A stretch of 64,000 bases of DNA from assembly GCF_003002825.1 (NCBI RefSeq), contig NZ_PVTE01000006.1:124001-188000 (forward strand), read 5' to 3'. The notes beneath the pieces were generated by a model. It was not told where the DNA came from. It ran no database searches and saw only the letters and a list, made by a program, of their open reading frames with translations. The stretch is from Spirosoma oryzae (GTDB lineage Bacteria > Bacteroidota > Bacteroidia > Cytophagales > Spirosomataceae). Positions 1-64,000 of the stretch are shown one piece after another (position 1 is the first letter of the stretch; every line of letters begins with the position of its first letter). Position numbers and translations under genes: made by a program.

Positions 1-955
1 TCTTGTAATACCCCTGACCGGTTTTATCGCCCAGCCATTTGTTGTCCATCAGCTTTTGCACCGACGCGGGCAGGTCAAAACTCGCCCGCGATTCGTCGTG
101 CTCCATCTTCGACAGGTTGCCAGCGACATTGACGGTCGTATCGAGGCCCACGACGTCTGACAGACGGAACGTTCCGGACTTCGGCCGACCGACTACCGGC
201 CCTGTTAGTTTGTCGACTTCTTCGACAGTCAGACCCATGTCTTCGGCGACACGAATGGTCTGAATCAATGACTGAATACCGAGTCGGTTGGCAATAAACC
301 CAGGCGTGTCCTTGCAGAGTACAGTGGTTTTGCCGAGATACAGACTGCCATAATTCATCAGGAAGTCAACCACGGCCGGGTCGGTATCGGGGCCGGGAAT
401 GATTTCGAGCAGCCGCAGGTAGCGGGGCGGGTTGAAAAAGTGGGTGCCGCAGAAGTTACGCCGAAAATCGTCGCTGCGTCCTTCGGTCAGCAAGTGCATC
501 GGAATCCCCGACGTGTTCGACGTAATCAGCGTGCCCGGCTTGCGAAACTGCTCGATCCGCTCGTAGACCGACCGTTTGATATCGAGTCGTTCGACGACTA
601 CTTCGATGATCCAATCGTAGGTAGCGATTTCTTTCAGGTTGTCATCGAAATTGCCCAGCTTGATGCGACTGGCGAATTTCGGGCTGTAGAGCGACGCCGG
701 ACTGGCTTTAAGCATCGTCTGAAAGGCGTCGTTGACAATCCGGTTTCGTACCAGTGGGCTGTCGGTTGTCAAGCCTTTGGCCTGCTCGGCAGCGTTCGGT
801 TCTTTCGGAACAATGTCGAGCAGTAGTACGTCGACGCCAACGTTGGCGAAGTGGGCCGCGATACGTGAACCCATGATACCCGATCCTAAGACGGCAACAC
901 GCCGGATGGTTCGGGTTTTCGACTGGGTTTTGGGTTTCTCCAGGGTAGCTTCCAT
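1..955 (-). CDS. 3-hydroxyacyl-CoA dehydrogenase, N-terminal part (runs off the window)
   Basis: Beta-oxidation enzyme that oxidises 3-hydroxyacyl-CoA with NAD+. The reverse-strand frame is open from ATG at 955 to the window edge (318 codons). It begins with a short Lys/Thr-rich leader followed by a Rossmann motif (VAVLGSGIMGSRIAAHFANV), then the family's SNTSGIP and GTHFFNPP segments and a C-terminal-domain stretch VGRPKSGTFRLSDVVGLD. Bacteroidota homologues are usually about 800 residues with an enoyl-CoA hydratase part; that portion would lie outside the window. It follows the MarR gene by 54 bp on the same strand, so the two probably form a fatty-acid degradation operon. Start choice is the only in-frame ATG before the Rossmann fold. 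Confidence 0.9.
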   Translation of the reverse strand, partial: MEATLEKPKTQSKTRTIRRVAVLGSGIMGSRIAAHFANVGVDVLLLDIVPKEPNAAEQAKGLTTDSPLVRNRIVNDAFQTMLKASPASLYSPKFASRIKLGNFDDNLKEIATYDWIIEVVVERLDIKRSVYERIEQFRKPGTLITSNTSGIPMHLLTEGRSDDFRRNFCGTHFFNPPRYLRLLEIIPGPDTDPAVVDFLMNYGSLYLGKTTVLCKDTPGFIANRLGIQSLIQTIRVAEDMGLTVEEVDKLTGPVVGRPKSGTFRLSDVVGLDTTVNVAGNLSKMEHDESRASFDLPASVQKLMDNKWLGDKTGQGYYK

Positions 956-1009
956 GTGTAGATGTCGGCCTGACGACCGGTTATCGAAAATCAGGTGTTT
1001 AGTCGTGAT

Positions 1010-1480
1010 CTAGTCCAGCGTAAGTTCTTCCGATTCTGCCGCTTTGATTTTGGCGTTCTCTTCCTCGACAAGCCGGTTGATGTCTTTGATGACGTCGAAG
1101 AAAACGACCAGTTTGTCGAGCGGTATATTCTCCCGAATAAGGTTGTTGAATTGAATGACACCGTCGCGAGCCATCTCGCGTTTCTCCCGGCCGGTGTCGG
1201 TCAGAAAAATGCGGACGAATCGCTTGTCGTTGCCGTCAACTTCGCGCCGAATCAGGCCGCGCTCTTCCAGATTTTTCAGCATCCGGACCAGGGAGCGGGG
1301 TTCCATGCCCAGCAGCGGACCGATTTTCGTAGCGGGCGTTCCTTCATCGAGGTCGACGTTGAGCAGTACATAGCCGATCGCCATTGTGATGTCGAACTGA
1401 GCCGCGTAGGCATTGTACATGCGGGAAATAGCGTGCCATCCCCACTTAATGTGAAAGTCAACGGTTTTCTCCTTTTTCAT
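1010..1480 (-). CDS. MarR family transcriptional regulator
   Basis: 156-residue winged-helix repressor/activator. It shows the MarR pattern: an N-terminal dimer helix, a recognition region (GPLLGMEPRSLVRMLKNLEE), a wing (GLIRREVDGNDKRFVRIFLT) and a C-terminal dimerisation helix. The frame extends upstream to 1597, but that extension translates the palindrome and repeat region and has no homology-like content, so ATG at 1480 is chosen. It is transcribed just ahead of a 3-hydroxyacyl-CoA dehydrogenase, which suggests control of beta-oxidation by an acyl-CoA ligand (inference). A perfect 22-bp palindrome 50 bp upstream of the start fits autoregulation. Confidence 0.9.
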   Translation of the reverse strand: MKKEKTVDFHIKWGWHAISRMYNAYAAQFDITMAIGYVLLNVDLDEGTPATKIGPLLGMEPRSLVRMLKNLEERGLIRREVDGNDKRFVRIFLTDTGREKREMARDGVIQFNNLIRENIPLDKLVVFFDVIKDINRLVEEENAKIKAAESEELTLD

Positions 1481-1529
1481 AGCGGTGTCGTCCTGTTCGT
1501 ACGGGGGTAAAGCTACGTATTTTTTGTAA

Positions 1530-1551
1530 AACAGTATGCATGCATACTGTT
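1530..1551. promoter_or_regulatory. Perfect 22-bp palindrome, likely MarR operator
   Basis: The half-site AACAGTATGCA is followed directly by its exact reverse complement, with no spacer and no mismatch. It lies 50-71 bp upstream of the MarR start codon. On the minus strand a TAnnTTTA-like -7 element follows at about 1506-1513, which puts the palindrome near the -33 region. Length and symmetry are typical of MarR dimer operators. Function is inferred from position. Confidence 0.7.
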
Positions 1552-1556
1552 GTCTC

Positions 1557-1740
1557 GAACTGTGATTCTTGTGATTGTATTGATTCCTATGATTCAAAGA
1601 GAAAAATCATAGCCCATCACCTGAATCGCGAGAATCACAGTCCATGATTGTCTGAACTATGATTCTTGTGATTGTATTGATTTCGTTGATTCAAAGAGAA
1701 AAATCATAACCCATCAGTGTAATCATAAGAATCACAGTTC
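1557..1740. repeat. Two tandem copies of an AT-rich hairpin repeat (97-bp period)
   Basis: Copy 1 spans 1557-1642 and copy 2 spans 1654-1740. Both contain GATTCTTGTGATTGTATTGA and GATTCAAAGAGAAAAATCAT. Each copy starts with GAACT(G/A)TGATTCTT and ends with a near-complementary AGAATCACAGT(T/C)C, so each can fold into its own hairpin (20-nt arms, two mismatches in copy 2). The pair fills the gap between the MarR promoter region and the stop codon of the TlpA-like gene at 1746. No open frame is supported. Confidence 0.8.
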
Positions 1741-1745
1741 AAGAC

Positions 1746-3002
1746 TTATTTCTCAGCCAATAGCTTAGTAATCAAATTATTAAATTCGTCAACGTATTGG
1801 TCATAGTATTTGCCGGTACCGGGGCCATTGAAGCCGGTGTACACGTGTCGAACCTGCCCTTTTTTATCCAGAATGAGCGTGGTGGGGAAGGCGACGACGG
1901 CGTTCAGTTCGGGTAGCGCTTTGGCTGCCTGCGCTTTGTCGTTGGTGCCGGCCAGAACGATTGGATAATCGATTTTGAATCGCTGTTTCATGCGCTCGAT
2001 CTTCGGGCCGGACTCGGTCAGGTTGGCCGATCGCTCGAACGATAAGCCCAGGATCTCGACGCCCCGCTGCCGATTCTTCTTGTACCAGGGACTCAGGAAG
2101 TTGGTTTCGTCCATGCAGTTGGGGCACCACGAGCCTAAAATCTGCACGACCGTCACCTTGCCTTTGTAGCGCGGGTCAGTCAACGATACGACGTTGCCGT
2201 TGGGTTCGGGGAAGGAAGCCGTCAGTGTTTTAGCCCCCGGCTTCAGATAGGTCAGCGATGTCGGGTCGGGCAGTTTGGCGTTCGGGTCGGCTTTAGCTAC
2301 CCACGATTCGTAGCCCGAAATACCCGCCCAAAAACCACCGGCCAAGGTCTTCGCTGCGGAATTATGCTTCGCTTTGAACAAAAATAGATGCGAGCCGTCG
2401 AAACAGGACAGGAACAGGCTGTCGCCAACGACATTACCATCGAGGTAGCGGTAGTCACCGGTGGGGGTGAGAAAGGTACCCGACACGCGATTACCCGTTT
2501 GCTTGAATACGCCCACCGCATTAACGGTATCGACCTGATTTCGCTTGTTACTAAACTCCGTTGCCCAGGTACCGGCTATCGTCGTGCTCGCCGATTTGCT
2601 GTCGGGGACGAAGCGGTAGTTAGGGCCAAGTTCGGCCCGAAATGGTAGCGTCAGTGTTTGCTGCGCCGTGCGGTGTCGACGCCAGGTTCCGGTTAGCGTT
2701 TTGCCATCCACTTTCGCGACCAGTTCTGAATCAAATAGCGCCATCGGAATGCGGATGGAGTCGCCGGTTACGGTTGCCATATCCATCGCCAGCCGTTCGC
2801 TCCCGTTGATTGCGAAAGCCGTGTATGTGCCCGCCTGCCTGCCCGGTTCGAGTGCCAGTCCGAAGGGAAGTGGTCCGCCTTTGGTCGTTATTACGGCACG
2901 GTAGGTGCCTGGTTGTACGGTTGTCGGTTTAGATTGGCCAGCGCAGGAAAACGTCAGACCGGAGCAGCCGATCAGCGATAAAAGCAAAAGTGGTCGTAGC
3001 AT
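1746..3002 (-). CDS. TlpA-like thioredoxin-fold lipoprotein
   Basis: 418-residue exported protein. The N-terminus is a lipoprotein signal (LTFSCAGQ, Cys about residue 20). A beta-rich middle region of about 230 residues resembles the N-terminal domains of Bacteroidota TlpA-family disulfide reductases. The C-terminal 140 residues form a thioredoxin fold with the redox motif WCPNC in VVQILGSWCPNCMDETNF and a cis-Pro region (VVAFPTTLILDKKG). It probably acts as a periplasmic thiol-disulfide reductase attached to a membrane. It is divergent from the gene at 3257. The substrate is unknown. Confidence 0.88.
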   Translation of the reverse strand: MLRPLLLLSLIGCSGLTFSCAGQSKPTTVQPGTYRAVITTKGGPLPFGLALEPGRQAGTYTAFAINGSERLAMDMATVTGDSIRIPMALFDSELVAKVDGKTLTGTWRRHRTAQQTLTLPFRAELGPNYRFVPDSKSASTTIAGTWATEFSNKRNQVDTVNAVGVFKQTGNRVSGTFLTPTGDYRYLDGNVVGDSLFLSCFDGSHLFLFKAKHNSAAKTLAGGFWAGISGYESWVAKADPNAKLPDPTSLTYLKPGAKTLTASFPEPNGNVVSLTDPRYKGKVTVVQILGSWCPNCMDETNFLSPWYKKNRQRGVEILGLSFERSANLTESGPKIERMKQRFKIDYPIVLAGTNDKAQAAKALPELNAVVAFPTTLILDKKGQVRHVYTGFNGPGTGKYYDQYVDEFNNLITKLLAEK

Positions 3003-3180
3003 GAATTGGTAAGGGTTGTATTCTGGTGAAGTAACAAACTAAAGCGGAAAAACGAGTATGGAAGCCGGTTAGTTTCTGCCGTTGCGACGCTGCCAACAGT
3101 CCAGTCGAGCGGTACAGGCAAGATCGGGTGGGAACGTTAAAAACGTGCATTCGCCGGTTAGTAAATCCTGCTGTTGGTCG

Positions 3181-3188
3181 TAGTTTTG
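3181..3188 (+). promoter_or_regulatory. TAnnTTTG -7 promoter element
   Basis: TAGTTTTG matches the Bacteroidota sigma-ABfr -7 consensus exactly and lies 69 bp ahead of the ATG at 3257. It indicates that the real start of that gene is 3257 and not the upstream in-frame start at 3128, which precedes the element. Confidence 0.5.
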
Positions 3189-3256
3189 CTACTTGGTATC
3201 TACGCCATCGTAGGCGCGTCAACTGCGCCAGTAACTTGTTCTTCCTCTCTTTTCCA

Positions 3257-4351
3257 ATGATCCGTTTTTACGCATTCAGTAGCCTGCTCATGCTGTGGGC
3301 GCTGGCGACGCAGGCGCAGTACCAGCTGCGGCCGGCAACAGTAACTGATAGTCATCAGCAAACATCGACGGGTTCGCTGCGCTTTTACGACTCGGAACGT
3401 AGCCGGGCGACCATTGAATTTATACCGCAGGGTTCCGCCGTTGTAAAGACGATACCGGTATCTGACGTGCAACTGCTGCGTATCGACAACGGGTCGACGT
3501 ATCGTGGGTTGACGCTGGTCGTGCCGTATTACAAAATCGAGCCGGTACTGCCCAGCGATGCGATCATCGACCATACCGACACGACCAGCGTATTAGCCGA
3601 GCAGTTGCTCGATAGCCCACTGGCGCAACTGTATCGATTTGCTGATAGCCGACTCAAAACGCGCTACGTGTTAGTCAAGAACGATTCGGTCATCCTGCTG
3701 CACAATATCGAGCTGCAACTGAACCGCCGAAACGCCTTGTATTCGTACAGTGAACCCGTGTTTCGCCGGGAGCTGAAAGCCGCCCTTACCGAGTGTCCTA
3801 CGCTCAATACCGATCGGGTACAGTATACAGAAAATAGTTTGATTGCGCTGCTGAGTGAATACCTGCGCTTCTGCCGCGTAACGCCTACCCAACAGATCGT
3901 CAAGAAAGCGTTTGACAGCCCGATCGTTGATATTGGTATGTCGGGTTATTTCCTGGGACGGGTCGATAATTTTAGCGTCAGTTCATACATGGCAACGGTG
4001 CAACTGCTGCTGCCGAAACGCTTTCACAATGTGTTCGTCATGCTCGACGTTGGTCGTGTACGGTACGAATGGGAGCCCTACAGTTACAGCAACCCAATGC
4101 TGGGTTTGTTCGCCGGACGTTATTTTGGCCGGGGGGCGTTCCAGGCAAAAGTTTATTCGGGCATCACGAATGCAACCGGCTTCCTGGATACCGGTGTCGG
4201 ACTAAGTTACCGCAAGCTGATTAGTATTGAGGGGCGCTATCCGGTTGTTTCGCTGGCAATCAATGGCTTTCGCACCCCCATGTCCCCCTTTCTGACAGCA
4301 CGTGTGTTCGTTCCATTGTCGAAAGGGCATCGGGTGCAGCTCCGGCGATAA
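3257..4351 (+). CDS. Secreted protein of unknown function, possible outer-membrane barrel
   Basis: 364 residues starting MIRFYAFSSLLMLWALATQA, a clear Sec signal peptide with cleavage near AQA. I do not recognise the family. The mature part is rich in beta-strand-like alternation; the last 130 residues (from about MSGYFLGRVDN) have short amphipathic, aromatic-rich strands and glycine turns, which would suit an outer-membrane beta-barrel. The first half contains a segment (DVQLLRIDNGSTYRG) like the small beta domains of envelope proteins. The frame is open upstream to 3128, but the signal peptide and the promoter at 3181 favour 3257. It precedes rsmH by 66 bp, which has its own promoter. Confidence 0.75.
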   Translation: MIRFYAFSSLLMLWALATQAQYQLRPATVTDSHQQTSTGSLRFYDSERSRATIEFIPQGSAVVKTIPVSDVQLLRIDNGSTYRGLTLVVPYYKIEPVLPSDAIIDHTDTTSVLAEQLLDSPLAQLYRFADSRLKTRYVLVKNDSVILLHNIELQLNRRNALYSYSEPVFRRELKAALTECPTLNTDRVQYTENSLIALLSEYLRFCRVTPTQQIVKKAFDSPIVDIGMSGYFLGRVDNFSVSSYMATVQLLLPKRFHNVFVMLDVGRVRYEWEPYSYSNPMLGLFAGRYFGRGAFQAKVYSGITNATGFLDTGVGLSYRKLISIEGRYPVVSLAINGFRTPMSPFLTARVFVPLSKGHRVQLRR

Positions 4352-4376
4352 CCACAACGTTTCGGTCGGCTTTCGT

Positions 4377-4384
4377 TAAATTTG
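4377..4384 (+). promoter_or_regulatory. TAnnTTTG -7 promoter element for rsmH
   Basis: TAAATTTG matches the Bacteroidota -7 consensus and lies 33 bp before the rsmH ATG, which implies a short leader of about 25-30 nt. Confidence 0.55.
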
Positions 4385-4417
4385 CGGTACGTGGCTTTTC
4401 TTGTGCCGCCTTTCTGA

Positions 4418-5323
4418 ATGACCGATTATCATCAGCCCGTTTTACTACAAGCCTGCATCGACGGGCTCAATCTGCAACCCGGCGGTACGTACGTCGATAT
4501 TACCTTTGGTGGGGGAGGGCATAGCCGCGAAATCCTGAATCAGCTTGAGGGCGGCCGTTTGTTCGGGTTCGACCAGGATGCCGACGCCCGGGCGAACGCA
4601 CAGGCGATCGGCGATAGTCGACTGACGTTTGTTGCCTCGAATTTCCGGAATATCAAACGCTACCTGCGCCTGTACGGCGTAAAACAGGTCGATGGTATTC
4701 TGGCTGATCTGGGCATTTCGTCGCACCAGATCGATACGCCTGAACGCGGTTTCTCGACCCGTTTCGACGCTGACCTCGACATGCGGATGAATCAGCAGGC
4801 AGATCGTACGGCCCGGCAGGTTGTCAACGAATATACCGAAGCGGAACTGCACCGGATTCTGGGTATGTACGGCGAGATCACCAATGCTCGTACGGCCGCC
4901 GGTGCCATCGTATCGGCCCGTTCGAACCGCCCGATCAAGACAATCAACGAGCTGAAGGCGGCCTTACAGCGCTACGCGCCACGTGGTAAGGAAAATAAGT
5001 TTTTCGCGCAGGTATTCCAGGCGCTTCGCATCGAAGTAAACGAGGAAATGCAGGCACTGGAGGAATTCCTGGAGCAGGTGCCGGAGCTGCTCAAACCGGG
5101 TGGTCGACTGGTAGTTATGTCCTACCATTCGCTGGAAGATCGGCCGGTCAAAAATTTCATCGCCAAGGGAAAGTTTCAGGGCGAAGTCGAAAAAGATCTG
5201 TACGGCAACGAGCTGAAGCCATTGCGCAGTATTACCCGCAAACCCATTGAAGCAACGCCCGACGAAGTGGCCCGCAACCCCCGTGCCCGTAGCGCCAAGC
5301 TGCGTATCGCGGAGCGGCTATGA
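4418..5323 (+). CDS. rsmH: 16S rRNA (cytosine(1402)-N(4))-methyltransferase
   Basis: 301 residues, the usual length. RsmH (MraW) transfers a methyl group from SAM to N4 of C1402 in the ribosomal decoding centre. The SAM-binding loop is TFGGGGHSREIL near residue 30, followed by GFDQDADA, the ILADLGISSHQID motif and the late VVMSYHSLEDR motif, ending with the typical NPRARSAKLR. In many bacteria it heads the cell-division (dcw) cluster; here it stands alone with its own promoter and is followed by a comM-like gene. Confidence 0.97.
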   Translation: MTDYHQPVLLQACIDGLNLQPGGTYVDITFGGGGHSREILNQLEGGRLFGFDQDADARANAQAIGDSRLTFVASNFRNIKRYLRLYGVKQVDGILADLGISSHQIDTPERGFSTRFDADLDMRMNQQADRTARQVVNEYTEAELHRILGMYGEITNARTAAGAIVSARSNRPIKTINELKAALQRYAPRGKENKFFAQVFQALRIEVNEEMQALEEFLEQVPELLKPGGRLVVMSYHSLEDRPVKNFIAKGKFQGEVEKDLYGNELKPLRSITRKPIEATPDEVARNPRARSAKLRIAERL

Positions 5324-5382
5324 ACACGGGTTGCCGGGACACTGCCTACCCATTTTCTGTCCACCCTTTACCGTAAGTTGAG

Positions 5383-6924
5383 ATGTTAGCCAAGACGTAT
5401 GGCGCGGCCGTATATGGGGTCAATGCCAGTATCATTACCGTAGAAGTTGTTGTGGCGCAGGGGCTGCATTTTCATCTGGTTGGTCTTGCCGATAGTGCCG
5501 TAAAAGAAAGTGAGCAGCGGGTGGAAGCGTCGCTGAAGTTTTTTGGCTATCGCATGCCCCGGCAGAAAGTCGTCGTCAACCTGGCTCCGGCCGATGTCCG
5601 CAAGGAGGGGTCAGCCTATGACCTACCCATTGCGCTCTGTGTGTTGCAGGCATCTGAGCAGGTCAGTATGCAGCGCAATCTGGAGGAGTACGTGATTATG
5701 GGCGAACTGGCACTCGACGGAACGTTACGGCCCATCAAAGGGGTACTGCCTATTGCCATCGAAGCGCGTAAACGGGGCTACAAAGGATTTGTGCTGCCGG
5801 TAGAAAACGCACCCGAAGCTGCCATCGTCAATAACCTCGACGTAATTCCTGTGGCGAACATGCAGGAAGCGGTCGAGTTCTTCGAAGGCAAAAAAGAGAT
5901 CGAACCACTGGTCAGCGATACGCGCGATCTGTTCAACAGTCAGGTAAACGTGTACGAGGTCGATTTCTCGCACGTGCAGGGGCAGGAGAACATCAAGCGG
6001 GCGATGGAGATTGCGGCAGCGGGCGGCCATAACGTCATTATGATCGGTCCACCCGGCGCGGGCAAGACCATGCTGGCCAAACGACTACCGACCATTTTGC
6101 CGCCCTTGACCCTACAGGAAGCGCTGGAAACCACCAAAATCCACTCCGTCGCCGGGAAGCTGGGTAGTCGGGCGACGCTGATTGCGACCCGGCCGTACCG
6201 CGCTCCGCACCACACTATTTCCGATGCGGCACTGGTTGGAGGAGGGAGTTTTCCGCAGCCGGGCGAAATATCACTGGCGCACAACGGTGTGCTGTTTCTG
6301 GACGAACTGCCGGAGTTCAAACGGTCGGCGCTGGAGGTGATGCGGCAGCCGCTTGAAGACCGAAAAGTGAGCATTTCACGGGCCAAGTGGGCGGTCGAGT
6401 TTCCGGCCAGTTTTATGCTGATTGCCAGTATGAACCCGTGTCCATGCGGCTACTACAACCATCCCGAGAAAGAATGCGTCTGCGGACCCGGTGTGGTGCA
6501 GAAGTACCTTGCCAAAATCAGCGGTCCGTTGCTCGACCGGATTGACTTGCACGTGGAGGTAACGCCAGTTTCGTTCGATCAGATGACGGCCAACCGCCCG
6601 GCGGAGTCAAGCGAAACGATTCGGGAGCGGGTCATCAAAGCGCGGGAACTACAGACGACCCGCTTTGCCGATCAGCCGGGGATTTACTCCAATGCCATGA
6701 TGCCTTCGCAGCTGGTGAAGGAAATCTGCGAGATCAGTGATGCCGGTAAGGCGCTGCTGCGTACGGCCATGAACCGGTTGGGACTGTCGGCTCGCGCGTA
6801 TGACCGTATCCTGAAAGTATCCCGCACCATCGCCGACCTGGCCGGTAGCGCTGACATTCGTATCGAACACCTCGCCGAAGCCATCCAATACCGCAGCCTC
6901 GACCGGGAGAACTGGGCGGGCTGA
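5383..6924 (+). CDS. YifB/ComM family AAA+ ATPase (Mg-chelatase-like)
   Basis: 513 residues. The N-terminal part is a Lon-like/ChlI-type domain (VVVNLAPADVRKEGSAYDLP). A central AAA+ module follows with Walker A GPPGAGKTMLAKRLP near residue 222, Walker B LFLDELPEF and the ComM zinc-like cysteine cluster (NPCPCGYYNHPEKECVCGP). The C-terminus has the Mg-chelatase C domain (LSARAYDRILKVSRTIADL). ComM is a hexameric helicase that aids branch migration during natural transformation. Starts at ATG 5383, 59 bp after rsmH; ends before a perfect 31-bp hairpin. Confidence 0.95.
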   Translation: MLAKTYGAAVYGVNASIITVEVVVAQGLHFHLVGLADSAVKESEQRVEASLKFFGYRMPRQKVVVNLAPADVRKEGSAYDLPIALCVLQASEQVSMQRNLEEYVIMGELALDGTLRPIKGVLPIAIEARKRGYKGFVLPVENAPEAAIVNNLDVIPVANMQEAVEFFEGKKEIEPLVSDTRDLFNSQVNVYEVDFSHVQGQENIKRAMEIAAAGGHNVIMIGPPGAGKTMLAKRLPTILPPLTLQEALETTKIHSVAGKLGSRATLIATRPYRAPHHTISDAALVGGGSFPQPGEISLAHNGVLFLDELPEFKRSALEVMRQPLEDRKVSISRAKWAVEFPASFMLIASMNPCPCGYYNHPEKECVCGPGVVQKYLAKISGPLLDRIDLHVEVTPVSFDQMTANRPAESSETIRERVIKARELQTTRFADQPGIYSNAMMPSQLVKEICEISDAGKALLRTAMNRLGLSARAYDRILKVSRTIADLAGSADIRIEHLAEAIQYRSLDRENWAG

Positions 6925-6932
6925 CAATATAG

Positions 6933-7013
6933 TTTACGGTTTACAGTAGTCGGTTTACGGTGAATAACTCCCCATGAGAGTCTCACCGTAAACCGACTAC
7001 TGTAAACCGTAAA
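6933..7013. repeat. Perfect 31-bp inverted repeat between convergent genes (CGGTTTAC word family)
   Basis: The left arm 6933-6963 and right arm 6983-7013 are exact reverse complements; the loop is 19 nt. The arm is made of recurring words: TTTACGGT, TTACAGTAGT, CGGTTTACGG. It begins 9 nt after the comM stop and ends 3 nt before the stop of the subtilase on the other strand. It probably terminates both transcripts, although neither side has a long T-run. Confidence 0.85.
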
Positions 7014-7016
7014 TCC

Positions 7017-10000
7017 TTACTGCTTCGTCAGGCGCTGTACGCCGAGGGTGCGGTTCTGATCGTCGGTGATGATGACAATCACGGTTCCGGCCGACAAGGC
7101 AGATACATCAACTTCTGATGTGTAGATCGTACCACTGCGCTGTAGCGTTGCCAGGCGAAGGGTTCGACCCTGTAGATCGACCAGGCGGGCGGTGGGCAAC
7201 GTCTTGAGTGCCGCGTCCGTAGTCAGCTTGATTGTCACCTGCCGACTGGCCGGGTTCGGGTACACAAGCAGTTCGCCAATCGATGACAGTGGTTCGTCGG
7301 CCAGAATGGTCAGGTACACGTCCTCGGAAGTCATTTCCCCGCAGCCGTTGACACTTCCCCGCACTGCGTAACGGCCCGTTTGCGTAACCACGTAGGTGGC
7401 GCTGTTGGCTCCTGTAATCGCTACGCCGTTCATCAGCCATTGAATGTTCGAAATGACGTTTGCCGTCAGGACAAAACCATTTGCTGTGACAACCGGCGTG
7501 ACGGCGTTTCGCACCGACACCGTTATTGCCGACGAGCGGACGGGCAGGCAGTTGTTACTTACCTGAACGGTATAGCTTCCGGCCGTTCCGGCGGTTAGTG
7601 TGCTGGCGGTCGCGCCGGAGATAGCGGTCCCGTTTCGGTACCACTGATATGTGTAATCGGTACCAGTGTTCGCACGTAGCACCACAGCACCACCCTGACA
7701 GATCGTAGTCGAACCATCGGCAGTGACACTGGCCGTAGCGGCTGTGCCCGCCGTCGGGGTGACTGGCGTACGTTGCGCCGAGGGGCAGGAAAGCGCCCGT
7801 ACCCGCATACCGTAGAAATAGTACCAGGCTGTCGTCAGTGTTTGTATCGTACCGTTATTGTCGAACGACGCGCCGTTGATGGATACGATCGGTGTACCTG
7901 ATTGGGTTTTGATCTGGTACGGGAAGCTGAAATTCCCCGCATTGCTGCGAAAAATTGAGGCTCCGTCTGCGTAGCCAATCGCAATTTTGTAGTCGCCGGC
8001 CGCCGGAATAGACAGGTTTATCGGGTAAACGGCACCCTGATCGTTGGGATCGTCGACCAACTGGCCGTTGGTTGTAGCGGTCAGGCTCTGATTACGGGTC
8101 GGAGTGACGTCGATAGTAACGCTCGATACGGGCGTATTGTCGAGTTTCTGAACCGTGAACGTCAGCTTGCCCGCCGAGCCAATGTATAGCCGGGCGCTTT
8201 CGATCTGAATCGGAACCGTCGTACTGATAAGCGGTGCTGGCCCAAAATTACCGCTGTACGACCCGCCACCAAACACACTCTTCGTTGCCGGTCCGATGGT
8301 GCTGCTGAAATCGTTCAGGCCGGCATAGAGTGTTCCGCTGGCCGGTAGCGTCGTGGTTGAGGTCTGGTTACCGGCGGCAATCAGGTTGCCCCCCGTTGGC
8401 GCATCATACCAGTACGCGATGTTGCCGCCCCGGTTAATCAGCGACAGTACTCCATCAGTGCCGCAGCGCGTGGCCGAGAAAATACCATCGTTGGGTGAGT
8501 TGGTAGCGGTGCGGTTTACCTGCAATGTGTTGTTATCCGGAATCAGGTCATTCGCCAGGGCGATGCTAAGTTGAAACTGGTAAGTCTGCCCTGGTGTCAG
8601 CGAAACGGTTGCCGGAAGTGGTAGCGAGACGGTTTGGTCGGTGAAGGCGGGTAATGATGCGATAACGCTGGTTAGCGATGTTACTTCCGTTCCGTCCGTA
8701 CTGTTCACGATGCGTACGGTAACCGGTACATTCTGCTGGGCTGCCGAGCCGTAGTTCCGAACGCGCACGGCTACAGTCGTCTCATTACTATACTGACTAC
8801 AGAAATTGTCGGCCGGCGACACCAGCGAAACGATACCGACGTTATTTGCCACCTGTACGGTCTGCAACACATAGTCCTGCGTTTCGCCCGCGCCGTAGCT
8901 GCCGCAGGCCGAGACGGCATCAGGGCTACTGGTTTCGACCGCGACAAGCCGCATGCGTACATACTGCCCGACGGTTGCCGAGGCCGGAATGGTAACGGGC
9001 GTACTGAACGATGTCGAACCATTCAGGACTGGTGACGTCGCCAGTAACTCGTTGGCGTCGTTGAAATCCCCATCCTGATTCCAGTCGGCGAAAGCCTTTA
9101 CGACCACGTTGGCCGACGCGCCACACGTACCTGTTGTAACGGACAGGGGTAAGGTCTGACCCGGTTGAACCACAGTCGACACCTGCGTATTGTCGGTGTA
9201 AGTCGTACAGCCGGTCGAACCCGCCTGGTTGATCGTGTTGAACTGAACCCGGTCGATGCGCGTCCCGGCCGACGACGACGGGGCCGACGCACAGTAGGCA
9301 GTACCGCCGATACCACTGATCAGCAGGGCATAATCCTGCGTGCTGGTTGTGTTGCCCGTCAACGTGCCTTTGTGCGAAACGGTGACCGTATATGCCTGAC
9401 CCGGTACGGGATTACTGACCAGGACCTGTTCGTAGTTATCGCGAATATTGTCGCCACGGGCTGCGGCAGTAGTCGGGTTGGCCGGGTCCAACGTCCAGGG
9501 AAGCGTTGTGGTCGTGCCGTTGCTGACCCGAATGTCGAGGTCGTTGACCAGTCGGGGGCTACGGTTATTGAGGATGCCACCCGATGAATTGGCCGTGATG
9601 GCCGTGCCGGCGGGGTCGGTCCAGGCAATACTGGTCGTTAAGGGGCCACGACCGGAGGCTACTACCGTCAGGCTGTACGTACCCCCCTGCGCTAACGTCC
9701 GCTCGTCCATCAGGTGCGCGTTGTTGGTGTTGAGCAATACCCGCCCCAGTTTTTCCATGTTTAGCAAACCCCAGCCAAACTGGTAGTCGGGCCCCGGATT
9801 GGTACCGGCTTCGTCGGCCGTGTGCAGTGCCAGACCACGCAGTGTTGATGAGCGCAAAAATTTACCGCTGTTGCGTTGCGCATACAGTTCCTGCGCCAGC
9901 AGCAGCGACCCAGCTACGTTCGGCGAAGACATCGACGTACCACTGTACGTAATATACGCGCTGTCAGTTTCCGAACTGCTCGACAAAACACCGACGCCGA

Positions 10001-11099
10001 CACCGGCAATGTCGGGCTTGATCCGCCCGTCGTCCGTTGGTCCCCAACTGCTAAAGTCCCCCAGTACTACGTCGGCGGGTTGATTGTACCCGTCAGAGAG
10101 TATGCCCACCGCAGCGACGGACAGGATGTTTTTGGCACCCCCGTTGGTGGCAATCTGATCGTAGCCGTTCTGGTCTTTGCGGGGGGCAACCGAGCGCGTT
10201 GTGTCGTTGCCCAGGTAGTAGGGCTGACCCGGACCGGGGCCGTTGTCGCCGTGGCTGTTACCGGCCGATTTAACAATCAGGTAGTAGGGCGAATTGTAAG
10301 CGATCTGATCCCACGCCCGGCTTTGGCTGTCGTAGAGCCCAAACTTATAATCTTCTGTTCGGCTGATTGTCGTATCGCCCCACCATTCCCACTTGATAGC
10401 CGTCGTGCGACTGTCGTCGTATACCCAGCCCGCGTTGAAGCCGTACGAGTGATTTGATACCAGCAGGTTAGGCGCGGCCGTTGTCATCTCCGATACGTCG
10501 CTGCTGAAATCATACGCCCGCAGGTCCGTCGCATTAGCCATACCCTTCACCCGTGGATTGACGCCTGCCGCGACCATGATACCGGCCACGTGAGTCGAGT
10601 GAGAATTGAGCGAGGTTGAGTTGTCGATCTGGGTTACCCGGCTGGCCCCACTGCTGTTTCTAAATTCAACATGCGTGCTTCGTACCCGTCCACCGTCCCA
10701 GATACCGAGTTTACCGGTAAGCGTGCTACCCGACAGGGAAAGCCCCAGGCTACCGCCGTTATAGAACGAATTCGTACGGGTGGTAAGGCCGGCCTGCGTG
10801 GCACTGTAGGTCCGTTTGTAGAGCAATTCCCCCCGTTCGGTGATCCCGCTCAGAATGGTTACTGTACCGTCGGGGTGCTGCTGAGTGATGGGTTGGTTTC
10901 GCTGCCGCGCTACCGTTAAGGCCTGCTGGTAGTTCGCCTGCTCGACGGCGGATAACGTCTTTTGTAAGCCGATCTGCTGACGTTGCTGCTGGTCTGAATA
11001 CTGCGTTAGTGGCCTGGGCTGAGCCAGTAGCATAAAGGAAGACAGTGTCAGTCCGAACGTAAGTAAGCACTGGTAAAAGCGACGCGAAACGTGGTACAT
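7017..11099 (-). CDS. Secreted S8 (subtilisin-like) serine protease with GEVED, Ig-like and T9SS sorting domains
   Basis: 1360 residues from ATG 11099, chosen because it starts a clean signal peptide (MYHVSRRFYQCLLTF... cleaved near LLAQ); the frame extends 15 codons further. Catalytic triad: Asp135 in LGIWDGG, His167 in HSTHVAG, Ser389 in YSGTSMSSPNVAG, with oxyanion Asn281 in SAGNSHG. After the protease come a GEVED domain (FADWNQDGDFNDANE), a CARDB-like region, a galactose-binding-like stretch, an Ig-like domain (YQWYRNGTAISGA) and a C-terminal T9SS type A domain (LLVYPNPASRQVTIKL). Cargo secreted through the outer membrane and held at the cell surface, likely for protein degradation. Confidence 0.95.
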   Translation of the reverse strand: MYHVSRRFYQCLLTFGLTLSSFMLLAQPRPLTQYSDQQQRQQIGLQKTLSAVEQANYQQALTVARQRNQPITQQHPDGTVTILSGITERGELLYKRTYSATQAGLTTRTNSFYNGGSLGLSLSGSTLTGKLGIWDGGRVRSTHVEFRNSSGASRVTQIDNSTSLNSHSTHVAGIMVAAGVNPRVKGMANATDLRAYDFSSDVSEMTTAAPNLLVSNHSYGFNAGWVYDDSRTTAIKWEWWGDTTISRTEDYKFGLYDSQSRAWDQIAYNSPYYLIVKSAGNSHGDNGPGPGQPYYLGNDTTRSVAPRKDQNGYDQIATNGGAKNILSVAAVGILSDGYNQPADVVLGDFSSWGPTDDGRIKPDIAGVGVGVLSSSSETDSAYITYSGTSMSSPNVAGSLLLAQELYAQRNSGKFLRSSTLRGLALHTADEAGTNPGPDYQFGWGLLNMEKLGRVLLNTNNAHLMDERTLAQGGTYSLTVVASGRGPLTTSIAWTDPAGTAITANSSGGILNNRSPRLVNDLDIRVSNGTTTTLPWTLDPANPTTAAARGDNIRDNYEQVLVSNPVPGQAYTVTVSHKGTLTGNTTSTQDYALLISGIGGTAYCASAPSSSAGTRIDRVQFNTINQAGSTGCTTYTDNTQVSTVVQPGQTLPLSVTTGTCGASANVVVKAFADWNQDGDFNDANELLATSPVLNGSTSFSTPVTIPASATVGQYVRMRLVAVETSSPDAVSACGSYGAGETQDYVLQTVQVANNVGIVSLVSPADNFCSQYSNETTVAVRVRNYGSAAQQNVPVTVRIVNSTDGTEVTSLTSVIASLPAFTDQTVSLPLPATVSLTPGQTYQFQLSIALANDLIPDNNTLQVNRTATNSPNDGIFSATRCGTDGVLSLINRGGNIAYWYDAPTGGNLIAAGNQTSTTTLPASGTLYAGLNDFSSTIGPATKSVFGGGSYSGNFGPAPLISTTVPIQIESARLYIGSAGKLTFTVQKLDNTPVSSVTIDVTPTRNQSLTATTNGQLVDDPNDQGAVYPINLSIPAAGDYKIAIGYADGASIFRSNAGNFSFPYQIKTQSGTPIVSINGASFDNNGTIQTLTTAWYYFYGMRVRALSCPSAQRTPVTPTAGTAATASVTADGSTTICQGGAVVLRANTGTDYTYQWYRNGTAISGATASTLTAGTAGSYTVQVSNNCLPVRSSAITVSVRNAVTPVVTANGFVLTANVISNIQWLMNGVAITGANSATYVVTQTGRYAVRGSVNGCGEMTSEDVYLTILADEPLSSIGELLVYPNPASRQVTIKLTTDAALKTLPTARLVDLQGRTLRLATLQRSGTIYTSEVDVSALSAGTVIVIITDDQNRTLGVQRLTKQ

Positions 11100-11327
11100 A
11101 AAGTAAGAGTTAGCAGACCGACAAAGTGGGTATCGAATGTACACATACGATACGACAAAACGGATAGCGCCGTTGCGAATAGGTAGCGTTACCGGTTGAT
11201 TAACGATCTTTTAATAGCGTATGGTTAAACAGTAGGCCTAGTCTGCTGTCTACCAACAGGTACCGGGTACTGACTGGTTTGGCTGTGCCCGCCCGATCAC
11301 TGATTTCCTCTGTACAGTGTATACACT

Positions 11328-12779
11328 ATGGATACGAAACGGAAACAGGCGCAACTTCGCTACCTCTACAGCCGGGCCGCTTTTGGGGCTACCCCCGCTG
11401 AACTACACCGGGCTACGGAGAAACCCCTGCGCAAGACTATCCGGCAGCTTTTTCACGACAGCGCGTCCGTCGATGACCTTCTAATCGTCAAACCAGCCGA
11501 AAACCAGCCGAGGCAGGCGTTGCGGCAGCTTGTGCGCGACGGCCAACTTGACAAGGAAATGCTGAAAGAGCGCATCCGGTTGAATACACAGCAAATCCGC
11601 GATCTGAATCTACTGTGGCTCGACAGAATGGTGGCCGGGCCGGGGGCGTTGCGGGAGAAAATGGCGCTGTTCTGGCACGGGCACTTCGCCTGTCGACCGT
11701 CGGGGCAGAACGCGCTGTTTATGCAGCAGTACGTCAACACCATCCGGCGTAACGCACTGGGGAAATTCGGTGATCTGCTGATGAGCGTATCGAAGGAACC
11801 GGCGATGCTGCAATTCCTGAACAATCAGCAAAACAAGAAAAACGCGCCCAACGAAAACTTCGCCCGTGAGGTCATGGAGTTGTTCACGCTCGGGCGGGGT
11901 AATTATACCGAACACGACATCAAAGAAGCCGCCCGTGCCTTTACCGGCTGGCAATATACGCCGGACGGGAAATTCGTATTTCGGGAGCGGGTACACGATG
12001 CCGAGAATAAAACGATTTTCGGTAAAACGGGACCGTTCGTGGGCGAAGACGTGATTGCCATGCTGCTCGAAAATCGGCAAACGGCGCGCTTCGTCGTCGG
12101 GAAAGTGTACCGCTACTTTGTTGCCGATGGCTCAGTCGATGACAGGGAGACGAGTCGGCGGATCGAAGAACTGGCCGGGCAATTTTATAAAAGCGGCTAC
12201 GACATTACAGACCTGATGGAGACCATCTTTAACGCCGACTGGTTCTACGAACCCCGGAATGTAGGTGCACACATCAAGTCGCCGGTGGAACTACTGGCCG
12301 GTATGCGCCATACGCTGGGCATTACCTTCGATCAGCCACAACCGCAGATTTTCGTGCAGCGGACGCTGGGCCAAACGCTTTTCTACCCACCCAACGTAGC
12401 GGGTTGGCCGGGCGGTCGCAACTGGATCGATTCATCGAGTCTGCTGTTCCGTATGCAGTTACCGGCCTATGTGCTGAAAGCCGCCGATGTGCCCGTTCGG
12501 CCAAAAGAAGATGGAGACGTCAACACAGAATCACTGGCCCGCAAAGGCAACGCCAGTTTCCACACGACGGTCGACTGGGCAGCCTACGAACAAGCCTTCG
12601 CCAATACCGATGATCTAACGCTGACTAACGCCATTGCAGAAGTCCTGCTGCCGCTACCGCTGCGCCCGGATCAGCGTACGCTCATCGACAATCAGGCCGC
12701 ATCCGCGACGACCCGTTCCGAACGAATCCGCTCGCTAACGGCATCGATCATGAGCCTGCCGGAGTATCAGTTAAGTTAA
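11328..12779 (+). CDS. DUF1800 domain-containing protein
   Basis: 483 residues. DUF1800 proteins are of unknown biochemical function and nearly always sit next to a DUF1501 partner, as here. Family features: an N-terminal helix with YLYSRAAFGATPAEL, the FWHGHFA segment, NFAREVMELFTLGRGNYTE and GWPGGRNWIDSSSLLFRM. No signal peptide or membrane segment is evident at the chosen ATG. It is followed by a hairpin element and then the DUF1501 gene on the same strand, so co-transcription is likely. Confidence 0.93.
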   Translation: MDTKRKQAQLRYLYSRAAFGATPAELHRATEKPLRKTIRQLFHDSASVDDLLIVKPAENQPRQALRQLVRDGQLDKEMLKERIRLNTQQIRDLNLLWLDRMVAGPGALREKMALFWHGHFACRPSGQNALFMQQYVNTIRRNALGKFGDLLMSVSKEPAMLQFLNNQQNKKNAPNENFAREVMELFTLGRGNYTEHDIKEAARAFTGWQYTPDGKFVFRERVHDAENKTIFGKTGPFVGEDVIAMLLENRQTARFVVGKVYRYFVADGSVDDRETSRRIEELAGQFYKSGYDITDLMETIFNADWFYEPRNVGAHIKSPVELLAGMRHTLGITFDQPQPQIFVQRTLGQTLFYPPNVAGWPGGRNWIDSSSLLFRMQLPAYVLKAADVPVRPKEDGDVNTESLARKGNASFHTTVDWAAYEQAFANTDDLTLTNAIAEVLLPLPLRPDQRTLIDNQAASATTRSERIRSLTASIMSLPEYQLS

Positions 12780-12787
12780 AGGGTGTA

Positions 12788-12882
12788 CGGTTTTCAGTTT
12801 ACGGTGCAGTTCCCCACGCGGTCAACAGCCCGAACTGTCGCCTAACAACTGCCGCAGGTTGAAAACCGTAAACTGAAAACCG
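12788..12882. repeat. 18-bp perfect inverted repeat, CGGTTTAC-family element
   Basis: Left arm 12788-12805 (CGGTTTTCAGTTTACGGT) pairs exactly with right arm 12865-12882; an inner GCAGTT/AACTGC pair extends the fold. The element begins 9 nt after the DUF1800 stop and ends 12 nt before the DUF1501 start, thus filling the gap. It contains no gene. Confidence 0.8.
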
Positions 12883-12894
12883 CAAACCGAAACT

Positions 12895-14103
12895 ATGAAC
12901 CGCCGTGATTTCCTCTTCCAGTCGGCCCTGACAACGGCCGGGTCGCTGCTGATTCCGAACTTCCTGAAAGCGTATGAACTGTCGGCCATGGGGCAACCCG
13001 TAGCGCCGTCGGGCAAGATTCTGGTGATCGTACAACTGTCCGGTGGCAACGACGGGCTGAATACCGTCGTGCCGTATCGAAACGACATCTACTACCGGGA
13101 GCGACCGACCATTGCCATTCCCACGGATAAAGTAGTACCCCTGACCGACGAAATTGGCCTGCACCCGGCCATGCACCCGCTGCGGGCACTGTACGACGAC
13201 GGTCTACTGACGGTTATCAACAATGTCGGCTACCCCAACCCCGATCGATCGCACTTCCGGTCAATGGACATCTGGCAAACCGGCAGCGATGCAAATCAAT
13301 ACAAAACCAGTGGCTGGGTTGGGCGGTATCTGGATGCGGCCTGTACCGGAACGGCGCGACAGCCGTTTCGTACCATCGAAGTCGATGATACGCTGAGTCT
13401 GGCCATGAAAGGGGAGTCGCTCAACGGTATCGCGTTGCTCGATCCGAAAAAGCTGTACAAGCAGACCCGCAGCAAACTGGTGACGGGGCTGAGCCACGAG
13501 CATCCCGACGACAACCAATCGGTAGCCTACCTGTACAAAACGCTGGCTGAAACCGTATCCACCGCCGATTACGTGTTCGACAAGACAGCGCAAAAGCCGT
13601 CGTCGGCCGGTACGACCTATCCCAATCACGAATTGGGTAACCGGCTGCATACCGTTTCCCAGTTGATTCAGTCCGGCATGGGTACGAGCGTGTATTACGT
13701 GTCGATTAGCGGATTCGATACGCATATCAATCAACCGGGGCAACAGGCTCGCTTGCTGGGGCAATATGCCGAAGCCGTCAGCGCATTCATGACCGATTTG
13801 AAAGCTGCCGGACGACAGAACGACGTGCTGCTGATGACGTTCTCGGAGTTTGGTCGGCGCGTCAAACAAAACGCCAGCAACGGTACTGACCACGGTACGG
13901 CCAGTAATGTGTTTTTGCTTGGTGGGGGACTGCCTGGGCGTGGGGTGTTGAACGAAGCCCCAAACCTCAGCAACCTGACCGATGGTGACCTGAACTACAC
14001 CGTCGACTTTCGGCAGATTTATGCCACGCTGCTCCGCGATTACCTGGGTGCCGACGATATGGCTGTGCTGGGACGCTCATTCGAGCCGCTGAAGCTGGTT
14101 TGA
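12895..14103 (+). CDS. DUF1501 domain-containing protein
   Basis: 402 residues. The N-terminus MNRRDFLFQSALTTAGSLL has a twin-Arg-like start typical of this family, suggesting Tat export. DUF1501 proteins resemble the alkaline phosphatase/sulfatase superfamily; the visible markers are VQLSGGNDGLNTVVPY, the SHFRSMDIWQTG segment, SGFDTHINQPGQQ and TFSEFGRRVKQNASNGTDHG. It is the regular partner of the upstream DUF1800 protein. Function remains unknown in the family; a role in envelope processing is a guess. Confidence 0.93.
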   Translation: MNRRDFLFQSALTTAGSLLIPNFLKAYELSAMGQPVAPSGKILVIVQLSGGNDGLNTVVPYRNDIYYRERPTIAIPTDKVVPLTDEIGLHPAMHPLRALYDDGLLTVINNVGYPNPDRSHFRSMDIWQTGSDANQYKTSGWVGRYLDAACTGTARQPFRTIEVDDTLSLAMKGESLNGIALLDPKKLYKQTRSKLVTGLSHEHPDDNQSVAYLYKTLAETVSTADYVFDKTAQKPSSAGTTYPNHELGNRLHTVSQLIQSGMGTSVYYVSISGFDTHINQPGQQARLLGQYAEAVSAFMTDLKAAGRQNDVLLMTFSEFGRRVKQNASNGTDHGTASNVFLLGGGLPGRGVLNEAPNLSNLTDGDLNYTVDFRQIYATLLRDYLGADDMAVLGRSFEPLKLV

Positions 14104-14104
14104 T

Positions 14105-14290
14105 TGATAGAAGAAAGAGGAGAGACGAAAGAGAAAAGATGTGAGGTGGAAGATAGATGACGAAAGAGGAAGGATGTAAGCAGAAAAATGATAGGAGCGG
14201 AAGTCCGCTCATCATTAGTTCTTCTCTGCGGTTTTCCGCTTTTGTTTTCCGTCTTTTCTCTTTCTTCGTACATCTTTCCTCTTTTGTCCA
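14105..14290. repeat. Long imperfect hairpin, GAAAGAGG/CCTCTTTC word family
   Basis: The left half is purine-rich (GAAGAAAGAGGAGAGACGAA and related words) and the right half is its pyrimidine-rich counterpart (TTTCTCTTTCTTCGTACATC, TTTCCTCTTTTG), around a core with GGAGCGGAAGTCCGCTC. It starts right after the DUF1501 stop. The fold is imperfect but spans about 185 bp. No coding content. Confidence 0.7.
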
Positions 14291-14370
14291 TATATAAAAA
14301 ATCAGTGTAAGCGGCCCGGAAATCTGCCTGAATCTACGTTATTTCGCAGACGGTCAAGTCCGTATTCACG

Positions 14371-14853
14371 ATGGTAGGTATTATTATGGGTAGCCTCTCC
14401 GACCGAAAAGTCATGCAGGAGGCCGCCGACATTCTGACCACGCTTGGTGTAGCCTGGGAAATGGACATTGTATCGGCGCACCGGACGCCGGAAAAAATGG
14501 TCGATTATGCGAAGGCCGCCCGCGATCGGGGGCTCAAGGTAATTGTAGCGGGTGCGGGTGGTGCGGCTCACTTGCCCGGTATGGTTGCATCGCTGACAAC
14601 ACTTCCCGTGATCGGGGTACCGGTGAAGTCCAGTAATTCAATCGACGGCTGGGACTCGGTACTGTCGATTCTGCAAATGCCGGGGGGCGTTCCGGTGGCA
14701 ACGATGGCGCTCGACGGAGCGCGTAACGCGGGTATTCTGGCGGCACAGATCGTCGGAACATTCGACGAACGGGTTGCCCGGAATCTGGCTACGTTCAAAG
14801 ACGAACTCAAGGAGAAAGTCGCCGATATGAGCCGTCAACTCACCGAATCGTAA
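14371..14853 (+). CDS. purE: 5-(carboxyamino)imidazole ribonucleotide mutase
   Basis: 160 residues, class I PurE length. It converts N5-CAIR to CAIR in de novo purine synthesis. The motifs are GIIMGSLSDRKVM at the N-terminus, SAHRTPEKM, AGAGGAAHLPGM and the GVPV...GWDSVLSILQMPGGVPVATMA segment. PurK is not next to it; the following gene encodes a LysM protein 16 bp away and may be co-transcribed. purM lies 4 kb downstream but is separate. Confidence 0.97.
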   Translation: MVGIIMGSLSDRKVMQEAADILTTLGVAWEMDIVSAHRTPEKMVDYAKAARDRGLKVIVAGAGGAAHLPGMVASLTTLPVIGVPVKSSNSIDGWDSVLSILQMPGGVPVATMALDGARNAGILAAQIVGTFDERVARNLATFKDELKEKVADMSRQLTES

Positions 14854-14869
14854 CGCATTGTCAACGCCA

Positions 14870-15679
14870 ATGGAAACTGAAAACCGTTCAACCAATCCCC
14901 GTCAGCCGGGTAGTGCCAGTCTGCCTGCCATTACGTTGGTGGTGCTGATCGGTATGATTGCTGCCCTGCTGTATGTCGGCTTCGAATACATCTCCGACGA
15001 TACGCGGGGCTCCGATGAGCTGACCAACGTGGCTATCGATACGTTGTCGCAACAGCCACTGGCGCAGGAAGACCCTGATATGCTGATGGCCCCGGACGAT
15101 ACCTCGTCCCAGCCGGCTCCGGTCGATCTGTCGCAGGCCACCCCACCAGCCGATGCTGCCGAAGCTAACATACCCGCCGAACAGGTCGCTGAGGGAAATC
15201 GTGAAACGACTGATGGGAAACCCACTGCCAGTGAGCGAGTTGCTGAGACAGAACGGGCTGCGCCGGTGCGGACGGAAGAGTTGATGAAGAAGGCTGAGCC
15301 GAAAGAGCCCAAAAAGGAAGCACCCAAGGAGAAGCCTGTCGTTGTGGAGAAACCGGCGGTGAAGCCGGTCGGTGTCACGACGACCCACACGGTTGGGGCA
15401 GGCGAGACCTTCTACGGCGTTGCCAACCGCTATAACATGAAAGTAAGCACGCTCAAAGCGTTGAATCCTAACGTATCGGAAAGCGACGTGAAAGCGGGTG
15501 TCACGCGACTGAACGTGAAAACAATGACCGTACATACCGTCGGTCCCGGCGATGTGCTGCGTGTTGTCGCGCAGAAATATGGCGTCAGCAAGGAAGCCAT
15601 CATGCGGGCCAATCACAAAGACAAAGACATTGCTACCCGGGGTGAGAAACTGATTATCCCTTACCCGGACAAGCAGTAG
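14870..15679 (+). CDS. LysM-domain membrane-anchored protein
   Basis: 269 residues from ATG 14870 (a TTG four codons upstream is possible). One transmembrane segment (ITLVVLIGMIAALLYVGFEY) near residues 24-43 is followed by a long Pro/Glu/Lys-rich linker (to about residue 165) that can span the periplasm. Two LysM repeats end the protein: THTVGAGETFYGVANRY and VHTVGPGDVLRVVAQKYG. LysM binds peptidoglycan N-acetylglucosamine, so this probably tethers the inner membrane to the cell wall. It has no catalytic domain. Confidence 0.88.
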   Translation: METENRSTNPRQPGSASLPAITLVVLIGMIAALLYVGFEYISDDTRGSDELTNVAIDTLSQQPLAQEDPDMLMAPDDTSSQPAPVDLSQATPPADAAEANIPAEQVAEGNRETTDGKPTASERVAETERAAPVRTEELMKKAEPKEPKKEAPKEKPVVVEKPAVKPVGVTTTHTVGAGETFYGVANRYNMKVSTLKALNPNVSESDVKAGVTRLNVKTMTVHTVGPGDVLRVVAQKYGVSKEAIMRANHKDKDIATRGEKLIIPYPDKQ

Positions 15680-15684
15680 CTGCT

Positions 15685-16010
15685 CTTTTACCCCTAAATC
15701 CCCCTCAGGGGATTAGGGGCGTTAAGTTCCTAAACTGACGTCGGCACTAGCCAAATTTCCTTCGGTTGAAGTACCTCCAGCCCCGAAACGTCGGCCCGGG
15801 CTAGAGGGGGTTAAACTCCCCAATAAACCACTCCCCTTCAGGGGGGCGGGGGCAGGGCTGTTAAGTTCTTAAGTTGGCGCTGTCGTTAGCCAAATTACCT
15901 TCGGTCAGCCCTACCCCCCGCCCCCTGAAGGGGGTGAAATTCATTGGCGGAATGCTCCCCCTTTAGGGGGCTGGGGGGTAGATGAACTAGAACCTAACAG
16001 CCCTGCCTTT
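15685..16010. repeat. Composite repeat island of CCCCTAAATCC / CCCCTGAAGGGG words
   Basis: This 399-bp gap has no gene. It contains short palindromes such as CCCCTAAATCCCCCTCAGGG paired with GGGGATTAGGGG, CTCCCCTTCAGGGGGG, CCCCCTGAAGGGGG and CCCCCTTTAGGGGG. A 46-nt direct repeat starting GTTAAGTTC and ending CCTTCGGT occurs at 15721-15766 and again at 15860-15905, containing TAGCCAAATT. Similar C4TnAG4 intergenic repeats are known across Bacteroidota; the island ends in a terminator. Confidence 0.75.
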
Positions 16011-16043
16011 CAGAAAATTCAGGGGTGAGGTAACGTTAAAAAT

Positions 16044-16080
16044 AAAAGCGTGCGAACTAATCTCGGTTCGCACGCTTTTT
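16044..16080. terminator. Bidirectional terminator overlapping a stop codon
   Basis: Arms AAAGCGTGCGAAC and GTTCGCACGCTTT around an 8-nt loop, flanked by A-run and T-run. The first bases of the TTA (stop TAA) of the DUF481 gene on the minus strand lie in the T-run, so that gene terminates at its own stop codon. Confidence 0.85.
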
Positions 16081-16906
16081 ATTTACGCTCGTAGGTCAGA
16101 CCGATGGTAAAGCGCAAATCGTTGTTTTGACGCCCCGGTACGACCAGACTTTCGTAAGCATTAGCCAGCGTCGTACGCAGGCTGATTACCGTATTCAGCT
16201 TGACCTGTACACTCACAGTTGCGTTCCAGCGGAGGTTACTCTGGCCGATCGCTGGTTGAAGCAGCGCCGTATGCGTTAGTGTCCAGCGGTTATCGGCAAA
16301 ATTATATTCACCGAACAGACGGGTCGAATTGCGGAAGACGTTGATGTCATCGAGCTCGTAGAAGTCGGTGAATTCCTGCAAAACGACGTTCGTCACCGAC
16401 AGATACGCTCGTTTGCTTTCGACCAGCTTGTAGCCCGCACCGGCCGCAACCGTCCACCGTCGATTAATCTGCCGGAGGTTGCTGCGTTCAAAGGACCCGA
16501 AAGCCAGGTAGTACAGGCGTTGTTCGTGGCGATAGGTCGTCCGTAAATCGCTGAATAACTCGCGCTCCGCCAGCAAACCGTTTTGCTTGCCGTACACAAA
16601 CGAAGGGTTGGCCGACAGTTTGAAATAGTTGCTCAGCGTGTAATCGAGTGAACTGGCAAGCTGGAGCAGTTCCCGGTTTACGTTCCCGGCTGTAATCGTA
16701 CCATCGGCCGTAAACTTGTAGCGAAGCAGATGAAGCGGTTTGGGGACGATGACGACGGTATCCCGGCTGCTTGAATCGATTGTTTTCCGCACGGAGTCCG
16801 GCACGGCAGGTCGTAGCGGGTCGGGTTGCTCGACAACCTGCGCCCACAAGGCGTTCGTAGTCAACAAAAAACACAGCAGGAGGAGGCTGGAAAAGACATT
16901 CTTCAC
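16079..16906 (-). CDS. DUF481 family outer-membrane beta-barrel protein
   Basis: 275 residues from GTG 16906, which gives a compact signal peptide (VKNVFSSLLLLCFLLTTNAL, cleaved near WAQ). An ATG at 16954 would add 16 residues ahead of it and is the alternative start. The mature protein consists of amphipathic beta strands of the DUF481 (YdiY-like) type: LRYKFTADGTITAGN, LASSLDYTLSNYFKL, AFGSFERSNLRQINRRWTVA, ending with an aromatic-free LTYERK. Members are small outer-membrane porin-like proteins without a defined role. It stands alone on this strand. Confidence 0.8.
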   Translation of the reverse strand: MKNVFSSLLLLCFLLTTNALWAQVVEQPDPLRPAVPDSVRKTIDSSSRDTVVIVPKPLHLLRYKFTADGTITAGNVNRELLQLASSLDYTLSNYFKLSANPSFVYGKQNGLLAERELFSDLRTTYRHEQRLYYLAFGSFERSNLRQINRRWTVAAGAGYKLVESKRAYLSVTNVVLQEFTDFYELDDINVFRNSTRLFGEYNFADNRWTLTHTALLQPAIGQSNLRWNATVSVQVKLNTVISLRTTLANAYESLVVPGRQNNDLRFTIGLTYERK

Positions 16907-16969
16907 GAAAAGACACGTTGGTAAAGTCCGCAACGTAGGAAAAAAAGCCCACATTTATCCGGTAGGAAG

Positions 16970-17064
16970 TAACGGGTTTGCGGTTTACAGACTACGGTTG
17001 CCAGCGCGGGAAAACGACTCAGACTGGTGACGACAACTGAAAACCAAAAACCGTAAACCGAACT
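16970..17064. repeat. Imperfect CGGTTTAC-family hairpin element
   Basis: Left part TGCGGTTTACAGACTACGG and right part AAAACCAAAAACCGTAAACC are partly complementary (CGGTTTAC / GTAAACCG). It fills the space between two divergent genes and ends 1 nt before the ATG at 17066. Confidence 0.55.
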
Positions 17065-17065
17065 A

Positions 17066-18037
17066 ATGACTCGCTGGGGTATTCTGGGACCGGGCCGTAT
17101 TGCCCACAAGTTTGTACAAGATCTGCTGACGTTGCCCGATGCACAACTGTATGCCGTGGCTTCGTCGGATCAGGACCGGGCCAATGCCTTTGCGCAGCAG
17201 TACGGGGCAACGCATGCGCTGGGTAGTTACGACGACCTGCTGACGCTGCCCGACCTGAACGTTGTATACGTCGCGACTCCGCACGTACTGCATCACGAAA
17301 ACGCGCTGATGCTACTGAACAAGGGAGTCGCCGTGCTGGGTGAAAAACCGTTTGCCATGGACAGCGCGCAGGTTAATGAGATGATCGAACTGGCGCGGAC
17401 AAAGCAGGTTTTTCTGATGGAAGCACTCTGGAGCCGGTTCATGCCGGTGCTACAACGTGCCAAAGCCCTCGTCGACGACGGCGCGATCGGGACGGTTACC
17501 GGCGTTCGGGCCGACTTTGGGTTTGCCGCCACGTTCCAACCCGACGGTCGCCTGTACAATAAACAGTTGGGGGGCGGCTCGTTGCTCGACATCGGGATCT
17601 ATCCGCTGTTCTTCTCGTACCTGATGCTGGGCATGCCGGAGCAAATAACGGCCAGCGCGGTTTTCGGAGAAACGGGCGTCGATGAGCAGTGTGGTATGGT
17701 ACTGACCTACCCGAACGGTGAGCTGGCGGTGTTGGACAGTACGCTCCGGGCCAAAACGCCCTGTGAAGCCTACGTGCATGGGACTACCGGGAGTATTCAG
17801 ATTCACGCGCGCTGGCACGAAACCAAGGCACTCACGCTGCTTCGGGATGGTCACGAACCCGAAACAATCCGTGTTGACCGGGCGACCCACGGCTACGACT
17901 ATGAAGCGCAGCACGTTATGGATTGTCTGGCAAACGGGCTGACCGAAAGCCCCGTCTGGTCGCTTGCCGATAGCCAGAACCTGATGACATTGCTCGATAC
18001 CGTTCGCCAGAAGATCGGGTTGACTTACTCGATATAG
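17066..18037 (+). CDS. Gfo/Idh/MocA family NAD(P)-dependent oxidoreductase
   Basis: 323 residues. The N-terminal Rossmann fold begins WGILGPGRIAHKF, followed by the NVVYVATPHVLHHENA segment and the substrate-domain motif EKPFAM with a catalytic-Lys-like residue. The C-terminal domain has GGGSLLDIGIYPLFF, where the Asp and nearby His/Tyr would act in catalysis. Members oxidise or reduce sugars, cyclitols and diols (for example dihydrodiol dehydrogenases). The substrate cannot be told from sequence and neighbours. It converges with the XRE gene with a 1-nt gap. Confidence 0.9.
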   Translation: MTRWGILGPGRIAHKFVQDLLTLPDAQLYAVASSDQDRANAFAQQYGATHALGSYDDLLTLPDLNVVYVATPHVLHHENALMLLNKGVAVLGEKPFAMDSAQVNEMIELARTKQVFLMEALWSRFMPVLQRAKALVDDGAIGTVTGVRADFGFAATFQPDGRLYNKQLGGGSLLDIGIYPLFFSYLMLGMPEQITASAVFGETGVDEQCGMVLTYPNGELAVLDSTLRAKTPCEAYVHGTTGSIQIHARWHETKALTLLRDGHEPETIRVDRATHGYDYEAQHVMDCLANGLTESPVWSLADSQNLMTLLDTVRQKIGLTYSI

Positions 18038-18038
18038 G

Positions 18039-18566
18039 TCAGGCAATTTCGAGCCGAAGTGCTTTGCCGATGCCCAGCTGGACGATCTTGTTTAAAGTTT
18101 CCAGTTGAATGTCAGATTTGCCGTTTTCGATCCGCGAAATGTAGTGTCGTGATGTACCGCTACGCGTCGCGACGTCGAGTTGCGATAAGCCAGCTGCCTG
18201 CCGGGCCTGTCGCAACAGATTCCCAATCGGTAGCTTTTCCGCTTGACGAATAAGCGTACTCTGTCTGTATAGTTCGTCTGGATCGAGGTCGAGTGACCCT
18301 TCGATGGTGCGACTGCCTAACGTCAGGCAAACCGGTATGTTCGGCCAGGTCAACGTGCGGGCGGGAGAGAGAATGACCTGCCGAAATGTATCGAAATCGA
18401 AAAGTGGATAAAGGCGGGTGTCGCTTTCCTGTTTCCACTGAACAAACAAGGGTTCGAAATCGATTTGACGGACCTCGCCAGTCGTCCAGAGCGTCGTGAC
18501 CCGAAATGGCTCTATCGCCTGAATGCTGGTAATGCGTGGGAGTAATTGTTTACGATCGTGGGCCAT
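18039..18566 (-). CDS. DUF2442 and XRE helix-turn-helix fusion protein
   Basis: 175 residues from ATG 18566. Residues 1-105 match DUF2442 (ITSIQAIEPFRVTTLWTTGE, LDLDPDELYRQ). Residues 115-175 are an XRE helix-turn-helix (LLRQARQAAGLSQLDVATRS, GTSRHYISRIENGKSDIQLE). DUF2442 genes commonly follow a DUF4160 gene as a putative toxin-antitoxin-like pair, and the remains of such a gene lie immediately upstream and overlap this start by 17 nt. It may act as the autoregulated partner now left without a functional mate. Confidence 0.88.
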   Translation of the reverse strand: MAHDRKQLLPRITSIQAIEPFRVTTLWTTGEVRQIDFEPLFVQWKQESDTRLYPLFDFDTFRQVILSPARTLTWPNIPVCLTLGSRTIEGSLDLDPDELYRQSTLIRQAEKLPIGNLLRQARQAAGLSQLDVATRSGTSRHYISRIENGKSDIQLETLNKIVQLGIGKALRLEIA

Positions 18567-18812
18567 CAATTAACGTCTTTGAATTTGCGGGTTCAACTGG
18601 TAAAACGCGTTTAACAAAATCCTGGCGATTATCGGCTATCGTCAGGTAAGCGAGCACTTTTCGCAGTTGCCGGGCTGGCAGTCGTCCAGCAATCACGTTC
18701 TAATCTCGATTAGTGCCTCGAATTCAGCGTACTGCGCGTGGCAGTGCGGAGGTAAGTGGTCTCTGGAAAAAACGCTGACGACAACACCATCTATCGTTTC
18801 AAAAACAGGCAG
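18550..18812 (-). pseudogene. Frameshifted DUF4160 gene
   Basis: On the minus strand, one frame encodes DGVVVSVFSRDHLPPHCHAQ followed by YAEFEALIEIR, the core of DUF4160, and then hits TGA at about 18695. A second frame starting at about 18696 continues the family C-terminus: VIAGRLPARQLRKVLAYLTI, then ADNRQDFVKRVLPVE, ending at TAA 18552-18550 inside the DUF2442 gene. The junction needs a frame change, and the expected initiator is CTG rather than ATG (residues LPVFETIDG), with an in-frame stop just upstream. So both start and frame seem lost. It is too short for standard ORF lists. Confidence 0.75.
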
Positions 18813-18938
18813 TACAAGTTACGGTTGAGAAACAGGCAAAGCTATGGAAAGGTGCCTGATTAGGTACCTCTGCTTTCTGTTGTGCCGACGCTGGACCGAA
18901 AAGTAAGGGATGTCCGCGCGCTCAGGGGCTTTTCTCGC

Positions 18939-18946
18939 TACCTTTG
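18939..18946 (+). promoter_or_regulatory. TAnnTTTG -7 element abutting the purM start
   Basis: TACCTTTG is an exact consensus match and ends 4 nt before ATG 18951. Transcription would start at or next to the start codon, which predicts a leaderless mRNA. Confidence 0.55.
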
Positions 18947-18950
18947 CCCC

Positions 18951-20114
18951 ATGACCGACCGATACGCTCAGCGCGGAGTTTCCGCCAGTAAAGAAGACGT
19001 TCACAACGCCATTGCCCGGCTCGACAAAGGGCTTTTCCCGAAAGCATTCTGCAAGATTGTGCCCGATACGCTGGCTGGCGATCCGGATTTCTGCACCATC
19101 ATGCACGCCGACGGGGCAGGTACGAAATCGTCGCTGGCGTACCTGTACTGGCGCGAAACGGGCGATATGAGCGTTTGGCGGGGCATTGCGCAGGATGCAA
19201 TCGTGATGAATACCGACGACCTGATCTGTGTCGGTGCTACCGGTCCGATGCTGCTGTCGTCGACGATCGGTCGGAACAAAAACCTGATTCCCGGTGACGT
19301 CATCGCCGAGCTGATTAACGGCACGGAGGAGGTATTGCAAATGCTCCGCGAGCATGGTATTGAGATTTACAGCACCGGTGGCGAAACTGCCGACGTTGGT
19401 GATCTGGTCCGGACGGTGATTGTCGACAGTACCGTGATCGCCCGTATGCGTCGCGATCAGGTAATCAGCAACGACCAGATTCAGGCGGGCGACGTCGTCG
19501 TTGGGCTGGCTTCGTTCGGGCAGGCGACCTACGAATCGACGTACAATGGTGGTATGGGCAGCAACGGCCTGACTTCTGCTCGTCATGATGTACTGGCGCA
19601 TGACCTGGCTGACCGCTACCCCGAAAGCTTCGACCCGGCTGTCGATCGAAGCCTGGTGTATAGTGGCTCACAAGCGCTGACGGCCCCTGTCGGTGATACG
19701 GGCTTGACAGTAGGACAACTGATTCTGTCGCCAACGCGGACGTATGCGCCCGTTGCCAAGGTGTTGCTCGATCAACTTCGGCCGCACATCCACGGTATGG
19801 TGCATTGCTCGGGGGGCGCGCAAACTAAAGTGCTGCATTTTATCGACAACCTGCACGTCATCAAAGACAACCTGTTCCCCATTCCGCCCCTGTTCAAACT
19901 GATTCAGCAGGAGAGTGGTACAAGCTGGCAGGAGATGTACAAAGTGTTCAACATGGGCCATCGGCTGGAGGTGTATCTGTCGCCCGATCATGCCCAAACA
20001 GTAATCGACATAGCCCAGTCATTTGGTATTGATGCTCAGGTAGTTGGCCGCGTCGAAGCCTTTTCAGGTAAGAAAGTAACGATTACGGCCGAGGCCGGGA
20101 CTTTTGTCTACTAA
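18951..20114 (+). CDS. purM: Phosphoribosylformylglycinamidine cyclo-ligase (AIR synthase)
   Basis: 387 residues, the longer Bacteroidota form. PurM uses ATP to close FGAM to AIR in purine synthesis. Visible markers: MTDRYAQRGVSASKEDVHNA, HADGAGTKSSLAYLY, DAIVMNTDDLICVGATGP and GGETADVGDLVRT, with a C-terminal GGAQTKVLHF segment and KVFNMGHRLEVY. The frame is open to 18882, but the promoter element at 18939-18946 and family length support 18951. It stands alone, not with purE. Confidence 0.95.
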   Translation: MTDRYAQRGVSASKEDVHNAIARLDKGLFPKAFCKIVPDTLAGDPDFCTIMHADGAGTKSSLAYLYWRETGDMSVWRGIAQDAIVMNTDDLICVGATGPMLLSSTIGRNKNLIPGDVIAELINGTEEVLQMLREHGIEIYSTGGETADVGDLVRTVIVDSTVIARMRRDQVISNDQIQAGDVVVGLASFGQATYESTYNGGMGSNGLTSARHDVLAHDLADRYPESFDPAVDRSLVYSGSQALTAPVGDTGLTVGQLILSPTRTYAPVAKVLLDQLRPHIHGMVHCSGGAQTKVLHFIDNLHVIKDNLFPIPPLFKLIQQESGTSWQEMYKVFNMGHRLEVYLSPDHAQTVIDIAQSFGIDAQVVGRVEAFSGKKVTITAEAGTFVY

Positions 20115-20173
20115 TCTGTTGCTAGTAAGCGGGTCAGGTGGGTATCTTGTGCTGAATTAGCGCATATCCCACC

Positions 20174-21313
20174 ATGAACGTACTGAAATGCTGGCTGCTC
20201 GGGCCAGCCCTATTGACCGCGTTGTCGGTCGCCGGACAAAATCTTCATTTCAAATCGACCGCCCCCGCCTGGGTCGACGGAGCACACAGCAACAACTACA
20301 CGCAAATCGGTACCCCTGCCGTCGATGTAGGGGTTAGCCTAGCCAGTACCGGTAGTGGTAACTTTACCCTAGGTACACCAAAAGGCGTAAGTACCGGTTT
20401 GCAGGTAGCGGTCAATTTTGCGACGACCAGCGATACGAAAGTGATTACGATTACCTTCGCGCAGGGGGTACAGAACCTGTCGTTTTCGCTCTACGGTATC
20501 GACAAAAATGCGACGAGTCAGGATCAGGTAACGATCAACGGAAAAATTGGTCGACGGATATCGGCCCCGACGTTGACGCCCTCCGCCTATGTCACGCAGT
20601 CGGGTAATACACTAACCGGTACGAGTGATGATCCGGGAAGTGCCGCGTCTGGTGTGGTCTTTTCCGGCTATGTCGATCAGGTGACGATTGTCTTCGGCTG
20701 TGGTCCGGCTGCGAATGCCAACCCAGGGGCGCAGGGCATCACCATCGGGCATCTGAACTGGGCGGGCCCGCTTCCCGTCGAACTGATTTCCTTTTCCGCC
20801 AAACCAGTCGGCAACAGCGTTCAACTGATGTGGACGACGGCCTGGGAGCGTAATGCGCAGCAATTTATCGTGCAGCGGAGTCAGGACCTGAACGAATTCA
20901 ATGCAATAGGCTCGCTGCCAGCGCGTGGTACGACCGAACAGCGCCAAACTTACACACTGACCGATGAGTGGCCACTCGACGGTACGAATTACTACCGACT
21001 TCGGCAGGTCGACAGCGACGGGCAGGTTACATACTCCAAACCGGTGGCGGCTACGTCCGGCGATACGGCTCCGGCGCTGGAATTAGTGGAAAACCCCGTC
21101 GATGGGCAGGAAATTCGGGCGCATATACGCAACATGGCTGGCAGTAGGTATCGCCTGATGACGCTCTCGGGTCATGAATCACCCGTCAGGGCAACGATCG
21201 GCAGCGACGGAATTTTGCGCCTGACGCTGCTACGGCCGCTGTTGCCGGGCACCTATTGGTTATGTGCCGATACGGCCAATCAGCGACTGACCCGGCCCGT
21301 CGTCATTCGGTAA
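20174..21313 (+). CDS. Secreted protein with T9SS-associated C-terminal domains
   Basis: 379 residues with a signal peptide ending near LSVAGQ. Residues 20-200 form an unrecognised beta-rich domain whose FSLYGIDKN, QDQVTINGKIGRR and YVDQVTIVFGCGP suggest a carbohydrate- or cell-surface-type jelly roll. A linker PLPVELISFSAK leads to the fibronectin-like module that often precedes the T9SS signal (VQLMWTTAWERNAQQFIVQR, NYYRLRQVDSDGQVTYSKP). The last 75 residues resemble a degenerate type A sorting domain (LELVENPVDGQEI, LPGTYWL). Probably surface exposed; function unknown. Confidence 0.8.
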   Translation: MNVLKCWLLGPALLTALSVAGQNLHFKSTAPAWVDGAHSNNYTQIGTPAVDVGVSLASTGSGNFTLGTPKGVSTGLQVAVNFATTSDTKVITITFAQGVQNLSFSLYGIDKNATSQDQVTINGKIGRRISAPTLTPSAYVTQSGNTLTGTSDDPGSAASGVVFSGYVDQVTIVFGCGPAANANPGAQGITIGHLNWAGPLPVELISFSAKPVGNSVQLMWTTAWERNAQQFIVQRSQDLNEFNAIGSLPARGTTEQRQTYTLTDEWPLDGTNYYRLRQVDSDGQVTYSKPVAATSGDTAPALELVENPVDGQEIRAHIRNMAGSRYRLMTLSGHESPVRATIGSDGILRLTLLRPLLPGTYWLCADTANQRLTRPVVIR

Positions 21314-21386
21314 CGTTTCGCTCATTACGCAGACTAATCTTTTGGCTTTGCTGTTTGTCTATCATACGTCAATAGACAAACATGCT

Positions 21387-22004
21387 ATGAGTCGCTGGAT
21401 CAATCGTATTTTCTTCTCATTCTGCTTTCTGGTTGTAACGACGCTCGGTGCGCAGCCGCGCAGTGGGTATGCGCTGGGGGATGCGGTCGACGATTTTACG
21501 GTTAAAAGCACCGACAATCGTGCCGTTACACTGCATGACTATCAAGCGCAGAAAGGGCTGATCGTTGTATTTTCGAGTAATCACTGTCCGTTCTCCCGAA
21601 TTTACGAAGAGCGGATTCAGGCAATCGACCGGCAGTTTGCTCCGCAGGGCTATCCCGTGCTGGCCATTATGCCAAATGATCCGACCGTTTATCCGGAGGA
21701 TTCGTTTGCCAATATGCAGCGCCGGGCGGATGAGCAGCACTACCCGTATACTTATGCCATCGACGAGTCGCAGCAGGCGACCCGCCGGTTTGGTGCCAGT
21801 CGGACGCCACAGGTCTTCGTGTTGAAACAGACGAATGGACAGTTCATTGTGGAATATACGGGTGCCATCGATGATAATCCGCAGGATCGGGCGGGTGTAA
21901 AGCGAAACTACGTTGACGAAGCGGTGTCCAGTTTGCTGGCTGGTCGGCCGGTATCGACGCCCATTACGAAAGCCGTTGGTTGTGCTGTCAAGCTGCGCCC
22001 GTGA
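21387..22004 (+). CDS. Redoxin (AhpC/TSA-type thioredoxin-fold) exported protein
   Basis: 205 residues from ATG 21387, which starts a signal peptide (MSRWINRIFFSFCFLVV, cleaved near LGAQ). The domain matches the Bacteroidota redoxin type: YALGDAVDDFTVKSTDNR, VFSSNHCPFSRIYEERI, IMPNDPTVYPEDSF and FGASRTPQVFVL. It has a single cysteine in the HCPF site, so it is not a CxxC oxidoreductase; the family is often linked to periplasmic thiol peroxidase-like or unknown functions. An earlier in-frame start (21342) would put 15 residues ahead of the signal. Confidence 0.85.
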   Translation: MSRWINRIFFSFCFLVVTTLGAQPRSGYALGDAVDDFTVKSTDNRAVTLHDYQAQKGLIVVFSSNHCPFSRIYEERIQAIDRQFAPQGYPVLAIMPNDPTVYPEDSFANMQRRADEQHYPYTYAIDESQQATRRFGASRTPQVFVLKQTNGQFIVEYTGAIDDNPQDRAGVKRNYVDEAVSSLLAGRPVSTPITKAVGCAVKLRP

Positions 22005-22067
22005 CGGAAGGCCGGCCGGGGTGGCACAGCGTTTGTACCCATCGGGTAAATCAAACTACACAACACA

Positions 22068-22613
22068 ATGAAGAAGACACAACTCGTACTCAATCAGGTA
22101 AAGAACGTCGCTGGTATCGTTATGGTCGTTGCTTCGCTGGCGCTCATGCAGGCTTGTGGTTCTGACAACAAAAACGAGTCGCGCACCGAAGACGCGATCG
22201 AGAATACGGGTGATGCGATCAAGGCTGACACCAAAGATGCCACTGCTGAAGCGAAGGCGGACATGGAAGACGCAAAAGACAAAATGGACGCGAAAGCTGA
22301 CGAGGTAGGCGACGATTTTAAACGCGAACGCGACGAAGCCGTAGCCGACATGAAAGTACAGCGCGATAAGCTGGATACCAAAATCGACGAATTGAAGGCT
22401 AAAATGGACAAGCAGAGCGATAAAGCGAAAGCTGAATCGAAAGAGCAGATGGCGAAACTGGAACAGGAGCGCAAAGAGCTTGGCCAGGATATCGACAAAG
22501 CGCAGAACGCAACAGCCGCTGCCTGGAAAGACGTTAAAGCTGGCTTCAAACAGGCAGGCAGAAACATCAGCAACGCTTTCGACAAAGCTGGCGACAAGCT
22601 GGACAATAACTAG
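22068..22613 (+). CDS. Low-complexity coiled-coil lipoprotein
   Basis: 181 residues. A lipoprotein signal (SLALMQACGS, Cys about residue 30) is followed by about 145 residues of charged Ala/Lys/Asp/Glu helix with heptad-like spacing (DAIKADTKDATAEAKADMED, KDKMDAKADEVGDD, DTKIDELKAKMDK). No catalytic motif. It probably forms a long helix at the membrane, similar in looks to YtxH/apolipoprotein-type stress proteins. A good terminator follows 30 bp downstream, so it is a monocistronic gene. Confidence 0.8.
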   Translation: MKKTQLVLNQVKNVAGIVMVVASLALMQACGSDNKNESRTEDAIENTGDAIKADTKDATAEAKADMEDAKDKMDAKADEVGDDFKRERDEAVADMKVQRDKLDTKIDELKAKMDKQSDKAKAESKEQMAKLEQERKELGQDIDKAQNATAAAWKDVKAGFKQAGRNISNAFDKAGDKLDNN

Positions 22614-22643
22614 AAGTATACAGGGGGAAGCTGCCCCGGACAC

Positions 22644-22676
22644 AAAGCCGACGGACGATTTAGTCCGTCGGCTTTT
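22644..22676 (+). terminator. Rho-independent terminator
   Basis: AAAGCCGACGGA and TCCGTCGGCTTT form a 12-bp stem with an 8-nt loop and a short T-run, 30 bp after the lipoprotein gene at 22068. Confidence 0.85.
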
Positions 22677-22874
22677 CGTTTATAGACACATCGGTTTAGT
22701 GGGTCAATTTCTCCACAAACTGTTTCTAAACGGAAACAGCAACGTAAAAAGAGGTGTATCCGGCAAATAGGAGTAAAAACTGAAAAATATGAACTGTTTA
22801 CCGGGGGGTAGTAACTTGTATTACAGTCTAAAAACCTGTTATTTTGCGGGCTAAAATGACTATATAATAGCGAA

Positions 22875-24986
22875 ATGTCTGTTATTAATAAGATTAGAGA
22901 ACATTCGGGAGTAGCCGTCGGCGTAATCGCCGTCAGCTTGCTTCTCTTTATCGTAGGCGGGGATCTGCTGGGAGGTCGTAACCTGTTCGGTGGCAATCAG
23001 CAGGAAGTTGGTGAAATAGCCGGGCAGTCAATCGACGTGCAGGATTTCAATGCCAAAGTCGATCAGCTGCGAGCCCAGTACGAGCAGCAAACAGGCCGGG
23101 CACCGGGCGATCAGGAGCTAACGCAGCTTCGTGAGCAAGCCTGGAATCAACTGCTGTTCGACATCGCTTACCAGAAAGAGTTCGACAAGCTGGGGCTGAA
23201 AGTGTCGCCGGAAGAGTTGTACGACATGGTGCAGGGCAACAACATCAGCCCCGCCGTTCGGCAGGCCTTTACCAACCCTCAAACGGGTGTTTTCGACAAA
23301 AGCCAGATCATCAGCTATCTGAAAGGAATGCGTAACCTGCCCCCGCAGCAACAGGCGGCCTGGGCTACGTTTGAACAGAGCATCAGCGAAAATCGCCTGC
23401 GCGACAAATACGAAGGCCTGCTTCGGATGTCGAACTACGCGACGAATGCCGAAGCGGAGAAAGAGTATCAGGCGCAAAACACGAAGGCTAACATCAAACT
23501 GCTGTTCGTTCCGTATTACGCCATCAACGATACGACGGTTAAGGTGTCGGATTCGGAGCTACAGAGCTACCTCGATAAGCACAAAGACGAGTTTCCCGGT
23601 GTAGACAGCCGTTCGATTCAGTACGTAACGTTCTCGGTAGCGCCGTCGAAAGAAGACAGTGCGTCGCTTTACACCGAAATCAAAACGCTGGCTCGTGGGC
23701 TGGGTGCTGCTGGTAACGATTCGACCTTCGCGCAGCAGAACAGCGACGTTCGCGTGCCGCTGTACATGACGGCGGGTGAAATGCCGGAACAACTTCGCGC
23801 GTCGATCCCAACGTTTGCTCCGGGTGGTATTTATGGTCCATTCCGTGAAGGCAACACGTACTTTATCTATAAGTACGGCGGTACCAAAACCGATACGAGC
23901 TACACCGCCCGTGCCAGCCATATTCTGATTCGTCCGACAGCACAGACGGATTCGGCAAAAGCGGATGCACGTCGTCGGGCGCAGGCCATTCTGGAGCAGA
24001 TTCAGGGTGGTGCTAACTTCGAAGTACTGGCGCAGCAAAACAGTGCCGATGGGTCGGCGCAACTCGGTGGCGATCTGGGTCCGTTCAAAAACAACGGTCA
24101 GATGGTAAAACCCTTTGAATCGGCGGTGTTCGGCGCTACGTCGGCTGGTCTGATCCCACGGCTGGTCGAAACGGATTTCGGCTACCACATCATCAAAGTG
24201 ACGCAGCCCAAAACCAACCAGTTGTACCGCGTTGTCGGTATCGGCAAAACGATCGCGCCCAGCCAGACAACGCGTGACGAAGCCCTGCGCAAAGCCGATC
24301 AGTTTGCATCGGGTGTGAGCAATCAGGACGAGTTCAACGCGAAGGTAAAAGAAGAGAAGGGGCTGGTTGTGGCTACCGCAGAACGCGTTCCGGAAGGAGC
24401 CAATCAGGTAAACGCCCTGACCGATGCGCGTCAGCTGGTGCGTTGGGCCTTCGAGAAGAAAACGGATGTCGGCGATGTATCGGAGCCATTCGAAATCGGA
24501 GACCAATACGTGGTGGCTGTATTGACGAACAAGACCAGCAAAGACGACGTAAAGGTAAGCGACTACAAAAACGAGCTGACGGCTAAAGTACGCAATCAGT
24601 TGAAAGGTGAGCAGATCATCAGCAAACTGGGTAACGCCAGCGGTTCACTGGAGAGCATCGCGCAGAAATACGGTGCTGGTGCACTGGTCGAAACGGTCGA
24701 TGATGTTAATCTGGCGACGGGCTTCCTGCGCAGCGCGGGTGTAGATCCAACGGCACTTGGTAAGGCATTTGGTCTGAAAGCCGGACAGCGGTCGAAGCCG
24801 TTTGCTGGTGAAGCCGGTGTGCTGATCGTTGAGCCAACGCAGATTACGCCGGCCCCTGCCATTGCGGACTACACGATGTACAAAACGCAGCTTCAGCAGA
24901 ACAGCGCAGCTCGCACCGGTTTCTACATCAACGAAGCCATAAAAGAAGCCGCAAAGGTTGAAGACAACCGCGCCCGGTTCTATTAA
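22875..24986 (+). CDS. PpiD/SurA-type periplasmic peptidylprolyl isomerase (parvulin)
   Basis: 703 residues. An N-terminal transmembrane anchor (VGVIAVSLLLFIVGGDLL, about residues 14-31) leads into the SurA-type N domain (DVQDFNAKVDQLRAQYEQQ, LREQAWNQLLFDIAYQKEF). A parvulin rotamase domain lies near residues 340-450 (ARASHILIRPTAQTD, LAQQNSADGSAQLGGDLGPF, LVETDFGYHIIKV). The rest is helical chaperone. PpiD-like proteins help fold outer-membrane and secreted proteins at the inner membrane. A TTATTTTG element lies near the start. A perfect hairpin follows the stop. Confidence 0.95.
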   Translation: MSVINKIREHSGVAVGVIAVSLLLFIVGGDLLGGRNLFGGNQQEVGEIAGQSIDVQDFNAKVDQLRAQYEQQTGRAPGDQELTQLREQAWNQLLFDIAYQKEFDKLGLKVSPEELYDMVQGNNISPAVRQAFTNPQTGVFDKSQIISYLKGMRNLPPQQQAAWATFEQSISENRLRDKYEGLLRMSNYATNAEAEKEYQAQNTKANIKLLFVPYYAINDTTVKVSDSELQSYLDKHKDEFPGVDSRSIQYVTFSVAPSKEDSASLYTEIKTLARGLGAAGNDSTFAQQNSDVRVPLYMTAGEMPEQLRASIPTFAPGGIYGPFREGNTYFIYKYGGTKTDTSYTARASHILIRPTAQTDSAKADARRRAQAILEQIQGGANFEVLAQQNSADGSAQLGGDLGPFKNNGQMVKPFESAVFGATSAGLIPRLVETDFGYHIIKVTQPKTNQLYRVVGIGKTIAPSQTTRDEALRKADQFASGVSNQDEFNAKVKEEKGLVVATAERVPEGANQVNALTDARQLVRWAFEKKTDVGDVSEPFEIGDQYVVAVLTNKTSKDDVKVSDYKNELTAKVRNQLKGEQIISKLGNASGSLESIAQKYGAGALVETVDDVNLATGFLRSAGVDPTALGKAFGLKAGQRSKPFAGEAGVLIVEPTQITPAPAIADYTMYKTQLQQNSAARTGFYINEAIKEAAKVEDNRARFY

Positions 24987-25030
24987 TCGACACATAGCTT
25001 TTGGTTTACCGTTTCTGGTTGAACCGACTT

Positions 25031-25073
25031 AACGAAGAAGGCCCCGGCTGTAGTAGCCGGGGCCTTCTTCGTT
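25031..25073. terminator. Perfect 19-bp-stem bidirectional terminator
   Basis: Arms 25031-25049 and 25055-25073 are exact complements (AACGAAGAAGGCCCCGGCT) with a 5-nt loop. It sits between the convergent PpiD-like and cyclophilin genes and can stop both. Confidence 0.85.
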
Positions 25074-25128
25074 GGGCGTCATCGCGTTGATAGTAGATAA
25101 CAACTGCTACATCAGCAGACCAATCTGA

Positions 25129-25566
25129 CTATTCTTCAATGATCGTGATACTGTTGATTTTGTCACCCTGACGGATTTGGTCGATCACGTCATCGCCTTC
25201 AACGACCTTACCGAATACTGTATGGTTCCGGTCGAGGTGGGCGGTATTCTGCCGGTTGTGGCAAATAAAGAACTGGGAACCGCCCGTGTTGCGGCCCCGG
25301 TGAGCCATCGACAGGACACCCCGGTCGTGACGCTGGTTTTCGCCGGTCAGTTCACACTCGATGCTGTAACCGGGTCCACCCGCACCGGTACCGGTTGGGT
25401 CGCCACCCTGGATCATGAAGTTGGGGATAACGCGGTGAAACGTAACACCATCGTAGAATCCTTTCTTAGCGAGCGAGATAAAGTTATCGACCGTTTTGGG
25501 GGCATCCTGCTCGAAAAATTCGATCGTCATGGTACCCTTGTCGGTATTCATTTGAGCCTTTGGCAT
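25129..25566 (-). CDS. Cyclophilin-type peptidylprolyl isomerase
   Basis: 145 residues. Cyclophilin fold with the active-site arginine in FHRVIPNFMIQGGDP and the GGSQFFICHNRQNTAHLDRN segment, ending at the KVVEGDDVIDQI pattern. No signal peptide, so it acts in the cytoplasm. It is of the short bacterial type (PpiB-like). It converges with the PpiD-like gene. The start MPKAQMNTDKGTM is chosen; Met6 is the alternative. Confidence 0.94.
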   Translation of the reverse strand: MPKAQMNTDKGTMTIEFFEQDAPKTVDNFISLAKKGFYDGVTFHRVIPNFMIQGGDPTGTGAGGPGYSIECELTGENQRHDRGVLSMAHRGRNTGGSQFFICHNRQNTAHLDRNHTVFGKVVEGDDVIDQIRQGDKINSITIIEE

Positions 25567-25713
25567 AACAAAAACTTAACTGGTTGAGGGTACAAAGGTA
25601 AACGATTGCCCGGCATCCCGTATGAGTTACCAGTAATGTGCCCGCAGTACACCGGTTCCGATAAGTATGAACCGAACAAGTTATCCTTAAAATAAGCCAA
25701 TTACGGGTCCAGC

Positions 25714-25721
25714 TATTTTTG
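25714..25721 (+). promoter_or_regulatory. TAnnTTTG -7 promoter element
   Basis: TATTTTTG matches the consensus. The next gene on this strand begins 208 bp downstream, so transcription starting here would yield a long leader or a separate small RNA. Confidence 0.45.
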
Positions 25722-25727
25722 CTTACT

Positions 25728-25905
25728 TTGTGTTGATAGTCAGCCTGTCGGCTATTATTACCCCACTCAGCAACGTAGTGTTCTTTGCAATGTGCAATTC
25801 TACTTAGCTTGTGTCGGGAGATCGGTTGAAACTACTCCCGTACTTCCCGTCACTGGGCAGATGACTGATTCACCGCCGGAAGACAGGGACTGATAGGTTT
25901 GTATC
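25728..25905 (+). ncRNA. Candidate structured RNA or long 5' leader (6S-like by shape)
   Basis: In a 362-bp gap with no gene, a promoter-like element is followed by about 175 nt whose ends pair: CCTGTCGGC (25744-25752) with GCC-GGAA-GACAGG (25875-25887), and GATAGTC outward with GACTGAT after a two-nt bulge. Inside are a CGGGAG/CTCCCG hairpin (25815-25840) and a small TTGCA/TGCAA hairpin (25785-25797). A bulged closing helix around a mostly open centre recalls 6S RNA. No terminator is obvious, so a leader of the DUF952 gene is equally possible. Confidence 0.3.
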
Positions 25906-25928
25906 CGGCAACTAACCCCTGATCAATT

Positions 25929-26243
25929 ATGAGTCGTATTTATCACGTTGTCACTACTGCCGACTGGGCAGCCGCCGAAAACCAGCCGACGTACGAAGCG
26001 GGCAGTTTACAAACGGAAGGGTTCATTCATGCATCCGAGCGGGGGCAGGTGGCTGGCGTTCTTGAGCGGTATTACAAAGACGTTCCCGATCTGCTGTTGC
26101 TCCATATCGATCCCGCTAAACTGACGGCCGAGCTGCGGTACGAGGTGGCTACCAACAACGAGCTATTTCCCCATATCTACGGTCCCATCAACAGAGAGGC
26201 TGTTGTCGACGTAGAGACGATTGACCGTACGGAGCAGGCATGA
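25929..26243 (+). CDS. DUF952 domain-containing protein
   Basis: 104 residues. DUF952 proteins are small cytoplasmic proteins of unknown role; the signature is visible as IYHVVTTADWAAA, GFIHASERGQVAGVLERYY and FPHIYGPINREAVV. Its stop codon shares the ATGA overlap with the outer-membrane channel gene downstream, so the two are translationally coupled. Confidence 0.9.
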   Translation: MSRIYHVVTTADWAAAENQPTYEAGSLQTEGFIHASERGQVAGVLERYYKDVPDLLLLHIDPAKLTAELRYEVATNNELFPHIYGPINREAVVDVETIDRTEQA

Positions 26244-27757
26244 AGGACCAACTTATTATGATAAAGCGAATCGCAGTGATGGCTGGGTTGTCGATGGTCA
26301 GTGCAGCCGGATTTGGCCAAACGACACCGCTCAACGCACCAGGCGGAGCCGTAACCGTGCAGCCGGGCGCTGTCCCGGCCAATTCCCCCGGAACACTGCA
26401 ACCACAAGGTACGACGCCCACAGGCCCAGCGGCTGCAACGATCAGCTCGGCTGTCTCGCCCGATGGGAGTGCTCCCGCTCCGGCATTGACCGTGAGTGGT
26501 TTCAAGCGGTTCGGCGACCCGCTGCTGGAATCCCTGATCCAACTGGGGCTGGACAACAGTCCCAACCTGCGGGCTGCGTTGAGCCGGGTCGAAGAAGCCC
26601 GGATTCGGGTCGGGATAGCCGAGTCTTTTCTGTCGCCGTCGCTACGAAGTTCCGCGCTGGTGACGACGCAGAGCTTGTCGGAACGGCGGCCGTTGTCGAT
26701 ACCGAACCAGGCTGATTTATTACCGCGTTTTCAACTGAACACCTTTCAGTTTCTGCCGATCGATGCCAGTTACGAAGTCGATCTGTTCAAACGAATTCGG
26801 CGTACGATCAACGTTGCCGACTTGCAGGCGCAGGCTAGCGAAGCCGACTTCCAGTCGTTCCGGCTGACGTTAGCTTCCGACATCGCCCGTACCTACCTGC
26901 TCATTCGGGGAAACGATGCCGAGCAGGGGGCTTTCAGGCGAAACATACAGGCTCGCGATTCTACGCTGGCGATTCTGCGGGAACGCTTTCGGGCAGGCCT
27001 TATCAGTCAGATCGATGTGCAGCGGGCCGAAACGGACTATGCTACTCTCCAGGTAACGCTCAAAGGGTTGACTCGTTCGCGTATCGAACTGGTCAATGGG
27101 CTGGCACAGTTGTGTGGGCAGGACCCGAATCAGTTCTCCATTGCTACCGGCGACTTGCCTGTTCAGGTGCCCCAGTACCCGTACGCGACGGTACAGATCG
27201 ATCAGTTGCAGCGCCGTCCTGACTTGTTGCAGTTTGTCCGGCAAAACCAGATCGCGACGGCACAGGTCCAGCTACAACAGGCTAGTACGCAGCCACGCGT
27301 TACACTGGTCGGGTCGGCAGGCGTACTGTCGGGTCGGATTGGCCCCTGGTTTACGCCCAGTAGCGCGACTTATCTTGTTGGTGTGAACGCGTCGGTGCCG
27401 CTCTACGAAGGACACCGGGCTCGGCGGAACATTGCGCTTGCCCGGCAGCAGACGCAAACCAACCAGCAGACATACCAGCAAGCCCTGCAACTGGCCCTGC
27501 GCGATGCAGAAACCGCACTCGATAACCAAAGTCTGCTGCGGCAACAAATCGAGTTGCAACAGCAGACGCTCACACTGGCCCGGCGGACGGAGCGTTACAA
27601 CCGGGAATTATACGTTCGTGGACTGGCGACCTATCTGGAAGTACTCGACGCGCAACGGACTATCCTGACGGTAGAGCAGCAACTGGCGCAGCTACGTAGC
27701 CAGGAAGCACAATATGCCGTTGCGCTACTACGGGCTGTGGGTGGCGACTACCAGTAA
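26240..27757 (+). CDS. TolC/NodT-type outer-membrane efflux channel
   Basis: 505 residues, ATG 26240 overlapping the previous stop; ATG 26258 (MIKRIAVMAGLSMVSA) gives an equally good signal peptide. After an Ala/Pro/Thr-rich spacer it shows the two repeats of the outer-membrane factor family: DNSPNLRAALSRVEEARIRV and DAETALDNQSLLRQQIELQ, with FKRIRRTINVADLQAQASEA and RRPDLLQFVRQNQIATAQ. It exports drugs or other molecules with an inner-membrane pump and adaptor. Neither partner is adjacent, so it is an orphan channel. Confidence 0.92.
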   Translation: MKDQLIMIKRIAVMAGLSMVSAAGFGQTTPLNAPGGAVTVQPGAVPANSPGTLQPQGTTPTGPAAATISSAVSPDGSAPAPALTVSGFKRFGDPLLESLIQLGLDNSPNLRAALSRVEEARIRVGIAESFLSPSLRSSALVTTQSLSERRPLSIPNQADLLPRFQLNTFQFLPIDASYEVDLFKRIRRTINVADLQAQASEADFQSFRLTLASDIARTYLLIRGNDAEQGAFRRNIQARDSTLAILRERFRAGLISQIDVQRAETDYATLQVTLKGLTRSRIELVNGLAQLCGQDPNQFSIATGDLPVQVPQYPYATVQIDQLQRRPDLLQFVRQNQIATAQVQLQQASTQPRVTLVGSAGVLSGRIGPWFTPSSATYLVGVNASVPLYEGHRARRNIALARQQTQTNQQTYQQALQLALRDAETALDNQSLLRQQIELQQQTLTLARRTERYNRELYVRGLATYLEVLDAQRTILTVEQQLAQLRSQEAQYAVALLRAVGGDYQ

Positions 27758-27902
27758 GCGCGTAAACGGTATGATTTATGCCACTGATCCGTTGGTACCC
27801 GTTCAATCATTTCCTGCGTCCGGCTAAACCTTTTGCTGTAGATTCGGGTAAACTTGCCAGGTACTTGGCAAGTATTTCCACCAATTACGCTTCTGTTACT
27901 GT

Positions 27903-28973
27903 ATGAATCATACGTATGTAATTATCATGGCTGGCGGGGTCGGAACCCGTTTCTGGCCATTTAGTCGTACAAGCTATCCAAAGCAATTTCACGATGTGCT
28001 GGGTACCGGCCGTACGCTTCTTCAGCAAACGGCTGATCGCTTCAACGGTATCTGTCCCCCCGAGAATATCTTTATCGTTACCAGTTCGCTGTACCGGGAC
28101 CTGTGCCTGCAGCAACTTCCCCAACTGCACAGCGATCAAGTTCTGTGCGAACCCGTTGCGCGGAACACGGCTCCTTGTATCGCCTATGCCTGCTATAAAA
28201 TTGCTCAGCGTGACCCGGAAGCAAACGTCGTTGTAGCGCCCGCCGACCACATTATTCTGAAGGAAGAAGAGTTTCAGCGGACGATAAAAACGGCGCTGGA
28301 CGCTACCCAGAACCGGGATATTCTGGTAACGCTCGGCATTCAGCCCAGCCGCCCCGACACCGGTTATGGCTACATTCAATACGTGCCGGAGGGTGACGAA
28401 CCCGTCAAAAAGGTGAAAACCTTTACCGAAAAACCGAATCTGGAACTGGCTCGTCAGTTTGTCGATAGTGGCGAATTCGTCTGGAATGCGGGTATTTTTG
28501 TCTGGAACATACAGGCAATCATTAAGGCTTTCAAAGCGTATCTGCCCGAAACCGCAGAGATTTTCGAGGAAGGGGCTGCCGACTATTACCAGGATAGCGA
28601 AGCACGGTTTATCGATAAGGCCTATTCGCTCTGCGGTAGCGTATCGATCGACAACGGCGTCATGGAAAAGGCCGACAACGTGTACGTGGTCCTGAGCGAC
28701 TTCGGTTGGTCGGACCTGGGAACGTGGAAGTCGCTGTACGAAGTATCCGACAAGAACCATGACCTGAACGTCGTCGATGGGCACGTGCTGCTGTACGACA
28801 CCAAAAACTGCATCATCAAGACGCCGAAAGAGCGGCTGGTGGCTATCAACGGACTGGATGGCTACATCGTTGCCGAATACGACAACGTGCTGATGATTTG
28901 CCGTAAGGAAGACGAACAGAAAGTAAAAGCGTTCGTAGCCGACGCTAAGGAGCGCGGTGGCGAGTACGTATAG
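27903..28973 (+). CDS. manC: Mannose-1-phosphate guanylyltransferase
   Basis: 356 residues. It makes GDP-mannose from mannose-1-phosphate and GTP for glycan synthesis. The nucleotidyltransferase signature IIMAGGVGTRFWPFSR with PKQF is at the N-terminus, followed by VVAPADHII, the sugar-binding FTEKPN and NAGIFVW segments. The length corresponds to the GMP-only type without the C-terminal isomerase found in bifunctional ManC. Monocistronic, ended by a strong terminator. Probably feeds the glycan cluster near 39-45 kb. Confidence 0.95.
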   Translation: MNHTYVIIMAGGVGTRFWPFSRTSYPKQFHDVLGTGRTLLQQTADRFNGICPPENIFIVTSSLYRDLCLQQLPQLHSDQVLCEPVARNTAPCIAYACYKIAQRDPEANVVVAPADHIILKEEEFQRTIKTALDATQNRDILVTLGIQPSRPDTGYGYIQYVPEGDEPVKKVKTFTEKPNLELARQFVDSGEFVWNAGIFVWNIQAIIKAFKAYLPETAEIFEEGAADYYQDSEARFIDKAYSLCGSVSIDNGVMEKADNVYVVLSDFGWSDLGTWKSLYEVSDKNHDLNVVDGHVLLYDTKNCIIKTPKERLVAINGLDGYIVAEYDNVLMICRKEDEQKVKAFVADAKERGGEYV

Positions 28974-29003
28974 CGCTGCCAGTTAGTTACAGCGGAAAAA
29001 TAA

Positions 29004-29042
29004 ACGAAACGGGTACGGATTTAGCGTCCGTACCCGTTTCGT
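29004..29042. terminator. Rho-independent terminator after manC
   Basis: ACGAAACGGGTACGGA pairs with TCCGTACCCGTTTCGT, a perfect 16-bp stem around a 7-nt loop. The T-run is weak. Confidence 0.75.
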
Positions 29043-29055
29043 AGTTACGGGGCTT

Positions 29056-29063
29056 TATTTTTG
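29056..29063 (+). promoter_or_regulatory. TAnnTTTG -7 promoter element
   Basis: TATTTTTG lies 29 bp ahead of the GTG start at 29092 and immediately after the manC terminator. Confidence 0.5.
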
Positions 29064-29091
29064 CTACAAGACCCACGTAACAAGCTGCGTC

Positions 29092-29565
29092 GTGAAACAC
29101 CCATCTACGTTCCTGATCTTCCTGCTGTCACTAAGTGGCTTGCTAAGCTGTAACTCACCCGAAGCTATATCAACCGGTCCGGCGGATGGGCGCGTTGCCG
29201 GCACGTGGCGACTGGTTGAACGGCGGTTTTTGAAAGATTCCCTGTACACCGTCAAGATCGATACCATCGTACAAACCCGCGATACCAGTTACCTGACCGT
29301 CAAACGCTACGCAGCTACGCCCGCGCAGACGTTGACCTTCGCTAGTGACGGCACGCTGAGCGCCAGTGGTAGTGAGATGTCATACTACTTTCCGATGCAC
29401 TCGTTTCGCGTCGATACGTCGTATCCCGACAGCCTGTTTATGAATTTTTACATCACGTCGAACCGCGCGACAACCTTCTCCCGGCAACAACTGCAGTTCC
29501 GAAACGACACGATGCTGTTTGTCCCGAGCAGCGATGCGTACTCGAAATTTCTGAAAGTGCGCTAG
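29092..29565 (+). CDS. Small lipoprotein, lipocalin-like
   Basis: 157 residues from GTG. Lipoprotein signal LSLSGLLSCNS (Cys about residue 20). After it, GTWRLVERRFLKDSLYTVKI and strands ending in TLFASDGTL-like repeats recall small Bacteroidota lipocalin-like proteins that begin GxW. No conserved catalytic residue. Its stop codon abuts directly the stop codon of thiL on the other strand. Confidence 0.75.
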   Translation: MKHPSTFLIFLLSLSGLLSCNSPEAISTGPADGRVAGTWRLVERRFLKDSLYTVKIDTIVQTRDTSYLTVKRYAATPAQTLTFASDGTLSASGSEMSYYFPMHSFRVDTSYPDSLFMNFYITSNRATTFSRQQLQFRNDTMLFVPSSDAYSKFLKVR

Positions 29566-30600
29566 CTATTGCTGCTTTACCTGTTCCCAGGCCTGCGCCC
29601 GGATGGGGGTCTGCTGCCCGGCTTTGGTGGCCAATACGATTTGTGACGGGTCGGCGGTGAGATAACCGATCGCCGTAATCCGTGAACTGGTCGACAATTT
29701 ATCGTACTCCTGCGGGCGCACGGTAAACAGCAGTTCGTAGTCTTCACCACCGTTTAGCGCTGCCGTGATCGGACTGATGCTGAACTCTTCAGCGGCCAGG
29801 TACGATTGATCGTCGATCGGTAAATTCTCATCGAACAAAACGGCCCCCGTCTTCGACTGCCGGCACAAATGCAGCAGCTCCGACGCCAGACCGTCCGACA
29901 CGTCGATCATGGCCGTAGGGCGAACGCCCAGATCACGCAACTCATGAACAACGTCAGTACGGGCGTCGGGGCGAAGTTGCCGCTGAACCAGATACGTCCG
30001 TTCTTCGGATAAGTTAGGCTGCATGTTGGGGTCGGCGAGGAATACCTGCTTCTCGCGTTCGAGCAATTGTAATCCCAGATAAGCCGCCCCCAGATCCCCC
30101 GTCACGCAGATTACATCGTTGGGTTGGGCCGTGCTGCGGTACGTAATCAGGTCTTTGGGCACCTTGCCCAGTACGGAGATCGACAGAATCAGGCCCGACC
30201 GTGACGATGATGTGTCGCCCCCGACCAGGTCGACGTCATACGCTTCGCAGGCCGCCCGGATGCCTTCGTATAATTCGTCAACGGCTTCTACCGGAAACCG
30301 GCTGCTGAGACTCAGGCCTACCGTTACCTGAACGGGCAAACCATTCATAGCGGCAATATCCGAAACGGCGAAGGTAATCGCCTTATAGCCGAGGTGTTTC
30401 AGCGGAACGTAGGTCAGGTCGAAATGAATGCCTTCAACCAGGACGTCCGTTGCCAGTAAGCCGTAGTGGGCGTCGTCCCAGGTAAAGACGGCGGCATCGT
30501 CGCCGATGCCGAGCACGGTTTCGGGGTGAGTAGGGGCGGGCGTAGCTTGCCGGATACGGTCGATAAGGCCAATTTCGCCCAGTGCATTTAGATCAGTCAT
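29566..30600 (-). CDS. thiL: Thiamine-monophosphate kinase
   Basis: 344 residues. ThiL uses ATP to convert thiamine monophosphate to the active diphosphate. The fold belongs to the PurM/SelD group: GIGDDAAVF, YGLLATDVLVEGIHFDL and MNGLPVQVTVGLSL near the N-terminus, then CVTGDLGAAYLGLQLLE and the late MIDVSDGLASELLHL segment. It is on its own strand without thiamine neighbours. The promoter is not evident. A hairpin sits 51 bp upstream of the start and terminates the neighbouring lipoprotein gene. Confidence 0.96.
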   Translation of the reverse strand: MTDLNALGEIGLIDRIRQATPAPTHPETVLGIGDDAAVFTWDDAHYGLLATDVLVEGIHFDLTYVPLKHLGYKAITFAVSDIAAMNGLPVQVTVGLSLSSRFPVEAVDELYEGIRAACEAYDVDLVGGDTSSSRSGLILSISVLGKVPKDLITYRSTAQPNDVICVTGDLGAAYLGLQLLEREKQVFLADPNMQPNLSEERTYLVQRQLRPDARTDVVHELRDLGVRPTAMIDVSDGLASELLHLCRQSKTGAVLFDENLPIDDQSYLAAEEFSISPITAALNGGEDYELLFTVRPQEYDKLSTSSRITAIGYLTADPSQIVLATKAGQQTPIRAQAWEQVKQQ

Positions 30601-30650
30601 GTGATCGGATTGTCGGTTATTAGCGGCTAGTACTGTTGGTATCAGGCAAC

Positions 30651-30683
30651 AAAAAAGCCGTTTCCTGTGGGTAGGGAACGGCT
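30651..30683 (-). terminator. Rho-independent terminator (minus-strand lipoprotein gene)
   Basis: On the minus strand AGCCGTTCCC and GGAAACGGCT form a 10-bp stem followed by six T residues. It lies 27 bp downstream of the lipoprotein gene at 30710. Confidence 0.8.
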
Positions 30684-30709
30684 CTGTATTGAAAATGGTT
30701 TGCGACCGA

Positions 30710-31159
30710 TTACGGATTCGACAGCGTGTAGACGTTGGTTGTTCCGCCGGTTTTCTGGCTCGTCGTTGTACGGGTCAGTACCAGTTCGGTATCACTAATA
30801 CTGTTGATCGTGTAGGATATGGTGCCGTTAGTGCCGGTTGGTTGTGGCTGCAGGGCGGTTAGGGTCAATTGCTGGGGATTATCCTGTACAGAATACGTAC
30901 CGACAAAGGTATTGCCATCAAATTCGGTCAGACGAACCGTTGGTGCCGACGACAAATCGAGTTTAAAGTTGTTGTACGTGCGTATGTTGCTGGTTCCACC
31001 ACGGGTATAAGCAACGTTACCATTCTCCGTCACAATGCGGGCTGTCCAGGCTTTGGCAATGCGTTCTGATAGGGGTGGAGTCTTCGAACTAGGACAACCC
31101 ATCAGCATGCCAGCTATAGCCAGGATCGAGAAAATGGGAAGGAATGAGGTCTTTCTCAT
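30710..31159 (-). CDS. Small lipoprotein of unknown function
   Basis: 149 residues from ATG 31159 (signal MRKTSFLPIFSILAIAGMLM with lipobox LMGC; five residues of upstream frame are omitted). The mature protein is Thr/Ser-rich with a beta pattern (ARIVTENGNVAYTRGGTSN, GNTFVGTYSVQDNPQQLTL, SISDTELVLTRTTT) typical of lipocalin-like Bacteroidota lipoproteins, but I recognise no family. Followed by a terminator. Confidence 0.75.
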   Translation of the reverse strand: MRKTSFLPIFSILAIAGMLMGCPSSKTPPLSERIAKAWTARIVTENGNVAYTRGGTSNIRTYNNFKLDLSSAPTVRLTEFDGNTFVGTYSVQDNPQQLTLTALQPQPTGTNGTISYTINSISDTELVLTRTTTSQKTGGTTNVYTLSNP

Positions 31160-31199
31160 GAGTAAGCGTTGCATAAAACAGAAGTGGCTAAAGTTACGC

Positions 31200-31207
31200 T
31201 AATTTTG
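31200..31207 (+). promoter_or_regulatory. TAnnTTTG -7 promoter element
   Basis: TAATTTTG, exact consensus, 47 bp before the cytochrome b5-like gene. Confidence 0.5.
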
Positions 31208-31253
31208 TCGTTACCCACAAATTGTACACCACCGGTCAATAAATATCAAACAA

Positions 31254-31514
31254 GTGGCTCATTTACCTGCTTTTGGCGTCGATCCGTTACCCGTCTTCAC
31301 CCGTTCGCAGCTGGCCCTGCGCAATGGCTCTGACCGCGATGAGATCTGGTGCGCCTACGCCGGGCTGATCTATGACGTGTCGGCGTCGCGGCTCTGGCGG
31401 AACGGGCAACACTACGAACACTGGGCTGGTCAGGATCTTACCGATGAACTCGCCGATGCGCCCCATTCCGAATCGGTTTTTGCCAAATTTCGCGTCGTCG
31501 GGCGGCTGGGCTGA
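31254..31514 (+). CDS. Cytochrome b5-like heme/steroid-binding domain protein
   Basis: 86 residues from GTG. It contains a b5-like core: FTRSQLALRNGSDRDEIWCA, YAGLIYDVSASRLWRNGQHY, EHWAGQDLTDELADAPHSES. In the prokaryotic members of this family the His residues in the HY/H pairs may bind heme; two are seen at the GQHYEHW and DAPHSES positions. No signal peptide. It overlaps nothing and is followed 42 bp later by a BadF-type kinase gene, possibly in one transcript. Confidence 0.8.
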   Translation: MAHLPAFGVDPLPVFTRSQLALRNGSDRDEIWCAYAGLIYDVSASRLWRNGQHYEHWAGQDLTDELADAPHSESVFAKFRVVGRLG

Positions 31515-31556
31515 ACGATTCGTCCCGAGATGGCATGGCGCTGTAAATCAAATCAT

Positions 31557-32405
31557 ATGCTTCTTATTGCCGATAGTGGCTCAACGAAAACCGACTGGCG
31601 ACTGGTAGCCGCCGATGGAACCGTAACGGCTTGTCAGACGGAGGGTATTAACCCATACTACCAGACGGTCGATCAGATTCGTACGATGCTGAGTGCTCAA
31701 CTAGCCCCACAGTTACCGGTTGATGCAGTGCAGCGCGTGTTCTTCTACGGTGCCGGGTGCAGTGGTCCGTCGGTCAATCATGTTGTCGTGGCAGCCGTGC
31801 AGGCTGTGTTGCCGCATGCTGAATCGATTATTGTCGACAGCGATATGCTGGGGGCCGCCCGGGCGGCATCCGGTCATTCGTCGGGTATTGTATGTATCCT
31901 CGGCACGGGGGCAAACGCCTGTTGCTACGACGGAACGCAAATTACACGTGGCATTCAATCGCTGGGTTTTTGGCTGGGCGACGAAGGGAGTGGGGGCTAT
32001 CTGGGCAAAACGCTGGTGCGCTCGGTTTTTCAAAAAACGCTACCGGCGGATCTGATCGATTTGTTTCAGCAACGGTACAACCTCGACCGGGCAACGTTGC
32101 TCGACAAGGCGTATAAGAAGCCAAATCCGAACCGATACTTTGCGGCCTTCACCCCATTCCTGAGCGATCATAGCGATCACCCGGCTGTGCGAACGCTGGT
32201 CACGGACGCGTTTCAACTCTTCCTGCAAACGTATATCATCCCCTTCCCGGAGTCGGCGGAGTGGCCGGTGCATTTTGTCGGTTCCATTGCGCATTACTTT
32301 GCTGACCCGTTGCGAACAGCCGTCGAACAGGCGGGCCTGATAATGGGTTGCACCCTGAAAGCACCAATCGACAAACTGGTGCAGTACCATCAAACCACGA
32401 ACTGA
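31557..32405 (+). CDS. BadF/BadG/BcrA/BcrD-type ATPase, probable N-acetylglucosamine kinase
   Basis: 282 residues from ATG 31557 (frame opens earlier at 31530). It belongs to the actin-like ATPase/ROK-like superfamily: the phosphate loop ADSGSTKTDWRL, then EGINPYY, the second phosphate motif CILGTGANACCYDGTQI, and an adenosine motif VHFVGSIAHYFADPLR. These residues fit the GlcNAc kinases of Bacteroidota. The product would phosphorylate N-acetylglucosamine for cell-wall recycling (inference). Confidence 0.88.
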   Translation: MLLIADSGSTKTDWRLVAADGTVTACQTEGINPYYQTVDQIRTMLSAQLAPQLPVDAVQRVFFYGAGCSGPSVNHVVVAAVQAVLPHAESIIVDSDMLGAARAASGHSSGIVCILGTGANACCYDGTQITRGIQSLGFWLGDEGSGGYLGKTLVRSVFQKTLPADLIDLFQQRYNLDRATLLDKAYKKPNPNRYFAAFTPFLSDHSDHPAVRTLVTDAFQLFLQTYIIPFPESAEWPVHFVGSIAHYFADPLRTAVEQAGLIMGCTLKAPIDKLVQYHQTTN

Positions 32406-32425
32406 CGTACTTTTGCGGACAGAAG

Positions 32426-32513
32426 TCGGTTTATAGATTTCAGTGTCCAGTTTTCGGTGAAAATCCATCAGGTTTCAGACGGGGATCACCGTAAACCGAA
32501 AACGGTAAACCGA
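32426..32513. repeat. CGGTTTAC-family hairpin element (imperfect)
   Basis: Left end GTCGGTTTATAGATTTC and inner TTTTCGGTGA pair with right end TCACCGTAAACCGAAAACGG and GGTAAACCGAC. It fills the gap before the ferredoxin reductase gene, ending 19 nt before its ATG. The word ACCGTAAACCG is identical to that in the 6933-7013 hairpin. Confidence 0.65.
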
Positions 32514-32532
32514 CAGAACAATAGAATAACTA

Positions 32533-33603
32533 ATGGCAAATCGGTATTTTCTAAAAGTAAATCAGGTTATTCGGGAAACGCCCGATGCCGTAACAATAAC
32601 CTTCTGGCACCCAATCAGCGAAGAAATTCGGTACCAACCGGGCCAGTTTCTGACCTTCCTGCTCAACATCAACGGTGAAAAGGTGCGTCGTTCCTATTCG
32701 ATGTCTTCGTCGCCCCATGTCGATGTATCGCTGGCCGTATCGGTAAAGCGGGTCCCCGGCGGACTAGCGTCGAACTATCTCTGCGACCGTATCAAATCCG
32801 GCGACATCATCGAAACGCTGGAGCCGATGGGAACGTTTGTGCCGAAACTGGATAGCCAGAATCGCCGGACGTTGCTGCTGATTGGTGCGGGCAGTGGCAT
32901 TACGCCCTTGTTTTCGATGGCAAAGTCGATGCTGCATACTGAGCCAAACAGCCGGGTGTGGTTGATCTTTGGTAATCGCAATCAGGAGTCGATTATTTAC
33001 AAAGCGCACCTCGACGCCATGCAACAGGCATACGGCCCATCCCGGTTTCAGGTGACACACGTACTGAGTCAACCCAGTGCGGGCTGGACAGGGCTGGAAG
33101 GTCGGTTGAATCAACACTCGCTGACAAAGCTGCTGAGCAACCTCTCGGCCGACGAGCTTCGCACTACGAGCGTGTACATGTGCGGTCCCGATGGCATGAT
33201 GGCCGAAGCCCGTTCGGCGATGAATATACTGGGTGTTCCGGCGGACCGTGTTTACAAGGAAAGCTTTGCAACGGCGTCGGTACCCGCAGGTGACGTAATC
33301 GAAGATCCCGTTTCTGCGGGCGACGAAGGCTCCCCTGAGGTAACGGTATTGTACGAAGGCAGCGAATACAAGTTTGCCGTTGCCCCGCACCAAACCATTC
33401 TCGAAGCCGCGCTCGATCTTGATATTGATTTACCTTATTCGTGTCAGGCGGGTATGTGTACGGCCTGTCTGGGTAAATGCACGTCGGGTACCGTCAAACT
33501 GGATGAAGAAGACGGCCTGTCCGATGCCGAGTTGAAGGCTGGCTACGTACTGACCTGCGTTGCCCACCCCGTCGGGCGAGATGTCGTTATCGAAATCGAC
33601 TAA
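32533..33603 (+). CDS. Ferredoxin-NADP reductase-like flavoprotein with C-terminal 2Fe-2S domain (PaaE type)
   Basis: 356 residues. Domains in order: FAD-binding barrel (RRSYSMSSSP), NAD(P)-binding fold (LIGAGSGITPLFSMAKSM, YMCGPDGMM) and a plant-type 2Fe-2S ferredoxin with cysteines in CQAGMCTACLGKC and a final TCVAHP. This is the arrangement of PaaE (PaaK), reductase of the phenylacetyl-CoA epoxidase, and of related electron-transfer reductases. No paaABCD gene is nearby, so the partner is unknown and the specific paa name is not assigned. It transfers electrons from NAD(P)H to an oxygenase or similar. Confidence 0.9.
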   Translation: MANRYFLKVNQVIRETPDAVTITFWHPISEEIRYQPGQFLTFLLNINGEKVRRSYSMSSSPHVDVSLAVSVKRVPGGLASNYLCDRIKSGDIIETLEPMGTFVPKLDSQNRRTLLLIGAGSGITPLFSMAKSMLHTEPNSRVWLIFGNRNQESIIYKAHLDAMQQAYGPSRFQVTHVLSQPSAGWTGLEGRLNQHSLTKLLSNLSADELRTTSVYMCGPDGMMAEARSAMNILGVPADRVYKESFATASVPAGDVIEDPVSAGDEGSPEVTVLYEGSEYKFAVAPHQTILEAALDLDIDLPYSCQAGMCTACLGKCTSGTVKLDEEDGLSDAELKAGYVLTCVAHPVGRDVVIEID

Positions 33604-33610
33604 CAGCAAG

Positions 33611-33643
33611 CGGCCCCGGACATCAATCCGGGGCCGTTCTTTT
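33611..33643 (+). terminator. Rho-independent terminator
   Basis: CGGCCCCGGA pairs with TCCGGGGCCG around a 6-nt loop, then TTCTTTTG; 8 bp after the reductase gene. Confidence 0.85.
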
Positions 33644-33644
33644 G

Positions 33645-33841
33645 TAGAGACCGGTGCGCCGGTGCGACGATCCTTCGCGTCTCATTTTATCCGGCAGGTC
33701 ATTTATCCGGCAAGCGTTCTCTTACTGGGTAGATTAGCTGGCGCGTGCTGAGCCGCAAAGGCCGGTTCGCGCTATGATTGTTAACTGTATGGTTGCGTCG
33801 ATAAAACCATCCGGTGAATGAGACGCAAAGTATTGCGTCTC
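33645..33841. repeat. GAGACGCAA-family repeat island and terminator of the M56 gene
   Basis: Contains GTAGAGACCGG...CGCGTCTCA at the left and a clean hairpin GAGACGCAA-AGTA-TTGCGTCTC at 33820-33841, whose last base is the first base of the M56 protease stop codon on the minus strand. ATCCGGCAG and TTTATCCGGCAAG are repeated within it. No gene between. Such GAGACGCAA hairpins recur in related genomes from memory (not checked). Confidence 0.65.
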
Positions 33842-35943
33842 TACTGTTTTGGCGGAGTTGGTATAACCGCTTTCCCCTTTATCGCCTTGGGTGGTGTTGC
33901 TGGTCGGGCGGGTGCTGCCGGATGTGCCTCGATAGCCGGTGTTGCTGGCCGTGCCGGTCTCATCGGACGTGGCTCGATGGCTGGTGGAGCAGGTGCACCG
34001 GGAACAACAACGCCATCAACGACACGGTATTTTTTTGCCGAACGACGAACTGGCTTGCTTGTTATAGCACGTGGCTTGTTCAAGTAGAGTGCCTCATTCG
34101 CCATCTCCATCGCCTTTTCAGCTTGTTGGTTAATATTTTCCGCGATTATACCCGACAGTTCGCCTATTTTCTCCGTGTAAGCATACGTGGGTTCCACCAA
34201 CTTATTTATCGAATCGGCGAGAATCTCCATACGTTGCTGATAGGGAGCGATTTGGTCCGCCATCTGCCCACCTAAATCACCCATTTGACCGCCCAGGTCA
34301 CCCATTTGGGTTCCTAGTGCATCCATTTGCCTTTCAAGCTGCTCCTGTTGCCGGAGCTTTTGCGCTAGTAGCGATTTGGCTTCTTTCGAGTTTTGGGCTG
34401 ACAGGCGATCAATGTCAGCCTGTAAGGGCTTTAGCTGACGGGCGAGTTTCATCTGCTTCGTAACCAGTAGCGACTGTTGCGCAACCAGTTTGGTCTGCTG
34501 CTCCTGTAAAGCCTGTACGTGTTTCTGATTGCTCGTGTTTTTCAGCGCCAGGTTCTCCATCTCTTTGCTTAGCCGATCAATCGCCGGTTGGCGTTCCGCC
34601 ATGATCCGGGTCAGTTCATTACTGAGTTGCTCAAGCTGACGCTGCGCCCGCTGTAGCTGGGATGTATCCTGCAAGGCACTTTTTGAACCATCTACGGTCC
34701 GAATAGTGATCCATTCGTTGCCCACCTTCACGGAATCGTGTACTTCCACAATAGGCTTTTCTGCTGGGTTATACGAAGCGACTGTTGGAACGGTATCCGG
34801 CGATAAGCGAATTTCAGGCGACGCAGCAGCTACAGATACGGCCGGAGAAACCGCTTCTATGGCTTGTTTCGGTGCGTCAATTTTTGTGTTGACAGTGACG
34901 TTCGGTTTTGGCGGCTGTGGTTTATCCTGCCGCTGAATGGCGTATACCGATGCGCTGACCAAAAACAGCGTCGCCAGCGTCAACCCGGCCAGACTGCGGT
35001 TCGATACCATCGAGCGAGTCGACAGGCCCAGTACCCGCTGAACCCGGTGCAGTAGTAACTGTCGCCGTCCTGCAAAGGCCATGGCCAGCGCGGGGGTACC
35101 TACCTGCTCCAGCCGCCGTTCTTCGATGCGGGCCAGTGCATTTGCCAGCGCACGGCCATTGTCGCCACAAACCTGTACGGCCATATCGTCGCAACAATGT
35201 TCACGCTCTTCCCGAACCCGCGCCGATAACCACCACAGAGCAGGGTGGAAGAAGTATAGTATTTCGACCACCGATTGCAGCAGGTTGACGGCGTAATCGT
35301 TGCGTTTGACGTGGGCCAGTTCGTGCGCCAGTACGGCTTCCAACTCGCGGGGACTTAGTCCCGTTGCCAGTCCGGCGGGGAGCAGTAACATGGGTTTCAG
35401 CACACCGATAACCATCGGACCGGTGACCCGCGCCGATTTCCGTACCCGCACTACTGTCCGAAGGTTTAGTACCGCCCGTAACCGGTCGATCATGGCCTGT
35501 TCGATCGGCAGGGGCGACCCAATTGCTGAACGACGTAGTTGACGCAGATGCAGCCAGCCACCGGCCAGACGTACACCAAACAGCGCTACGCCAATCAGGT
35601 ACAAGCAGACAAAATCGCTCAGGTGTGCTTCCAGAAAAAGCAGCGCCTGTTGTGGCCAGGGGAGGGGCCGGGCGCTGATCGACCAACGGAGGGGTAGGGC
35701 TGCTACCGTCGTGGCGATACGGCTTGGCTGATAATACCGAACAAACGTAGCTGCCGACACCAGCAGTTGCGCGAATAGCGTAAGTGTGCCGATTCGGTAG
35801 CGCAGCAAACTCGATCGATGCCGAAGCAAATGCAGCAGGATGGCCGTTGGTAAGACCAGAGCAAAACCCTGCCAGAGTGCGTGCAGGAGCGTCCAGCCCA
35901 GTGCGCGGGCTACCGGACTGTCGAGAAACTCAATCGTTATCAT
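33841..35943 (-). CDS. M56 family (BlaR1-like) membrane metallopeptidase
   Basis: 700 residues from ATG 35943; an upstream TTG (35949) is the alternative. The N-terminal 100 residues contain several hydrophobic segments. Zinc motif HELAH in EAVLAHELAHVKRNDYAV near residue 207 with the distal Glu in VREEREHCCDDMA. After one more helix (LAGLTLATLFLVSASVYAI) a periplasmic tail has a His-free coiled coil with heptads (LSNELTRIMAERQPAIDRLS, LEQLE-type and QMDALGTQMGDLGGQMGDL repeats) and a Pro/Ala-rich end. It lacks the penicillin-binding sensor domain of true BlaR1, so it senses another signal and probably cleaves the BlaI-type repressor coded just upstream. Confidence 0.92.
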   Translation of the reverse strand: MITIEFLDSPVARALGWTLLHALWQGFALVLPTAILLHLLRHRSSLLRYRIGTLTLFAQLLVSAATFVRYYQPSRIATTVAALPLRWSISARPLPWPQQALLFLEAHLSDFVCLYLIGVALFGVRLAGGWLHLRQLRRSAIGSPLPIEQAMIDRLRAVLNLRTVVRVRKSARVTGPMVIGVLKPMLLLPAGLATGLSPRELEAVLAHELAHVKRNDYAVNLLQSVVEILYFFHPALWWLSARVREEREHCCDDMAVQVCGDNGRALANALARIEERRLEQVGTPALAMAFAGRRQLLLHRVQRVLGLSTRSMVSNRSLAGLTLATLFLVSASVYAIQRQDKPQPPKPNVTVNTKIDAPKQAIEAVSPAVSVAAASPEIRLSPDTVPTVASYNPAEKPIVEVHDSVKVGNEWITIRTVDGSKSALQDTSQLQRAQRQLEQLSNELTRIMAERQPAIDRLSKEMENLALKNTSNQKHVQALQEQQTKLVAQQSLLVTKQMKLARQLKPLQADIDRLSAQNSKEAKSLLAQKLRQQEQLERQMDALGTQMGDLGGQMGDLGGQMADQIAPYQQRMEILADSINKLVEPTYAYTEKIGELSGIIAENINQQAEKAMEMANEALYLNKPRAITSKPVRRSAKKYRVVDGVVVPGAPAPPAIEPRPMRPARPATPAIEAHPAAPARPATPPKAIKGKAVIPTPPKQ

Positions 35944-36301
35944 GGTCAAGTTGGTTTAAAAGACGTTTGATCTCATCCAGTTCTTCACGCGATGCTTTGT
36001 GCTGCCCCAGCACCTGCATAACCAGCCGCGATGCTGAGCCGCGAAAGGCCGTTTCGACAAACCGGCTGACCAGTCCCCGTTGCGTATCCTCCTCGCTGAC
36101 GGCCGCCGTGTAGGTGTGCGTTTTACTTGAATCGTCGCGGGAAAGCAGCCCTTTCTCATACATGATCTGCATCAGCTTGAGTGCGGTTGTATACCCTATC
36201 TCCCGGTGTTGGCTGAGCTGTTCGTGAACCTGCCGGACCGTGCTTGGCCCGCTTGCCCATAGTACGTGCAGTATTTCCAGTTCGGCATCGGTTGGCTTCA
36301 T
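35930..36301 (-). CDS. BlaI/MecI/CopY family transcriptional repressor
   Basis: 123 residues from ATG 36301 (MKPTDAELEILHVLWASGPS). It has the family's winged helix (TVRQVHEQLSQHREIGYTTA, LKLMQIMYEKGLLSRDDSSKTHTY) and C-terminal dimerisation helices. Its gene overlaps the protease gene by 14 bp, the usual BlaI-BlaR1 arrangement, so the protease should inactivate it by cleavage. The frame is open further upstream but crosses the operator region. Two operator-like palindromes lie in front of the gene. Confidence 0.93.
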   Translation of the reverse strand: MKPTDAELEILHVLWASGPSTVRQVHEQLSQHREIGYTTALKLMQIMYEKGLLSRDDSSKTHTYTAAVSEEDTQRGLVSRFVETAFRGSASRLVMQVLGQHKASREELDEIKRLLNQLDHDND

Positions 36302-36310
36302 AATTCTATC

Positions 36311-36351
36311 TACGAATGATTTCGTAGTAAACATATACGATGCTTTTCGTA
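36311..36351. promoter_or_regulatory. Two 16-bp BlaI-type operators flanking the promoter
   Basis: Site 1 (36311-36326) is TACGAA-TGAT-TTCGTA; site 2 (36336-36351) is TACGA-TGCTTT-TCGTA. Both are symmetric with the same outer TACGA/TCGTA and are 25 bp apart centre to centre. Between them on the minus strand lies TATGTTTA, a near -7 element, with a TTG about 20 bp upstream. BlaI dimers bind such paired TACAnnTGTA-like sites. Confidence 0.7.
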
Positions 36352-36425
36352 GATGCAAGTGCTGAACAAAAAAGTTTGCTGGTGGCTTCTTTTATGCATA
36401 GGTTAGACGCATCACTTTACCTTTT

Positions 36426-38159
36426 ATGGAACAATTACGTATCCCCACCCGCCCCGAGCGACGGTTTATTGACGAGTCGCTGGAATTGCGCGAATGGGCC
36501 GATGTAAAACCGTATTTCGACGCGCTTCGCGATCGTCCGATCAACGATGCTGATGAGTTAAAGCGGTGGTTATTCGATCGGAGCGAACTGGAATCGTATG
36601 TATCGGAAGACTTTGCCTGGCGGTACATTCGCATGACCTGCGACACAGCCAATCCGGATCTGGTTGAACGGCTCAATCAGTTCATTGCGGAAATTCAGCC
36701 TGCCGTGGCCGTTTATGGCAACGACCTCGATCAAAAGGCCGTCACTAGCCCGTACCTGAGTCAACTTACGGATGAAGGCTACGACATTATGGTTCGGGGC
36801 ATGCAGCAGGCGATTGCCATTTTTCGGGACGAGAACGTACCGCTGCAAACCGAACTGCAGGCCGAGGAACGGAAATACGGTGCTATTGCCGGGGCCATGA
36901 TGGTCAGCATCAACGGGCAGGAACTGACGCTTCCCCAGGCTAGCGATCGGCTGGAGTCGACTGAACGAGCTGTTCGGGAAGAAGCCTGGCGGAAAATTGC
37001 GCAGCGACGGTACGAAGATCACGCTGTGCTGGATGAATTGTTCGATCGACTGCGTGATCTGCGCCACCAAATCGCGCTCAACGCGGATTTCGCCAATTTC
37101 CGCGACTATATGTTTGCCGCGCTGGGTCGGTTCGATTACAGCCCCCAGGATTGTTTCGCATTTCATGATTCCGTAGCGAAAGCCGTAGTCCCCCTGTTGA
37201 CGCAGCTGGCCCTCGACCGGAAGCAGAAACTTGCCAAAACAGACCCACACCTGTCGGTACTGCGTCCGTGGGACAGTAAAGTGGATAAGGATGGTAAGCC
37301 CCCGCTGAAACCATTTGCCACGAGTGATGAACTGATCGACAGGACCATCGCCTGCTTCGACCGACTCGACCGGGAATTGGGCGACGATTTGCGCATCATG
37401 CGCGAACTGGGTCACCTCGATCTGGAGTCGCGGAAAGGAAAGGCACCGGGCGGTTACAATTATCCACTGGAAGAAATTGGCGTTCCCTTCATTTTTATGA
37501 ATGCCACGTCAACGCTGCGCGATCTGGTCACGATGGTACACGAAGGCGGACATGCGGTGCATTCGTTTCTCACCCGGGAACTACCGCTGAAAGCGTTCCG
37601 CAACCCGCCGATGGAAGTAGCTGAACTGGCCTCCATGAGTATGGAGCTGCTATCGATGGATCACTGGGACGTATTTTTCGACAATCCGGAAGACCTACGC
37701 CGGGCCAAACGGCAACATCTGGAATCAATCATTGAAACCCTGCCCTGGGTGGCGACCATCGACAAGTTTCAGCACTGGGTATACGAGAACCCCGGCCATA
37801 CGATTGATGAACGACGGGAGAACTGGGTACGTATTTACGACGAGTTTGCCGATGGCGTAACCGACTGGAGTGGTTTTGCGTACTACAAAGAATACTGGTG
37901 GCAGCGGCAGTTACACCTGTACGAGGTTCCGTTTTATTACATCGAATACGGTATCGCGCAGCTGGGGGCTATCGGCGTGTGGCGTAACTACCGCCTTGAT
38001 CCGCAGGCTGGTCTGGACGGGTACAAGCGGGCGTTGAGTCTGGGATACAAAGCGCCGATCCGGTCTATTTACGAAGCGGCCAATGTGCCCTTCGATTTTT
38101 CGGCCGATCACATCAACGAACTAATACGCTTCGTCTGGTCGGAAATCGAACAGTTGTAG
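36426..38159 (+). CDS. M3 family oligoendopeptidase
   Basis: 577 residues. PepF/thimet-type zinc peptidase that cuts short peptides in the cytoplasm. The zinc motif HEGGHAVHSF is near residue 373, with the downstream ligand Glu in ELASMSMELLSMD. The N-terminal half is helical, and the C-terminal segment GYKRALSLGYKAPIRSIYEA is family typical. Promoter not clear: TACCTTTT directly abuts the ATG and would be too close. It is divergent from the BlaI gene. Confidence 0.95.
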   Translation: MEQLRIPTRPERRFIDESLELREWADVKPYFDALRDRPINDADELKRWLFDRSELESYVSEDFAWRYIRMTCDTANPDLVERLNQFIAEIQPAVAVYGNDLDQKAVTSPYLSQLTDEGYDIMVRGMQQAIAIFRDENVPLQTELQAEERKYGAIAGAMMVSINGQELTLPQASDRLESTERAVREEAWRKIAQRRYEDHAVLDELFDRLRDLRHQIALNADFANFRDYMFAALGRFDYSPQDCFAFHDSVAKAVVPLLTQLALDRKQKLAKTDPHLSVLRPWDSKVDKDGKPPLKPFATSDELIDRTIACFDRLDRELGDDLRIMRELGHLDLESRKGKAPGGYNYPLEEIGVPFIFMNATSTLRDLVTMVHEGGHAVHSFLTRELPLKAFRNPPMEVAELASMSMELLSMDHWDVFFDNPEDLRRAKRQHLESIIETLPWVATIDKFQHWVYENPGHTIDERRENWVRIYDEFADGVTDWSGFAYYKEYWWQRQLHLYEVPFYYIEYGIAQLGAIGVWRNYRLDPQAGLDGYKRALSLGYKAPIRSIYEAANVPFDFSADHINELIRFVWSEIEQL

Positions 38160-38243
38160 TGCTGAACTGCGGAATGCCGGGTTGGGCAGCTGCCGTTGAT
38201 AAAGAAAAATGGGGCGATGCGCCGATGGCTTCCGTCTATTACG

Positions 38244-38251
38244 TAATTTTG
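38244..38251 (+). promoter_or_regulatory. TAnnTTTG -7 promoter element
   Basis: TAATTTTG, exact consensus, 27 bp ahead of the lipoprotein start at 38278. It excludes the upstream in-frame start at 38209. Confidence 0.5.
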
Positions 38252-38277
38252 CCAAATCAATTCGCAATCAAGTGACT

Positions 38278-38556
38278 ATGAAACGCATATTTGGTGCTGG
38301 TTTACTGGTCGGAGCGGTACTGTCGCTGGCGTCCTGTGATTATCAGAAATACAACACGATTCGGCAGGCCGACTATCGCGCCGGTGATTACAGCAAAACG
38401 TACAAGGCCGGTGATCCTGAAGTGTACGGACTTGGCAAAGATTCGGCTGCGGTACAATCGCGTTACAAATACACCCCAAACCCAGCACTGGACGGACGGA
38501 CGCAAAAGATCCGTGAGAAACTGTTTGGTGCGGGAACGAGCGATCAGGGCGTTTAA
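38278..38556 (+). CDS. Small lipoprotein of unknown function
   Basis: 92 residues. Lipoprotein signal ends LASCDY (Cys about residue 19). The mature 73 residues are polar: KYNTIRQADYRAGDYSKTYK, AGDPEVYGLGKDSAAVQSR, YKYTPNPALDGRTQKIREKL. No family recognised. It is flanked by a promoter element and a terminator, so it is a single-gene unit. Confidence 0.7.
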   Translation: MKRIFGAGLLVGAVLSLASCDYQKYNTIRQADYRAGDYSKTYKAGDPEVYGLGKDSAAVQSRYKYTPNPALDGRTQKIREKLFGAGTSDQGV

Positions 38557-38602
38557 CTGCTGTACTTGCTATCCTACGGGATAGGTAGTTAATAGAAAGA
38601 AC

Positions 38603-38645
38603 AAAAAGCGAGGTATCGGTTAATTTAACCGGTACCTCGCTTTTT
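38603..38645. terminator. Rho-independent terminator
   Basis: AAAAAGCGAGGTATCGGTTAA pairs (one mismatch) with TTAACCGGTACCTCGCTTTTT around a one-nt loop; strong A-run and T-run allow both directions. Confidence 0.85.
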
Positions 38646-38754
38646 AGCGTCGATACAAACCGACTGCTATTTTTTACGTTACTTTGTCCGCTTAAAGTCA
38701 GTGGCTTTATAGCACTTTTCAAGTACGAAAGCCGCTTAAAACTGCACAGACGAT

Positions 38755-39828
38755 ATGAATATTGCATTAGTTACCGGCTCCGGTGGGTTAATCGGCAGTG
38801 AAGCTGTCGCCTTCTTCGCCGATAAGTTCGACCTCATCATCGGCATCGACAACAACATGCGCCAGTACTTCTTCGGCCCTGAAGCCTCTACCCAGTGGAA
38901 TCAGGACCGGCTGGCCAGTCACTATGCCACTTACGAACACCATACCGCCGACATCCGCGAGGTCAGTCAGCTTGAGCCCATCTTCCAGAAATACGGTTCT
39001 GATATCAAGCTGGTACTACACACGGCGGCTCAGCCCTCGCACGACTGGGCGGCCCGCGAACCCTTCACCGATTTTGGGGTCAATGCGGTGGGTACGCTCA
39101 ACATGCTGGAGATGACCCGGCTACACGCTCCACAGGCCGTATTCATTTTTACCTCTACGAACAAAGTCTACGGCGACAACCCCAACTTCCTGCCGCTGAT
39201 CGAGACCGAAACACGCTGGGAGATCGATACCAACCATCCGTACTACGAGAACGGTATCGACGAATTCATGAGTCTGGACCATACCAAGCACTCAGTCTTC
39301 GGGGCCAGCAAGGTAGCGGCCGACATTATGGTGCAGGAGTACGGTCGGTATTTCGGCATGAACACGGGTGTCTTCCGGGGCGGCTGTCTGACGGGTCCCA
39401 ATCACTCAGGGGCGCAGTTACACGGCTTCCTGAGTTATCTGATGAAGTGCGCCATCACTGGTACGCAGTACACTATCTTCGGCTACAAGGGTAAGCAGGT
39501 GCGTGATAACATTCACAGCTGGGACCTGGTCAATATGTTCTGGCATTTCTACCAGAATCCCCGTCCCGGCGAGGTTTATAACGCGGGTGGTGGCCGGTAT
39601 GCCAACTGTTCGATGCTGGAAGGAATAGCGCTGTGCGAGGAGATCTCGGGCAATAAAATGAACTACCAGTACTCGGAGACCAACCGTAGTGGTGACCATA
39701 TCTGGTACATCTCGGACCTGACCAAATTCAAGGCGCATTACCCAGACTGGAATTGGACGTACGATTTGCGCAGCACTATGACCCAGATCCACGACAGCAT
39801 GGTCGAGCGGTTGGCCATGGTGAAATAA
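38755..39828 (+). CDS. NAD-dependent epimerase/dehydratase, CDP-paratose 2-epimerase-like
   Basis: 357 residues. Extended SDR: Rossmann motif [35 protein letters not shown]. The active-site segment reads [14 protein letters not shown], with Lys186 and Phe182 where SDRs normally have Tyr (YxxxK). The substrate-loop [15 protein letters not shown] and [13 protein letters not shown] end are typical of this group. Related proteins epimerise CDP-sugars such as CDP-paratose to CDP-tyvelose. It begins the glycan block and is followed by a terminator. Confidence 0.85.
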
Positions 39829-39867
39829 ATCCATGCGATACCCGTGAGCCAATTGATACAGTAACGT

Positions 39868-39912
39868 ATAAGCCGAACGGACCCACGCGTGCTCCGTTCG
39901 GCTTATCTTTTC
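39868..39912 (+). terminator. Rho-independent terminator
   Basis: ATAAGCCGAACGGA and TCCGTTCGGCTTAT form a perfect 14-bp stem around an 11-nt loop, with CTTTTC after it. It separates the epimerase gene from the membrane glycosyltransferase and shows that the frame open from 39889 is not used. Confidence 0.85.
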
Positions 39913-39939
39913 TACCGGCCTTGTACCGGACATCAACGA

Positions 39940-41613
39940 ATGCCCCACTTCGATACCTTTCCGACGCTGTATTGGCTGCCCGTTTATGCGTTATGCTGGT
40001 TACTGCTATGGGTAGCCATAAAACCGTCGATCAGCAACCGGACATACCTGCTGGCTGCGATCGGGCTGCTTTTCTTGCTGCGGCTACCCAGTATCGTCTT
40101 CAACAACGAGATCAATCCCGATGAAAGCCAGATGATAACGCAGGCGCTCACGCTACGGTACGATCCCGTTTACTTTCGCTCGGTCGATGGTACGACGGGG
40201 GGGCCGCTAGATAGCTATTTTCTCGTACTGCCGGGCTTATTGGGGATGCCGTTCGACTACATCACGGCACACGTCACAGCCTTCTGTCTGGTGGCTATCT
40301 GCCTATGTTTGCTGTTTCAAACCGCCCGGCGCTGGTTTGGCGATCCGGCCGCTCGTATGGCCTTGCTACCGCTGATTTTCACGCTTGGATTGACCCGCAA
40401 CGGTGATTTTCTGCACTACAACAGTGAACTGATTGCGCTAGTTCTTCTGAGCGCAGGCTACCTGCTTTATGCCCGCCTGCTCAGGCAGGATCGTCCGTCT
40501 ATTGGCATACTGGTCACCGTTGGGCTCATGCTGGGCATGGTGCCGTTCGGTAAGCTACAGGCTGTACCGCTGGCTGCGGTAGTTGGCCTGTTTGTCGGTA
40601 TCGACGTGCTGATTCGGCCCACGTTGGCAATCGGTGAGAAGGCGGTTCGGCTGGTTGCATTGGGTGTAAGTGTGGCAGCTTTTCCAATCGCGGTGATTCT
40701 GTTGACAAAGACGAACGGTGTATACGACGATTTCATCCGGTTTTATATTGAAGGAAACTTCCGCTACGCCAGCAATACTAACCAACTCGCTAGTTTACTT
40801 AGTCTACCACATTTTCTGCGTCGCGGTACTGAGTTTGAATGGCTGGCTTACTTCGCGCTGGTCGTCTGGGTGGCCGGATTGCTTGTGGGGGGTAAGCGGG
40901 AGCGGGTAGCATGGCAGGTTAGCGGATTTATTGGTTTGCTGCTGGTTGCAACGCTCTTAGCGATTACCCGAACGGGGTCCGAATATGTCCACTACCTTTA
41001 TTTCCTGACGGGGCCTATTCTGTTTGGCTTCGCCTATGGCTGGCAACGGCTGAATGTAGGCGGACCGTCGGGCTGGTGGGTCGGACTGGGGGCAACGGCG
41101 TTCTTCCTTCTGATTTTTGGAGCGGTTATCATACAACAATACCGGCGCAACGAAGCGCTGAATCCGTACCCATCCGATCAACAGGGGGGCTGGGTTGTGC
41201 AGCCTTCCGCCGTATCAAAGATCGTACAACGCTATGCAAAGGCGGGCGAACCACTGGTTGTCTGGGGCTGGCGGTGCGATTATTACGTACAGACGAAAAT
41301 GCCGCAGGGCGTAGCCGAAAACCACAGTATACGCAGTGCATTTACCCATCCGATGCTGGCCGATTACCAACGACGTTACGTGAGCGATTTTCGCCGGTCG
41401 GTGCCGCCGGTATTTGTTGATGCGGTCGGTAGTCAGAACCTGTGGATGACCGATCGTCGGACGCAGGGCCACGAATTGATAAAGCCGTTAGGACAGTTCG
41501 TCGCTGATCATTACACGCTTATCGGGCTGGCCAACGATGCGCGCATCTACGTGCGGAATGACCGCCTGAACGCCATTGATGGTCACGGCAATGGCATAAA
41601 AACTGCTAACTAA
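39940..41613 (+). CDS. Polytopic membrane protein, probable GT-C glycosyltransferase
   Basis: 557 residues from ATG 39940. About 11-12 hydrophobic segments (for example LPVYALCWLLLWVAI, TYLLAAIGLLFLL, IGILVTVGLMLGMVPF). An early loop has NNEINPDESQM, with acidic residues like the catalytic DE motif of GT-C enzymes (ArnT/PMT type). A C-terminal soluble region follows (WGWRCDYYVQTKMPQG). It would move a sugar from a lipid-linked donor at the membrane. It is flanked by glycan genes; the family assignment is by fold pattern, so moderate. Confidence 0.7.
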   Translation: MPHFDTFPTLYWLPVYALCWLLLWVAIKPSISNRTYLLAAIGLLFLLRLPSIVFNNEINPDESQMITQALTLRYDPVYFRSVDGTTGGPLDSYFLVLPGLLGMPFDYITAHVTAFCLVAICLCLLFQTARRWFGDPAARMALLPLIFTLGLTRNGDFLHYNSELIALVLLSAGYLLYARLLRQDRPSIGILVTVGLMLGMVPFGKLQAVPLAAVVGLFVGIDVLIRPTLAIGEKAVRLVALGVSVAAFPIAVILLTKTNGVYDDFIRFYIEGNFRYASNTNQLASLLSLPHFLRRGTEFEWLAYFALVVWVAGLLVGGKRERVAWQVSGFIGLLLVATLLAITRTGSEYVHYLYFLTGPILFGFAYGWQRLNVGGPSGWWVGLGATAFFLLIFGAVIIQQYRRNEALNPYPSDQQGGWVVQPSAVSKIVQRYAKAGEPLVVWGWRCDYYVQTKMPQGVAENHSIRSAFTHPMLADYQRRYVSDFRRSVPPVFVDAVGSQNLWMTDRRTQGHELIKPLGQFVADHYTLIGLANDARIYVRNDRLNAIDGHGNGIKTAN

Positions 41614-41632
41614 TTACTGAACCACTTTCACT

Positions 41633-42580
41633 ATGTGGACTAAGAAAGGACTCGTATACAAACCCGACGGCTCGATGCCGTTCAGTCGTACGCATGCGCA
41701 GGTCCCATTTGGCTATCCGATGGGCGATAAGCTACGCGTGTATTTCTCAACCCGCGACGAAAACATCTCGTCGGCAACGTCGTTCGTTGAACTCGATCCT
41801 ACTGACTTAAGCCGGATTACGTATGTTCACGACAAACCCTGCCTGACGAAAGGGGCGGTCGGTATGTTCGACGATAGCGGAGCAATGCCATCCTGGTTCC
41901 TGCCCGTTGGCGATGAAATCTGGCTGTATTATACTGGCTGGAACCGAAGTGATACCGCCAGTTACCGACTGGGTATCGGTCTGGCCATTAGCCGCGACGG
42001 TGGCCTGACCTTCGAGCGCAAATACACCGGTCCGTTACTCGATCGGTCGATCTACGACCAGGTCTGGATTGCTCAGCCTTGCGTAATGCGGGAAGAACAG
42101 CCCGACGGTAGCGTTCGCTGGCGGATGTGGTATTTGTCGTGTACGAAAATCGAAGTAATCGACGGCCATCCGGAGCCATTCTACGACGTGAAGTACGCCG
42201 AATCGACCGACGGTATCAAGTGGGAGCGGACCGGGCACGTGTGTGTCGGATATGATGATTTTACCGATGCTATCGGCCGGCCAACGGTTTATAAAGATGG
42301 CGATTTGTACAAAATGTATTTCTCATATCGCAATGCCACGAATTATCGTACCGACGTTCAGCGTAGCTACCGGATCGGCTATGCGGAATCGACCGATGGG
42401 ATCAACTGGACGCGGAACGACGAGCAGGCGGGTATCGAGCGGTCGCTAGAAGGCTGGGATTCACTCATGATGGATTACTGCCATATCTTCCCGCTACAGC
42501 AAGAGTGGGTCATGCTCTACAACGGTAATGGCTTCGGTGCGTCGGGCTTTGGTTATGCTACACAGCCGAAAGAAAACTAA
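41633..42580 (+). CDS. Five-bladed beta-propeller protein, GH43/GH32-like
   Basis: 315 residues without signal peptide. Repeated WY/DG blades: DEIWLYYTGWNRSDTASYRL, GIGLAISRDGGLTFERK, MWYLSCTKIEV, YAESTDGIKWERTGHV, KMYFSYRNATNYRTDV, GYAESTDGINWTRN. These Trp/Asp repeats are the DUF377/GH130- or GH43-type propeller that binds or cleaves sugars. No signal suggests a cytoplasmic modification enzyme or glycosyltransferase-like domain in the cluster. It follows the membrane GT by 19 bp, probably co-transcribed. Confidence 0.72.
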   Translation: MWTKKGLVYKPDGSMPFSRTHAQVPFGYPMGDKLRVYFSTRDENISSATSFVELDPTDLSRITYVHDKPCLTKGAVGMFDDSGAMPSWFLPVGDEIWLYYTGWNRSDTASYRLGIGLAISRDGGLTFERKYTGPLLDRSIYDQVWIAQPCVMREEQPDGSVRWRMWYLSCTKIEVIDGHPEPFYDVKYAESTDGIKWERTGHVCVGYDDFTDAIGRPTVYKDGDLYKMYFSYRNATNYRTDVQRSYRIGYAESTDGINWTRNDEQAGIERSLEGWDSLMMDYCHIFPLQQEWVMLYNGNGFGASGFGYATQPKEN

Positions 42581-42618
42581 GTCCTTAGCCAGCGGGTTTG
42601 CATTTTAACAGGAACGTC

Positions 42619-42626
42619 TACTTTTG
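42619..42626 (+). promoter_or_regulatory. TAnnTTTG -7 promoter element
   Basis: TACTTTTG, consensus match, 111 bp before the gene at 42737; a leader of about 100 nt is implied. Confidence 0.4.
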
Positions 42627-42736
42627 CACTGTCAGCGCGTTCAAGGGGGGAAGGTCAATTTTGGTAGTGAGCTACGTCAGCTTTCGCTAGGCGACAGACC
42701 CGGAACTTTGGGGCCGCATCATTAAACAGCAATAAG

Positions 42737-43561
42737 ATGAAAGAAGCAGCGAAATACATTATTAAGGTCGATGCCGAGCTGAAAGACGGAGTAATCGTAC
42801 CGGAAATCCCATACGAAGAGGTAATGCGGTTGGTCAATGAGCCCAACATCGTTATCGTCAAAACGGGCATCCCCGCTGAAAAACTCACCAAAGTAATCGA
42901 GGGAACGCGGGCCTGGGCGGCCGAAACGCCACTGGCTGAAGGCCCCGACACGTTCGATAATAACCAGCATAAACAACGCCTGCACATTGCCAAAATCCAG
43001 CAGGCTCCGCAGTTGTTCCACGATCACACGTTCGATGCCATGCTGGACCTCGATGACGAGTTTAAGCAAACGCTGCTGGAGGTATTCAACCCGATGCGTG
43101 GTTTCTGGAACAACCTGACCGGTAACAACGAAGAGTTCGGCATTCACAAAGGAGCCCCCTACTTTCACCCGCAGGTGACGCACTACCCACTGGGCGGCAG
43201 CTTCTTCGGGCGGCACTGGCACCCGCTGAACCCGCAGAAAGTAGGTATGATTCTGGCCCTCAACCAGTACGGTCGCGAATACAATTCGGGTGGTACGGGG
43301 TACGTCATTAACGATCACATCGTTGAAACCGAAGGCTACCAGGATATGGGCGATATGATCCTGTTCCGCTACGATCTGCCCCACTGGGTAAGTCCATCTA
43401 GTTTCGCCGACCGATTCAGCTGGGATGATCCGGCCGGGCGCTGGGTGTCGATTTTGCCGTTCTACAACCCCTGGGGAACGCCCGCTGCGAAAGACGAACC
43501 ACAAGGTTGGAAAACGCAGATTCAGAATGCGAAAGCCGCTACGTCGGAAGCCGCTGTGTAA
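42737..43561 (+). CDS. Unrecognised protein in glycan block, possible double-stranded beta-helix fold
   Basis: 274 residues, no signal peptide. I do not recognise the family. Residues 1-90 are a helical N-terminus (KEAAKYIIKVDAELKDG). The rest has the spacing of a double-stranded beta-helix (cupin or 2OG-Fe(II) oxygenase-like): a HWH pair (SFFGRHWHPLNPQ), GGTGYVINDHIVETEG, then MGDMILFRYDLPHWVSP with a late His. A conserved GRWVSILPFYNPWG end follows. If it is an oxygenase, the Hx(H/D)...H residues would bind iron. Its own promoter precedes it and a hairpin follows. Confidence 0.5.
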   Translation: MKEAAKYIIKVDAELKDGVIVPEIPYEEVMRLVNEPNIVIVKTGIPAEKLTKVIEGTRAWAAETPLAEGPDTFDNNQHKQRLHIAKIQQAPQLFHDHTFDAMLDLDDEFKQTLLEVFNPMRGFWNNLTGNNEEFGIHKGAPYFHPQVTHYPLGGSFFGRHWHPLNPQKVGMILALNQYGREYNSGGTGYVINDHIVETEGYQDMGDMILFRYDLPHWVSPSSFADRFSWDDPAGRWVSILPFYNPWGTPAAKDEPQGWKTQIQNAKAATSEAAV

Positions 43562-43576
43562 CCTAAAAACAATGTC

Positions 43577-43622
43577 GTTGGCGGTCTGTTGGCAGCTCTC
43601 TGGGCTGTAGCAGACCGCCAAC
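43577..43622 (+). terminator. Hairpin, possible terminator
   Basis: GTTGGCGGTCTG pairs with CAGACCGCCAAC (perfect 12 bp, 22-nt loop). Only a weak T-stretch (CGCGTTTTG) follows, so termination is less certain. Confidence 0.6.
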
Positions 43623-43645
43623 CGCGTTTTGTAACAAGCGTACCA

Positions 43646-44602
43646 ATGCCAAAAGTCAGTGTCCTGATTATTACCTATAATCAGCATAAGTTTATCCGAA
43701 AAGCCATCGACAGTGCGTTGGCACAGCAGACCAATTTTCCGATTGAAATATTGGTTGGTGATGATTTTTCGAACGATGGTACCCGTGAGATCATTCAGGA
43801 GTACGAACGGCAGCATCCGGGCTTGGTAATCGGGGTACTGCATCCGCGCAACATGGGTAAAAACGGAGGCATCAACTTCCTGGAAACCCTGAAGCTGGCG
43901 AAGGGCGAGTACTATGCGCTGATGGACGGTGACGACTACTGGACGAATCCGAACAAGCTTCAGATGCAGGCTGATTTCCTGGATGCCCACCCGGATTATT
44001 CGACTGTATTCCACAACGCACTGATTACGTACGAAGATGGTTCGCCGTCGTACGTGCTGAACGAACCCGGTATCAAAGAATCGTATACGGTCGACGATTT
44101 GATCGGTGAGAATGAAATCTGGTTCATGGCTACGTCGAGCACGATGTACCGCAACAATATCAAAGAGTATCCGGCCTGGTTCCGTGAGTCATCGAGTGGC
44201 GATATTCCCCGCTTAATTCTGAAGGCAAAACTGGGTAAGATCGGGTATATCCCGGAAATCATGTCGGTGTACCGGAAGAATCAGGCCGGAGCCAGCTTCC
44301 ACGACAATGAGCGCGATGAAGTATTTCTGCGCAATCGCATTCGGATGTACAGCGACATCAACCGGGAACTTGATTTCAAGTACAATCGAACCCTGCGCCG
44401 GAATATCGCCCGGTATTATCGAATGATGCTGGACGCCAGACAGTACGAGAAAAGTTACTTCCGGCGGGCACGGCTAGCGATGAAATACCTGTACATGGCG
44501 CAGCCCGGCTGGCAGAGTACGAAGGACGTTATCTGGCGTTATCTCCTGCCAAAGCCGATCGCCAGGTTGTACAGCACTCTCCGCTTATTGCCTCACCGGT
44601 AG
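43646..44602 (+). CDS. Family 2 glycosyltransferase
   Basis: 318 residues from ATG 43646. GT-A fold: KVSVLIITYNQHKFIRKAID, GDDFSNDGTREIIQEYE, the DxD-like MDGDDYW, ENEIWFMATSSTMYRN. It transfers a sugar from a nucleotide donor. It belongs to the glycan block and is followed 54 bp later by another GT2 gene. The frame is open from 43589 but that part overlaps the hairpin. Confidence 0.93.
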   Translation: MPKVSVLIITYNQHKFIRKAIDSALAQQTNFPIEILVGDDFSNDGTREIIQEYERQHPGLVIGVLHPRNMGKNGGINFLETLKLAKGEYYALMDGDDYWTNPNKLQMQADFLDAHPDYSTVFHNALITYEDGSPSYVLNEPGIKESYTVDDLIGENEIWFMATSSTMYRNNIKEYPAWFRESSSGDIPRLILKAKLGKIGYIPEIMSVYRKNQAGASFHDNERDEVFLRNRIRMYSDINRELDFKYNRTLRRNIARYYRMMLDARQYEKSYFRRARLAMKYLYMAQPGWQSTKDVIWRYLLPKPIARLYSTLRLLPHR

Positions 44603-44656
44603 AAATTTCCGGCACATTATACGTATGTTCGTCATCAATAAGTCTGTAAGATACTC

Positions 44657-45436
44657 ATGCCCCTGTTAAAGCTTAGCGTCGTCATTCCCGCTTACAACGA
44701 AGAGGAGTCGATTACACCTACGTTGCGATCGCTGTATCAGACGTTGAGTAAATACGGTATTCCGCACGAAATCTGTGTTACCAACGACAATTCAAAAGAT
44801 GGCACGTTGCGCGTGCTGACCGAGTTGGCCGCTACGGAAATCCCGACGCTGGTGCCGTTTACCAATCCCGGTCCCAATGGCTTTGGCTATGCAGTTCGCT
44901 ACGGACTGGAACGCTTCACGGGTGACTGTGTCGCCGTATTCATGGCTGATATGTCCGACGATCCGGAAGATCTGGTGCGGTACTATGACAAAATGGTGGA
45001 GACCGGTGCCGATGCTGTTTTTGGTTCACGCTGGGAAAAGGGTGGTCAGGTGATCGATTATCCACCGCTTAAGAAATTCATCAACCGTATCGCAAACTTC
45101 ATTGTGCGGGTGGTTATGGGTATTCGGTATAACGACACGACCAACGCGTTCAAATTGTACAAGCGCGAAACGATCGAAGGAATCAAGCCGTTTCTGTCGC
45201 CCCACTTCAACCTGACAGTCGAGCTACCGCTGAAAGCGATTGTTCGGGGCTACAGCTATGAGGTCGTGCCCAACAGCTGGACCAATCGGAAGTACGGGGA
45301 ATCGAAGCTGAAAATTAAAGAAATGGGTAGCCGGTACTTCTTTATACTGATGTACTGCCTGATCGAAAAATACTTCTCGCAGGGCGATTTTCGCAAGAAA
45401 ACCGCCAATGCGCCGGCATCGACTGTCAGCCGGTAA
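44657..45436 (+). CDS. Family 2 glycosyltransferase, dolichyl/polyprenyl-phosphate mannosyltransferase-like (DPM1 type)
   Basis: 259 residues. LSVVIPAYNEEESITPTLRS, TNDNSKDGTL, VFMADMSDDPEDL (DxD-type), VFGSRWEKGGQVIDYP and RYNDTTNAFKLYKRETIEG are the signatures of polyprenyl-phosphate sugar transferases that load the lipid donors used by GT-C enzymes. No membrane anchor at the C-terminus. Such a donor could serve the membrane protein at 39940 (inference). Confidence 0.93.
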   Translation: MPLLKLSVVIPAYNEEESITPTLRSLYQTLSKYGIPHEICVTNDNSKDGTLRVLTELAATEIPTLVPFTNPGPNGFGYAVRYGLERFTGDCVAVFMADMSDDPEDLVRYYDKMVETGADAVFGSRWEKGGQVIDYPPLKKFINRIANFIVRVVMGIRYNDTTNAFKLYKRETIEGIKPFLSPHFNLTVELPLKAIVRGYSYEVVPNSWTNRKYGESKLKIKEMGSRYFFILMYCLIEKYFSQGDFRKKTANAPASTVSR

Positions 45437-45463
45437 AAAGTTCGCGCTAAAACTATACTGCAC

Positions 45464-45730
45464 ATGCCTCGCCACACCACACTGTCATTTACACGTCGGT
45501 ACGCGCCCTTATTCACAGCAGGATGTACCGTTCTGCTATCTGTAGCGATGTGGCCAATGCTGGCTAAGGCCATTGAGCGCAAACCAATCCTGTTGAGAGG
45601 ATTGGGTAATTTTCAGTTACCGTTGATTGCGGTTGAAATAGGACTGATCATTGGCGCGTCTTTAGTGATCGGCACCGGAATTTCATTCATCATCTGGCTG
45701 ATGAAGTACGAACCGGTAGCAGAGCAATAG
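45464..45730 (+). CDS. Small two-helix membrane protein
   Basis: 88 residues with two hydrophobic segments (PLFTAGCTVLLSVAMWPML and LIAVEIGLIIGASLVIGTGI). No motif or recognised family. It follows the GT2 gene at 27 bp, so it is likely co-transcribed and may be an accessory membrane part of the glycan block. Confidence 0.55.
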   Translation: MPRHTTLSFTRRYAPLFTAGCTVLLSVAMWPMLAKAIERKPILLRGLGNFQLPLIAVEIGLIIGASLVIGTGISFIIWLMKYEPVAEQ

Positions 45731-45754
45731 TTGACTATCGGAAATCAACTCACC

Positions 45755-46204
45755 TTACCGGTGGCTGAAAAAGCCAAGTAAGCCCGGCACCTGATACAGT
45801 AATAGTGTTTGCAGAACAGCCCAGAATGCGGCACTCACCAGCATATGGCTCAACAGACGCAGCCGGCCAACGCGAAATGAAACGGCAATAGCCGTACCAC
45901 CGATCGGCGTCAGGATTAACGGTGTCAGAAAGGCGATACCTGCCATGCCGAATCGTTTCCAGATCCGTACAGCCCGACGCGTCCGCTTTGTAAACCGACG
46001 TGGTTTCCGTGAGCGATACCGATCGATAACGGCCTGAATAGCATTGCCAGCAAACGTAACAACGGCGACGCTGAGCATCATGCCCAGCGCGGTGCCCAGG
46101 GCCGTCTGTACCCAGGGTACGCCGAGTGCAGCGCCCGTGAGCGGTCCACCGATGAATTTGATGGTGCTGGCAATAATGATCGAAATGAGTTTCCCTACCT
46201 GCAT
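45755..46204 (-). CDS. Small multi-drug export-like membrane protein
   Basis: 149 residues from ATG 46204. Three to four hydrophobic segments: LISIIIASTIKFIGGPLTGA, LGTALGMMLSVAVVTFAGN, MAGIAFLTPLILTPIGGTAI, with a basic loop (RSRKPRRFTKRTRRAVR). The GPLTG / PLILTPIGGT symmetry resembles the small multi-drug export / DedA-related group. Convergent with the small membrane gene; divergent from the YheT hydrolase. Confidence 0.6.
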   Translation of the reverse strand: MQVGKLISIIIASTIKFIGGPLTGAALGVPWVQTALGTALGMMLSVAVVTFAGNAIQAVIDRYRSRKPRRFTKRTRRAVRIWKRFGMAGIAFLTPLILTPIGGTAIAVSFRVGRLRLLSHMLVSAAFWAVLQTLLLYQVPGLLGFFSHR

Positions 46205-46261
46205 GGACCGATTATTTGTCACGGAACAACCGCTTTCGTCGTGGGGTTGTTCTCATTACCT

Positions 46262-47236
46262 ATGCCTGTCATTCACACTGCCTATCCCGGTGCCCCGGCC
46301 TACCAGTATAATGGTCATTTACAAACCATCATTCCCAGCCTGACCCGCCGGGTCGAGGGCGTCGCCTACGACCGCGAACGACTAACGCTGTCCGACGATG
46401 ATTTTGTCGATCTGGACTGGCTTCGGCAAGCCAACGACAAACTGCTTATTCTGACGCATGGGCTGGAAGGGGATAGTCACCGGCAATATATCATGGGAAC
46501 GGCAAAACTGTTCGCGCAGGCTAACTACGATGTATTGGCCTGGAATTGTCGTTCGTGCAGTGGTACCATGAATAAAGCGTTTCGGCTGTACAATCACGGC
46601 GAAATCGGCGATCTGGGCGAAGTAATTCAGCATGCGCTCCGCGTCCATTCGTATCGCGAGATTGTTCTGATGGGCTACAGCATGGGTGGCAATATTATTC
46701 TTAAATACCTGGGTGTCCACGGCGCAACGCTGCATCCATCGATCAAACGGGGTATTGCGGTCTCGTCGCCAACGGACCTGGGTGCTAGTGCCCGTCTGCT
46801 CGACCGGCCCGGCAATCGATTCTACCGGAATCGGTTCATGAAAAAACTGGTCCGGAAAGTAGCGCAGAAGGCTAATCAGTTTCCGGGACGGCTCGACATG
46901 GCCAACTTACGACGGGTGCGGCAGTGGCGCGATTTCGACAATTTCTTTTCCGCACCAGTGAACGGTTACCGCGATGCCGATGATTTTTACGAACAGGCGT
47001 CGGCCGTACGGTTCATGCCGGCCATACCCGTCCCGGTCTTACTGCTCAACGCGCAAAACGACCCGTTGCTGTCGCCGGAATGTTCGCCGGCCGATCTGGC
47101 AGAAACGCATCCAATGATTTTTCTGGAAACGCCAACATCCGGTGGACACGTCGGTTTTATGGTCAGTCGTGATCTACACACCTATGCCGAACGGCGGGCA
47201 CTTGCTTTCGCGCAGGGAAGCCTGGACCAACAGTAG
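46262..47236 (+). CDS. YheT family alpha/beta hydrolase
   Basis: 324 residues from ATG 46262 (a GTG seven codons upstream is the alternative). Motifs: YNGHLQTIIPSL, LILTHGLEGDSHRQYIMG, the nucleophile elbow MGYSMGGN, and a late His in SGGHVGFMV. YheT-type proteins (ABHD1/3 relatives) are esterases or hydrolases with unknown substrates. It precedes a D-2-hydroxyacid dehydrogenase gene by 24 bp. Confidence 0.88.
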   Translation: MPVIHTAYPGAPAYQYNGHLQTIIPSLTRRVEGVAYDRERLTLSDDDFVDLDWLRQANDKLLILTHGLEGDSHRQYIMGTAKLFAQANYDVLAWNCRSCSGTMNKAFRLYNHGEIGDLGEVIQHALRVHSYREIVLMGYSMGGNIILKYLGVHGATLHPSIKRGIAVSSPTDLGASARLLDRPGNRFYRNRFMKKLVRKVAQKANQFPGRLDMANLRRVRQWRDFDNFFSAPVNGYRDADDFYEQASAVRFMPAIPVPVLLLNAQNDPLLSPECSPADLAETHPMIFLETPTSGGHVGFMVSRDLHTYAERRALAFAQGSLDQQ

Positions 47237-47260
47237 TAACCAACCTAATCTCCTGATTCA

Positions 47261-48208
47261 ATGACTATCGTTTATCCCGACGCATACACCCTCAATCCCG
47301 GCGATCTCGACTGGCAACCCTTACAGGCGCTGGGAACGGTTGTTCTTTACGACCGGACCTCGCCCGACGAACTTGTTGATCGACTGAAAGAGGCCGACGC
47401 GGTATTGGTGAACAAAGTGAAACTGAATCGGGAAACGCTGGCGCAATTGCCTAAACTACGCTACATCGGGGTAACGGCTACGGGCTACGACATCATCGAT
47501 ATGGAAGCTGCTCGCGAGCGAAACATCATCGTAACCAACGTAAAAGGCTACAGCTCCGATTCGGTGGCGCAGCTAACCTTTGCGCTGCTACTGGAACTTG
47601 TATTGCATGTAGGACGGCATAGCGAGAGTGTGCATGCGGGTGACTGGGCCAACTCCGCTGATTTCAGTTATACAAAATCACCATTGATTGAGCTAGCCGG
47701 AAAAACGCTGGGACTGGTTGGCTACGGCGATATTGGCCGTAAAGTAGCCACTATCGGTCGGGCCTTTGGGATGAATGTGCTGGTTAACCGGCGTAACGCG
47801 GCAAATGGAGAAGAAGGTATTACGCTGGTAGACCGTAGGCACTTGTTTTCCCAAAGCGACGTGGTTTCGCTTCACCTGCCCGCCACGCCGGACACAATCG
47901 GTTTCGTCGACGCTGACCTGCTGGCGCTCATGAAGCCGACAGCTTATCTGATCAACACGAGTCGGGGGACATTATTGAACGAAATCGATGTGGCGCAGGC
48001 GCTGAACGCTGGTAAACTGGCCGGCGCAGGCTTGGATGTACTGTCTGTAGAGCCCCCCAAAACGGATAACCCGCTGCTCACGGCTCAGAATTGCGTGCTG
48101 ACACCGCACATTGCCTGGGCCAGCTACGAAGCGCGTGTCCGGCTCATGCAGGGCGTTGTGGCTAATTTAAAAGCATTTCAGAACGGAACCCCAGTCAATG
48201 CAGTGTAA
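47261..48208 (+). CDS. D-2-hydroxyacid dehydrogenase (glycerate dehydrogenase type)
   Basis: 315 residues. Cofactor fold LGLVGYGDIGRKVATIGRAFG, catalytic set RYIGVTATGYDIIDM, RGTLLNEIDVAQAL with the Arg/Glu/His residues (LTPHIAWASYEARVR). It reduces a 2-keto acid with NAD(P)H; glycerate/hydroxypyruvate is likely. Its stop codon abuts that of the MerR gene on the other strand with no spacing. Confidence 0.93.
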   Translation: MTIVYPDAYTLNPGDLDWQPLQALGTVVLYDRTSPDELVDRLKEADAVLVNKVKLNRETLAQLPKLRYIGVTATGYDIIDMEAARERNIIVTNVKGYSSDSVAQLTFALLLELVLHVGRHSESVHAGDWANSADFSYTKSPLIELAGKTLGLVGYGDIGRKVATIGRAFGMNVLVNRRNAANGEEGITLVDRRHLFSQSDVVSLHLPATPDTIGFVDADLLALMKPTAYLINTSRGTLLNEIDVAQALNAGKLAGAGLDVLSVEPPKTDNPLLTAQNCVLTPHIAWASYEARVRLMQGVVANLKAFQNGTPVNAV

Positions 48209-49087
48209 CTATACACTGGCTATTCGAATCAGATCCTGAATTTGGTTGATTACCGTCGCATTCTCCGGCATGTCTATATCCTGTCCGACTACCTGATAAC
48301 CTGTCAGCAATAAATGTGCGTTTGGGAACGCTTTCACCATACGATCGACGTAAGGCTGTACTTCGTGGTTAGATGGTACTGATGTAAAGGCTGAGAAGAT
48401 GTAATCGGGCCGATGAACGTTGTAAGCAAACTCCAGTTCGCTGAAGGGCAGACTTTGACCCAGATAGATGACCCTATTGTAGCGTGCCCGAATGATGTAG
48501 CTGGCGAACAGCAGGCTGATTTCGTGTAACTCGCCTTCTGGCAAAAACAGCATATACGTCTTGCCGTTAGGCCGCTGTTTGCTCACCTGCCCGTCGATAG
48601 CGACAATGATCTTCTGGCGAATCAGATTGCTGATAAAATGCTCCTGAGCCGGTCCGACCGAACCCGTCACCCACAACGTACCCAACCGGCTGAGGAATGG
48701 GTATACGATGTTGATAATCGTGTTCTCGAAACCAAACTGAAGGATATTCGTGCTGATGATCTTCTCGAACCGATCCTCGTCCAGATCGATCATGGAGATT
48801 GTCAACGCGTGGATCTGATCAGGGTAGTTGAGCTGACGATCAGAAATCTTGACGACCTCCTTGTTCATCTCTTCGAGCGATAGCTTCGATATCTCCGAGA
48901 TCTTGTAGCCGTGATCCTTCAGCAAGGCGATGTTAAGCACAAGCTTGAGGTCTCGGTCGTCGTACGTACGGATATTCGTGTCCGTGCGTTTCGGCGCGAT
49001 GATGTTGTAGCGCTGTTCCCAGATGCGAAGCGTGTGCGCTTTGATGCCGGACAGCTGTTCGAGGTCTTTTATCGAATAATTACTCAT
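48209..49087 (-). CDS. MerR-type regulator with cobalamin-binding-like domain (CarH/LitR-like)
   Basis: 292 residues. N-terminal MerR helix-turn-helix (IKDLEQLSGIKAHTLRIWEQ, RYNIIAPKRTDTNIRTYDD). The middle carries the B12-cap pattern W-x9-EH in LWVTGSVGPAQEHF, as in light-sensing CarH, and the C-terminal Rossmann domain has ELHEIS near the position of the DxHxxG cobalamin motif. CarH-type proteins repress carotenoid genes in the dark and release DNA in light. No carotenoid genes lie nearby, so the target is unknown. Confidence 0.85.
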   Translation of the reverse strand: MSNYSIKDLEQLSGIKAHTLRIWEQRYNIIAPKRTDTNIRTYDDRDLKLVLNIALLKDHGYKISEISKLSLEEMNKEVVKISDRQLNYPDQIHALTISMIDLDEDRFEKIISTNILQFGFENTIINIVYPFLSRLGTLWVTGSVGPAQEHFISNLIRQKIIVAIDGQVSKQRPNGKTYMLFLPEGELHEISLLFASYIIRARYNRVIYLGQSLPFSELEFAYNVHRPDYIFSAFTSVPSNHEVQPYVDRMVKAFPNAHLLLTGYQVVGQDIDMPENATVINQIQDLIRIASV

Positions 49088-49338
49088 GAAATAACGTGCA
49101 CCAACAATGACTTATATGGGGGTTATCAAGCCGTTGGGTGCCCGTTGAACAGCGACAAGCGCGAGCCGCAAAAAGCATCCCCACTGGTTAGCAAATACCC
49201 TGCTAATATATGGACTATAACAATAAAAAACGATACTTTGTTTAATGTTTCAGGATATATGCTTTAACAAAACCACTCGTTTTACGACTAAGTGAGGTAA
49301 CTACCGCAAAGTTGCTTGTTGCTAGTGGGGGTAAAAAC
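49088..49338. other. Intergenic stretch without gene
   Basis: Between the MerR gene and the tRNA terminator I see AT-rich patches (ATATATGGACTATAACAATA) and no open frame or hairpin that I can support. It may contain the MerR promoter on the minus strand. Confidence 0.4.
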
Positions 49339-49371
49339 GAAAAAGCCCCCCGAATGCTGGGAGGCTTTTTT
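49339..49371 (-). terminator. Rho-independent terminator after tRNA-His
   Basis: On the minus strand AGCCTCCC and GGGGGGCT form a stem (one G-U) followed by T-run, ending 8 nt after the tRNA. It limits the tRNA transcript. Confidence 0.75.
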
Positions 49372-49379
49372 CTACTAAG

Positions 49380-49454
<75 letters not shown>

Positions 49455-49466
49455 GTTTTGGGATTG

Positions 49467-49474
49467 CAAAGGTA
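49467..49474 (-). promoter_or_regulatory. TAnnTTTG -7 promoter of tRNA-His
   Basis: TACCTTTG on the minus strand ends 12 nt before G-1 of the tRNA, the usual distance for a tRNA promoter. Confidence 0.65.
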
Positions 49475-49496
49475 GTGACAAGTTGACGAAAATAGA

Positions 49497-49535
49497 AAGC
49501 GAGAAGCGAGATTTTTTTTAACTATCTTCTCGCTT
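49497..49535 (-). terminator. Terminator-like hairpin downstream of the superoxide dismutase gene
   Basis: AAGCGAGAAG (49497-49506) pairs with CTTCTCGCTT (49526-49535) around a loop containing an eight-base homopolymer. It lies 14 bp after the sod stop, upstream of the tRNA promoter on the same strand. Confidence 0.6.
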
Positions 49536-49549
49536 CCCCAGTTCGCCTG

Positions 49550-50170
49550 CTAGCTGGCTGCCTGCTTACCTTCCTGGTAACGGGCATTGGCAGCATTCCA
49601 ATCGACTACATTGAAATAAGCCGCAATATAATCCGGGCGCTTGTTCTGGTACTTCAGGTAATAAGCGTGCTCCCACACGTCGAGACCGATAATCGGGAAA
49701 CCTTTGACCTCCGCTACGTCCATGAGCGGGTTGTCCTGGTTCGGCGTCGAGGTTACCGCCAGTTCACCTTCTTTATTGACAATCAGCCATGCCCAGCCTG
49801 AGCCGAACCGGGTCGTTGCTGCTTTGGTAAACTCTTCTTTGAACGCATCAAACGAGCCGAATTTTTTGTCGATCGCTTCTGCCAATTCACCCGTTGGCTG
49901 ACCGCCACCGTTACCCGAAAGTGTATTCCAGAACAGTGTGTGGTTGTAGTGCCCACCCCCGTTGTTCCGAACCGCAACCGGAGCCTGACTAACCGACTTC
50001 AGCAGGTCTTCGATCGACTTACTGTCCATATCCGTACCGGAAATGGCGTTGTTGAGATTCGTTACGTAGGCGTTATGGTGCTTATCATGGTGAATCTCCA
50101 TGGTTTGCTTGTCGATGTGGGGTTCCAGAGAATCGCTGGGGTAGGGCAGTGGATCTAGTACGAATGCCAT
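49550..50170 (-). CDS. Fe/Mn superoxide dismutase
   Basis: 206 residues, family length. It removes superoxide in the cytoplasm. N-terminal ligand His in [15 protein letters not shown], second His in [11 protein letters not shown], and the [18 protein letters not shown] motif with Asp and His ligands. Metal preference (Fe or Mn) cannot be decided from motifs alone. Monocistronic with a hairpin downstream. Confidence 0.96.
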
Positions 50171-50226
50171 TGAATGAATGAGTTATATGGGAAATCGTTC
50201 GGAGGGATTAACACGCCCCTTTTCGT

Positions 50227-50664
50227 TTATGTTCTTAAGCCCCGGAAAAACTTCGTCAACAAGGCCTGACTCTCGTCGGCCAGGATACCCGTTTCGATAC
50301 GGGTTTTGGGGTGAAGCAGCGGTGGGCTAATCCGGCTGTGTCCCCGTTTGGGATCTGGTGCGCCAATGACGAGACGACCCAGTTGGGCCCAGTAGAGCGC
50401 GCCTGCGCACATCACACAAGGTTCAAGTGTAACATACAAGGTACAATCGGTGAGGTATTTACCGCCGAGGTACTGGGCGGCTGCGGTTAGGGCAAGCATT
50501 TCAGCATGTGCTGTAACATCACCCAACTGCTCCGTCTGATTGCGCCCCTTGCCAATGATTCGATTGCGACTGACTACGACCGCACCGACGGGAATCTCGC
50601 CGTCGTCGGCGGCTTCCTCTGCCAGGCCCAGCGCAATTTCCATAAAGTATTCGTCGGGGAGCAT
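50227..50664 (-). CDS. tadA: tRNA-specific adenosine deaminase-type nucleoside deaminase
   Basis: 145 residues from ATG 50664 (frame opens earlier but only in repeat sequence). Zinc motifs HAEMLAL and PCVMCAGAL, with the catalytic Glu in HAE, are those of TadA, which edits A34 to inosine in tRNA-Arg. The C-terminal part (LLTKFFRGLR) also matches. A hairpin element fills the gap from this start to the stop of the Ig-like gene. Confidence 0.92.
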   Translation of the reverse strand: MLPDEYFMEIALGLAEEAADDGEIPVGAVVVSRNRIIGKGRNQTEQLGDVTAHAEMLALTAAAQYLGGKYLTDCTLYVTLEPCVMCAGALYWAQLGRLVIGAPDPKRGHSRISPPLLHPKTRIETGILADESQALLTKFFRGLRT

Positions 50665-50775
50665 GAAAGAAGATAGACAAAAGATAAAAGAAGAAAGATA
50701 GGAGAGGATAGACACAAGAGAAGAGACTTGCTACACCAGCGTCTTTCTTCTTTCGTCTATCCTCTTTCGTCTACC
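50665..50775. repeat. GAAAGAAG/CTTTCTTC word-family hairpin
   Basis: Left half repeats GAAAGAAGATAGACAAAAG-like words; right half carries GTCTTTCTTCTTTCGTCTAT and CCTCTTTCGTCTA. The halves are complementary in blocks (TAGAC/GTCTA, GAAAGA/TCTTTC). It starts next to the tadA ATG and stops 2 nt before the Ig-like gene's stop codon. Confidence 0.75.
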
Positions 50776-50777
50776 AG

Positions 50778-53700
50778 TTACTGTTTCAGGATTCGCCGGA
50801 CAAGCTGCCGGTCGCCAATCTGTATCCGAAGCAGATACGTACCAGCGGGCTGCTGATTGACATCCAGCGTTGTTTGCCGGGAGCGGGTCGTTTGATTGAG
50901 CACCGGCCGACCGCTGGCATCATGCAGGGTCAGTATGGCCGGATCGCGCAGCAGCGAAACGTCGATGTCGACCGTTAGCGTTGCACCAGTTGGAACGGGA
51001 TATATGTTGACGAGTGGGCCCAGCGATGGGTCTTCGACGCCCAGCACTTTCTGCACCGTAACAACGGCCGACCCCGATACGGTCGTGCCTACCCCGCAAT
51101 TGTTACTGACGCCTGTGAGTCGGTACGTGGTGGCGCGGGCCGGTAGAACCTCCAGCGTATATGGTGAACTGGCTGCAGTAACCGTATACGAACGCAGACT
51201 GTCGGCGTAGGTAGCTGTCCAGGGAGCTTCCCCACCAAATGTTAGCGTCAGCGTGGCGGGAGAGCCTTCATAAATCGACTGTGTACCGGTAAGTGTTGCT
51301 GTTGCCCGTGCTCGTACGGTCAGGATCGACGGGCTGTTACTGCCCGTGATGCCAACGCTGGGATTCGAACCTTTCACCCGAACGTAGTACTGTCCCGCCG
51401 TCAGCGTCAACGGAGTAACAGCAGTTACGACGCTACCGGTCGTGCCGTTGGGCGATACCCTGATCTTGCGACTCGTATCAGCTACGCTGACCAGTTCGGC
51501 CGTAAACAGGTTGCCTGCTGTGAATTGTCCCGTCGTTGTAAACGGCACGGCAAATGAACTGCCCGCGCAAACCGTCGACGTTTGCAGGGCGCTGGTAGTA
51601 ATGACCGGAACGCGCACGGTGATGGTAGCGGTTGCTGGGTTACCGGGCAGACCAACCCCACAACTGTTGGCAACCGAAACGATCTGATAAGTGGTGTTGC
51701 CGCGCGGTAGCACGTAAATCGTCGTGTCGTTCGTTCGGCTGATACCGCTATATCCGTCTGTCAGCGTGTAGCTGAAGGGTGGTGCACCGGTAAAACTCAG
51801 CTTAACGGGGGCCAGCGTGCCCAGATTAACTTCGCCAGCACCGTTTAATGCCAGCGTCGGTGCTACGTTGACGACAACCCGGATGGTCGCCCGTGAACTG
51901 TAGCAACCATTCGAACCGATCTGGTACACGTAGAAGGGATCACCGCCTGCCACTACGTTGCTGTTGAGTGTTGAGGGGGTGGGGGCTTCCACCGATGTAT
52001 TATTATAGGGATTAATCCAGCGCAGGCTGGCACCAGTGGCCGCTGTAGCCTGAAGGGGGGCGGCTGTCGTGTTGATGCAGTACGTGACCAGGGGTGTTGT
52101 GACGGTCGGGGCAGGAGTACTGTTGACGGCGACCTGTAGTGTAGCCCGGCCACCTTCGCAGCCATTTACCGTTTGACTAACCTGATAGGTGTAGGTGCCG
52201 ACCTGTGTAACCGGGGGCGTAGGGGCCGACTGAAACGGATTGCCGTCGGTATTGTACCAGCGCAGGTTATCGCCCGACGCGGTCAGGGGACCAACGTTCT
52301 GCGCAGGCTGATCCTGCGTAGGTTGGCAGTACGACAGATTGGCAACACCGGGCTGACCGGGTAGCGGCTTGATGGTCACGGTCAGCGCTGCTTTCTGCTG
52401 ACTTTCACAGCCATCCACGGTTTGCGTGGCCTGATAGGTTTGTGTACCGACCGCGCCCGTTGGTGGTGTGGGCGCACCGGAGAGTGCTGTCCCGGCTGCA
52501 TCGTACCATTTGATGGCGTTGCCGATCGCAGTTAGTTGCTGCGATTTTTCGTTATTACAATACGCGACGGCCGTTACGGTTGGAATCTCTGGGGTTGGCT
52601 TTACAGTCACGGCAATAGCCGATCGACTTGCTGATTCGCACCCATCTAGCGTTTGGCTGACGTAGTAGTTGGTTGTACCCACTGTTGACGATGAAAGAGT
52701 GGGTGTTACAGTTGTACTGGTACCGCCTGTAGCGCTGGCACCATACCAGAGCAGGGTGGCACCAGTGACCGGTGTCGCTGTTAAGCCGGGTAAAGCAGTG
52801 GCATTCTGGCAGAAGGACAACGCGTTGATTGCATCGGGCTGTGCGGGCGTTGTCTTTACCGTAACCGTTATACCAGCCCGGTCACTGACACAGCCATTCG
52901 TCGTTTGCGTGACATAGTAGGTTGTTGGCCCGGTACTGCTCGTTAACGGTACGGTAGCGGTTGAGTTGCCAGTGCTGCCAGTCTGGTTTGCACCATACCA
53001 GAGCAGTGCAGTTCCGGTCGCTGACAGCGGCTGAGCCGATGCACCCTGACAGTAGGTCGGGCCGGTAGCCGCGACGGTAGGCATGGCCGGAACTGCATTG
53101 ACCGTCACAGTCAGTGTTGCTTTACTGCTTTCGCAATCGTTGACCGTCTGACTAACGGAAAACGATGTTGCGCCAGTGGCCGTCACCGATGGGGTTGGTG
53201 CCGTCGTTGACGGGGTACTGCTGTTCGGGCTATACCAGTTGATCGTTCCCGTCACGCCCGACGCGGTCAGTGCGTTTGCCGACCGATTCTGACAGAGCGA
53301 CAGATTCGTGACGCTGGGGGTAGCCGGCGTAGGTTTGACCGTTACGCTGATCGATGCCCGTGGACTTTCACAGTTCCCAACCGTCTGACTGACATAATAC
53401 GTGCCTGAGGATGTGGTGCTGGGGACGGTAGCTGTAGACGATGAGGTTCCCCCCGTCGAATTGGTACCATACCAGTTTAGTGTGCCACCCGTTGATGCCG
53501 TAGCGGATAACGGAGCAGCGGTCTGACCGGGGCAGTAACTGGCCGCCGGCGAAACGACGCTGGGTGCTGACGGAGAAAGAATGGTAACCGAAATGGCCGT
53601 ACGGCTACTCTCGCACTTACCCCGCGCCTGACTGACATAATAGGTTGCTGAATTCTGGTTGTCGGGTATAGGAGCTGTCGACGAAAAAGTACCTCCGCTG

Positions 53701-54476
53701 GCAGTCGTTCCGTACCATCGTAGCGTGGCACCAGCAGCGGCTGTTGCTGTGAGGGGGGACAAGGTCGCCCCCCGGCAGAAAGACAACGATAACGACGATG
53801 GGATACTGGGCGCAGGAGGTGTACCATTTACGGTAACGGTAAGTGGCGCACGGGCGCTTTCACAGGTTCCCAACATCTGACTGACGTAGTACTGCAACGT
53901 GTCAGCTTGTTTCGTATCCGGAGTAGGTGCAATGGACGAAGGCGTTCCCCCTGTAGCAGTGGTATACCAGTTTAACGTAGCGCCATTAACCGGCGAAGCT
54001 GATAGGGGTACTGCTGTCTCGCCTATGCAATAAGCTACGGGAAGGCTGGTAACGCCGGGCGCGCTGGGGGTATTCGAAATCGTGAGTCCCGCTGTGTTGC
54101 TACTCGTCTTCACCGGGGCGGTTGACGAAATCACGCGCACCTGATAACCAGTGCCAGCGGCTACTCCACTCAAAATCGTTGCTGAAATGGTCCGTGTCGT
54201 AGCTGTAGTCGCGCTGGATGCGGCTGTCAGCGTACCGATGTTCGTTGCCGAGGAACTAAACGCGCCCGATGCGTCCGACAGTTGTGCCGTAAACGTATTG
54301 GTTGAGCCAAACGAACCTGTCGTGGTAAATGGAACAGATATGACCGTGGCTTTACCAGTACAGACGGCAGCGGGTGAGAGTGTTCCAACCGTGATCGTCT
54401 GTGCCAGTCCGCTTAGCGGCAGCCCTAAACTACACGATACCAGAACGAGGAAACAGTGAAATAAAAATCGTTGCAT
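50778..54476 (-). CDS. Giant cell-surface protein with nine tandem Ig-like repeats and T9SS tail
   Basis: 1232 residues. Signal peptide (LPLSGLAQ). Residues about 30-135 are an N-terminal domain; residues about 137-870 hold nine repeats of roughly 80 residues, each with a YCxG...L-A-tg-tLxWYg-GGT core and YYVSQTxxGCESxRAxItVTV end with two cysteines. Two further Ig-like/SprB-like domains follow, and a C-terminal type A sorting signal (VNIYPVPTGATLTVDIDVSL) ends the protein. It is likely a T9SS-exported adhesin or filament-type surface protein. Confidence 0.93.
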   Translation of the reverse strand: MQRFLFHCFLVLVSCSLGLPLSGLAQTITVGTLSPAAVCTGKATVISVPFTTTGSFGSTNTFTAQLSDASGAFSSSATNIGTLTAASSATTATTRTISATILSGVAAGTGYQVRVISSTAPVKTSSNTAGLTISNTPSAPGVTSLPVAYCIGETAVPLSASPVNGATLNWYTTATGGTPSSIAPTPDTKQADTLQYYVSQMLGTCESARAPLTVTVNGTPPAPSIPSSLSLSFCRGATLSPLTATAAAGATLRWYGTTASGGTFSSTAPIPDNQNSATYYVSQARGKCESSRTAISVTILSPSAPSVVSPAASYCPGQTAAPLSATASTGGTLNWYGTNSTGGTSSSTATVPSTTSSGTYYVSQTVGNCESPRASISVTVKPTPATPSVTNLSLCQNRSANALTASGVTGTINWYSPNSSTPSTTAPTPSVTATGATSFSVSQTVNDCESSKATLTVTVNAVPAMPTVAATGPTYCQGASAQPLSATGTALLWYGANQTGSTGNSTATVPLTSSTGPTTYYVTQTTNGCVSDRAGITVTVKTTPAQPDAINALSFCQNATALPGLTATPVTGATLLWYGASATGGTSTTVTPTLSSSTVGTTNYYVSQTLDGCESASRSAIAVTVKPTPEIPTVTAVAYCNNEKSQQLTAIGNAIKWYDAAGTALSGAPTPPTGAVGTQTYQATQTVDGCESQQKAALTVTIKPLPGQPGVANLSYCQPTQDQPAQNVGPLTASGDNLRWYNTDGNPFQSAPTPPVTQVGTYTYQVSQTVNGCEGGRATLQVAVNSTPAPTVTTPLVTYCINTTAAPLQATAATGASLRWINPYNNTSVEAPTPSTLNSNVVAGGDPFYVYQIGSNGCYSSRATIRVVVNVAPTLALNGAGEVNLGTLAPVKLSFTGAPPFSYTLTDGYSGISRTNDTTIYVLPRGNTTYQIVSVANSCGVGLPGNPATATITVRVPVITTSALQTSTVCAGSSFAVPFTTTGQFTAGNLFTAELVSVADTSRKIRVSPNGTTGSVVTAVTPLTLTAGQYYVRVKGSNPSVGITGSNSPSILTVRARATATLTGTQSIYEGSPATLTLTFGGEAPWTATYADSLRSYTVTAASSPYTLEVLPARATTYRLTGVSNNCGVGTTVSGSAVVTVQKVLGVEDPSLGPLVNIYPVPTGATLTVDIDVSLLRDPAILTLHDASGRPVLNQTTRSRQTTLDVNQQPAGTYLLRIQIGDRQLVRRILKQ
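51866..54068 (-). repeat. Coding tandem repeat array (nine Ig-like units)
   Basis: Each unit is about 240 bp and shares protein-level pattern but limited DNA identity, so the copies are old. Boundaries are approximate, inferred from the recurring WYG and GCES motifs. Confidence 0.75.
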
Positions 54477-54571
54477 AGAGTTGAAGTTCCTGGTTGGTAA
54501 AGGTAATGTATTTGTAAATTAGCCACAGAAGATAGTACTCAGGCTACAAATTATAGAAACATTCGCGCAAC

Positions 54572-54602
54572 AAAAATGCCACACGCAAGCGGTGGCATTT
54601 TT
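54572..54602. terminator. Bidirectional terminator before the GH3 gene end
   Basis: AAAAATGCCAC and GTGGCATTTTT form an 11-bp stem with 9-nt loop. On the minus strand it ends the GH3-type gene 17 bp after its stop. Confidence 0.85.
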
Positions 54603-54618
54603 GTTTGTGTCGATCAGC

Positions 54619-57600
54619 TTATTCCGGGATAATAGCGCTGTAGATCGTTTCGTGGATGCGCCGACGTAGCTTCGTCGTGTTGATGGAGTTGTTGCCCGCT
54701 GTCGGATAAATCCGGTTCGACAGGAAGACAAAAACAAGCTCCTGATCCGGGTCGACCCAAACGACGTTACCCGTGAAGCCTGTGTGACCGAACGAACGGG
54801 GCGACGCCTGCTCAGCCAGGTATACGCTACTCGTGCTTTCGGGATTCGGTTTGTCCCAGCCAAGTGCTCGGTGACTGCGGTTGCTTAACGTCTGGGTGAA
54901 GAAAGGCACGGTCATGGGCTGAAAGATACGCACGTCACCGTACAGGCCCTTCTGCAAATTCATCTGTAGCAGCGTGGCAATGTCGTGGGCGTTGCCAAAC
55001 AAACCAGCATGCCCCGATATACCGCCCTGCACAGCTGCCATCTGATCGTGAACCGTTCCGACCAGGAGCTGATTCCGGTAGTAGGTATCCTGCTCGGTGG
55101 GCGCACAGTGCGGATTCTTTAGTCGCTGCAATGGCGTAAAGCCAAGCTGATGCAGGCCCAGCCGTTTGTACACATTGTCGGTAACGAAACGGTCGAGCGG
55201 TTGAAGGCTGATACGCTCGACGATTTTCTGTAGCGTCAGGAAATTCAGGTCGCTGTATACGTAAGCGGGCTTACCAGTTTCGTCCAGTTTACGCGACATC
55301 GGTGATTGTACCACCCATTTCCAGACGGAATCTTTCAGGGCGGGCGTTGCCCAAAGCGTCGGCGCTATCTGCAAGGTGTGCAGGCTGTCACGCGCGGTAC
55401 CGTAGTATTCTGTTTTCAATCCACCGCCCGGTGTCCGGGTACGATCCCAGGTTGTCGGATAGTACGAGACCATGCCCGACTGATGCCAGAGCAAATCCTG
55501 AAGGGTAATGTTCTGTTTGTTGGTGCCGCGCAGTTCGGGCAGGTAAAACGACGCTTTCTGGTTCAGGTCGATTTGCTTGCGGTCGTAGAGTACCATCACG
55601 CTCTGCAACGTTGCCAGCACTTTCGTCAGCGAGGCCAGATCGTAGAGCGTTTCGTCGGTGACTTTTTCGGCGTTGGGGGCATAGGTTAGGCGACCGAAGT
55701 TTTTGCTGTAAACGATCTTACCTCGCCGTGCCACCAGAATTTCGCAGCCCGGCACAACCCGATCGCGCACGGCATTCTGCGCCAGCTGATCGATCTTGGC
55801 CAGCGTTGCCGACTTCATGCCCACACTTTCGGGGGCACCAGTCGATAGACGACCCGCCGGATTGAGTCGTTCGCCAGAACCCATCGTCAGTGCTCCCGTC
55901 GATACCGGCAGCATGCCATGTGAACCCAGGCCACCGAACAGCACCTGCGGCACGACCTGCTCCATCTCATCGAAATCCTGGTAAGCGCAAACCAGGGCGT
56001 CGGCTGAGCCCAGTTGAGAAAGGCTATAGGGCGAGCCAAAGGCCGTCACGATTACTTGCTTGCCGCGTTGTTTGAGCCGGTTGATGAGATCGAGCGATCC
56101 TTTCGTGATGCCGAACTTACGGTAGGCCGATTCGCTCATATGGTGAAAGCTCACCACCACCGTACTGGCCGAGTCGACACTAGCCAGGATCTGATTCACG
56201 GCCGCATCGGTCAGGTTACGATCGGTGTAGGCCAGTGTTTCAACAGGTGCGTATTGGTTGAGCGTTCGCTGGAAGGTGTTGCCCGCTTCCGCACCAATAG
56301 CGACCGATGCCAGCCGAAGCGAGTCGAGCCGATTCAGCGGCAGCAGGTTGTTCCGGTTATTTACGACCGTGACCGACTGTTCGCAGAGTTCCTGTTTCAG
56401 CAACTGAGCCTCGGGTGAGTTCAGGTCGTTGGCCAGGTTTGTCAGGTCAATCGGCTTGTACTTACTTAAGCCTGCCCAGTACTTGGCCCGCAGTATTTTC
56501 TTGACTTTTTCGTCGATGAACGCCTGCGAAATCTGCCCCTGATGCACAGCGTTCAAAATGTTGAGCGTGGCGTCGTGTACGTTCTCAGGATAAAGCAGAA
56601 TATCATTTCCCGCCATCAGCGCCCGCAGATTCACGTCGAGCGCCTTGCTCGACTGATGAATGCCGCCCATGTTGAGCGCATCGGTGAAGACAAGCCCCCG
56701 AAAGCCCAGTTCTTTCTTGAGCAGTTCGGTTACAATTTTTTCGGACAGCGTTGCCGCCAGTGCGGGGGTGTTGTCGATATGCGGAACGTGCAGATGCCCC
56801 GTCACGACGCCCATCAGACTGTCGGCAATCAGCTTACGGAACGGATACAAATCAATTTCGCGCATCTGATCCGACGACCGGCTGATCGTCGGCAGCGAAT
56901 TATGCGAATCGACGTTTGTATCGCCATGACCGGGGAAATGCTTGGCAGTGGCAATCACGTGTGTCTGTTGCAGACCACGCATGTAAGCCGACGCCTTCAA
57001 CGCGACGTTTTCCTTCGACTCCCCAAACGACCGTACCCCGATTACCGGATTGGCCGGGTTACTGTTGATGTCGGAAACGGGCGCGAAGTTGATGTGAATA
57101 CCCAGCCGCTGACATTGCCGACCGATTTCCGCCCCCATGCGGTAGATCAGCTCATTGTCGCGGATAGCGCCCAGCGCCATCTGCTTCGGGAAGTCCATCG
57201 CGCTGTCGAGCCGCATACCAAGGCCCCACTCGCCGTCGATCCCGATCAGGAGTGGTACTTTCGAGGCTGCCTGGTAGCGATTGGTCAGGAGTGCCTGCCG
57301 GTGCGGACCACCCTGAAAGAAAATCAGCCCGCCAATATTGTTGTTGCGGATCAGGTGATCGATGTACTGATAGTGATTATCGCTGCGGTTGGAGAACGTA
57401 GCAACCATGAAAAACTGCCCGATTTTCTGCTCCGGTGTCAGCGTTTGGAACACACTATCGACCCAGTGATTACCGCTGTCGGGCAGGTTAAACACCTCAA
57501 CAGGACGAGCATGCGCGTAAAATTTGCGAATAACCGGCTTCAACCCCGACACGGGCAGCTTGCCCTTGTTACGGATTGGCAATATGTTGTGCCACGAAAG

Positions 57601-57690
57601 AAGCCCCGGCCGGGAGAGACCGAAAGCAGTCAATAAACTGACGGACAGCAGACCGAGAAGTAAAATCGGTCGGGTCGTGTTGTTCCGCAT
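54619..57690 (-). CDS. GH3 beta-N-acetylhexosaminidase fused to a serine hydrolase (beta-lactamase class C-like)
   Basis: 1023 residues from ATG 57690; a TTG at 57699 is the alternative. After a signal anchor, the N-terminal half is a GH3 domain with the NagZ pattern KHFPGHGDTNVDSHN near residue 252 and nucleophile Asp in VFTDALNMGGI. A GH3 C domain follows. From about residue 630 there is a class C beta-lactamase/DD-peptidase domain with SLTK in LYDLASLTKVLATL and a YxN-like YVYSDLNF motif. This fusion is common in Bacteroidota and probably acts on cell-wall glycans and peptides. Confidence 0.93.
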   Translation of the reverse strand: MRNNTTRPILLLGLLSVSLLTAFGLSRPGLLSWHNILPIRNKGKLPVSGLKPVIRKFYAHARPVEVFNLPDSGNHWVDSVFQTLTPEQKIGQFFMVATFSNRSDNHYQYIDHLIRNNNIGGLIFFQGGPHRQALLTNRYQAASKVPLLIGIDGEWGLGMRLDSAMDFPKQMALGAIRDNELIYRMGAEIGRQCQRLGIHINFAPVSDINSNPANPVIGVRSFGESKENVALKASAYMRGLQQTHVIATAKHFPGHGDTNVDSHNSLPTISRSSDQMREIDLYPFRKLIADSLMGVVTGHLHVPHIDNTPALAATLSEKIVTELLKKELGFRGLVFTDALNMGGIHQSSKALDVNLRALMAGNDILLYPENVHDATLNILNAVHQGQISQAFIDEKVKKILRAKYWAGLSKYKPIDLTNLANDLNSPEAQLLKQELCEQSVTVVNNRNNLLPLNRLDSLRLASVAIGAEAGNTFQRTLNQYAPVETLAYTDRNLTDAAVNQILASVDSASTVVVSFHHMSESAYRKFGITKGSLDLINRLKQRGKQVIVTAFGSPYSLSQLGSADALVCAYQDFDEMEQVVPQVLFGGLGSHGMLPVSTGALTMGSGERLNPAGRLSTGAPESVGMKSATLAKIDQLAQNAVRDRVVPGCEILVARRGKIVYSKNFGRLTYAPNAEKVTDETLYDLASLTKVLATLQSVMVLYDRKQIDLNQKASFYLPELRGTNKQNITLQDLLWHQSGMVSYYPTTWDRTRTPGGGLKTEYYGTARDSLHTLQIAPTLWATPALKDSVWKWVVQSPMSRKLDETGKPAYVYSDLNFLTLQKIVERISLQPLDRFVTDNVYKRLGLHQLGFTPLQRLKNPHCAPTEQDTYYRNQLLVGTVHDQMAAVQGGISGHAGLFGNAHDIATLLQMNLQKGLYGDVRIFQPMTVPFFTQTLSNRSHRALGWDKPNPESTSSVYLAEQASPRSFGHTGFTGNVVWVDPDQELVFVFLSNRIYPTAGNNSINTTKLRRRIHETIYSAIIPE

Positions 57691-57923
57691 GGTACTCAAA
57701 AAAGCAAACGGTACGAAAAGATAAGCTCAGCAGACAAGGTCGATTGGCTAAACCATAAAATTAGCCAACGTCTATTTTAAAGCATAGGCGCTGTTAGAAT
57801 TGTTTAATTTTTTACCGGTATAATAACGATCAGCGCAAGATTTAGTGCTGTAAAGTGCAGTTTACCCGGACTATTTTTCGTTAGCTGCACAAAACAGGCC
57901 AACACACATGTTCCGATCGACGT

Positions 57924-58219
57924 ATGAATAGTCGCGTGATTCTGAGCTTGTTGATGGTTAGTATCGGCCTGGCGTAAGCGCAGTAGCTGAGCCAATCGTA
58001 CCGCATAGGCGTCGATACGTGGGATAAAAAACTGTGCCATTTGTGGCGGTAGCGAAGCTGAAGAAAACGCCCGTTATTGGCTTGCTGACTACGCGATTGA
58101 GCGAAGAATACGGTATGACTTACGTAGGCTACACCAGTTTAGACCCGGAAGGGGGTGACCGTTATGCGGAAGGGGGGCAATGGGGTAATGTGGTAATGTG
58201 GTACTGTGCTGATCAGTAG
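57924..58219 (+). pseudogene. Decayed secreted-protein remnant in a 724-bp gene-poor stretch
   Basis: From ATG 57924 the frame gives a neat signal peptide (MNSRVILSLLMVSIGLA) but then reads TAA-GCG-CAG-TAG before LSQSYRIGVDTWDKKLCHLW; both stops differ from Gln codons by one C-to-T change. A second frame carries on from 58034 (TPVIGLLTTRLSEEYGMTYV, GYTSLDPEGGDRYAEGG). The pattern suggests an inactivated small exported protein. No family recognised; weak claim. Confidence 0.3.
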
Positions 58220-58386
58220 GGGGTTCGGCGTGAACGGGTAGAGAGGAAGTTACTGGCAGTTGGCAATCAGCACGTACATAATCTGCACGGAAGCCTGTTC
58301 GGACGGGTTCATGAAGAAAACCCAGAGGTAGGTAAGGGGGGAAAAGCCACCGAGCACATCCACTCGCGGCCCTGAGGCATCAAACG

Positions 58387-58414
58387 AAAAAAGACGATGG
58401 GTACTAGCTACCCA
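58387..58414 (-). terminator. Terminator of the small secreted protein gene
   Basis: On the minus strand TGGGTA and TACCCA form a stem, followed by TCGTC and a T-run. It begins 10 bp after the stop of the gene at 58424. Confidence 0.6.
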
Positions 58415-58423
58415 GGCGCTTGC

Positions 58424-58681
58424 TCAATAAGGGTTAGGTAGCAGGCTCGTTATAGCACGTGCACATCCTTTTGTCAGCAGGGCCGACCCTTTTTCGACTA
58501 GCGTAGACGCATAGGTTGGTTTAACGGCCTGCGCCTTTACATCTTTGGCCGACAGTTTGTTCGCCGATAGTTTCGCGTGCATCCGTTTGCGGGCGGCAAA
58601 CACATTGTGCGGGTGCCCCATACTGAAAGCCTGTCCGGCCAGGCTCGTTGTCAGAAATCCGATAAGCAAAAGCCGTTTCAT
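58424..58681 (-). CDS. Small secreted protein of unknown function
   Basis: 85 residues. Clear signal peptide MKRLLLIGFLTTSLAGQAFS. The mature 65 residues are basic and Ala-rich (HNVFAARKRMHAKLSANKLS, AKDVKAQAVKPTYAS). No family recognised. A consensus promoter 25 bp upstream and a terminator 10 bp downstream support it as a real single-gene unit. Confidence 0.65.
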   Translation of the reverse strand: MKRLLLIGFLTTSLAGQAFSMGHPHNVFAARKRMHAKLSANKLSAKDVKAQAVKPTYASTLVEKGSALLTKGCARAITSLLPNPY

Positions 58682-58705
58682 AGGTGTGTCGATTTAAGGA
58701 CAGAA

Positions 58706-58713
58706 CAAAGGTA
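58706..58713 (-). promoter_or_regulatory. TAnnTTTG -7 promoter element
   Basis: TACCTTTG on the minus strand, 25 bp ahead of the ATG at 58681. Confidence 0.55.
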
Positions 58714-58798
58714 TAGGTTTTAATCAATACCTTGCAATACAAAGTACTAAAATTTTCTAATTTTTTCTACAAGTGTACAGAAGGGGGTTGACGGAACT

Positions 58799-58862
58799 CG
58801 GCTTATAGTTTACGGTAGATAGCACACGTTTGCCGCTACTAACCACCGTAAACTATAAACCG
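58799..58862. repeat. CGGTTTAC-family hairpin element
   Basis: CGGCTTATAGTTTACGGT (58799-58816) pairs with ACCGTAAACTATAAACCG (58845-58862) with one mismatch that allows G-U pairing; the loop is 28 nt. It lies 12 nt after the stop of the T9SS-tail gene on the minus strand. Confidence 0.75.
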
Positions 58863-58873
58863 AATACTGCAAA

Positions 58874-59683
58874 CTAATCAACTACGACCCGCTTCACGGC
58901 ACCGTCTTCGTTCTGCGTGACGGTTACGAAGTAAGTTCCTTCGGCTTTGCGCCCCAGATTGATCTGACCGATAAACTCACCCGAGAAATCGCTGATGTCC
59001 TTCCGGGCTACTTCCTTGCCTTTGGTATTGGTAACCACAATGCTTACGTTCCCCTTAGCGGGTGCCGTGAAGCGGATGTTGAGCTGATCTTTATCGGGAT
59101 TGTTTGGGTAAACATCCAGGCCCCGGACTGAAGAAGGCTTCGCTTCCATGTTCCGTGCCCAGGTCTCAAACGGTCGGGCTAGCTGCCGGTCCCAGTCCGA
59201 CGGGAATTGCAGTTGCAGCCGATTTAACTGCCTGCCGATTGAGTCGGCTCCGCGCCGGAGGTCGTACTGCCAGGTCGAGCCGTTGCCGGGCGTTGACCGT
59301 CTGTCGCGCCACACATACACGTCGTTTCGTCGGCGCTGGGCTCCGGTGGTACTACGCTCACGTGTGGTCGTGCGATTGCCGGTGCCGTCGTCCACAATGA
59401 CGGTAAGCTGTTGATCATCGCCGGATTTCCGACGGGCTGCCTTCAATGAATCAACCAGTTTGGTAACCAGCCGATCGCGCTCGGGGTCTTGCAGGCCATC
59501 GACGCGATACGTACGGTTGGTTTCGCGGATGTCGTTACCGTTGCGTTCGATGATCTGAACATGGATTTCATCGGTCGTCGTTGCCTGCTTTTTCGCTTTT
59601 TGCGCGTAAGCGTTACCGGTGAGGGTTGCCGCAGCCAGCAGCATCAGGCCGAACCAGCGGGCGGGGAGTTGTTGTTTTTTCAT
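58874..59683 (-). CDS. Secreted protein with T9SS type A sorting domain
   Basis: 269 residues. Signal peptide (WFGLMLLAAATLTGNAYAQ). The middle is polar and Arg-rich (GDDQQLTVIVDDGTGNRTTT, RERSTTGAQRRRNDVYVWR) without a known fold. The last 80 residues are a sorting domain (LDVYPNNPDKDQLNIRFTAP, GTYFVTVTQNEDGAVKRVVV). Divergent from the histidine kinase gene, whose system might regulate it (inference from position only). Confidence 0.85.
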   Translation of the reverse strand: MKKQQLPARWFGLMLLAAATLTGNAYAQKAKKQATTTDEIHVQIIERNGNDIRETNRTYRVDGLQDPERDRLVTKLVDSLKAARRKSGDDQQLTVIVDDGTGNRTTTRERSTTGAQRRRNDVYVWRDRRSTPGNGSTWQYDLRRGADSIGRQLNRLQLQFPSDWDRQLARPFETWARNMEAKPSSVRGLDVYPNNPDKDQLNIRFTAPAKGNVSIVVTNTKGKEVARKDISDFSGEFIGQINLGRKAEGTYFVTVTQNEDGAVKRVVVD

Positions 59684-59861
59684 TAGTACTGCGTGTTTGG
59701 TAAGCGGTGCGTGAAGGCCCGAACCAGCTGGCTTATCGGGCTGTTAAAGTTTGTTAACAGGTCAGTTTGTGGCGGTTAAGCGGCTTACTTTTACCTGAGC
59801 CACCCCGTCTGTTTGCTATAGATGCCGTAAAACAGGGAAGGTTGCACCCGGAGTCAAAAAA

Positions 59862-61745
59862 ATGTCAAGACAACGCATACGCTGGATCGTCGCGCTGATG
59901 GCCGTCGGACTGCTGGGCCTGATTGGTCTGCAATCGTACTGGATCAGCAGCGCACTCGTACTCCAGAAAAAACAGTTCGATTACAAAGTCACGGACGCTT
60001 TGCAGGAGGTCGTGCGTACGCTCGAACGGCAGGAAATCCTGTACCTGACCCGGCAGCGTGTACAGTCGCGCGAAAAGCAGGAGCGGCTGATGGCGATTTC
60101 GCGCCGAAAGGAATCGACGCAAACAGCGGAAACGGCAGTACAACCGGCTCGTCAGCCAGCGACCGATGCCACGTTGACGAAAAAGCAGACGGCTGATCGC
60201 CAGATAGAACGGCTGGCCGGTGGTCGGCATCGCACCGTACCTAACGCCGGCGGTATGGGCGGTATGGTAGTTCAATCCGATGTTCTGCACCCGATGGTGC
60301 AACCCCTGACACCCGAACAGGCGGCTGTCGTGGAGGCCTTTTTTCGGCAGCAGGACGAACTGATCGCTGTAGGAGACTGGCAAACGCAGATCGCCCAGCA
60401 GCAGCAGTTTAGCCAGTGGCTCGACGGTCAGATCCTGACGGAGATGGTGCATATCAACGAACAGGTGGCCGAAAAAAAACGGCACAAAGATTCCGTCAAT
60501 CGATACAAACGGTTGGTAGCGCAACGCGAACGACAGCGGTCGGCAGAAAAGTCAGTTGCCGATACCACTCGTGCCGTCAGCCGGCCAGCCAGCATGAGCA
60601 GCAGCCAGGCTACCGAACAGACGCGCTGGATAAAGGACGTGTTGAACGGACTGATGTTATCGGATCGGCCTATCGAAGACCGGGTTAATCGGCTGGTACT
60701 CGATACGTTGCTGCGGCAGACCCTACAGGACCGGGGTATCAGCATTCCGTTTGCCTTCGGCGTACGAACGAAGACACGCCCCGCTTTCCTGTTTACGTCG
60801 GCCGGAATGGACACGCAGCATTTCAACGAGAGTGGCTACCGGGCGGTGCTGTTTCCAAACAATATGAACGAAACCGGCAATTACCTGTACGTTTACTTCC
60901 CCACGCAGCGGGCTTTCATTCTGAATCAGCTGGGCTTTACGTTGGGTGCGTCGGTGCTGCTGATTGCCGTAATTCTGGCTTGCTTTTACATCGCCATCAA
61001 CACCATCGTGCAACAGAAAAAGCTGGCCGACATCAAGAACGACTTTATCAATAATATGACCCACGAGTTCAAAACGCCGATTTCGACGATCTCGCTGGCG
61101 GCCGAAATGGCGCAGGAGCAGGTGGGCCGGTCGGGGGGGGACGATGCGGCCGGATTGAACGAGCGGGTTGGGCGGTACATGGGCATCATTCGCGACGAAA
61201 CCCGGCGGCTGGGGTCGCACGTCGAGAAGGTGTTGCAAATGGCCTTGCTCGACCGGGGCGAAATCAGATTGAAGCTATCGTCGGTCAACGTGCATGACGT
61301 GATCGAAAAGGTGCTCAACAACATCGGTATCCAGATCGAACAGCGTGGCGGAGAGGTCGACCTGTCGTTCGACGCCGATCAGGAAGTGATCGAAGCCGAC
61401 GAGCTACACGTTACGAACATTCTGTATAATCTGCTCGACAACGCGCTGAAATATTCGCCCAACACGCCCGTCATCGGGATCAAAACGGCCAGTCTGCCCG
61501 AAGGCGTCAGCATCACCGTATCCGATCAGGGGCTGGGCATGACCAGGGAGCAGGTCAACCGGATTTTCGAGAAATTCTACCGCGTCCCGACGGGTAACCG
61601 CCACGACGTGAAAGGCTTCGGGCTAGGGTTGAGCTATGTCAAAAAAATGGTCGAGGAGCACCACGGCCAGATCCTGGTCGACAGCCAGCCCGGCAAAGGC
61701 AGCACCTTCGAAGTGATCTTACCATATAAAATTGCGAATGAGTGA
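59862..61745 (+). CDS. Sensor histidine kinase (HisKA/HATPase)
   Basis: 627 residues. First transmembrane helix WIVALMAVGLLGLIGLQSYW near the N-terminus, then about 330 residues of mostly helical, Gln-rich periplasmic domain (EEQ-type, low similarity), second helix LGASVLLIAVILACFYIAI. Phospho-accepting His401 in NNMTHEFKTPISTI. HATPase boxes: N-box LYNLLDNALKYSP, G1 SDQGLGM, G2 GFGLGLSYVKKM. It pairs with the OmpR-type regulator downstream. Its last codons and TGA stop are inside the left arm of a repeat element. Confidence 0.95.
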   Translation: MSRQRIRWIVALMAVGLLGLIGLQSYWISSALVLQKKQFDYKVTDALQEVVRTLERQEILYLTRQRVQSREKQERLMAISRRKESTQTAETAVQPARQPATDATLTKKQTADRQIERLAGGRHRTVPNAGGMGGMVVQSDVLHPMVQPLTPEQAAVVEAFFRQQDELIAVGDWQTQIAQQQQFSQWLDGQILTEMVHINEQVAEKKRHKDSVNRYKRLVAQRERQRSAEKSVADTTRAVSRPASMSSSQATEQTRWIKDVLNGLMLSDRPIEDRVNRLVLDTLLRQTLQDRGISIPFAFGVRTKTRPAFLFTSAGMDTQHFNESGYRAVLFPNNMNETGNYLYVYFPTQRAFILNQLGFTLGASVLLIAVILACFYIAINTIVQQKKLADIKNDFINNMTHEFKTPISTISLAAEMAQEQVGRSGGDDAAGLNERVGRYMGIIRDETRRLGSHVEKVLQMALLDRGEIRLKLSSVNVHDVIEKVLNNIGIQIEQRGGEVDLSFDADQEVIEADELHVTNILYNLLDNALKYSPNTPVIGIKTASLPEGVSITVSDQGLGMTREQVNRIFEKFYRVPTGNRHDVKGFGLGLSYVKKMVEEHHGQILVDSQPGKGSTFEVILPYKIANE

Positions 61746-61814
61746 ATGAGCGATTGAGCGAATAGTTTACGGTGGCCCTATTCACTCAATCACTCAATCA
61801 CTCAATCACTCATT
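61736..61814. repeat. CACTCAAT-family hairpin element overlapping a stop codon
   Basis: Left AATGAGTGAATGAGCGATTG and right CAATCACTCAATCACTCATT are complementary with few mismatches; the centre TAGTTTACGGTGGCC has a CGGTTTAC-family word. The left arm includes the kinase's last codons and stop; the right arm ends 5 nt before the regulator's ATG. Confidence 0.8.
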
Positions 61815-61819
61815 AAGCT

Positions 61820-62503
61820 ATGCCTACCATTCTCCTTGTTGAAGACGACCCCAACCTGGGCCAGCTGGTGCAGGAATTTTTGACGCTCAAAGGCTTTACG
61901 ACCGATCGGGTGACCGACGGCAATCAGGGGCTACAGCACTTCATGGACGGCCAGTACGATCTGTGCATTTTCGACGTGATGATGCCCAAGAAAGACGGGT
62001 TCACGCTGGCGAAGGAAGTCCGAATGGCCAATCGCGATGTGCCCATTATTTTCCTGACCGCCAAATCGATGCAGGAAGATACGATTCAGGGGTTCCGCGC
62101 CGGTGCCGACGATTACATTACCAAGCCGTTCAGCATGGAGGAACTGCTGCTCCGCATTCAGGCTATTCTTCGGCGTTACCAGCGATCAGGCGATGCCATC
62201 GGCGACCCCTCGATTTATCAGATCGGTAGTTTATCGTTCGACTATCCCCGCCAGTTGCTGACTCACAATGGGGTGGCTCAGAAACTAACCAGCAAGGAAT
62301 CGGAGTTACTAAAATTACTGGCGCAGAACCTCAATCAACCCGTTAGCCGTAGTTTTGCGCTGAAAATGGTCTGGGGCGACGATTCGTATTTCAACGCCCG
62401 GAGCATGGACGTGTACATTACCAAACTCCGCAAGTACCTCAAAGAGGACCCATCGGTTCAATTGGTCAACGTACACGGCGAAGGATTCAAACTTATCGTT
62501 TAG
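61820..62503 (+). CDS. OmpR/PhoB family response regulator
   Basis: 227 residues. Receiver domain with acidic pair EDD and phospho-acceptor Asp52 in CIFDVMMPKKDG, then TAKSMQED and FRAGADDYITKPFS. C-terminal winged helix of OmpR type (LTSKESELLKLLAQN, YFNARSMDVYITKLRKYLKE). Partner of the upstream kinase. Target genes unknown. Confidence 0.96.
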   Translation: MPTILLVEDDPNLGQLVQEFLTLKGFTTDRVTDGNQGLQHFMDGQYDLCIFDVMMPKKDGFTLAKEVRMANRDVPIIFLTAKSMQEDTIQGFRAGADDYITKPFSMEELLLRIQAILRRYQRSGDAIGDPSIYQIGSLSFDYPRQLLTHNGVAQKLTSKESELLKLLAQNLNQPVSRSFALKMVWGDDSYFNARSMDVYITKLRKYLKEDPSVQLVNVHGEGFKLIV

Positions 62504-62507
62504 ACGT

Positions 62508-62640
62508 GATTGAGTTGTTGAATGATTGAGTGATAGAATGAATAGTCCGTGCCTGGTGGCCGTCGGCGCAGTGAATTAGCTGGCGCAACTGACTTTTCAA
62601 TTGCTGACTCATTCAATCACTCCATCACTCAATCAGTCAA
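62508..62640. repeat. CACTCAAT-family hairpin element before hemB
   Basis: Left TGATTGAGTTGTTGAATGAT and TGAGTGATAGAATGAATAG pair in blocks with right ATTCAATCACTCCATCACTC and AATCAGTCAACT. The core is GTGAATTAGCTGGCGCAAC. It fills the gap between the regulator's stop and the hemB start, ending 2 nt before the ATG. Confidence 0.7.
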
Positions 62641-62642
62641 CT

Positions 62643-63614
62643 ATGAACATCATCCGTCGTCCGCGCCGGAGCCGTCAGTCGGCGGTGTTGCGCGATATGG
62701 TGCAGGAGACACGCTTGTCGGTCACTGATTTTATTCTGCCCCTGTTCGTTACCGAAGGGCAAAACGTGCGCACCGAAGTTGCATCGATGCCGGGTATTTA
62801 CCGTCACTCGCTCGACCTGATTCTCGATGAGGTACAGGAGTGCATGGATCTCGGCGTCAAAACGTTCGATCTGTTTCCCAATATCGCCGAAGCGAAAAAG
62901 GATAAATACGCGACCGAAAGTTATAACCCGGATGGGTTGTACCTGCGGACGATTCGGGCCATTAAAGATCGCTTCCCCGATTGCGTGGTCATGACCGATG
63001 CCGCGATGGACCCCTACAGTTCGGACGGGCACGATGGGGTGGTAGAAAATGGCAAAATCCTGAACGATCCCACGCTCGAAGTGCTGGGTCGAATGGCAGT
63101 CGCGCAGGCTCAGGCCGGTGCTGATATGATTGGTCCGTCGGATATGATGGACGGCCGTGTCGGCTACATTCGGTCGGCGCTCGATCAGGCTGGGTACGAT
63201 CAGGTAGCGATCATGTCGTACTGTGCTAAGTACGCTAGTGCGTTCTACGGTCCGTTCCGCGATGCGCTGGATTCTGCTCCCAAGTTTGGCGATAAGAAAA
63301 CGTATCAGATGAACCCTGCCAATAGCCGGGAAGCCCTTATCGAAGCCCAACTCGACATCGAAGAAGGAGCTGATTTTCTAATGGTTAAACCCGCCCTGGC
63401 GTATCTGGACATTATTAAACTCCTGCGCGACAACTTCGATTTGCCCGTGGCGGCCTACAACGTCAGCGGTGAATACGCCATGATTAAAGCCGCTGCCCAG
63501 AAAGGCTGGCTCGATGGGGAGCGGGCCATGCTGGAGTCGCTGATGGCGATCAAACGTGCCGGTGCCAGCGTTATCCTGACTTATTTCGCCAAAGAAGCTG
63601 CCCGTCTGCTATGA
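62643..63614 (+). CDS. hemB: Porphobilinogen synthase (5-aminolevulinate dehydratase)
   Basis: 323 residues from ATG 62643. It joins two 5-aminolevulinate molecules in heme synthesis. Signature [14 protein letters not shown] with the Schiff-base Lys, [17 protein letters not shown], and [14 protein letters not shown], where the Zn-type CxCxxC pattern is replaced by Asp, so a Mg2+-dependent form is expected. Its stop overlaps the ATG of pyrC by ATGA. An earlier start in the frame (62601) lies within the repeat element. Confidence 0.96.
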
Positions 63615-64000
63615 GTAAAACACTAATTCGTAATGCCCGGCTGGTCAACGAAGGAAAGACAGTCGAAACCGACCTGTTGATTGACGGCGGTTTTATCGCC
63701 CGGATTGGGCAAGGCTTGTCGGACGGTTCCGCGCAACAGGTTATCGACGCAAACGGTAGCTACCTGCTTCCCGGCGTCATCGACGATCAGGTGCATTTCC
63801 GCGAGCCCGGCCTGACCCACAAAGCAACCATTCATACGGAGTCGCGGGCGGCTGTTGCCGGGGGCGTTACGTCGTTCATGGAGATGCCGAATACGGTGCC
63901 CAACGCACTGACGCAGGCATTGCTCGCCGACAAGTACGCTATTGCAGCGCAGACCTCGCTGGCGAACTACTCGTTTTTCATGGGTGCGTCGAACGACAAT
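63611..64000 (+). CDS. pyrC: Dihydroorotase, N-terminal part (runs off the window)
   Basis: First 130 codons, starting [19 protein letters not shown]. The amidohydrolase signature appears as [17 protein letters not shown], with His pair H-x-R replaced by VHFRE as in class I dihydroorotases, followed by [16 protein letters not shown]. It closes carbamoyl-aspartate to dihydroorotate in pyrimidine synthesis. It overlaps hemB by 4 nt (ATGA), so translation is coupled. Confidence 0.93.

What the first reader, a model, noticed from the sequence alone, without database searches (positions are those of the whole stretch)
12788..62640. Intergenic gaps filled stop-to-start by long hairpins made of short words
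Seen directly: the gaps at 12780-12894, 17040-17065, 32406-32532, 50665-50777, 61746-61819 and 62504-62642 are occupied almost fully by inverted repeats. Arms are built from reiterated words and begin within about 10 nt after a stop codon and end 2-20 nt before the next start codon. In this position a hairpin would sequester the translation start region and could couple, attenuate or terminate. Different gaps use different words (CGGTTTAC, CACTCAAT, GAAAGAAG), so the placement is conserved while the sequence is not. That is unlike a single transposed REP-type family. I know of no description that fits (not searched).
Basis: partly seen in the sequence, partly recalled or inferred. Interest (0 to 1): 0.75.

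Follow-up and report, generated by a model that had tools for sequence, protein, structure and literature searches.

The report
Stop-anchored hairpins of repeated words
Just after the ends of many genes, this Spirosoma-like bacterium carries long DNA hairpins whose arms repeat a loose 7- or 8-letter word; related species often have a hairpin at the same spot spelled in other words, so position tends to be inherited while spelling changes fast.

Summary
Of the six cited gaps, four hold strong hairpins (12780, 50665, 61746, 62504), 32406 a decayed one, 17040 only one arm. Stronger ones were missed (6925-7016, 58782-58873).

In 1.0 Mb of this Spirosoma-like genome such hairpins are common and intergenic. 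Four core families have arms with a 7- or 8-nt period. They begin just after stop codons, not just before start codons. Their 5' arm is richer in G than C almost without exception.

Species of the genus differ in their words. Orthologous gaps often keep a hairpin while the words change. Core hairpins rarely share loops, unlike the true GTAG-REP family of the same genome.

Core stem mismatches show no G·U preference and arms tend to change together. I therefore favour a DNA-level process (slippage plus template switching in the transcribed stretch after a stop) over translational control. The only clear spacer inversion lies in a non-word palindrome, and how words spread between loci is unexplained.

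Closest published case: GGGAATC heptamer arrays of Xanthomonas/Nostoc, with similar placement and, as I read it, polarity. New here: many word families, 8-nt words, species dialects, word turnover at fixed positions.

The parts
6933..7013 (.). F1 (GTTTACGG-type, 7-nt words) hairpin, 31-nt perfect arms, 19-nt loop, convergent gap 6925-7016
   Evidence: fold z -12.4; G018 has a 27-nt perfect hairpin with shifted words in the same gap
12782..12888 (.). F1 hairpin between DUF1800 and DUF1501 genes (tandem); begins 2 nt after the stop, ends 6 nt before the start
   Evidence: orthologous gap in 80 loci
14109..14288 (.). F3 (GAAAGAG-type, 7-nt words) hairpin(s) after the DUF1501 gene, long loop
   Evidence: same family in G018; not folded
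   Evidence: z -1.68; below the detector's threshold
32425..32514 (.). decayed F1 hairpin, 27-nt arms 74% complementary
   Evidence: z -2.32
50665..50772 (.). F3 hairpin between the minus-strand genes 50778-54476 (upstream) and 50227-50664 (downstream)
   Evidence: G018 has a different palindrome in this gap
58787..58874 (.). F1 hairpin after the minus-strand gene 58874-59683
   Evidence: F1 also in G018 and G025
61736..61814 (.). F2 (GAATGAGT-type, 8-nt words) hairpin; its 5' arm overlaps the stop codon of 59898-61745; loop holds an F1-like piece (TTTACGGTGG)
   Evidence: hairpin at score >=11 in 24 of 35 genus genomes, 22 of them F2-like by my reading
62507..62641 (.). F2 hairpin filling the gap between a response-regulator gene and the ALAD (hemB-type) gene
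   Evidence: hairpin at score >=11 in 12 of 35 genus genomes, with several word families
11328..12779 (+). DUF1800 gene upstream of the 12782 hairpin
   Evidence: PF08811
12895..14103 (+). DUF1501 gene downstream of the 12782 hairpin
   Evidence: PF07394
61820..62503 (+). response-regulator gene between two F2 hairpins
   Evidence: PF00072, PF00486
62643..63614 (+). delta-aminolevulinic acid dehydratase gene after the 62507 hairpin
   Evidence: PF00490

Best explanation
These are iterated-word hairpins. A degenerate 7- or 8-nt word is repeated along a G-rich, C-poor 5' arm and mirrored in the 3' arm, in the transcribed but ribosome-free stretch right after a stop codon. SHOWN by calls: word periodicity, stop anchoring, scarcity in divergent gaps, arm polarity, species-specific words, shared positions with changing words, joint change of the arms above chance, rarely shared loops, no RNA-specific pair conservation. 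INFERRED: words multiply by replication slippage; the arms are kept matched by polymerase template switching between them (known to homogenise arms and invert spacers), so pairing survives while the words drift. The stretch after a stop is favoured because it is transcribed, untranslated and the least harmful place; transcription may itself promote the switching. The RNA stem-loop may well affect mRNA 3' ends, but that looks like a consequence and not what preserves the sequence. NOT EXPLAINED: how words spread between loci so that a species has a dialect, and why the 5' arm is the G-rich one.
For: Periodicity at 7 or 8 nt: 69 of 133 own arms against 5.6 in shuffled arms. Core families begin within 20 nt of the stop in 60 of 65 tandem cases; with >=60 nt free, 13 of 17 near the stop and 1 of 17 near the start. 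Polarity 67 of 67 own. No G.U bias in core stems, 60 vs 68. Among stem pairs changed on both sides between own and G018, 43 of 65 still pair, about 1/3 expected by chance (each pair counted in both directions). At C6:47339 the 22-nt loop is identical while three pairs changed on both sides and both arms have a matched extension. Both arms differ in length together at one G027/G010 gap. Loops rarely shared between loci. Template switching is documented to homogenise arms and invert spacers (PMC8604942, abstract) and to create and maintain stems (PMC8794818, abstract and start of introduction); in yeast such events need high transcription (PMC3820800, abstract).
Against: Single changes outnumber double ones (113 vs 65). 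In G021 and G001 each arm was homogenised on its own. The one clear spacer inversion (G027/G010, 20 nt, 95%) is in a non-periodic palindrome; a second flagged case is weak. Most orthologous loops look unrelated (own-G018 20 of 22), so history is hard to follow. Local processes do not explain genome-wide dialects. Weak selection on RNA pairing in long stems would also give no G.U bias.
Confidence: 0.42

Rival explanations
1. RNA-level element: an intercistronic or 3'-UTR stem-loop kept by selection for attenuation, termination or protection of the upstream mRNA; any hairpin will do, so words are free to change.
For: Placement right after stops and scarcity in divergent gaps (5 of 115 hairpins, 103 of 492 gaps); positions shared between species; a different hairpin recurs at a gap that lost homology more often than at gaps without one (9 of 23 vs 12 of 140, p 0.0005; only the five clear cases, p 0.035); arms compensate.
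Against: No G.U preference in core stems while terminator-like hairpins show one. T-runs of >=4 at the 3' end in 16 of 155 tandem loop>8 hairpins against 19 of 55 terminator-like ones. In 34 of 65 core tandem cases both flanks are <=20 nt, leaving little room for a promoter, so full termination is unlikely. Hairpins are absent in some relatives. RNA selection gives no reason for words.
Confidence: 0.22
2. Miniature mobile elements: hairpins copied in trans by an unknown transposase with a preference for gene 3' ends, then scrambled by mutation.
For: Species-specific amplification (285 F1 sites own, 0 in five relatives); presence/absence between close relatives; other palindrome families in the same genome behave so: GTAG-REP hairpins flank the only Y1 transposase found and share loops.
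Against: Loops are shared by only 5 of 71 core hairpins. No transposase linked to core words was found; only the Y1 family was searched. Copying alone does not explain matched but locus-specific word orders.
Confidence: 0.2
3. Binding or uptake words: the 7-8-mers are sites for a DNA/RNA-binding protein or for DNA uptake (as Neisseria uptake sequences, whose inverted pairs act as terminators and differ between species; recalled), and dialects follow the protein's specificity.
For: Dialects differ sharply between species; words are reiterated; polarity is fixed.
Against: Words are concentrated in hairpins: GTTTACGG 3414 per Mb in hairpins, 288 in other intergenic, 65 in coding DNA, whereas uptake sequences are also spread through coding DNA (recalled). 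Several unrelated words per genome would need several factors.
Confidence: 0.05

Closest known systems
GGGAATC / GGGGA(C/T)T heptamer repeats of Xanthomonas and Nostoc (Rehm et al. 2015, PMC4692102)
   Same: Heptamer words with variants, mostly intergenic, close to the 5' neighbour (28 nt on average against 160 nt), rare between divergent genes, 70 and 75 inverted pairs in two Xanthomonas genomes, G-rich strand on the coding strand within 50 bp of stops and on the non-coding strand within 50 bp of starts (the polarity seen here, my reading), 83% kept in the same gene context with varying length.
   Different: One word family per genome with runs of G that fold into quadruplexes; no 8-nt words, dialects or replacement of one word by another at a position reported in the parts I read; inverted pairs are a subset.
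REP/REPIN elements with RAYT, and TIRtrons (Di Nocera et al. 2013, PMC3733652)
   Same: Extragenic palindromes at many loci; one family here, GTAGCCTGGAC..., is of this kind and flanks a Y1 transposase gene.
   Different: Core word families lack the GTAG tag, a linked Y1 transposase and shared loops; REP stems are mostly 6-9 bp there.
Template-switch-maintained hairpins (PMC8794818, PMC8604942; abstracts read)
   Same: Arm homogenisation and multi-base compensatory change; spacer inversion (here seen clearly once, in a non-word palindrome).
   Different: Described for rRNA genes and yeast coding DNA; no word reiteration, 3'-end placement or dialects in the abstracts.
Inverted repeats after stop codons in bacteria (PMC13155455; passages read)
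   Same: Enrichment of perfect inverted repeats downstream of stop codons, read there as rho-independent termination.
   Different: Those peak 50-80 bp after the stop with 4-5 nt spacers; the ones here begin within about 20 nt, have long loops and few T-runs.
TAACTGA heptamer direct repeats of Beggiatoaceae, Cyanobacteria and some Bacteroidetes (PMC4679880; abstract and section 12 read)
   Same: Intergenic heptamer reiteration, patchy across phyla.
   Different: Direct repeats, mostly just before start codons; 169 direct sets against one indirect.

Membership tests
REP / REPIN (GTAG-tagged, RAYT-associated) | linked Y1 (RAYT-type) transposase gene | tested here: not met
   PF01797 search of the own genome gave one gene; it is flanked by GTAGCC hairpins, not by core words
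REP / REPIN (GTAG-tagged, RAYT-associated) | element copied as a unit, with arms and loop | tested here: not met
   shared loops in 5 of 71 core hairpins against 10 of 13 GTAG-REP
Heptamer inverted pairs of the Xanthomonas type | tandem heptamers in inverted pairs near the upstream stop, rare in divergent gaps, G-rich strand toward the loop | tested here: met
   F1 and F3 (period 7); placement; polarity
Heptamer inverted pairs of the Xanthomonas type | quadruplex-forming runs of three or more G | tested here: not met
   words such as GTTTACG, GAAAGAG, GAATGAGT, GTTGTAAA hold no GGG (arms printed)
Intrinsic (rho-independent) terminator | stem followed by a T-run | tested here: not met
   T-run >=4 in 16 of 155 tandem loop>8 hairpins, against 19 of 55 terminator-like ones
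Intrinsic (rho-independent) terminator | ends transcripts in the cell | not testable with these tools
   needs term-seq
DNA uptake sequence | words also enriched outside hairpins, in coding DNA | tested here: not met
Template-switch hairpin | matched change of both arms | tested here: met
   43 of 65 double changes still pair, but 113 single changes
Template-switch hairpin | spacer inversion | tested here: inconclusive
   one clear case, in a non-word palindrome; none clear in core hairpins
Known structured RNA family (Rfam 15) | match at gathering score | tested here: not met
   only one tRNA in the window

The most novel reading that the evidence does not exclude
A general bacterial class, seen here across Bacteroidota and joined by the Xanthomonas/Nostoc heptamers: stop-anchored hairpins built from a species-specific 7- or 8-nt word with a G-rich 5' arm, generated and rewritten in place by a transcription-linked process (nascent RNA freed of ribosomes after the stop, RNA-DNA hybrid on the G-skewed arm, slippage and template switching), with words exchanged between loci so that each species acquires a genome-wide dialect. 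The exchange would be a new kind of dispersed concerted evolution, possibly through reiterative, telomerase-like synthesis of the G-rich word.
Probability: 0.2. Interest if true: 0.85.

Novelty: new variant of a known kind. Interest (0 to 1): 0.64.

Why it matters
If the sampled 1.0 Mb is typical (59 periodic hairpins), the genome holds about 390 of them. They offer a natural experiment in how long hairpins are created, kept matched and rewritten, with 36 genomes of one genus in which to follow positions. The arm polarity and the 7/8-nt word length, common to unrelated words and, as I read PMC4692102, to Xanthomonas and Nostoc, are unexplained and testable. The case also warns that conserved pairing with compensatory changes need not mean RNA-level selection.

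Tried and rejected
Stop codons in all frames: 7- and 8-nt periods would put stops in all three frames, but stop triplets in core arms are 233 against 213 in shuffles; only F2 is enriched (92 vs 62.8). Rejected as a general rule.

Uptake sequence: words are not enriched in coding DNA relative to hairpins.

Text search of papers for six repeat words, some recalled by me as dispersed repeats: one hit, a PCR primer in a Bacteroides fragilis paper, uninformative.

Intrastrand triplex motif (PMC4666352; abstract and section 15 read): its search used 6-15 nt stems and 1-6 nt loops, a different object.

Loop sharing as a sign of transposition: found for GTAG-REP and some non-periodic families. Three F1 hairpins (C1:16695, C1:20169, C11:164740) and two F10 hairpins do share loop pieces; not followed.

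Literature: searches (open-access library only; only the first 8-20 listed papers seen where more matched) showed no description of 7/8-nt word hairpins in Bacteroidota. That is not proof that none exists. PMC4060949 and PMC12306157 were seen as passages only.

Limits: genes come from my own hexamer caller; family names and membership come from my own regular expressions or my reading of printed sequences. Detector thresholds differ: 15 and the densities of 76; 14 in 29, 42, 53, 66, 71 and for fetched loci in 54 and 76; 13 in 39, 52, 69, 70 and for own/G018 arms in 54, 59, 76; 12 in 26 and 48; 11 in 46. In one search only alignments with >=0.6 identity over the hairpin were counted, and each pair in both directions, so the p value is too small. 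The sets 'other genus' and 'G027+G010' overlap by two short stretches. In one search, 4 of the 9 'non-homologous' rows are dialect variants or the same family picked at different arms; they were dropped for the strict count, and of its five rows only two involve a core or 7-nt word. G026 is missing (35 of 36 genomes), because its best match was a paralogue.

Full report
Where it is. The window is G000:C6:124001-188000 of a 6.57 Mb genome in 75 contigs. The closest named relatives by the DUF1501 protein are Spirosoma species (77-80% identity). Thirty-six genomes of its genus, itself included, were searched. G018 (median reciprocal-best protein identity 91%) and G025 (86-89% DNA identity over long matches) are near.

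Observation. Of the six gaps named, 12780-12894, 50665-50777, 61746-61819 and 62504-62642 hold strong hairpins, 32406-32532 a decayed one, and 17040-17065 a single arm. Two of four control gaps also fold better than shuffles. Stronger hairpins were missed: 6933-7013 has 31-nt perfect arms in a convergent gap. A detector of ungapped inverted arms found 83 in 464 kb, 12 of them in the window, all non-coding, and none in two shuffled copies.

What the arms are. Family names are mine (regular expressions). Identity of an arm with itself is 0.68 at lag 7 and 0.73 at lag 14 for F1 (GTTTACGG), 0.69 and 0.71 for F3 (GAAAGAG), 0.75 and 0.77 at lags 8 and 16 for F2 (GAATGAGT), 0.68 and 0.73 for F10 (GTTGTAAA). 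No other family in the genome exceeds 0.49 at any lag tested. Without using families, 69 of 133 own arms of >=18 nt are periodic, 40 at 7 and 23 at 8, against 5.6 when arm letters are shuffled; G018 20 of 35 (null 2.1), other genus members 28 of 40 (null 3.1), and 694 kb of loci across Bacteroidota 18 of 50 (null 2.2), mostly with other words. Terminator-like hairpins (loop <=8) give 8 of 78 (null 4.8).

Polarity. In periodic hairpins the 5' arm has more G than C in 67 of 67 own, 19 of 19 G018, 27 of 28 other genus members, 12 of 13 in G027+G010, and 14 of 17 across the phylum (2 opposite, 1 tie). Terminator-like hairpins split 51 to 56 with 10 ties; non-periodic long-loop hairpins without GTAG-REP lean the same way more weakly, 59 to 33 with 4 ties. 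A hairpin reads the same on both strands, so this is a rule about the apex, not about the gene strand. In Xanthomonas and Nostoc the G-rich heptamer strand lies mostly on the coding strand within 50 bp of stops and on the non-coding strand within 50 bp of starts (PMC4692102 section 13); I read this as the same polarity.

Placement. In 862 kb, hairpins with loops >8 nt lie in tandem (89), convergent (21) and divergent (5) gaps, while gaps of at least 60 nt number 317, 72 and 103 (Fisher p 5e-6). Core families (F1, F2, F3, F10) number 65 tandem, 7 convergent and 3 divergent. They begin within 20 nt of the upstream stop in 60 of 65 tandem cases (median 6 nt). With at least 60 nt of free space, 13 of 17 are within 20 nt of the stop and 1 of 17 within 20 nt of the start; for all loop>8 hairpins these are 27 and 3 of 50. 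The anchor is the stop codon; 'stop-to-start' arises because many gaps are little more than the hairpin (both flanks <=20 nt in 34 of 65).

Evolution of single gaps. Upstream of the ALAD gene (62504-62642), 12 of 35 genus genomes have a hairpin at score >=11: F2 (own, G018, G025), F10 (G024, G008, G012), F1 (G030, G011, G017), and F12, a GTGGAGTA word (G022, G010, G015). Many of the other 23 show remnants or other sequence; G007, G027 and G002 have a gap of only 1-6 nt (families by my reading). The gap before 61820 has a hairpin in 24 of 35 genomes, 22 of them F2-like with a different run of words in each. Between DUF1800 and DUF1501, 77 of 80 phylum loci have the two genes adjacent; 32 gaps are under 45 nt, and 15 of the 45 longer ones hold a hairpin at score >=12 (shuffle expectation 0.0), with words that differ by genus. 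Larkinella rosea has a 162-nt gap with a hairpin, Larkinella sp. C7 a 13-nt gap.

Evolution over many gaps. Own vs G018, tandem gaps of at least 45 nt: both have a hairpin in 17, one only in 12, none in 67 (Fisher p 8e-10). Of the eight own F1 gaps in that comparison, G018 has a shifted dialect (GTTTAAGG, GGTCTATGG) with good arms in four, the same words in two and no hairpin in two. At C6:47339 the 22-nt loop is identical while three stem pairs changed on both sides and both arms have a matched extension. Over all alignments with >=0.6 identity there are 43 pair-to-pair doubles, 22 non-pairing doubles and 113 single changes (both directions counted). G027 vs G010 (median 97% protein identity): tandem both 5, one only 8, none 42; convergent both 4, one only 2, none 5. 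They show a gap where an AATGAAT-word hairpin faces a hairpin of another family, a gap where both arms differ in length together, gain or loss before the ALAD gene, and a spacer in opposite orientations between nearly unchanged arms (20 nt, 95% as reverse complement); that last palindrome is not a word hairpin. A hairpin without arm homology appears at the same gap in 9 of 23 turnover cases against 12 of 140 gaps without one (p 0.0005); counting only five clear cases, p is 0.035.

Dialects. F1-pattern sites per genome: 285 own, 91 G025, 85 G008, 73 G018, 72 G022, 0 in G012, G019, G023, G028 and G034; reversed-pattern control 0-1. F12: G022 96, G032 88, G003 57, G010 32, G015 30, G007 26, G027 14, otherwise 0-1; control 0-2. 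F2 (GAAAGAG form): G021 259, G014 238, G001 220, 50 own, 0 in G024 and G034; control 0. F10: G018 60, own 40, G012 36, G016 29, none in 16 of 36; control 0-1.

DNA or RNA. In transcript orientation, mismatches in core stems are G.U 60 and A.C 68, in terminator-like hairpins 29 and 15 (p 0.049). If RNA pairing were what is preserved, G.U should prevail, though long stems may tolerate either. With the joint arm changes this points to DNA-level upkeep. Template switching is documented to homogenise arms and invert spacers (PMC8604942 abstract) and to create and maintain stems (PMC8794818 abstract and start of introduction); in yeast such events were seen only under high transcription (PMC3820800 abstract). 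Against a complete account: single changes are common, in G021/G001 each arm was homogenised alone, most loops are unrelated between orthologues, no clear spacer inversion was found in a core hairpin, and local processes do not spread a word across the genome.

Mobile element or not. The one gene found by a Y1-transposase search (C40:29440) lies between two GTAGCC hairpins. That GTAG-REP family shares loops in 10 of 13 elements, core word hairpins in 5 of 71 (p 3e-7). So the genome holds true REPs and, separately, the word hairpins.

Known or new. The Xanthomonas/Nostoc heptamers (PMC4692102) share heptamer words, stop-side placement, avoidance of divergent gaps, apparent polarity, and (in Xanthomonas) inverted pairs and persistence at the same genes. 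New here, as far as my searches went, are several word families per genome, 8-nt words, species dialects, replacement of words at fixed positions, and the numerical polarity rule over unrelated words. I call it a new variant of a known kind.

Noticed in passing
window 1552-1745: Two tandem copies (97-nt unit) of a TGATT-word palindrome; the family recurs in the genome and in G018 and shares loop pieces between loci, so it behaves like a dispersed element.
   Followed up: partly
window 15833-16007: Cluster of C-rich palindromes (CCCCTTCAGGGG type) that G018 lacks: gap 399 nt against 67 nt.
   Followed up: partly
G000:C40:29440-29679 (L163): The only Y1-transposase match of the genome, with a GTAGCC hairpin on each side: a REPtron-like unit in a Bacteroidota genome.
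   Followed up: partly
L184-L203 (G027 vs G010): A palindrome (ACTTGTCTGGGCCAAGC...) whose 20-nt spacer is inverted between two close species while the arms stay nearly unchanged.
   Followed up: partly
window 61736-61814: The loop of this F2 hairpin holds TTTACGGTGG, an F1-like piece, as if one word family had replaced another.
   Followed up: no
window 33893-33986: A 45-nt tandem repeat (2.1 copies) inside the minus-strand gene 33841-35943.
   Followed up: no
window 50778-54476: Large minus-strand protein with eight Ig_7 stretches and a Por_Secre_tail (type IX secretion) domain.
   Followed up: no
window 57691-58873: About 1.2 kb with hardly any coding signal between two minus-strand genes; possible gene remnants.
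   Followed up: no
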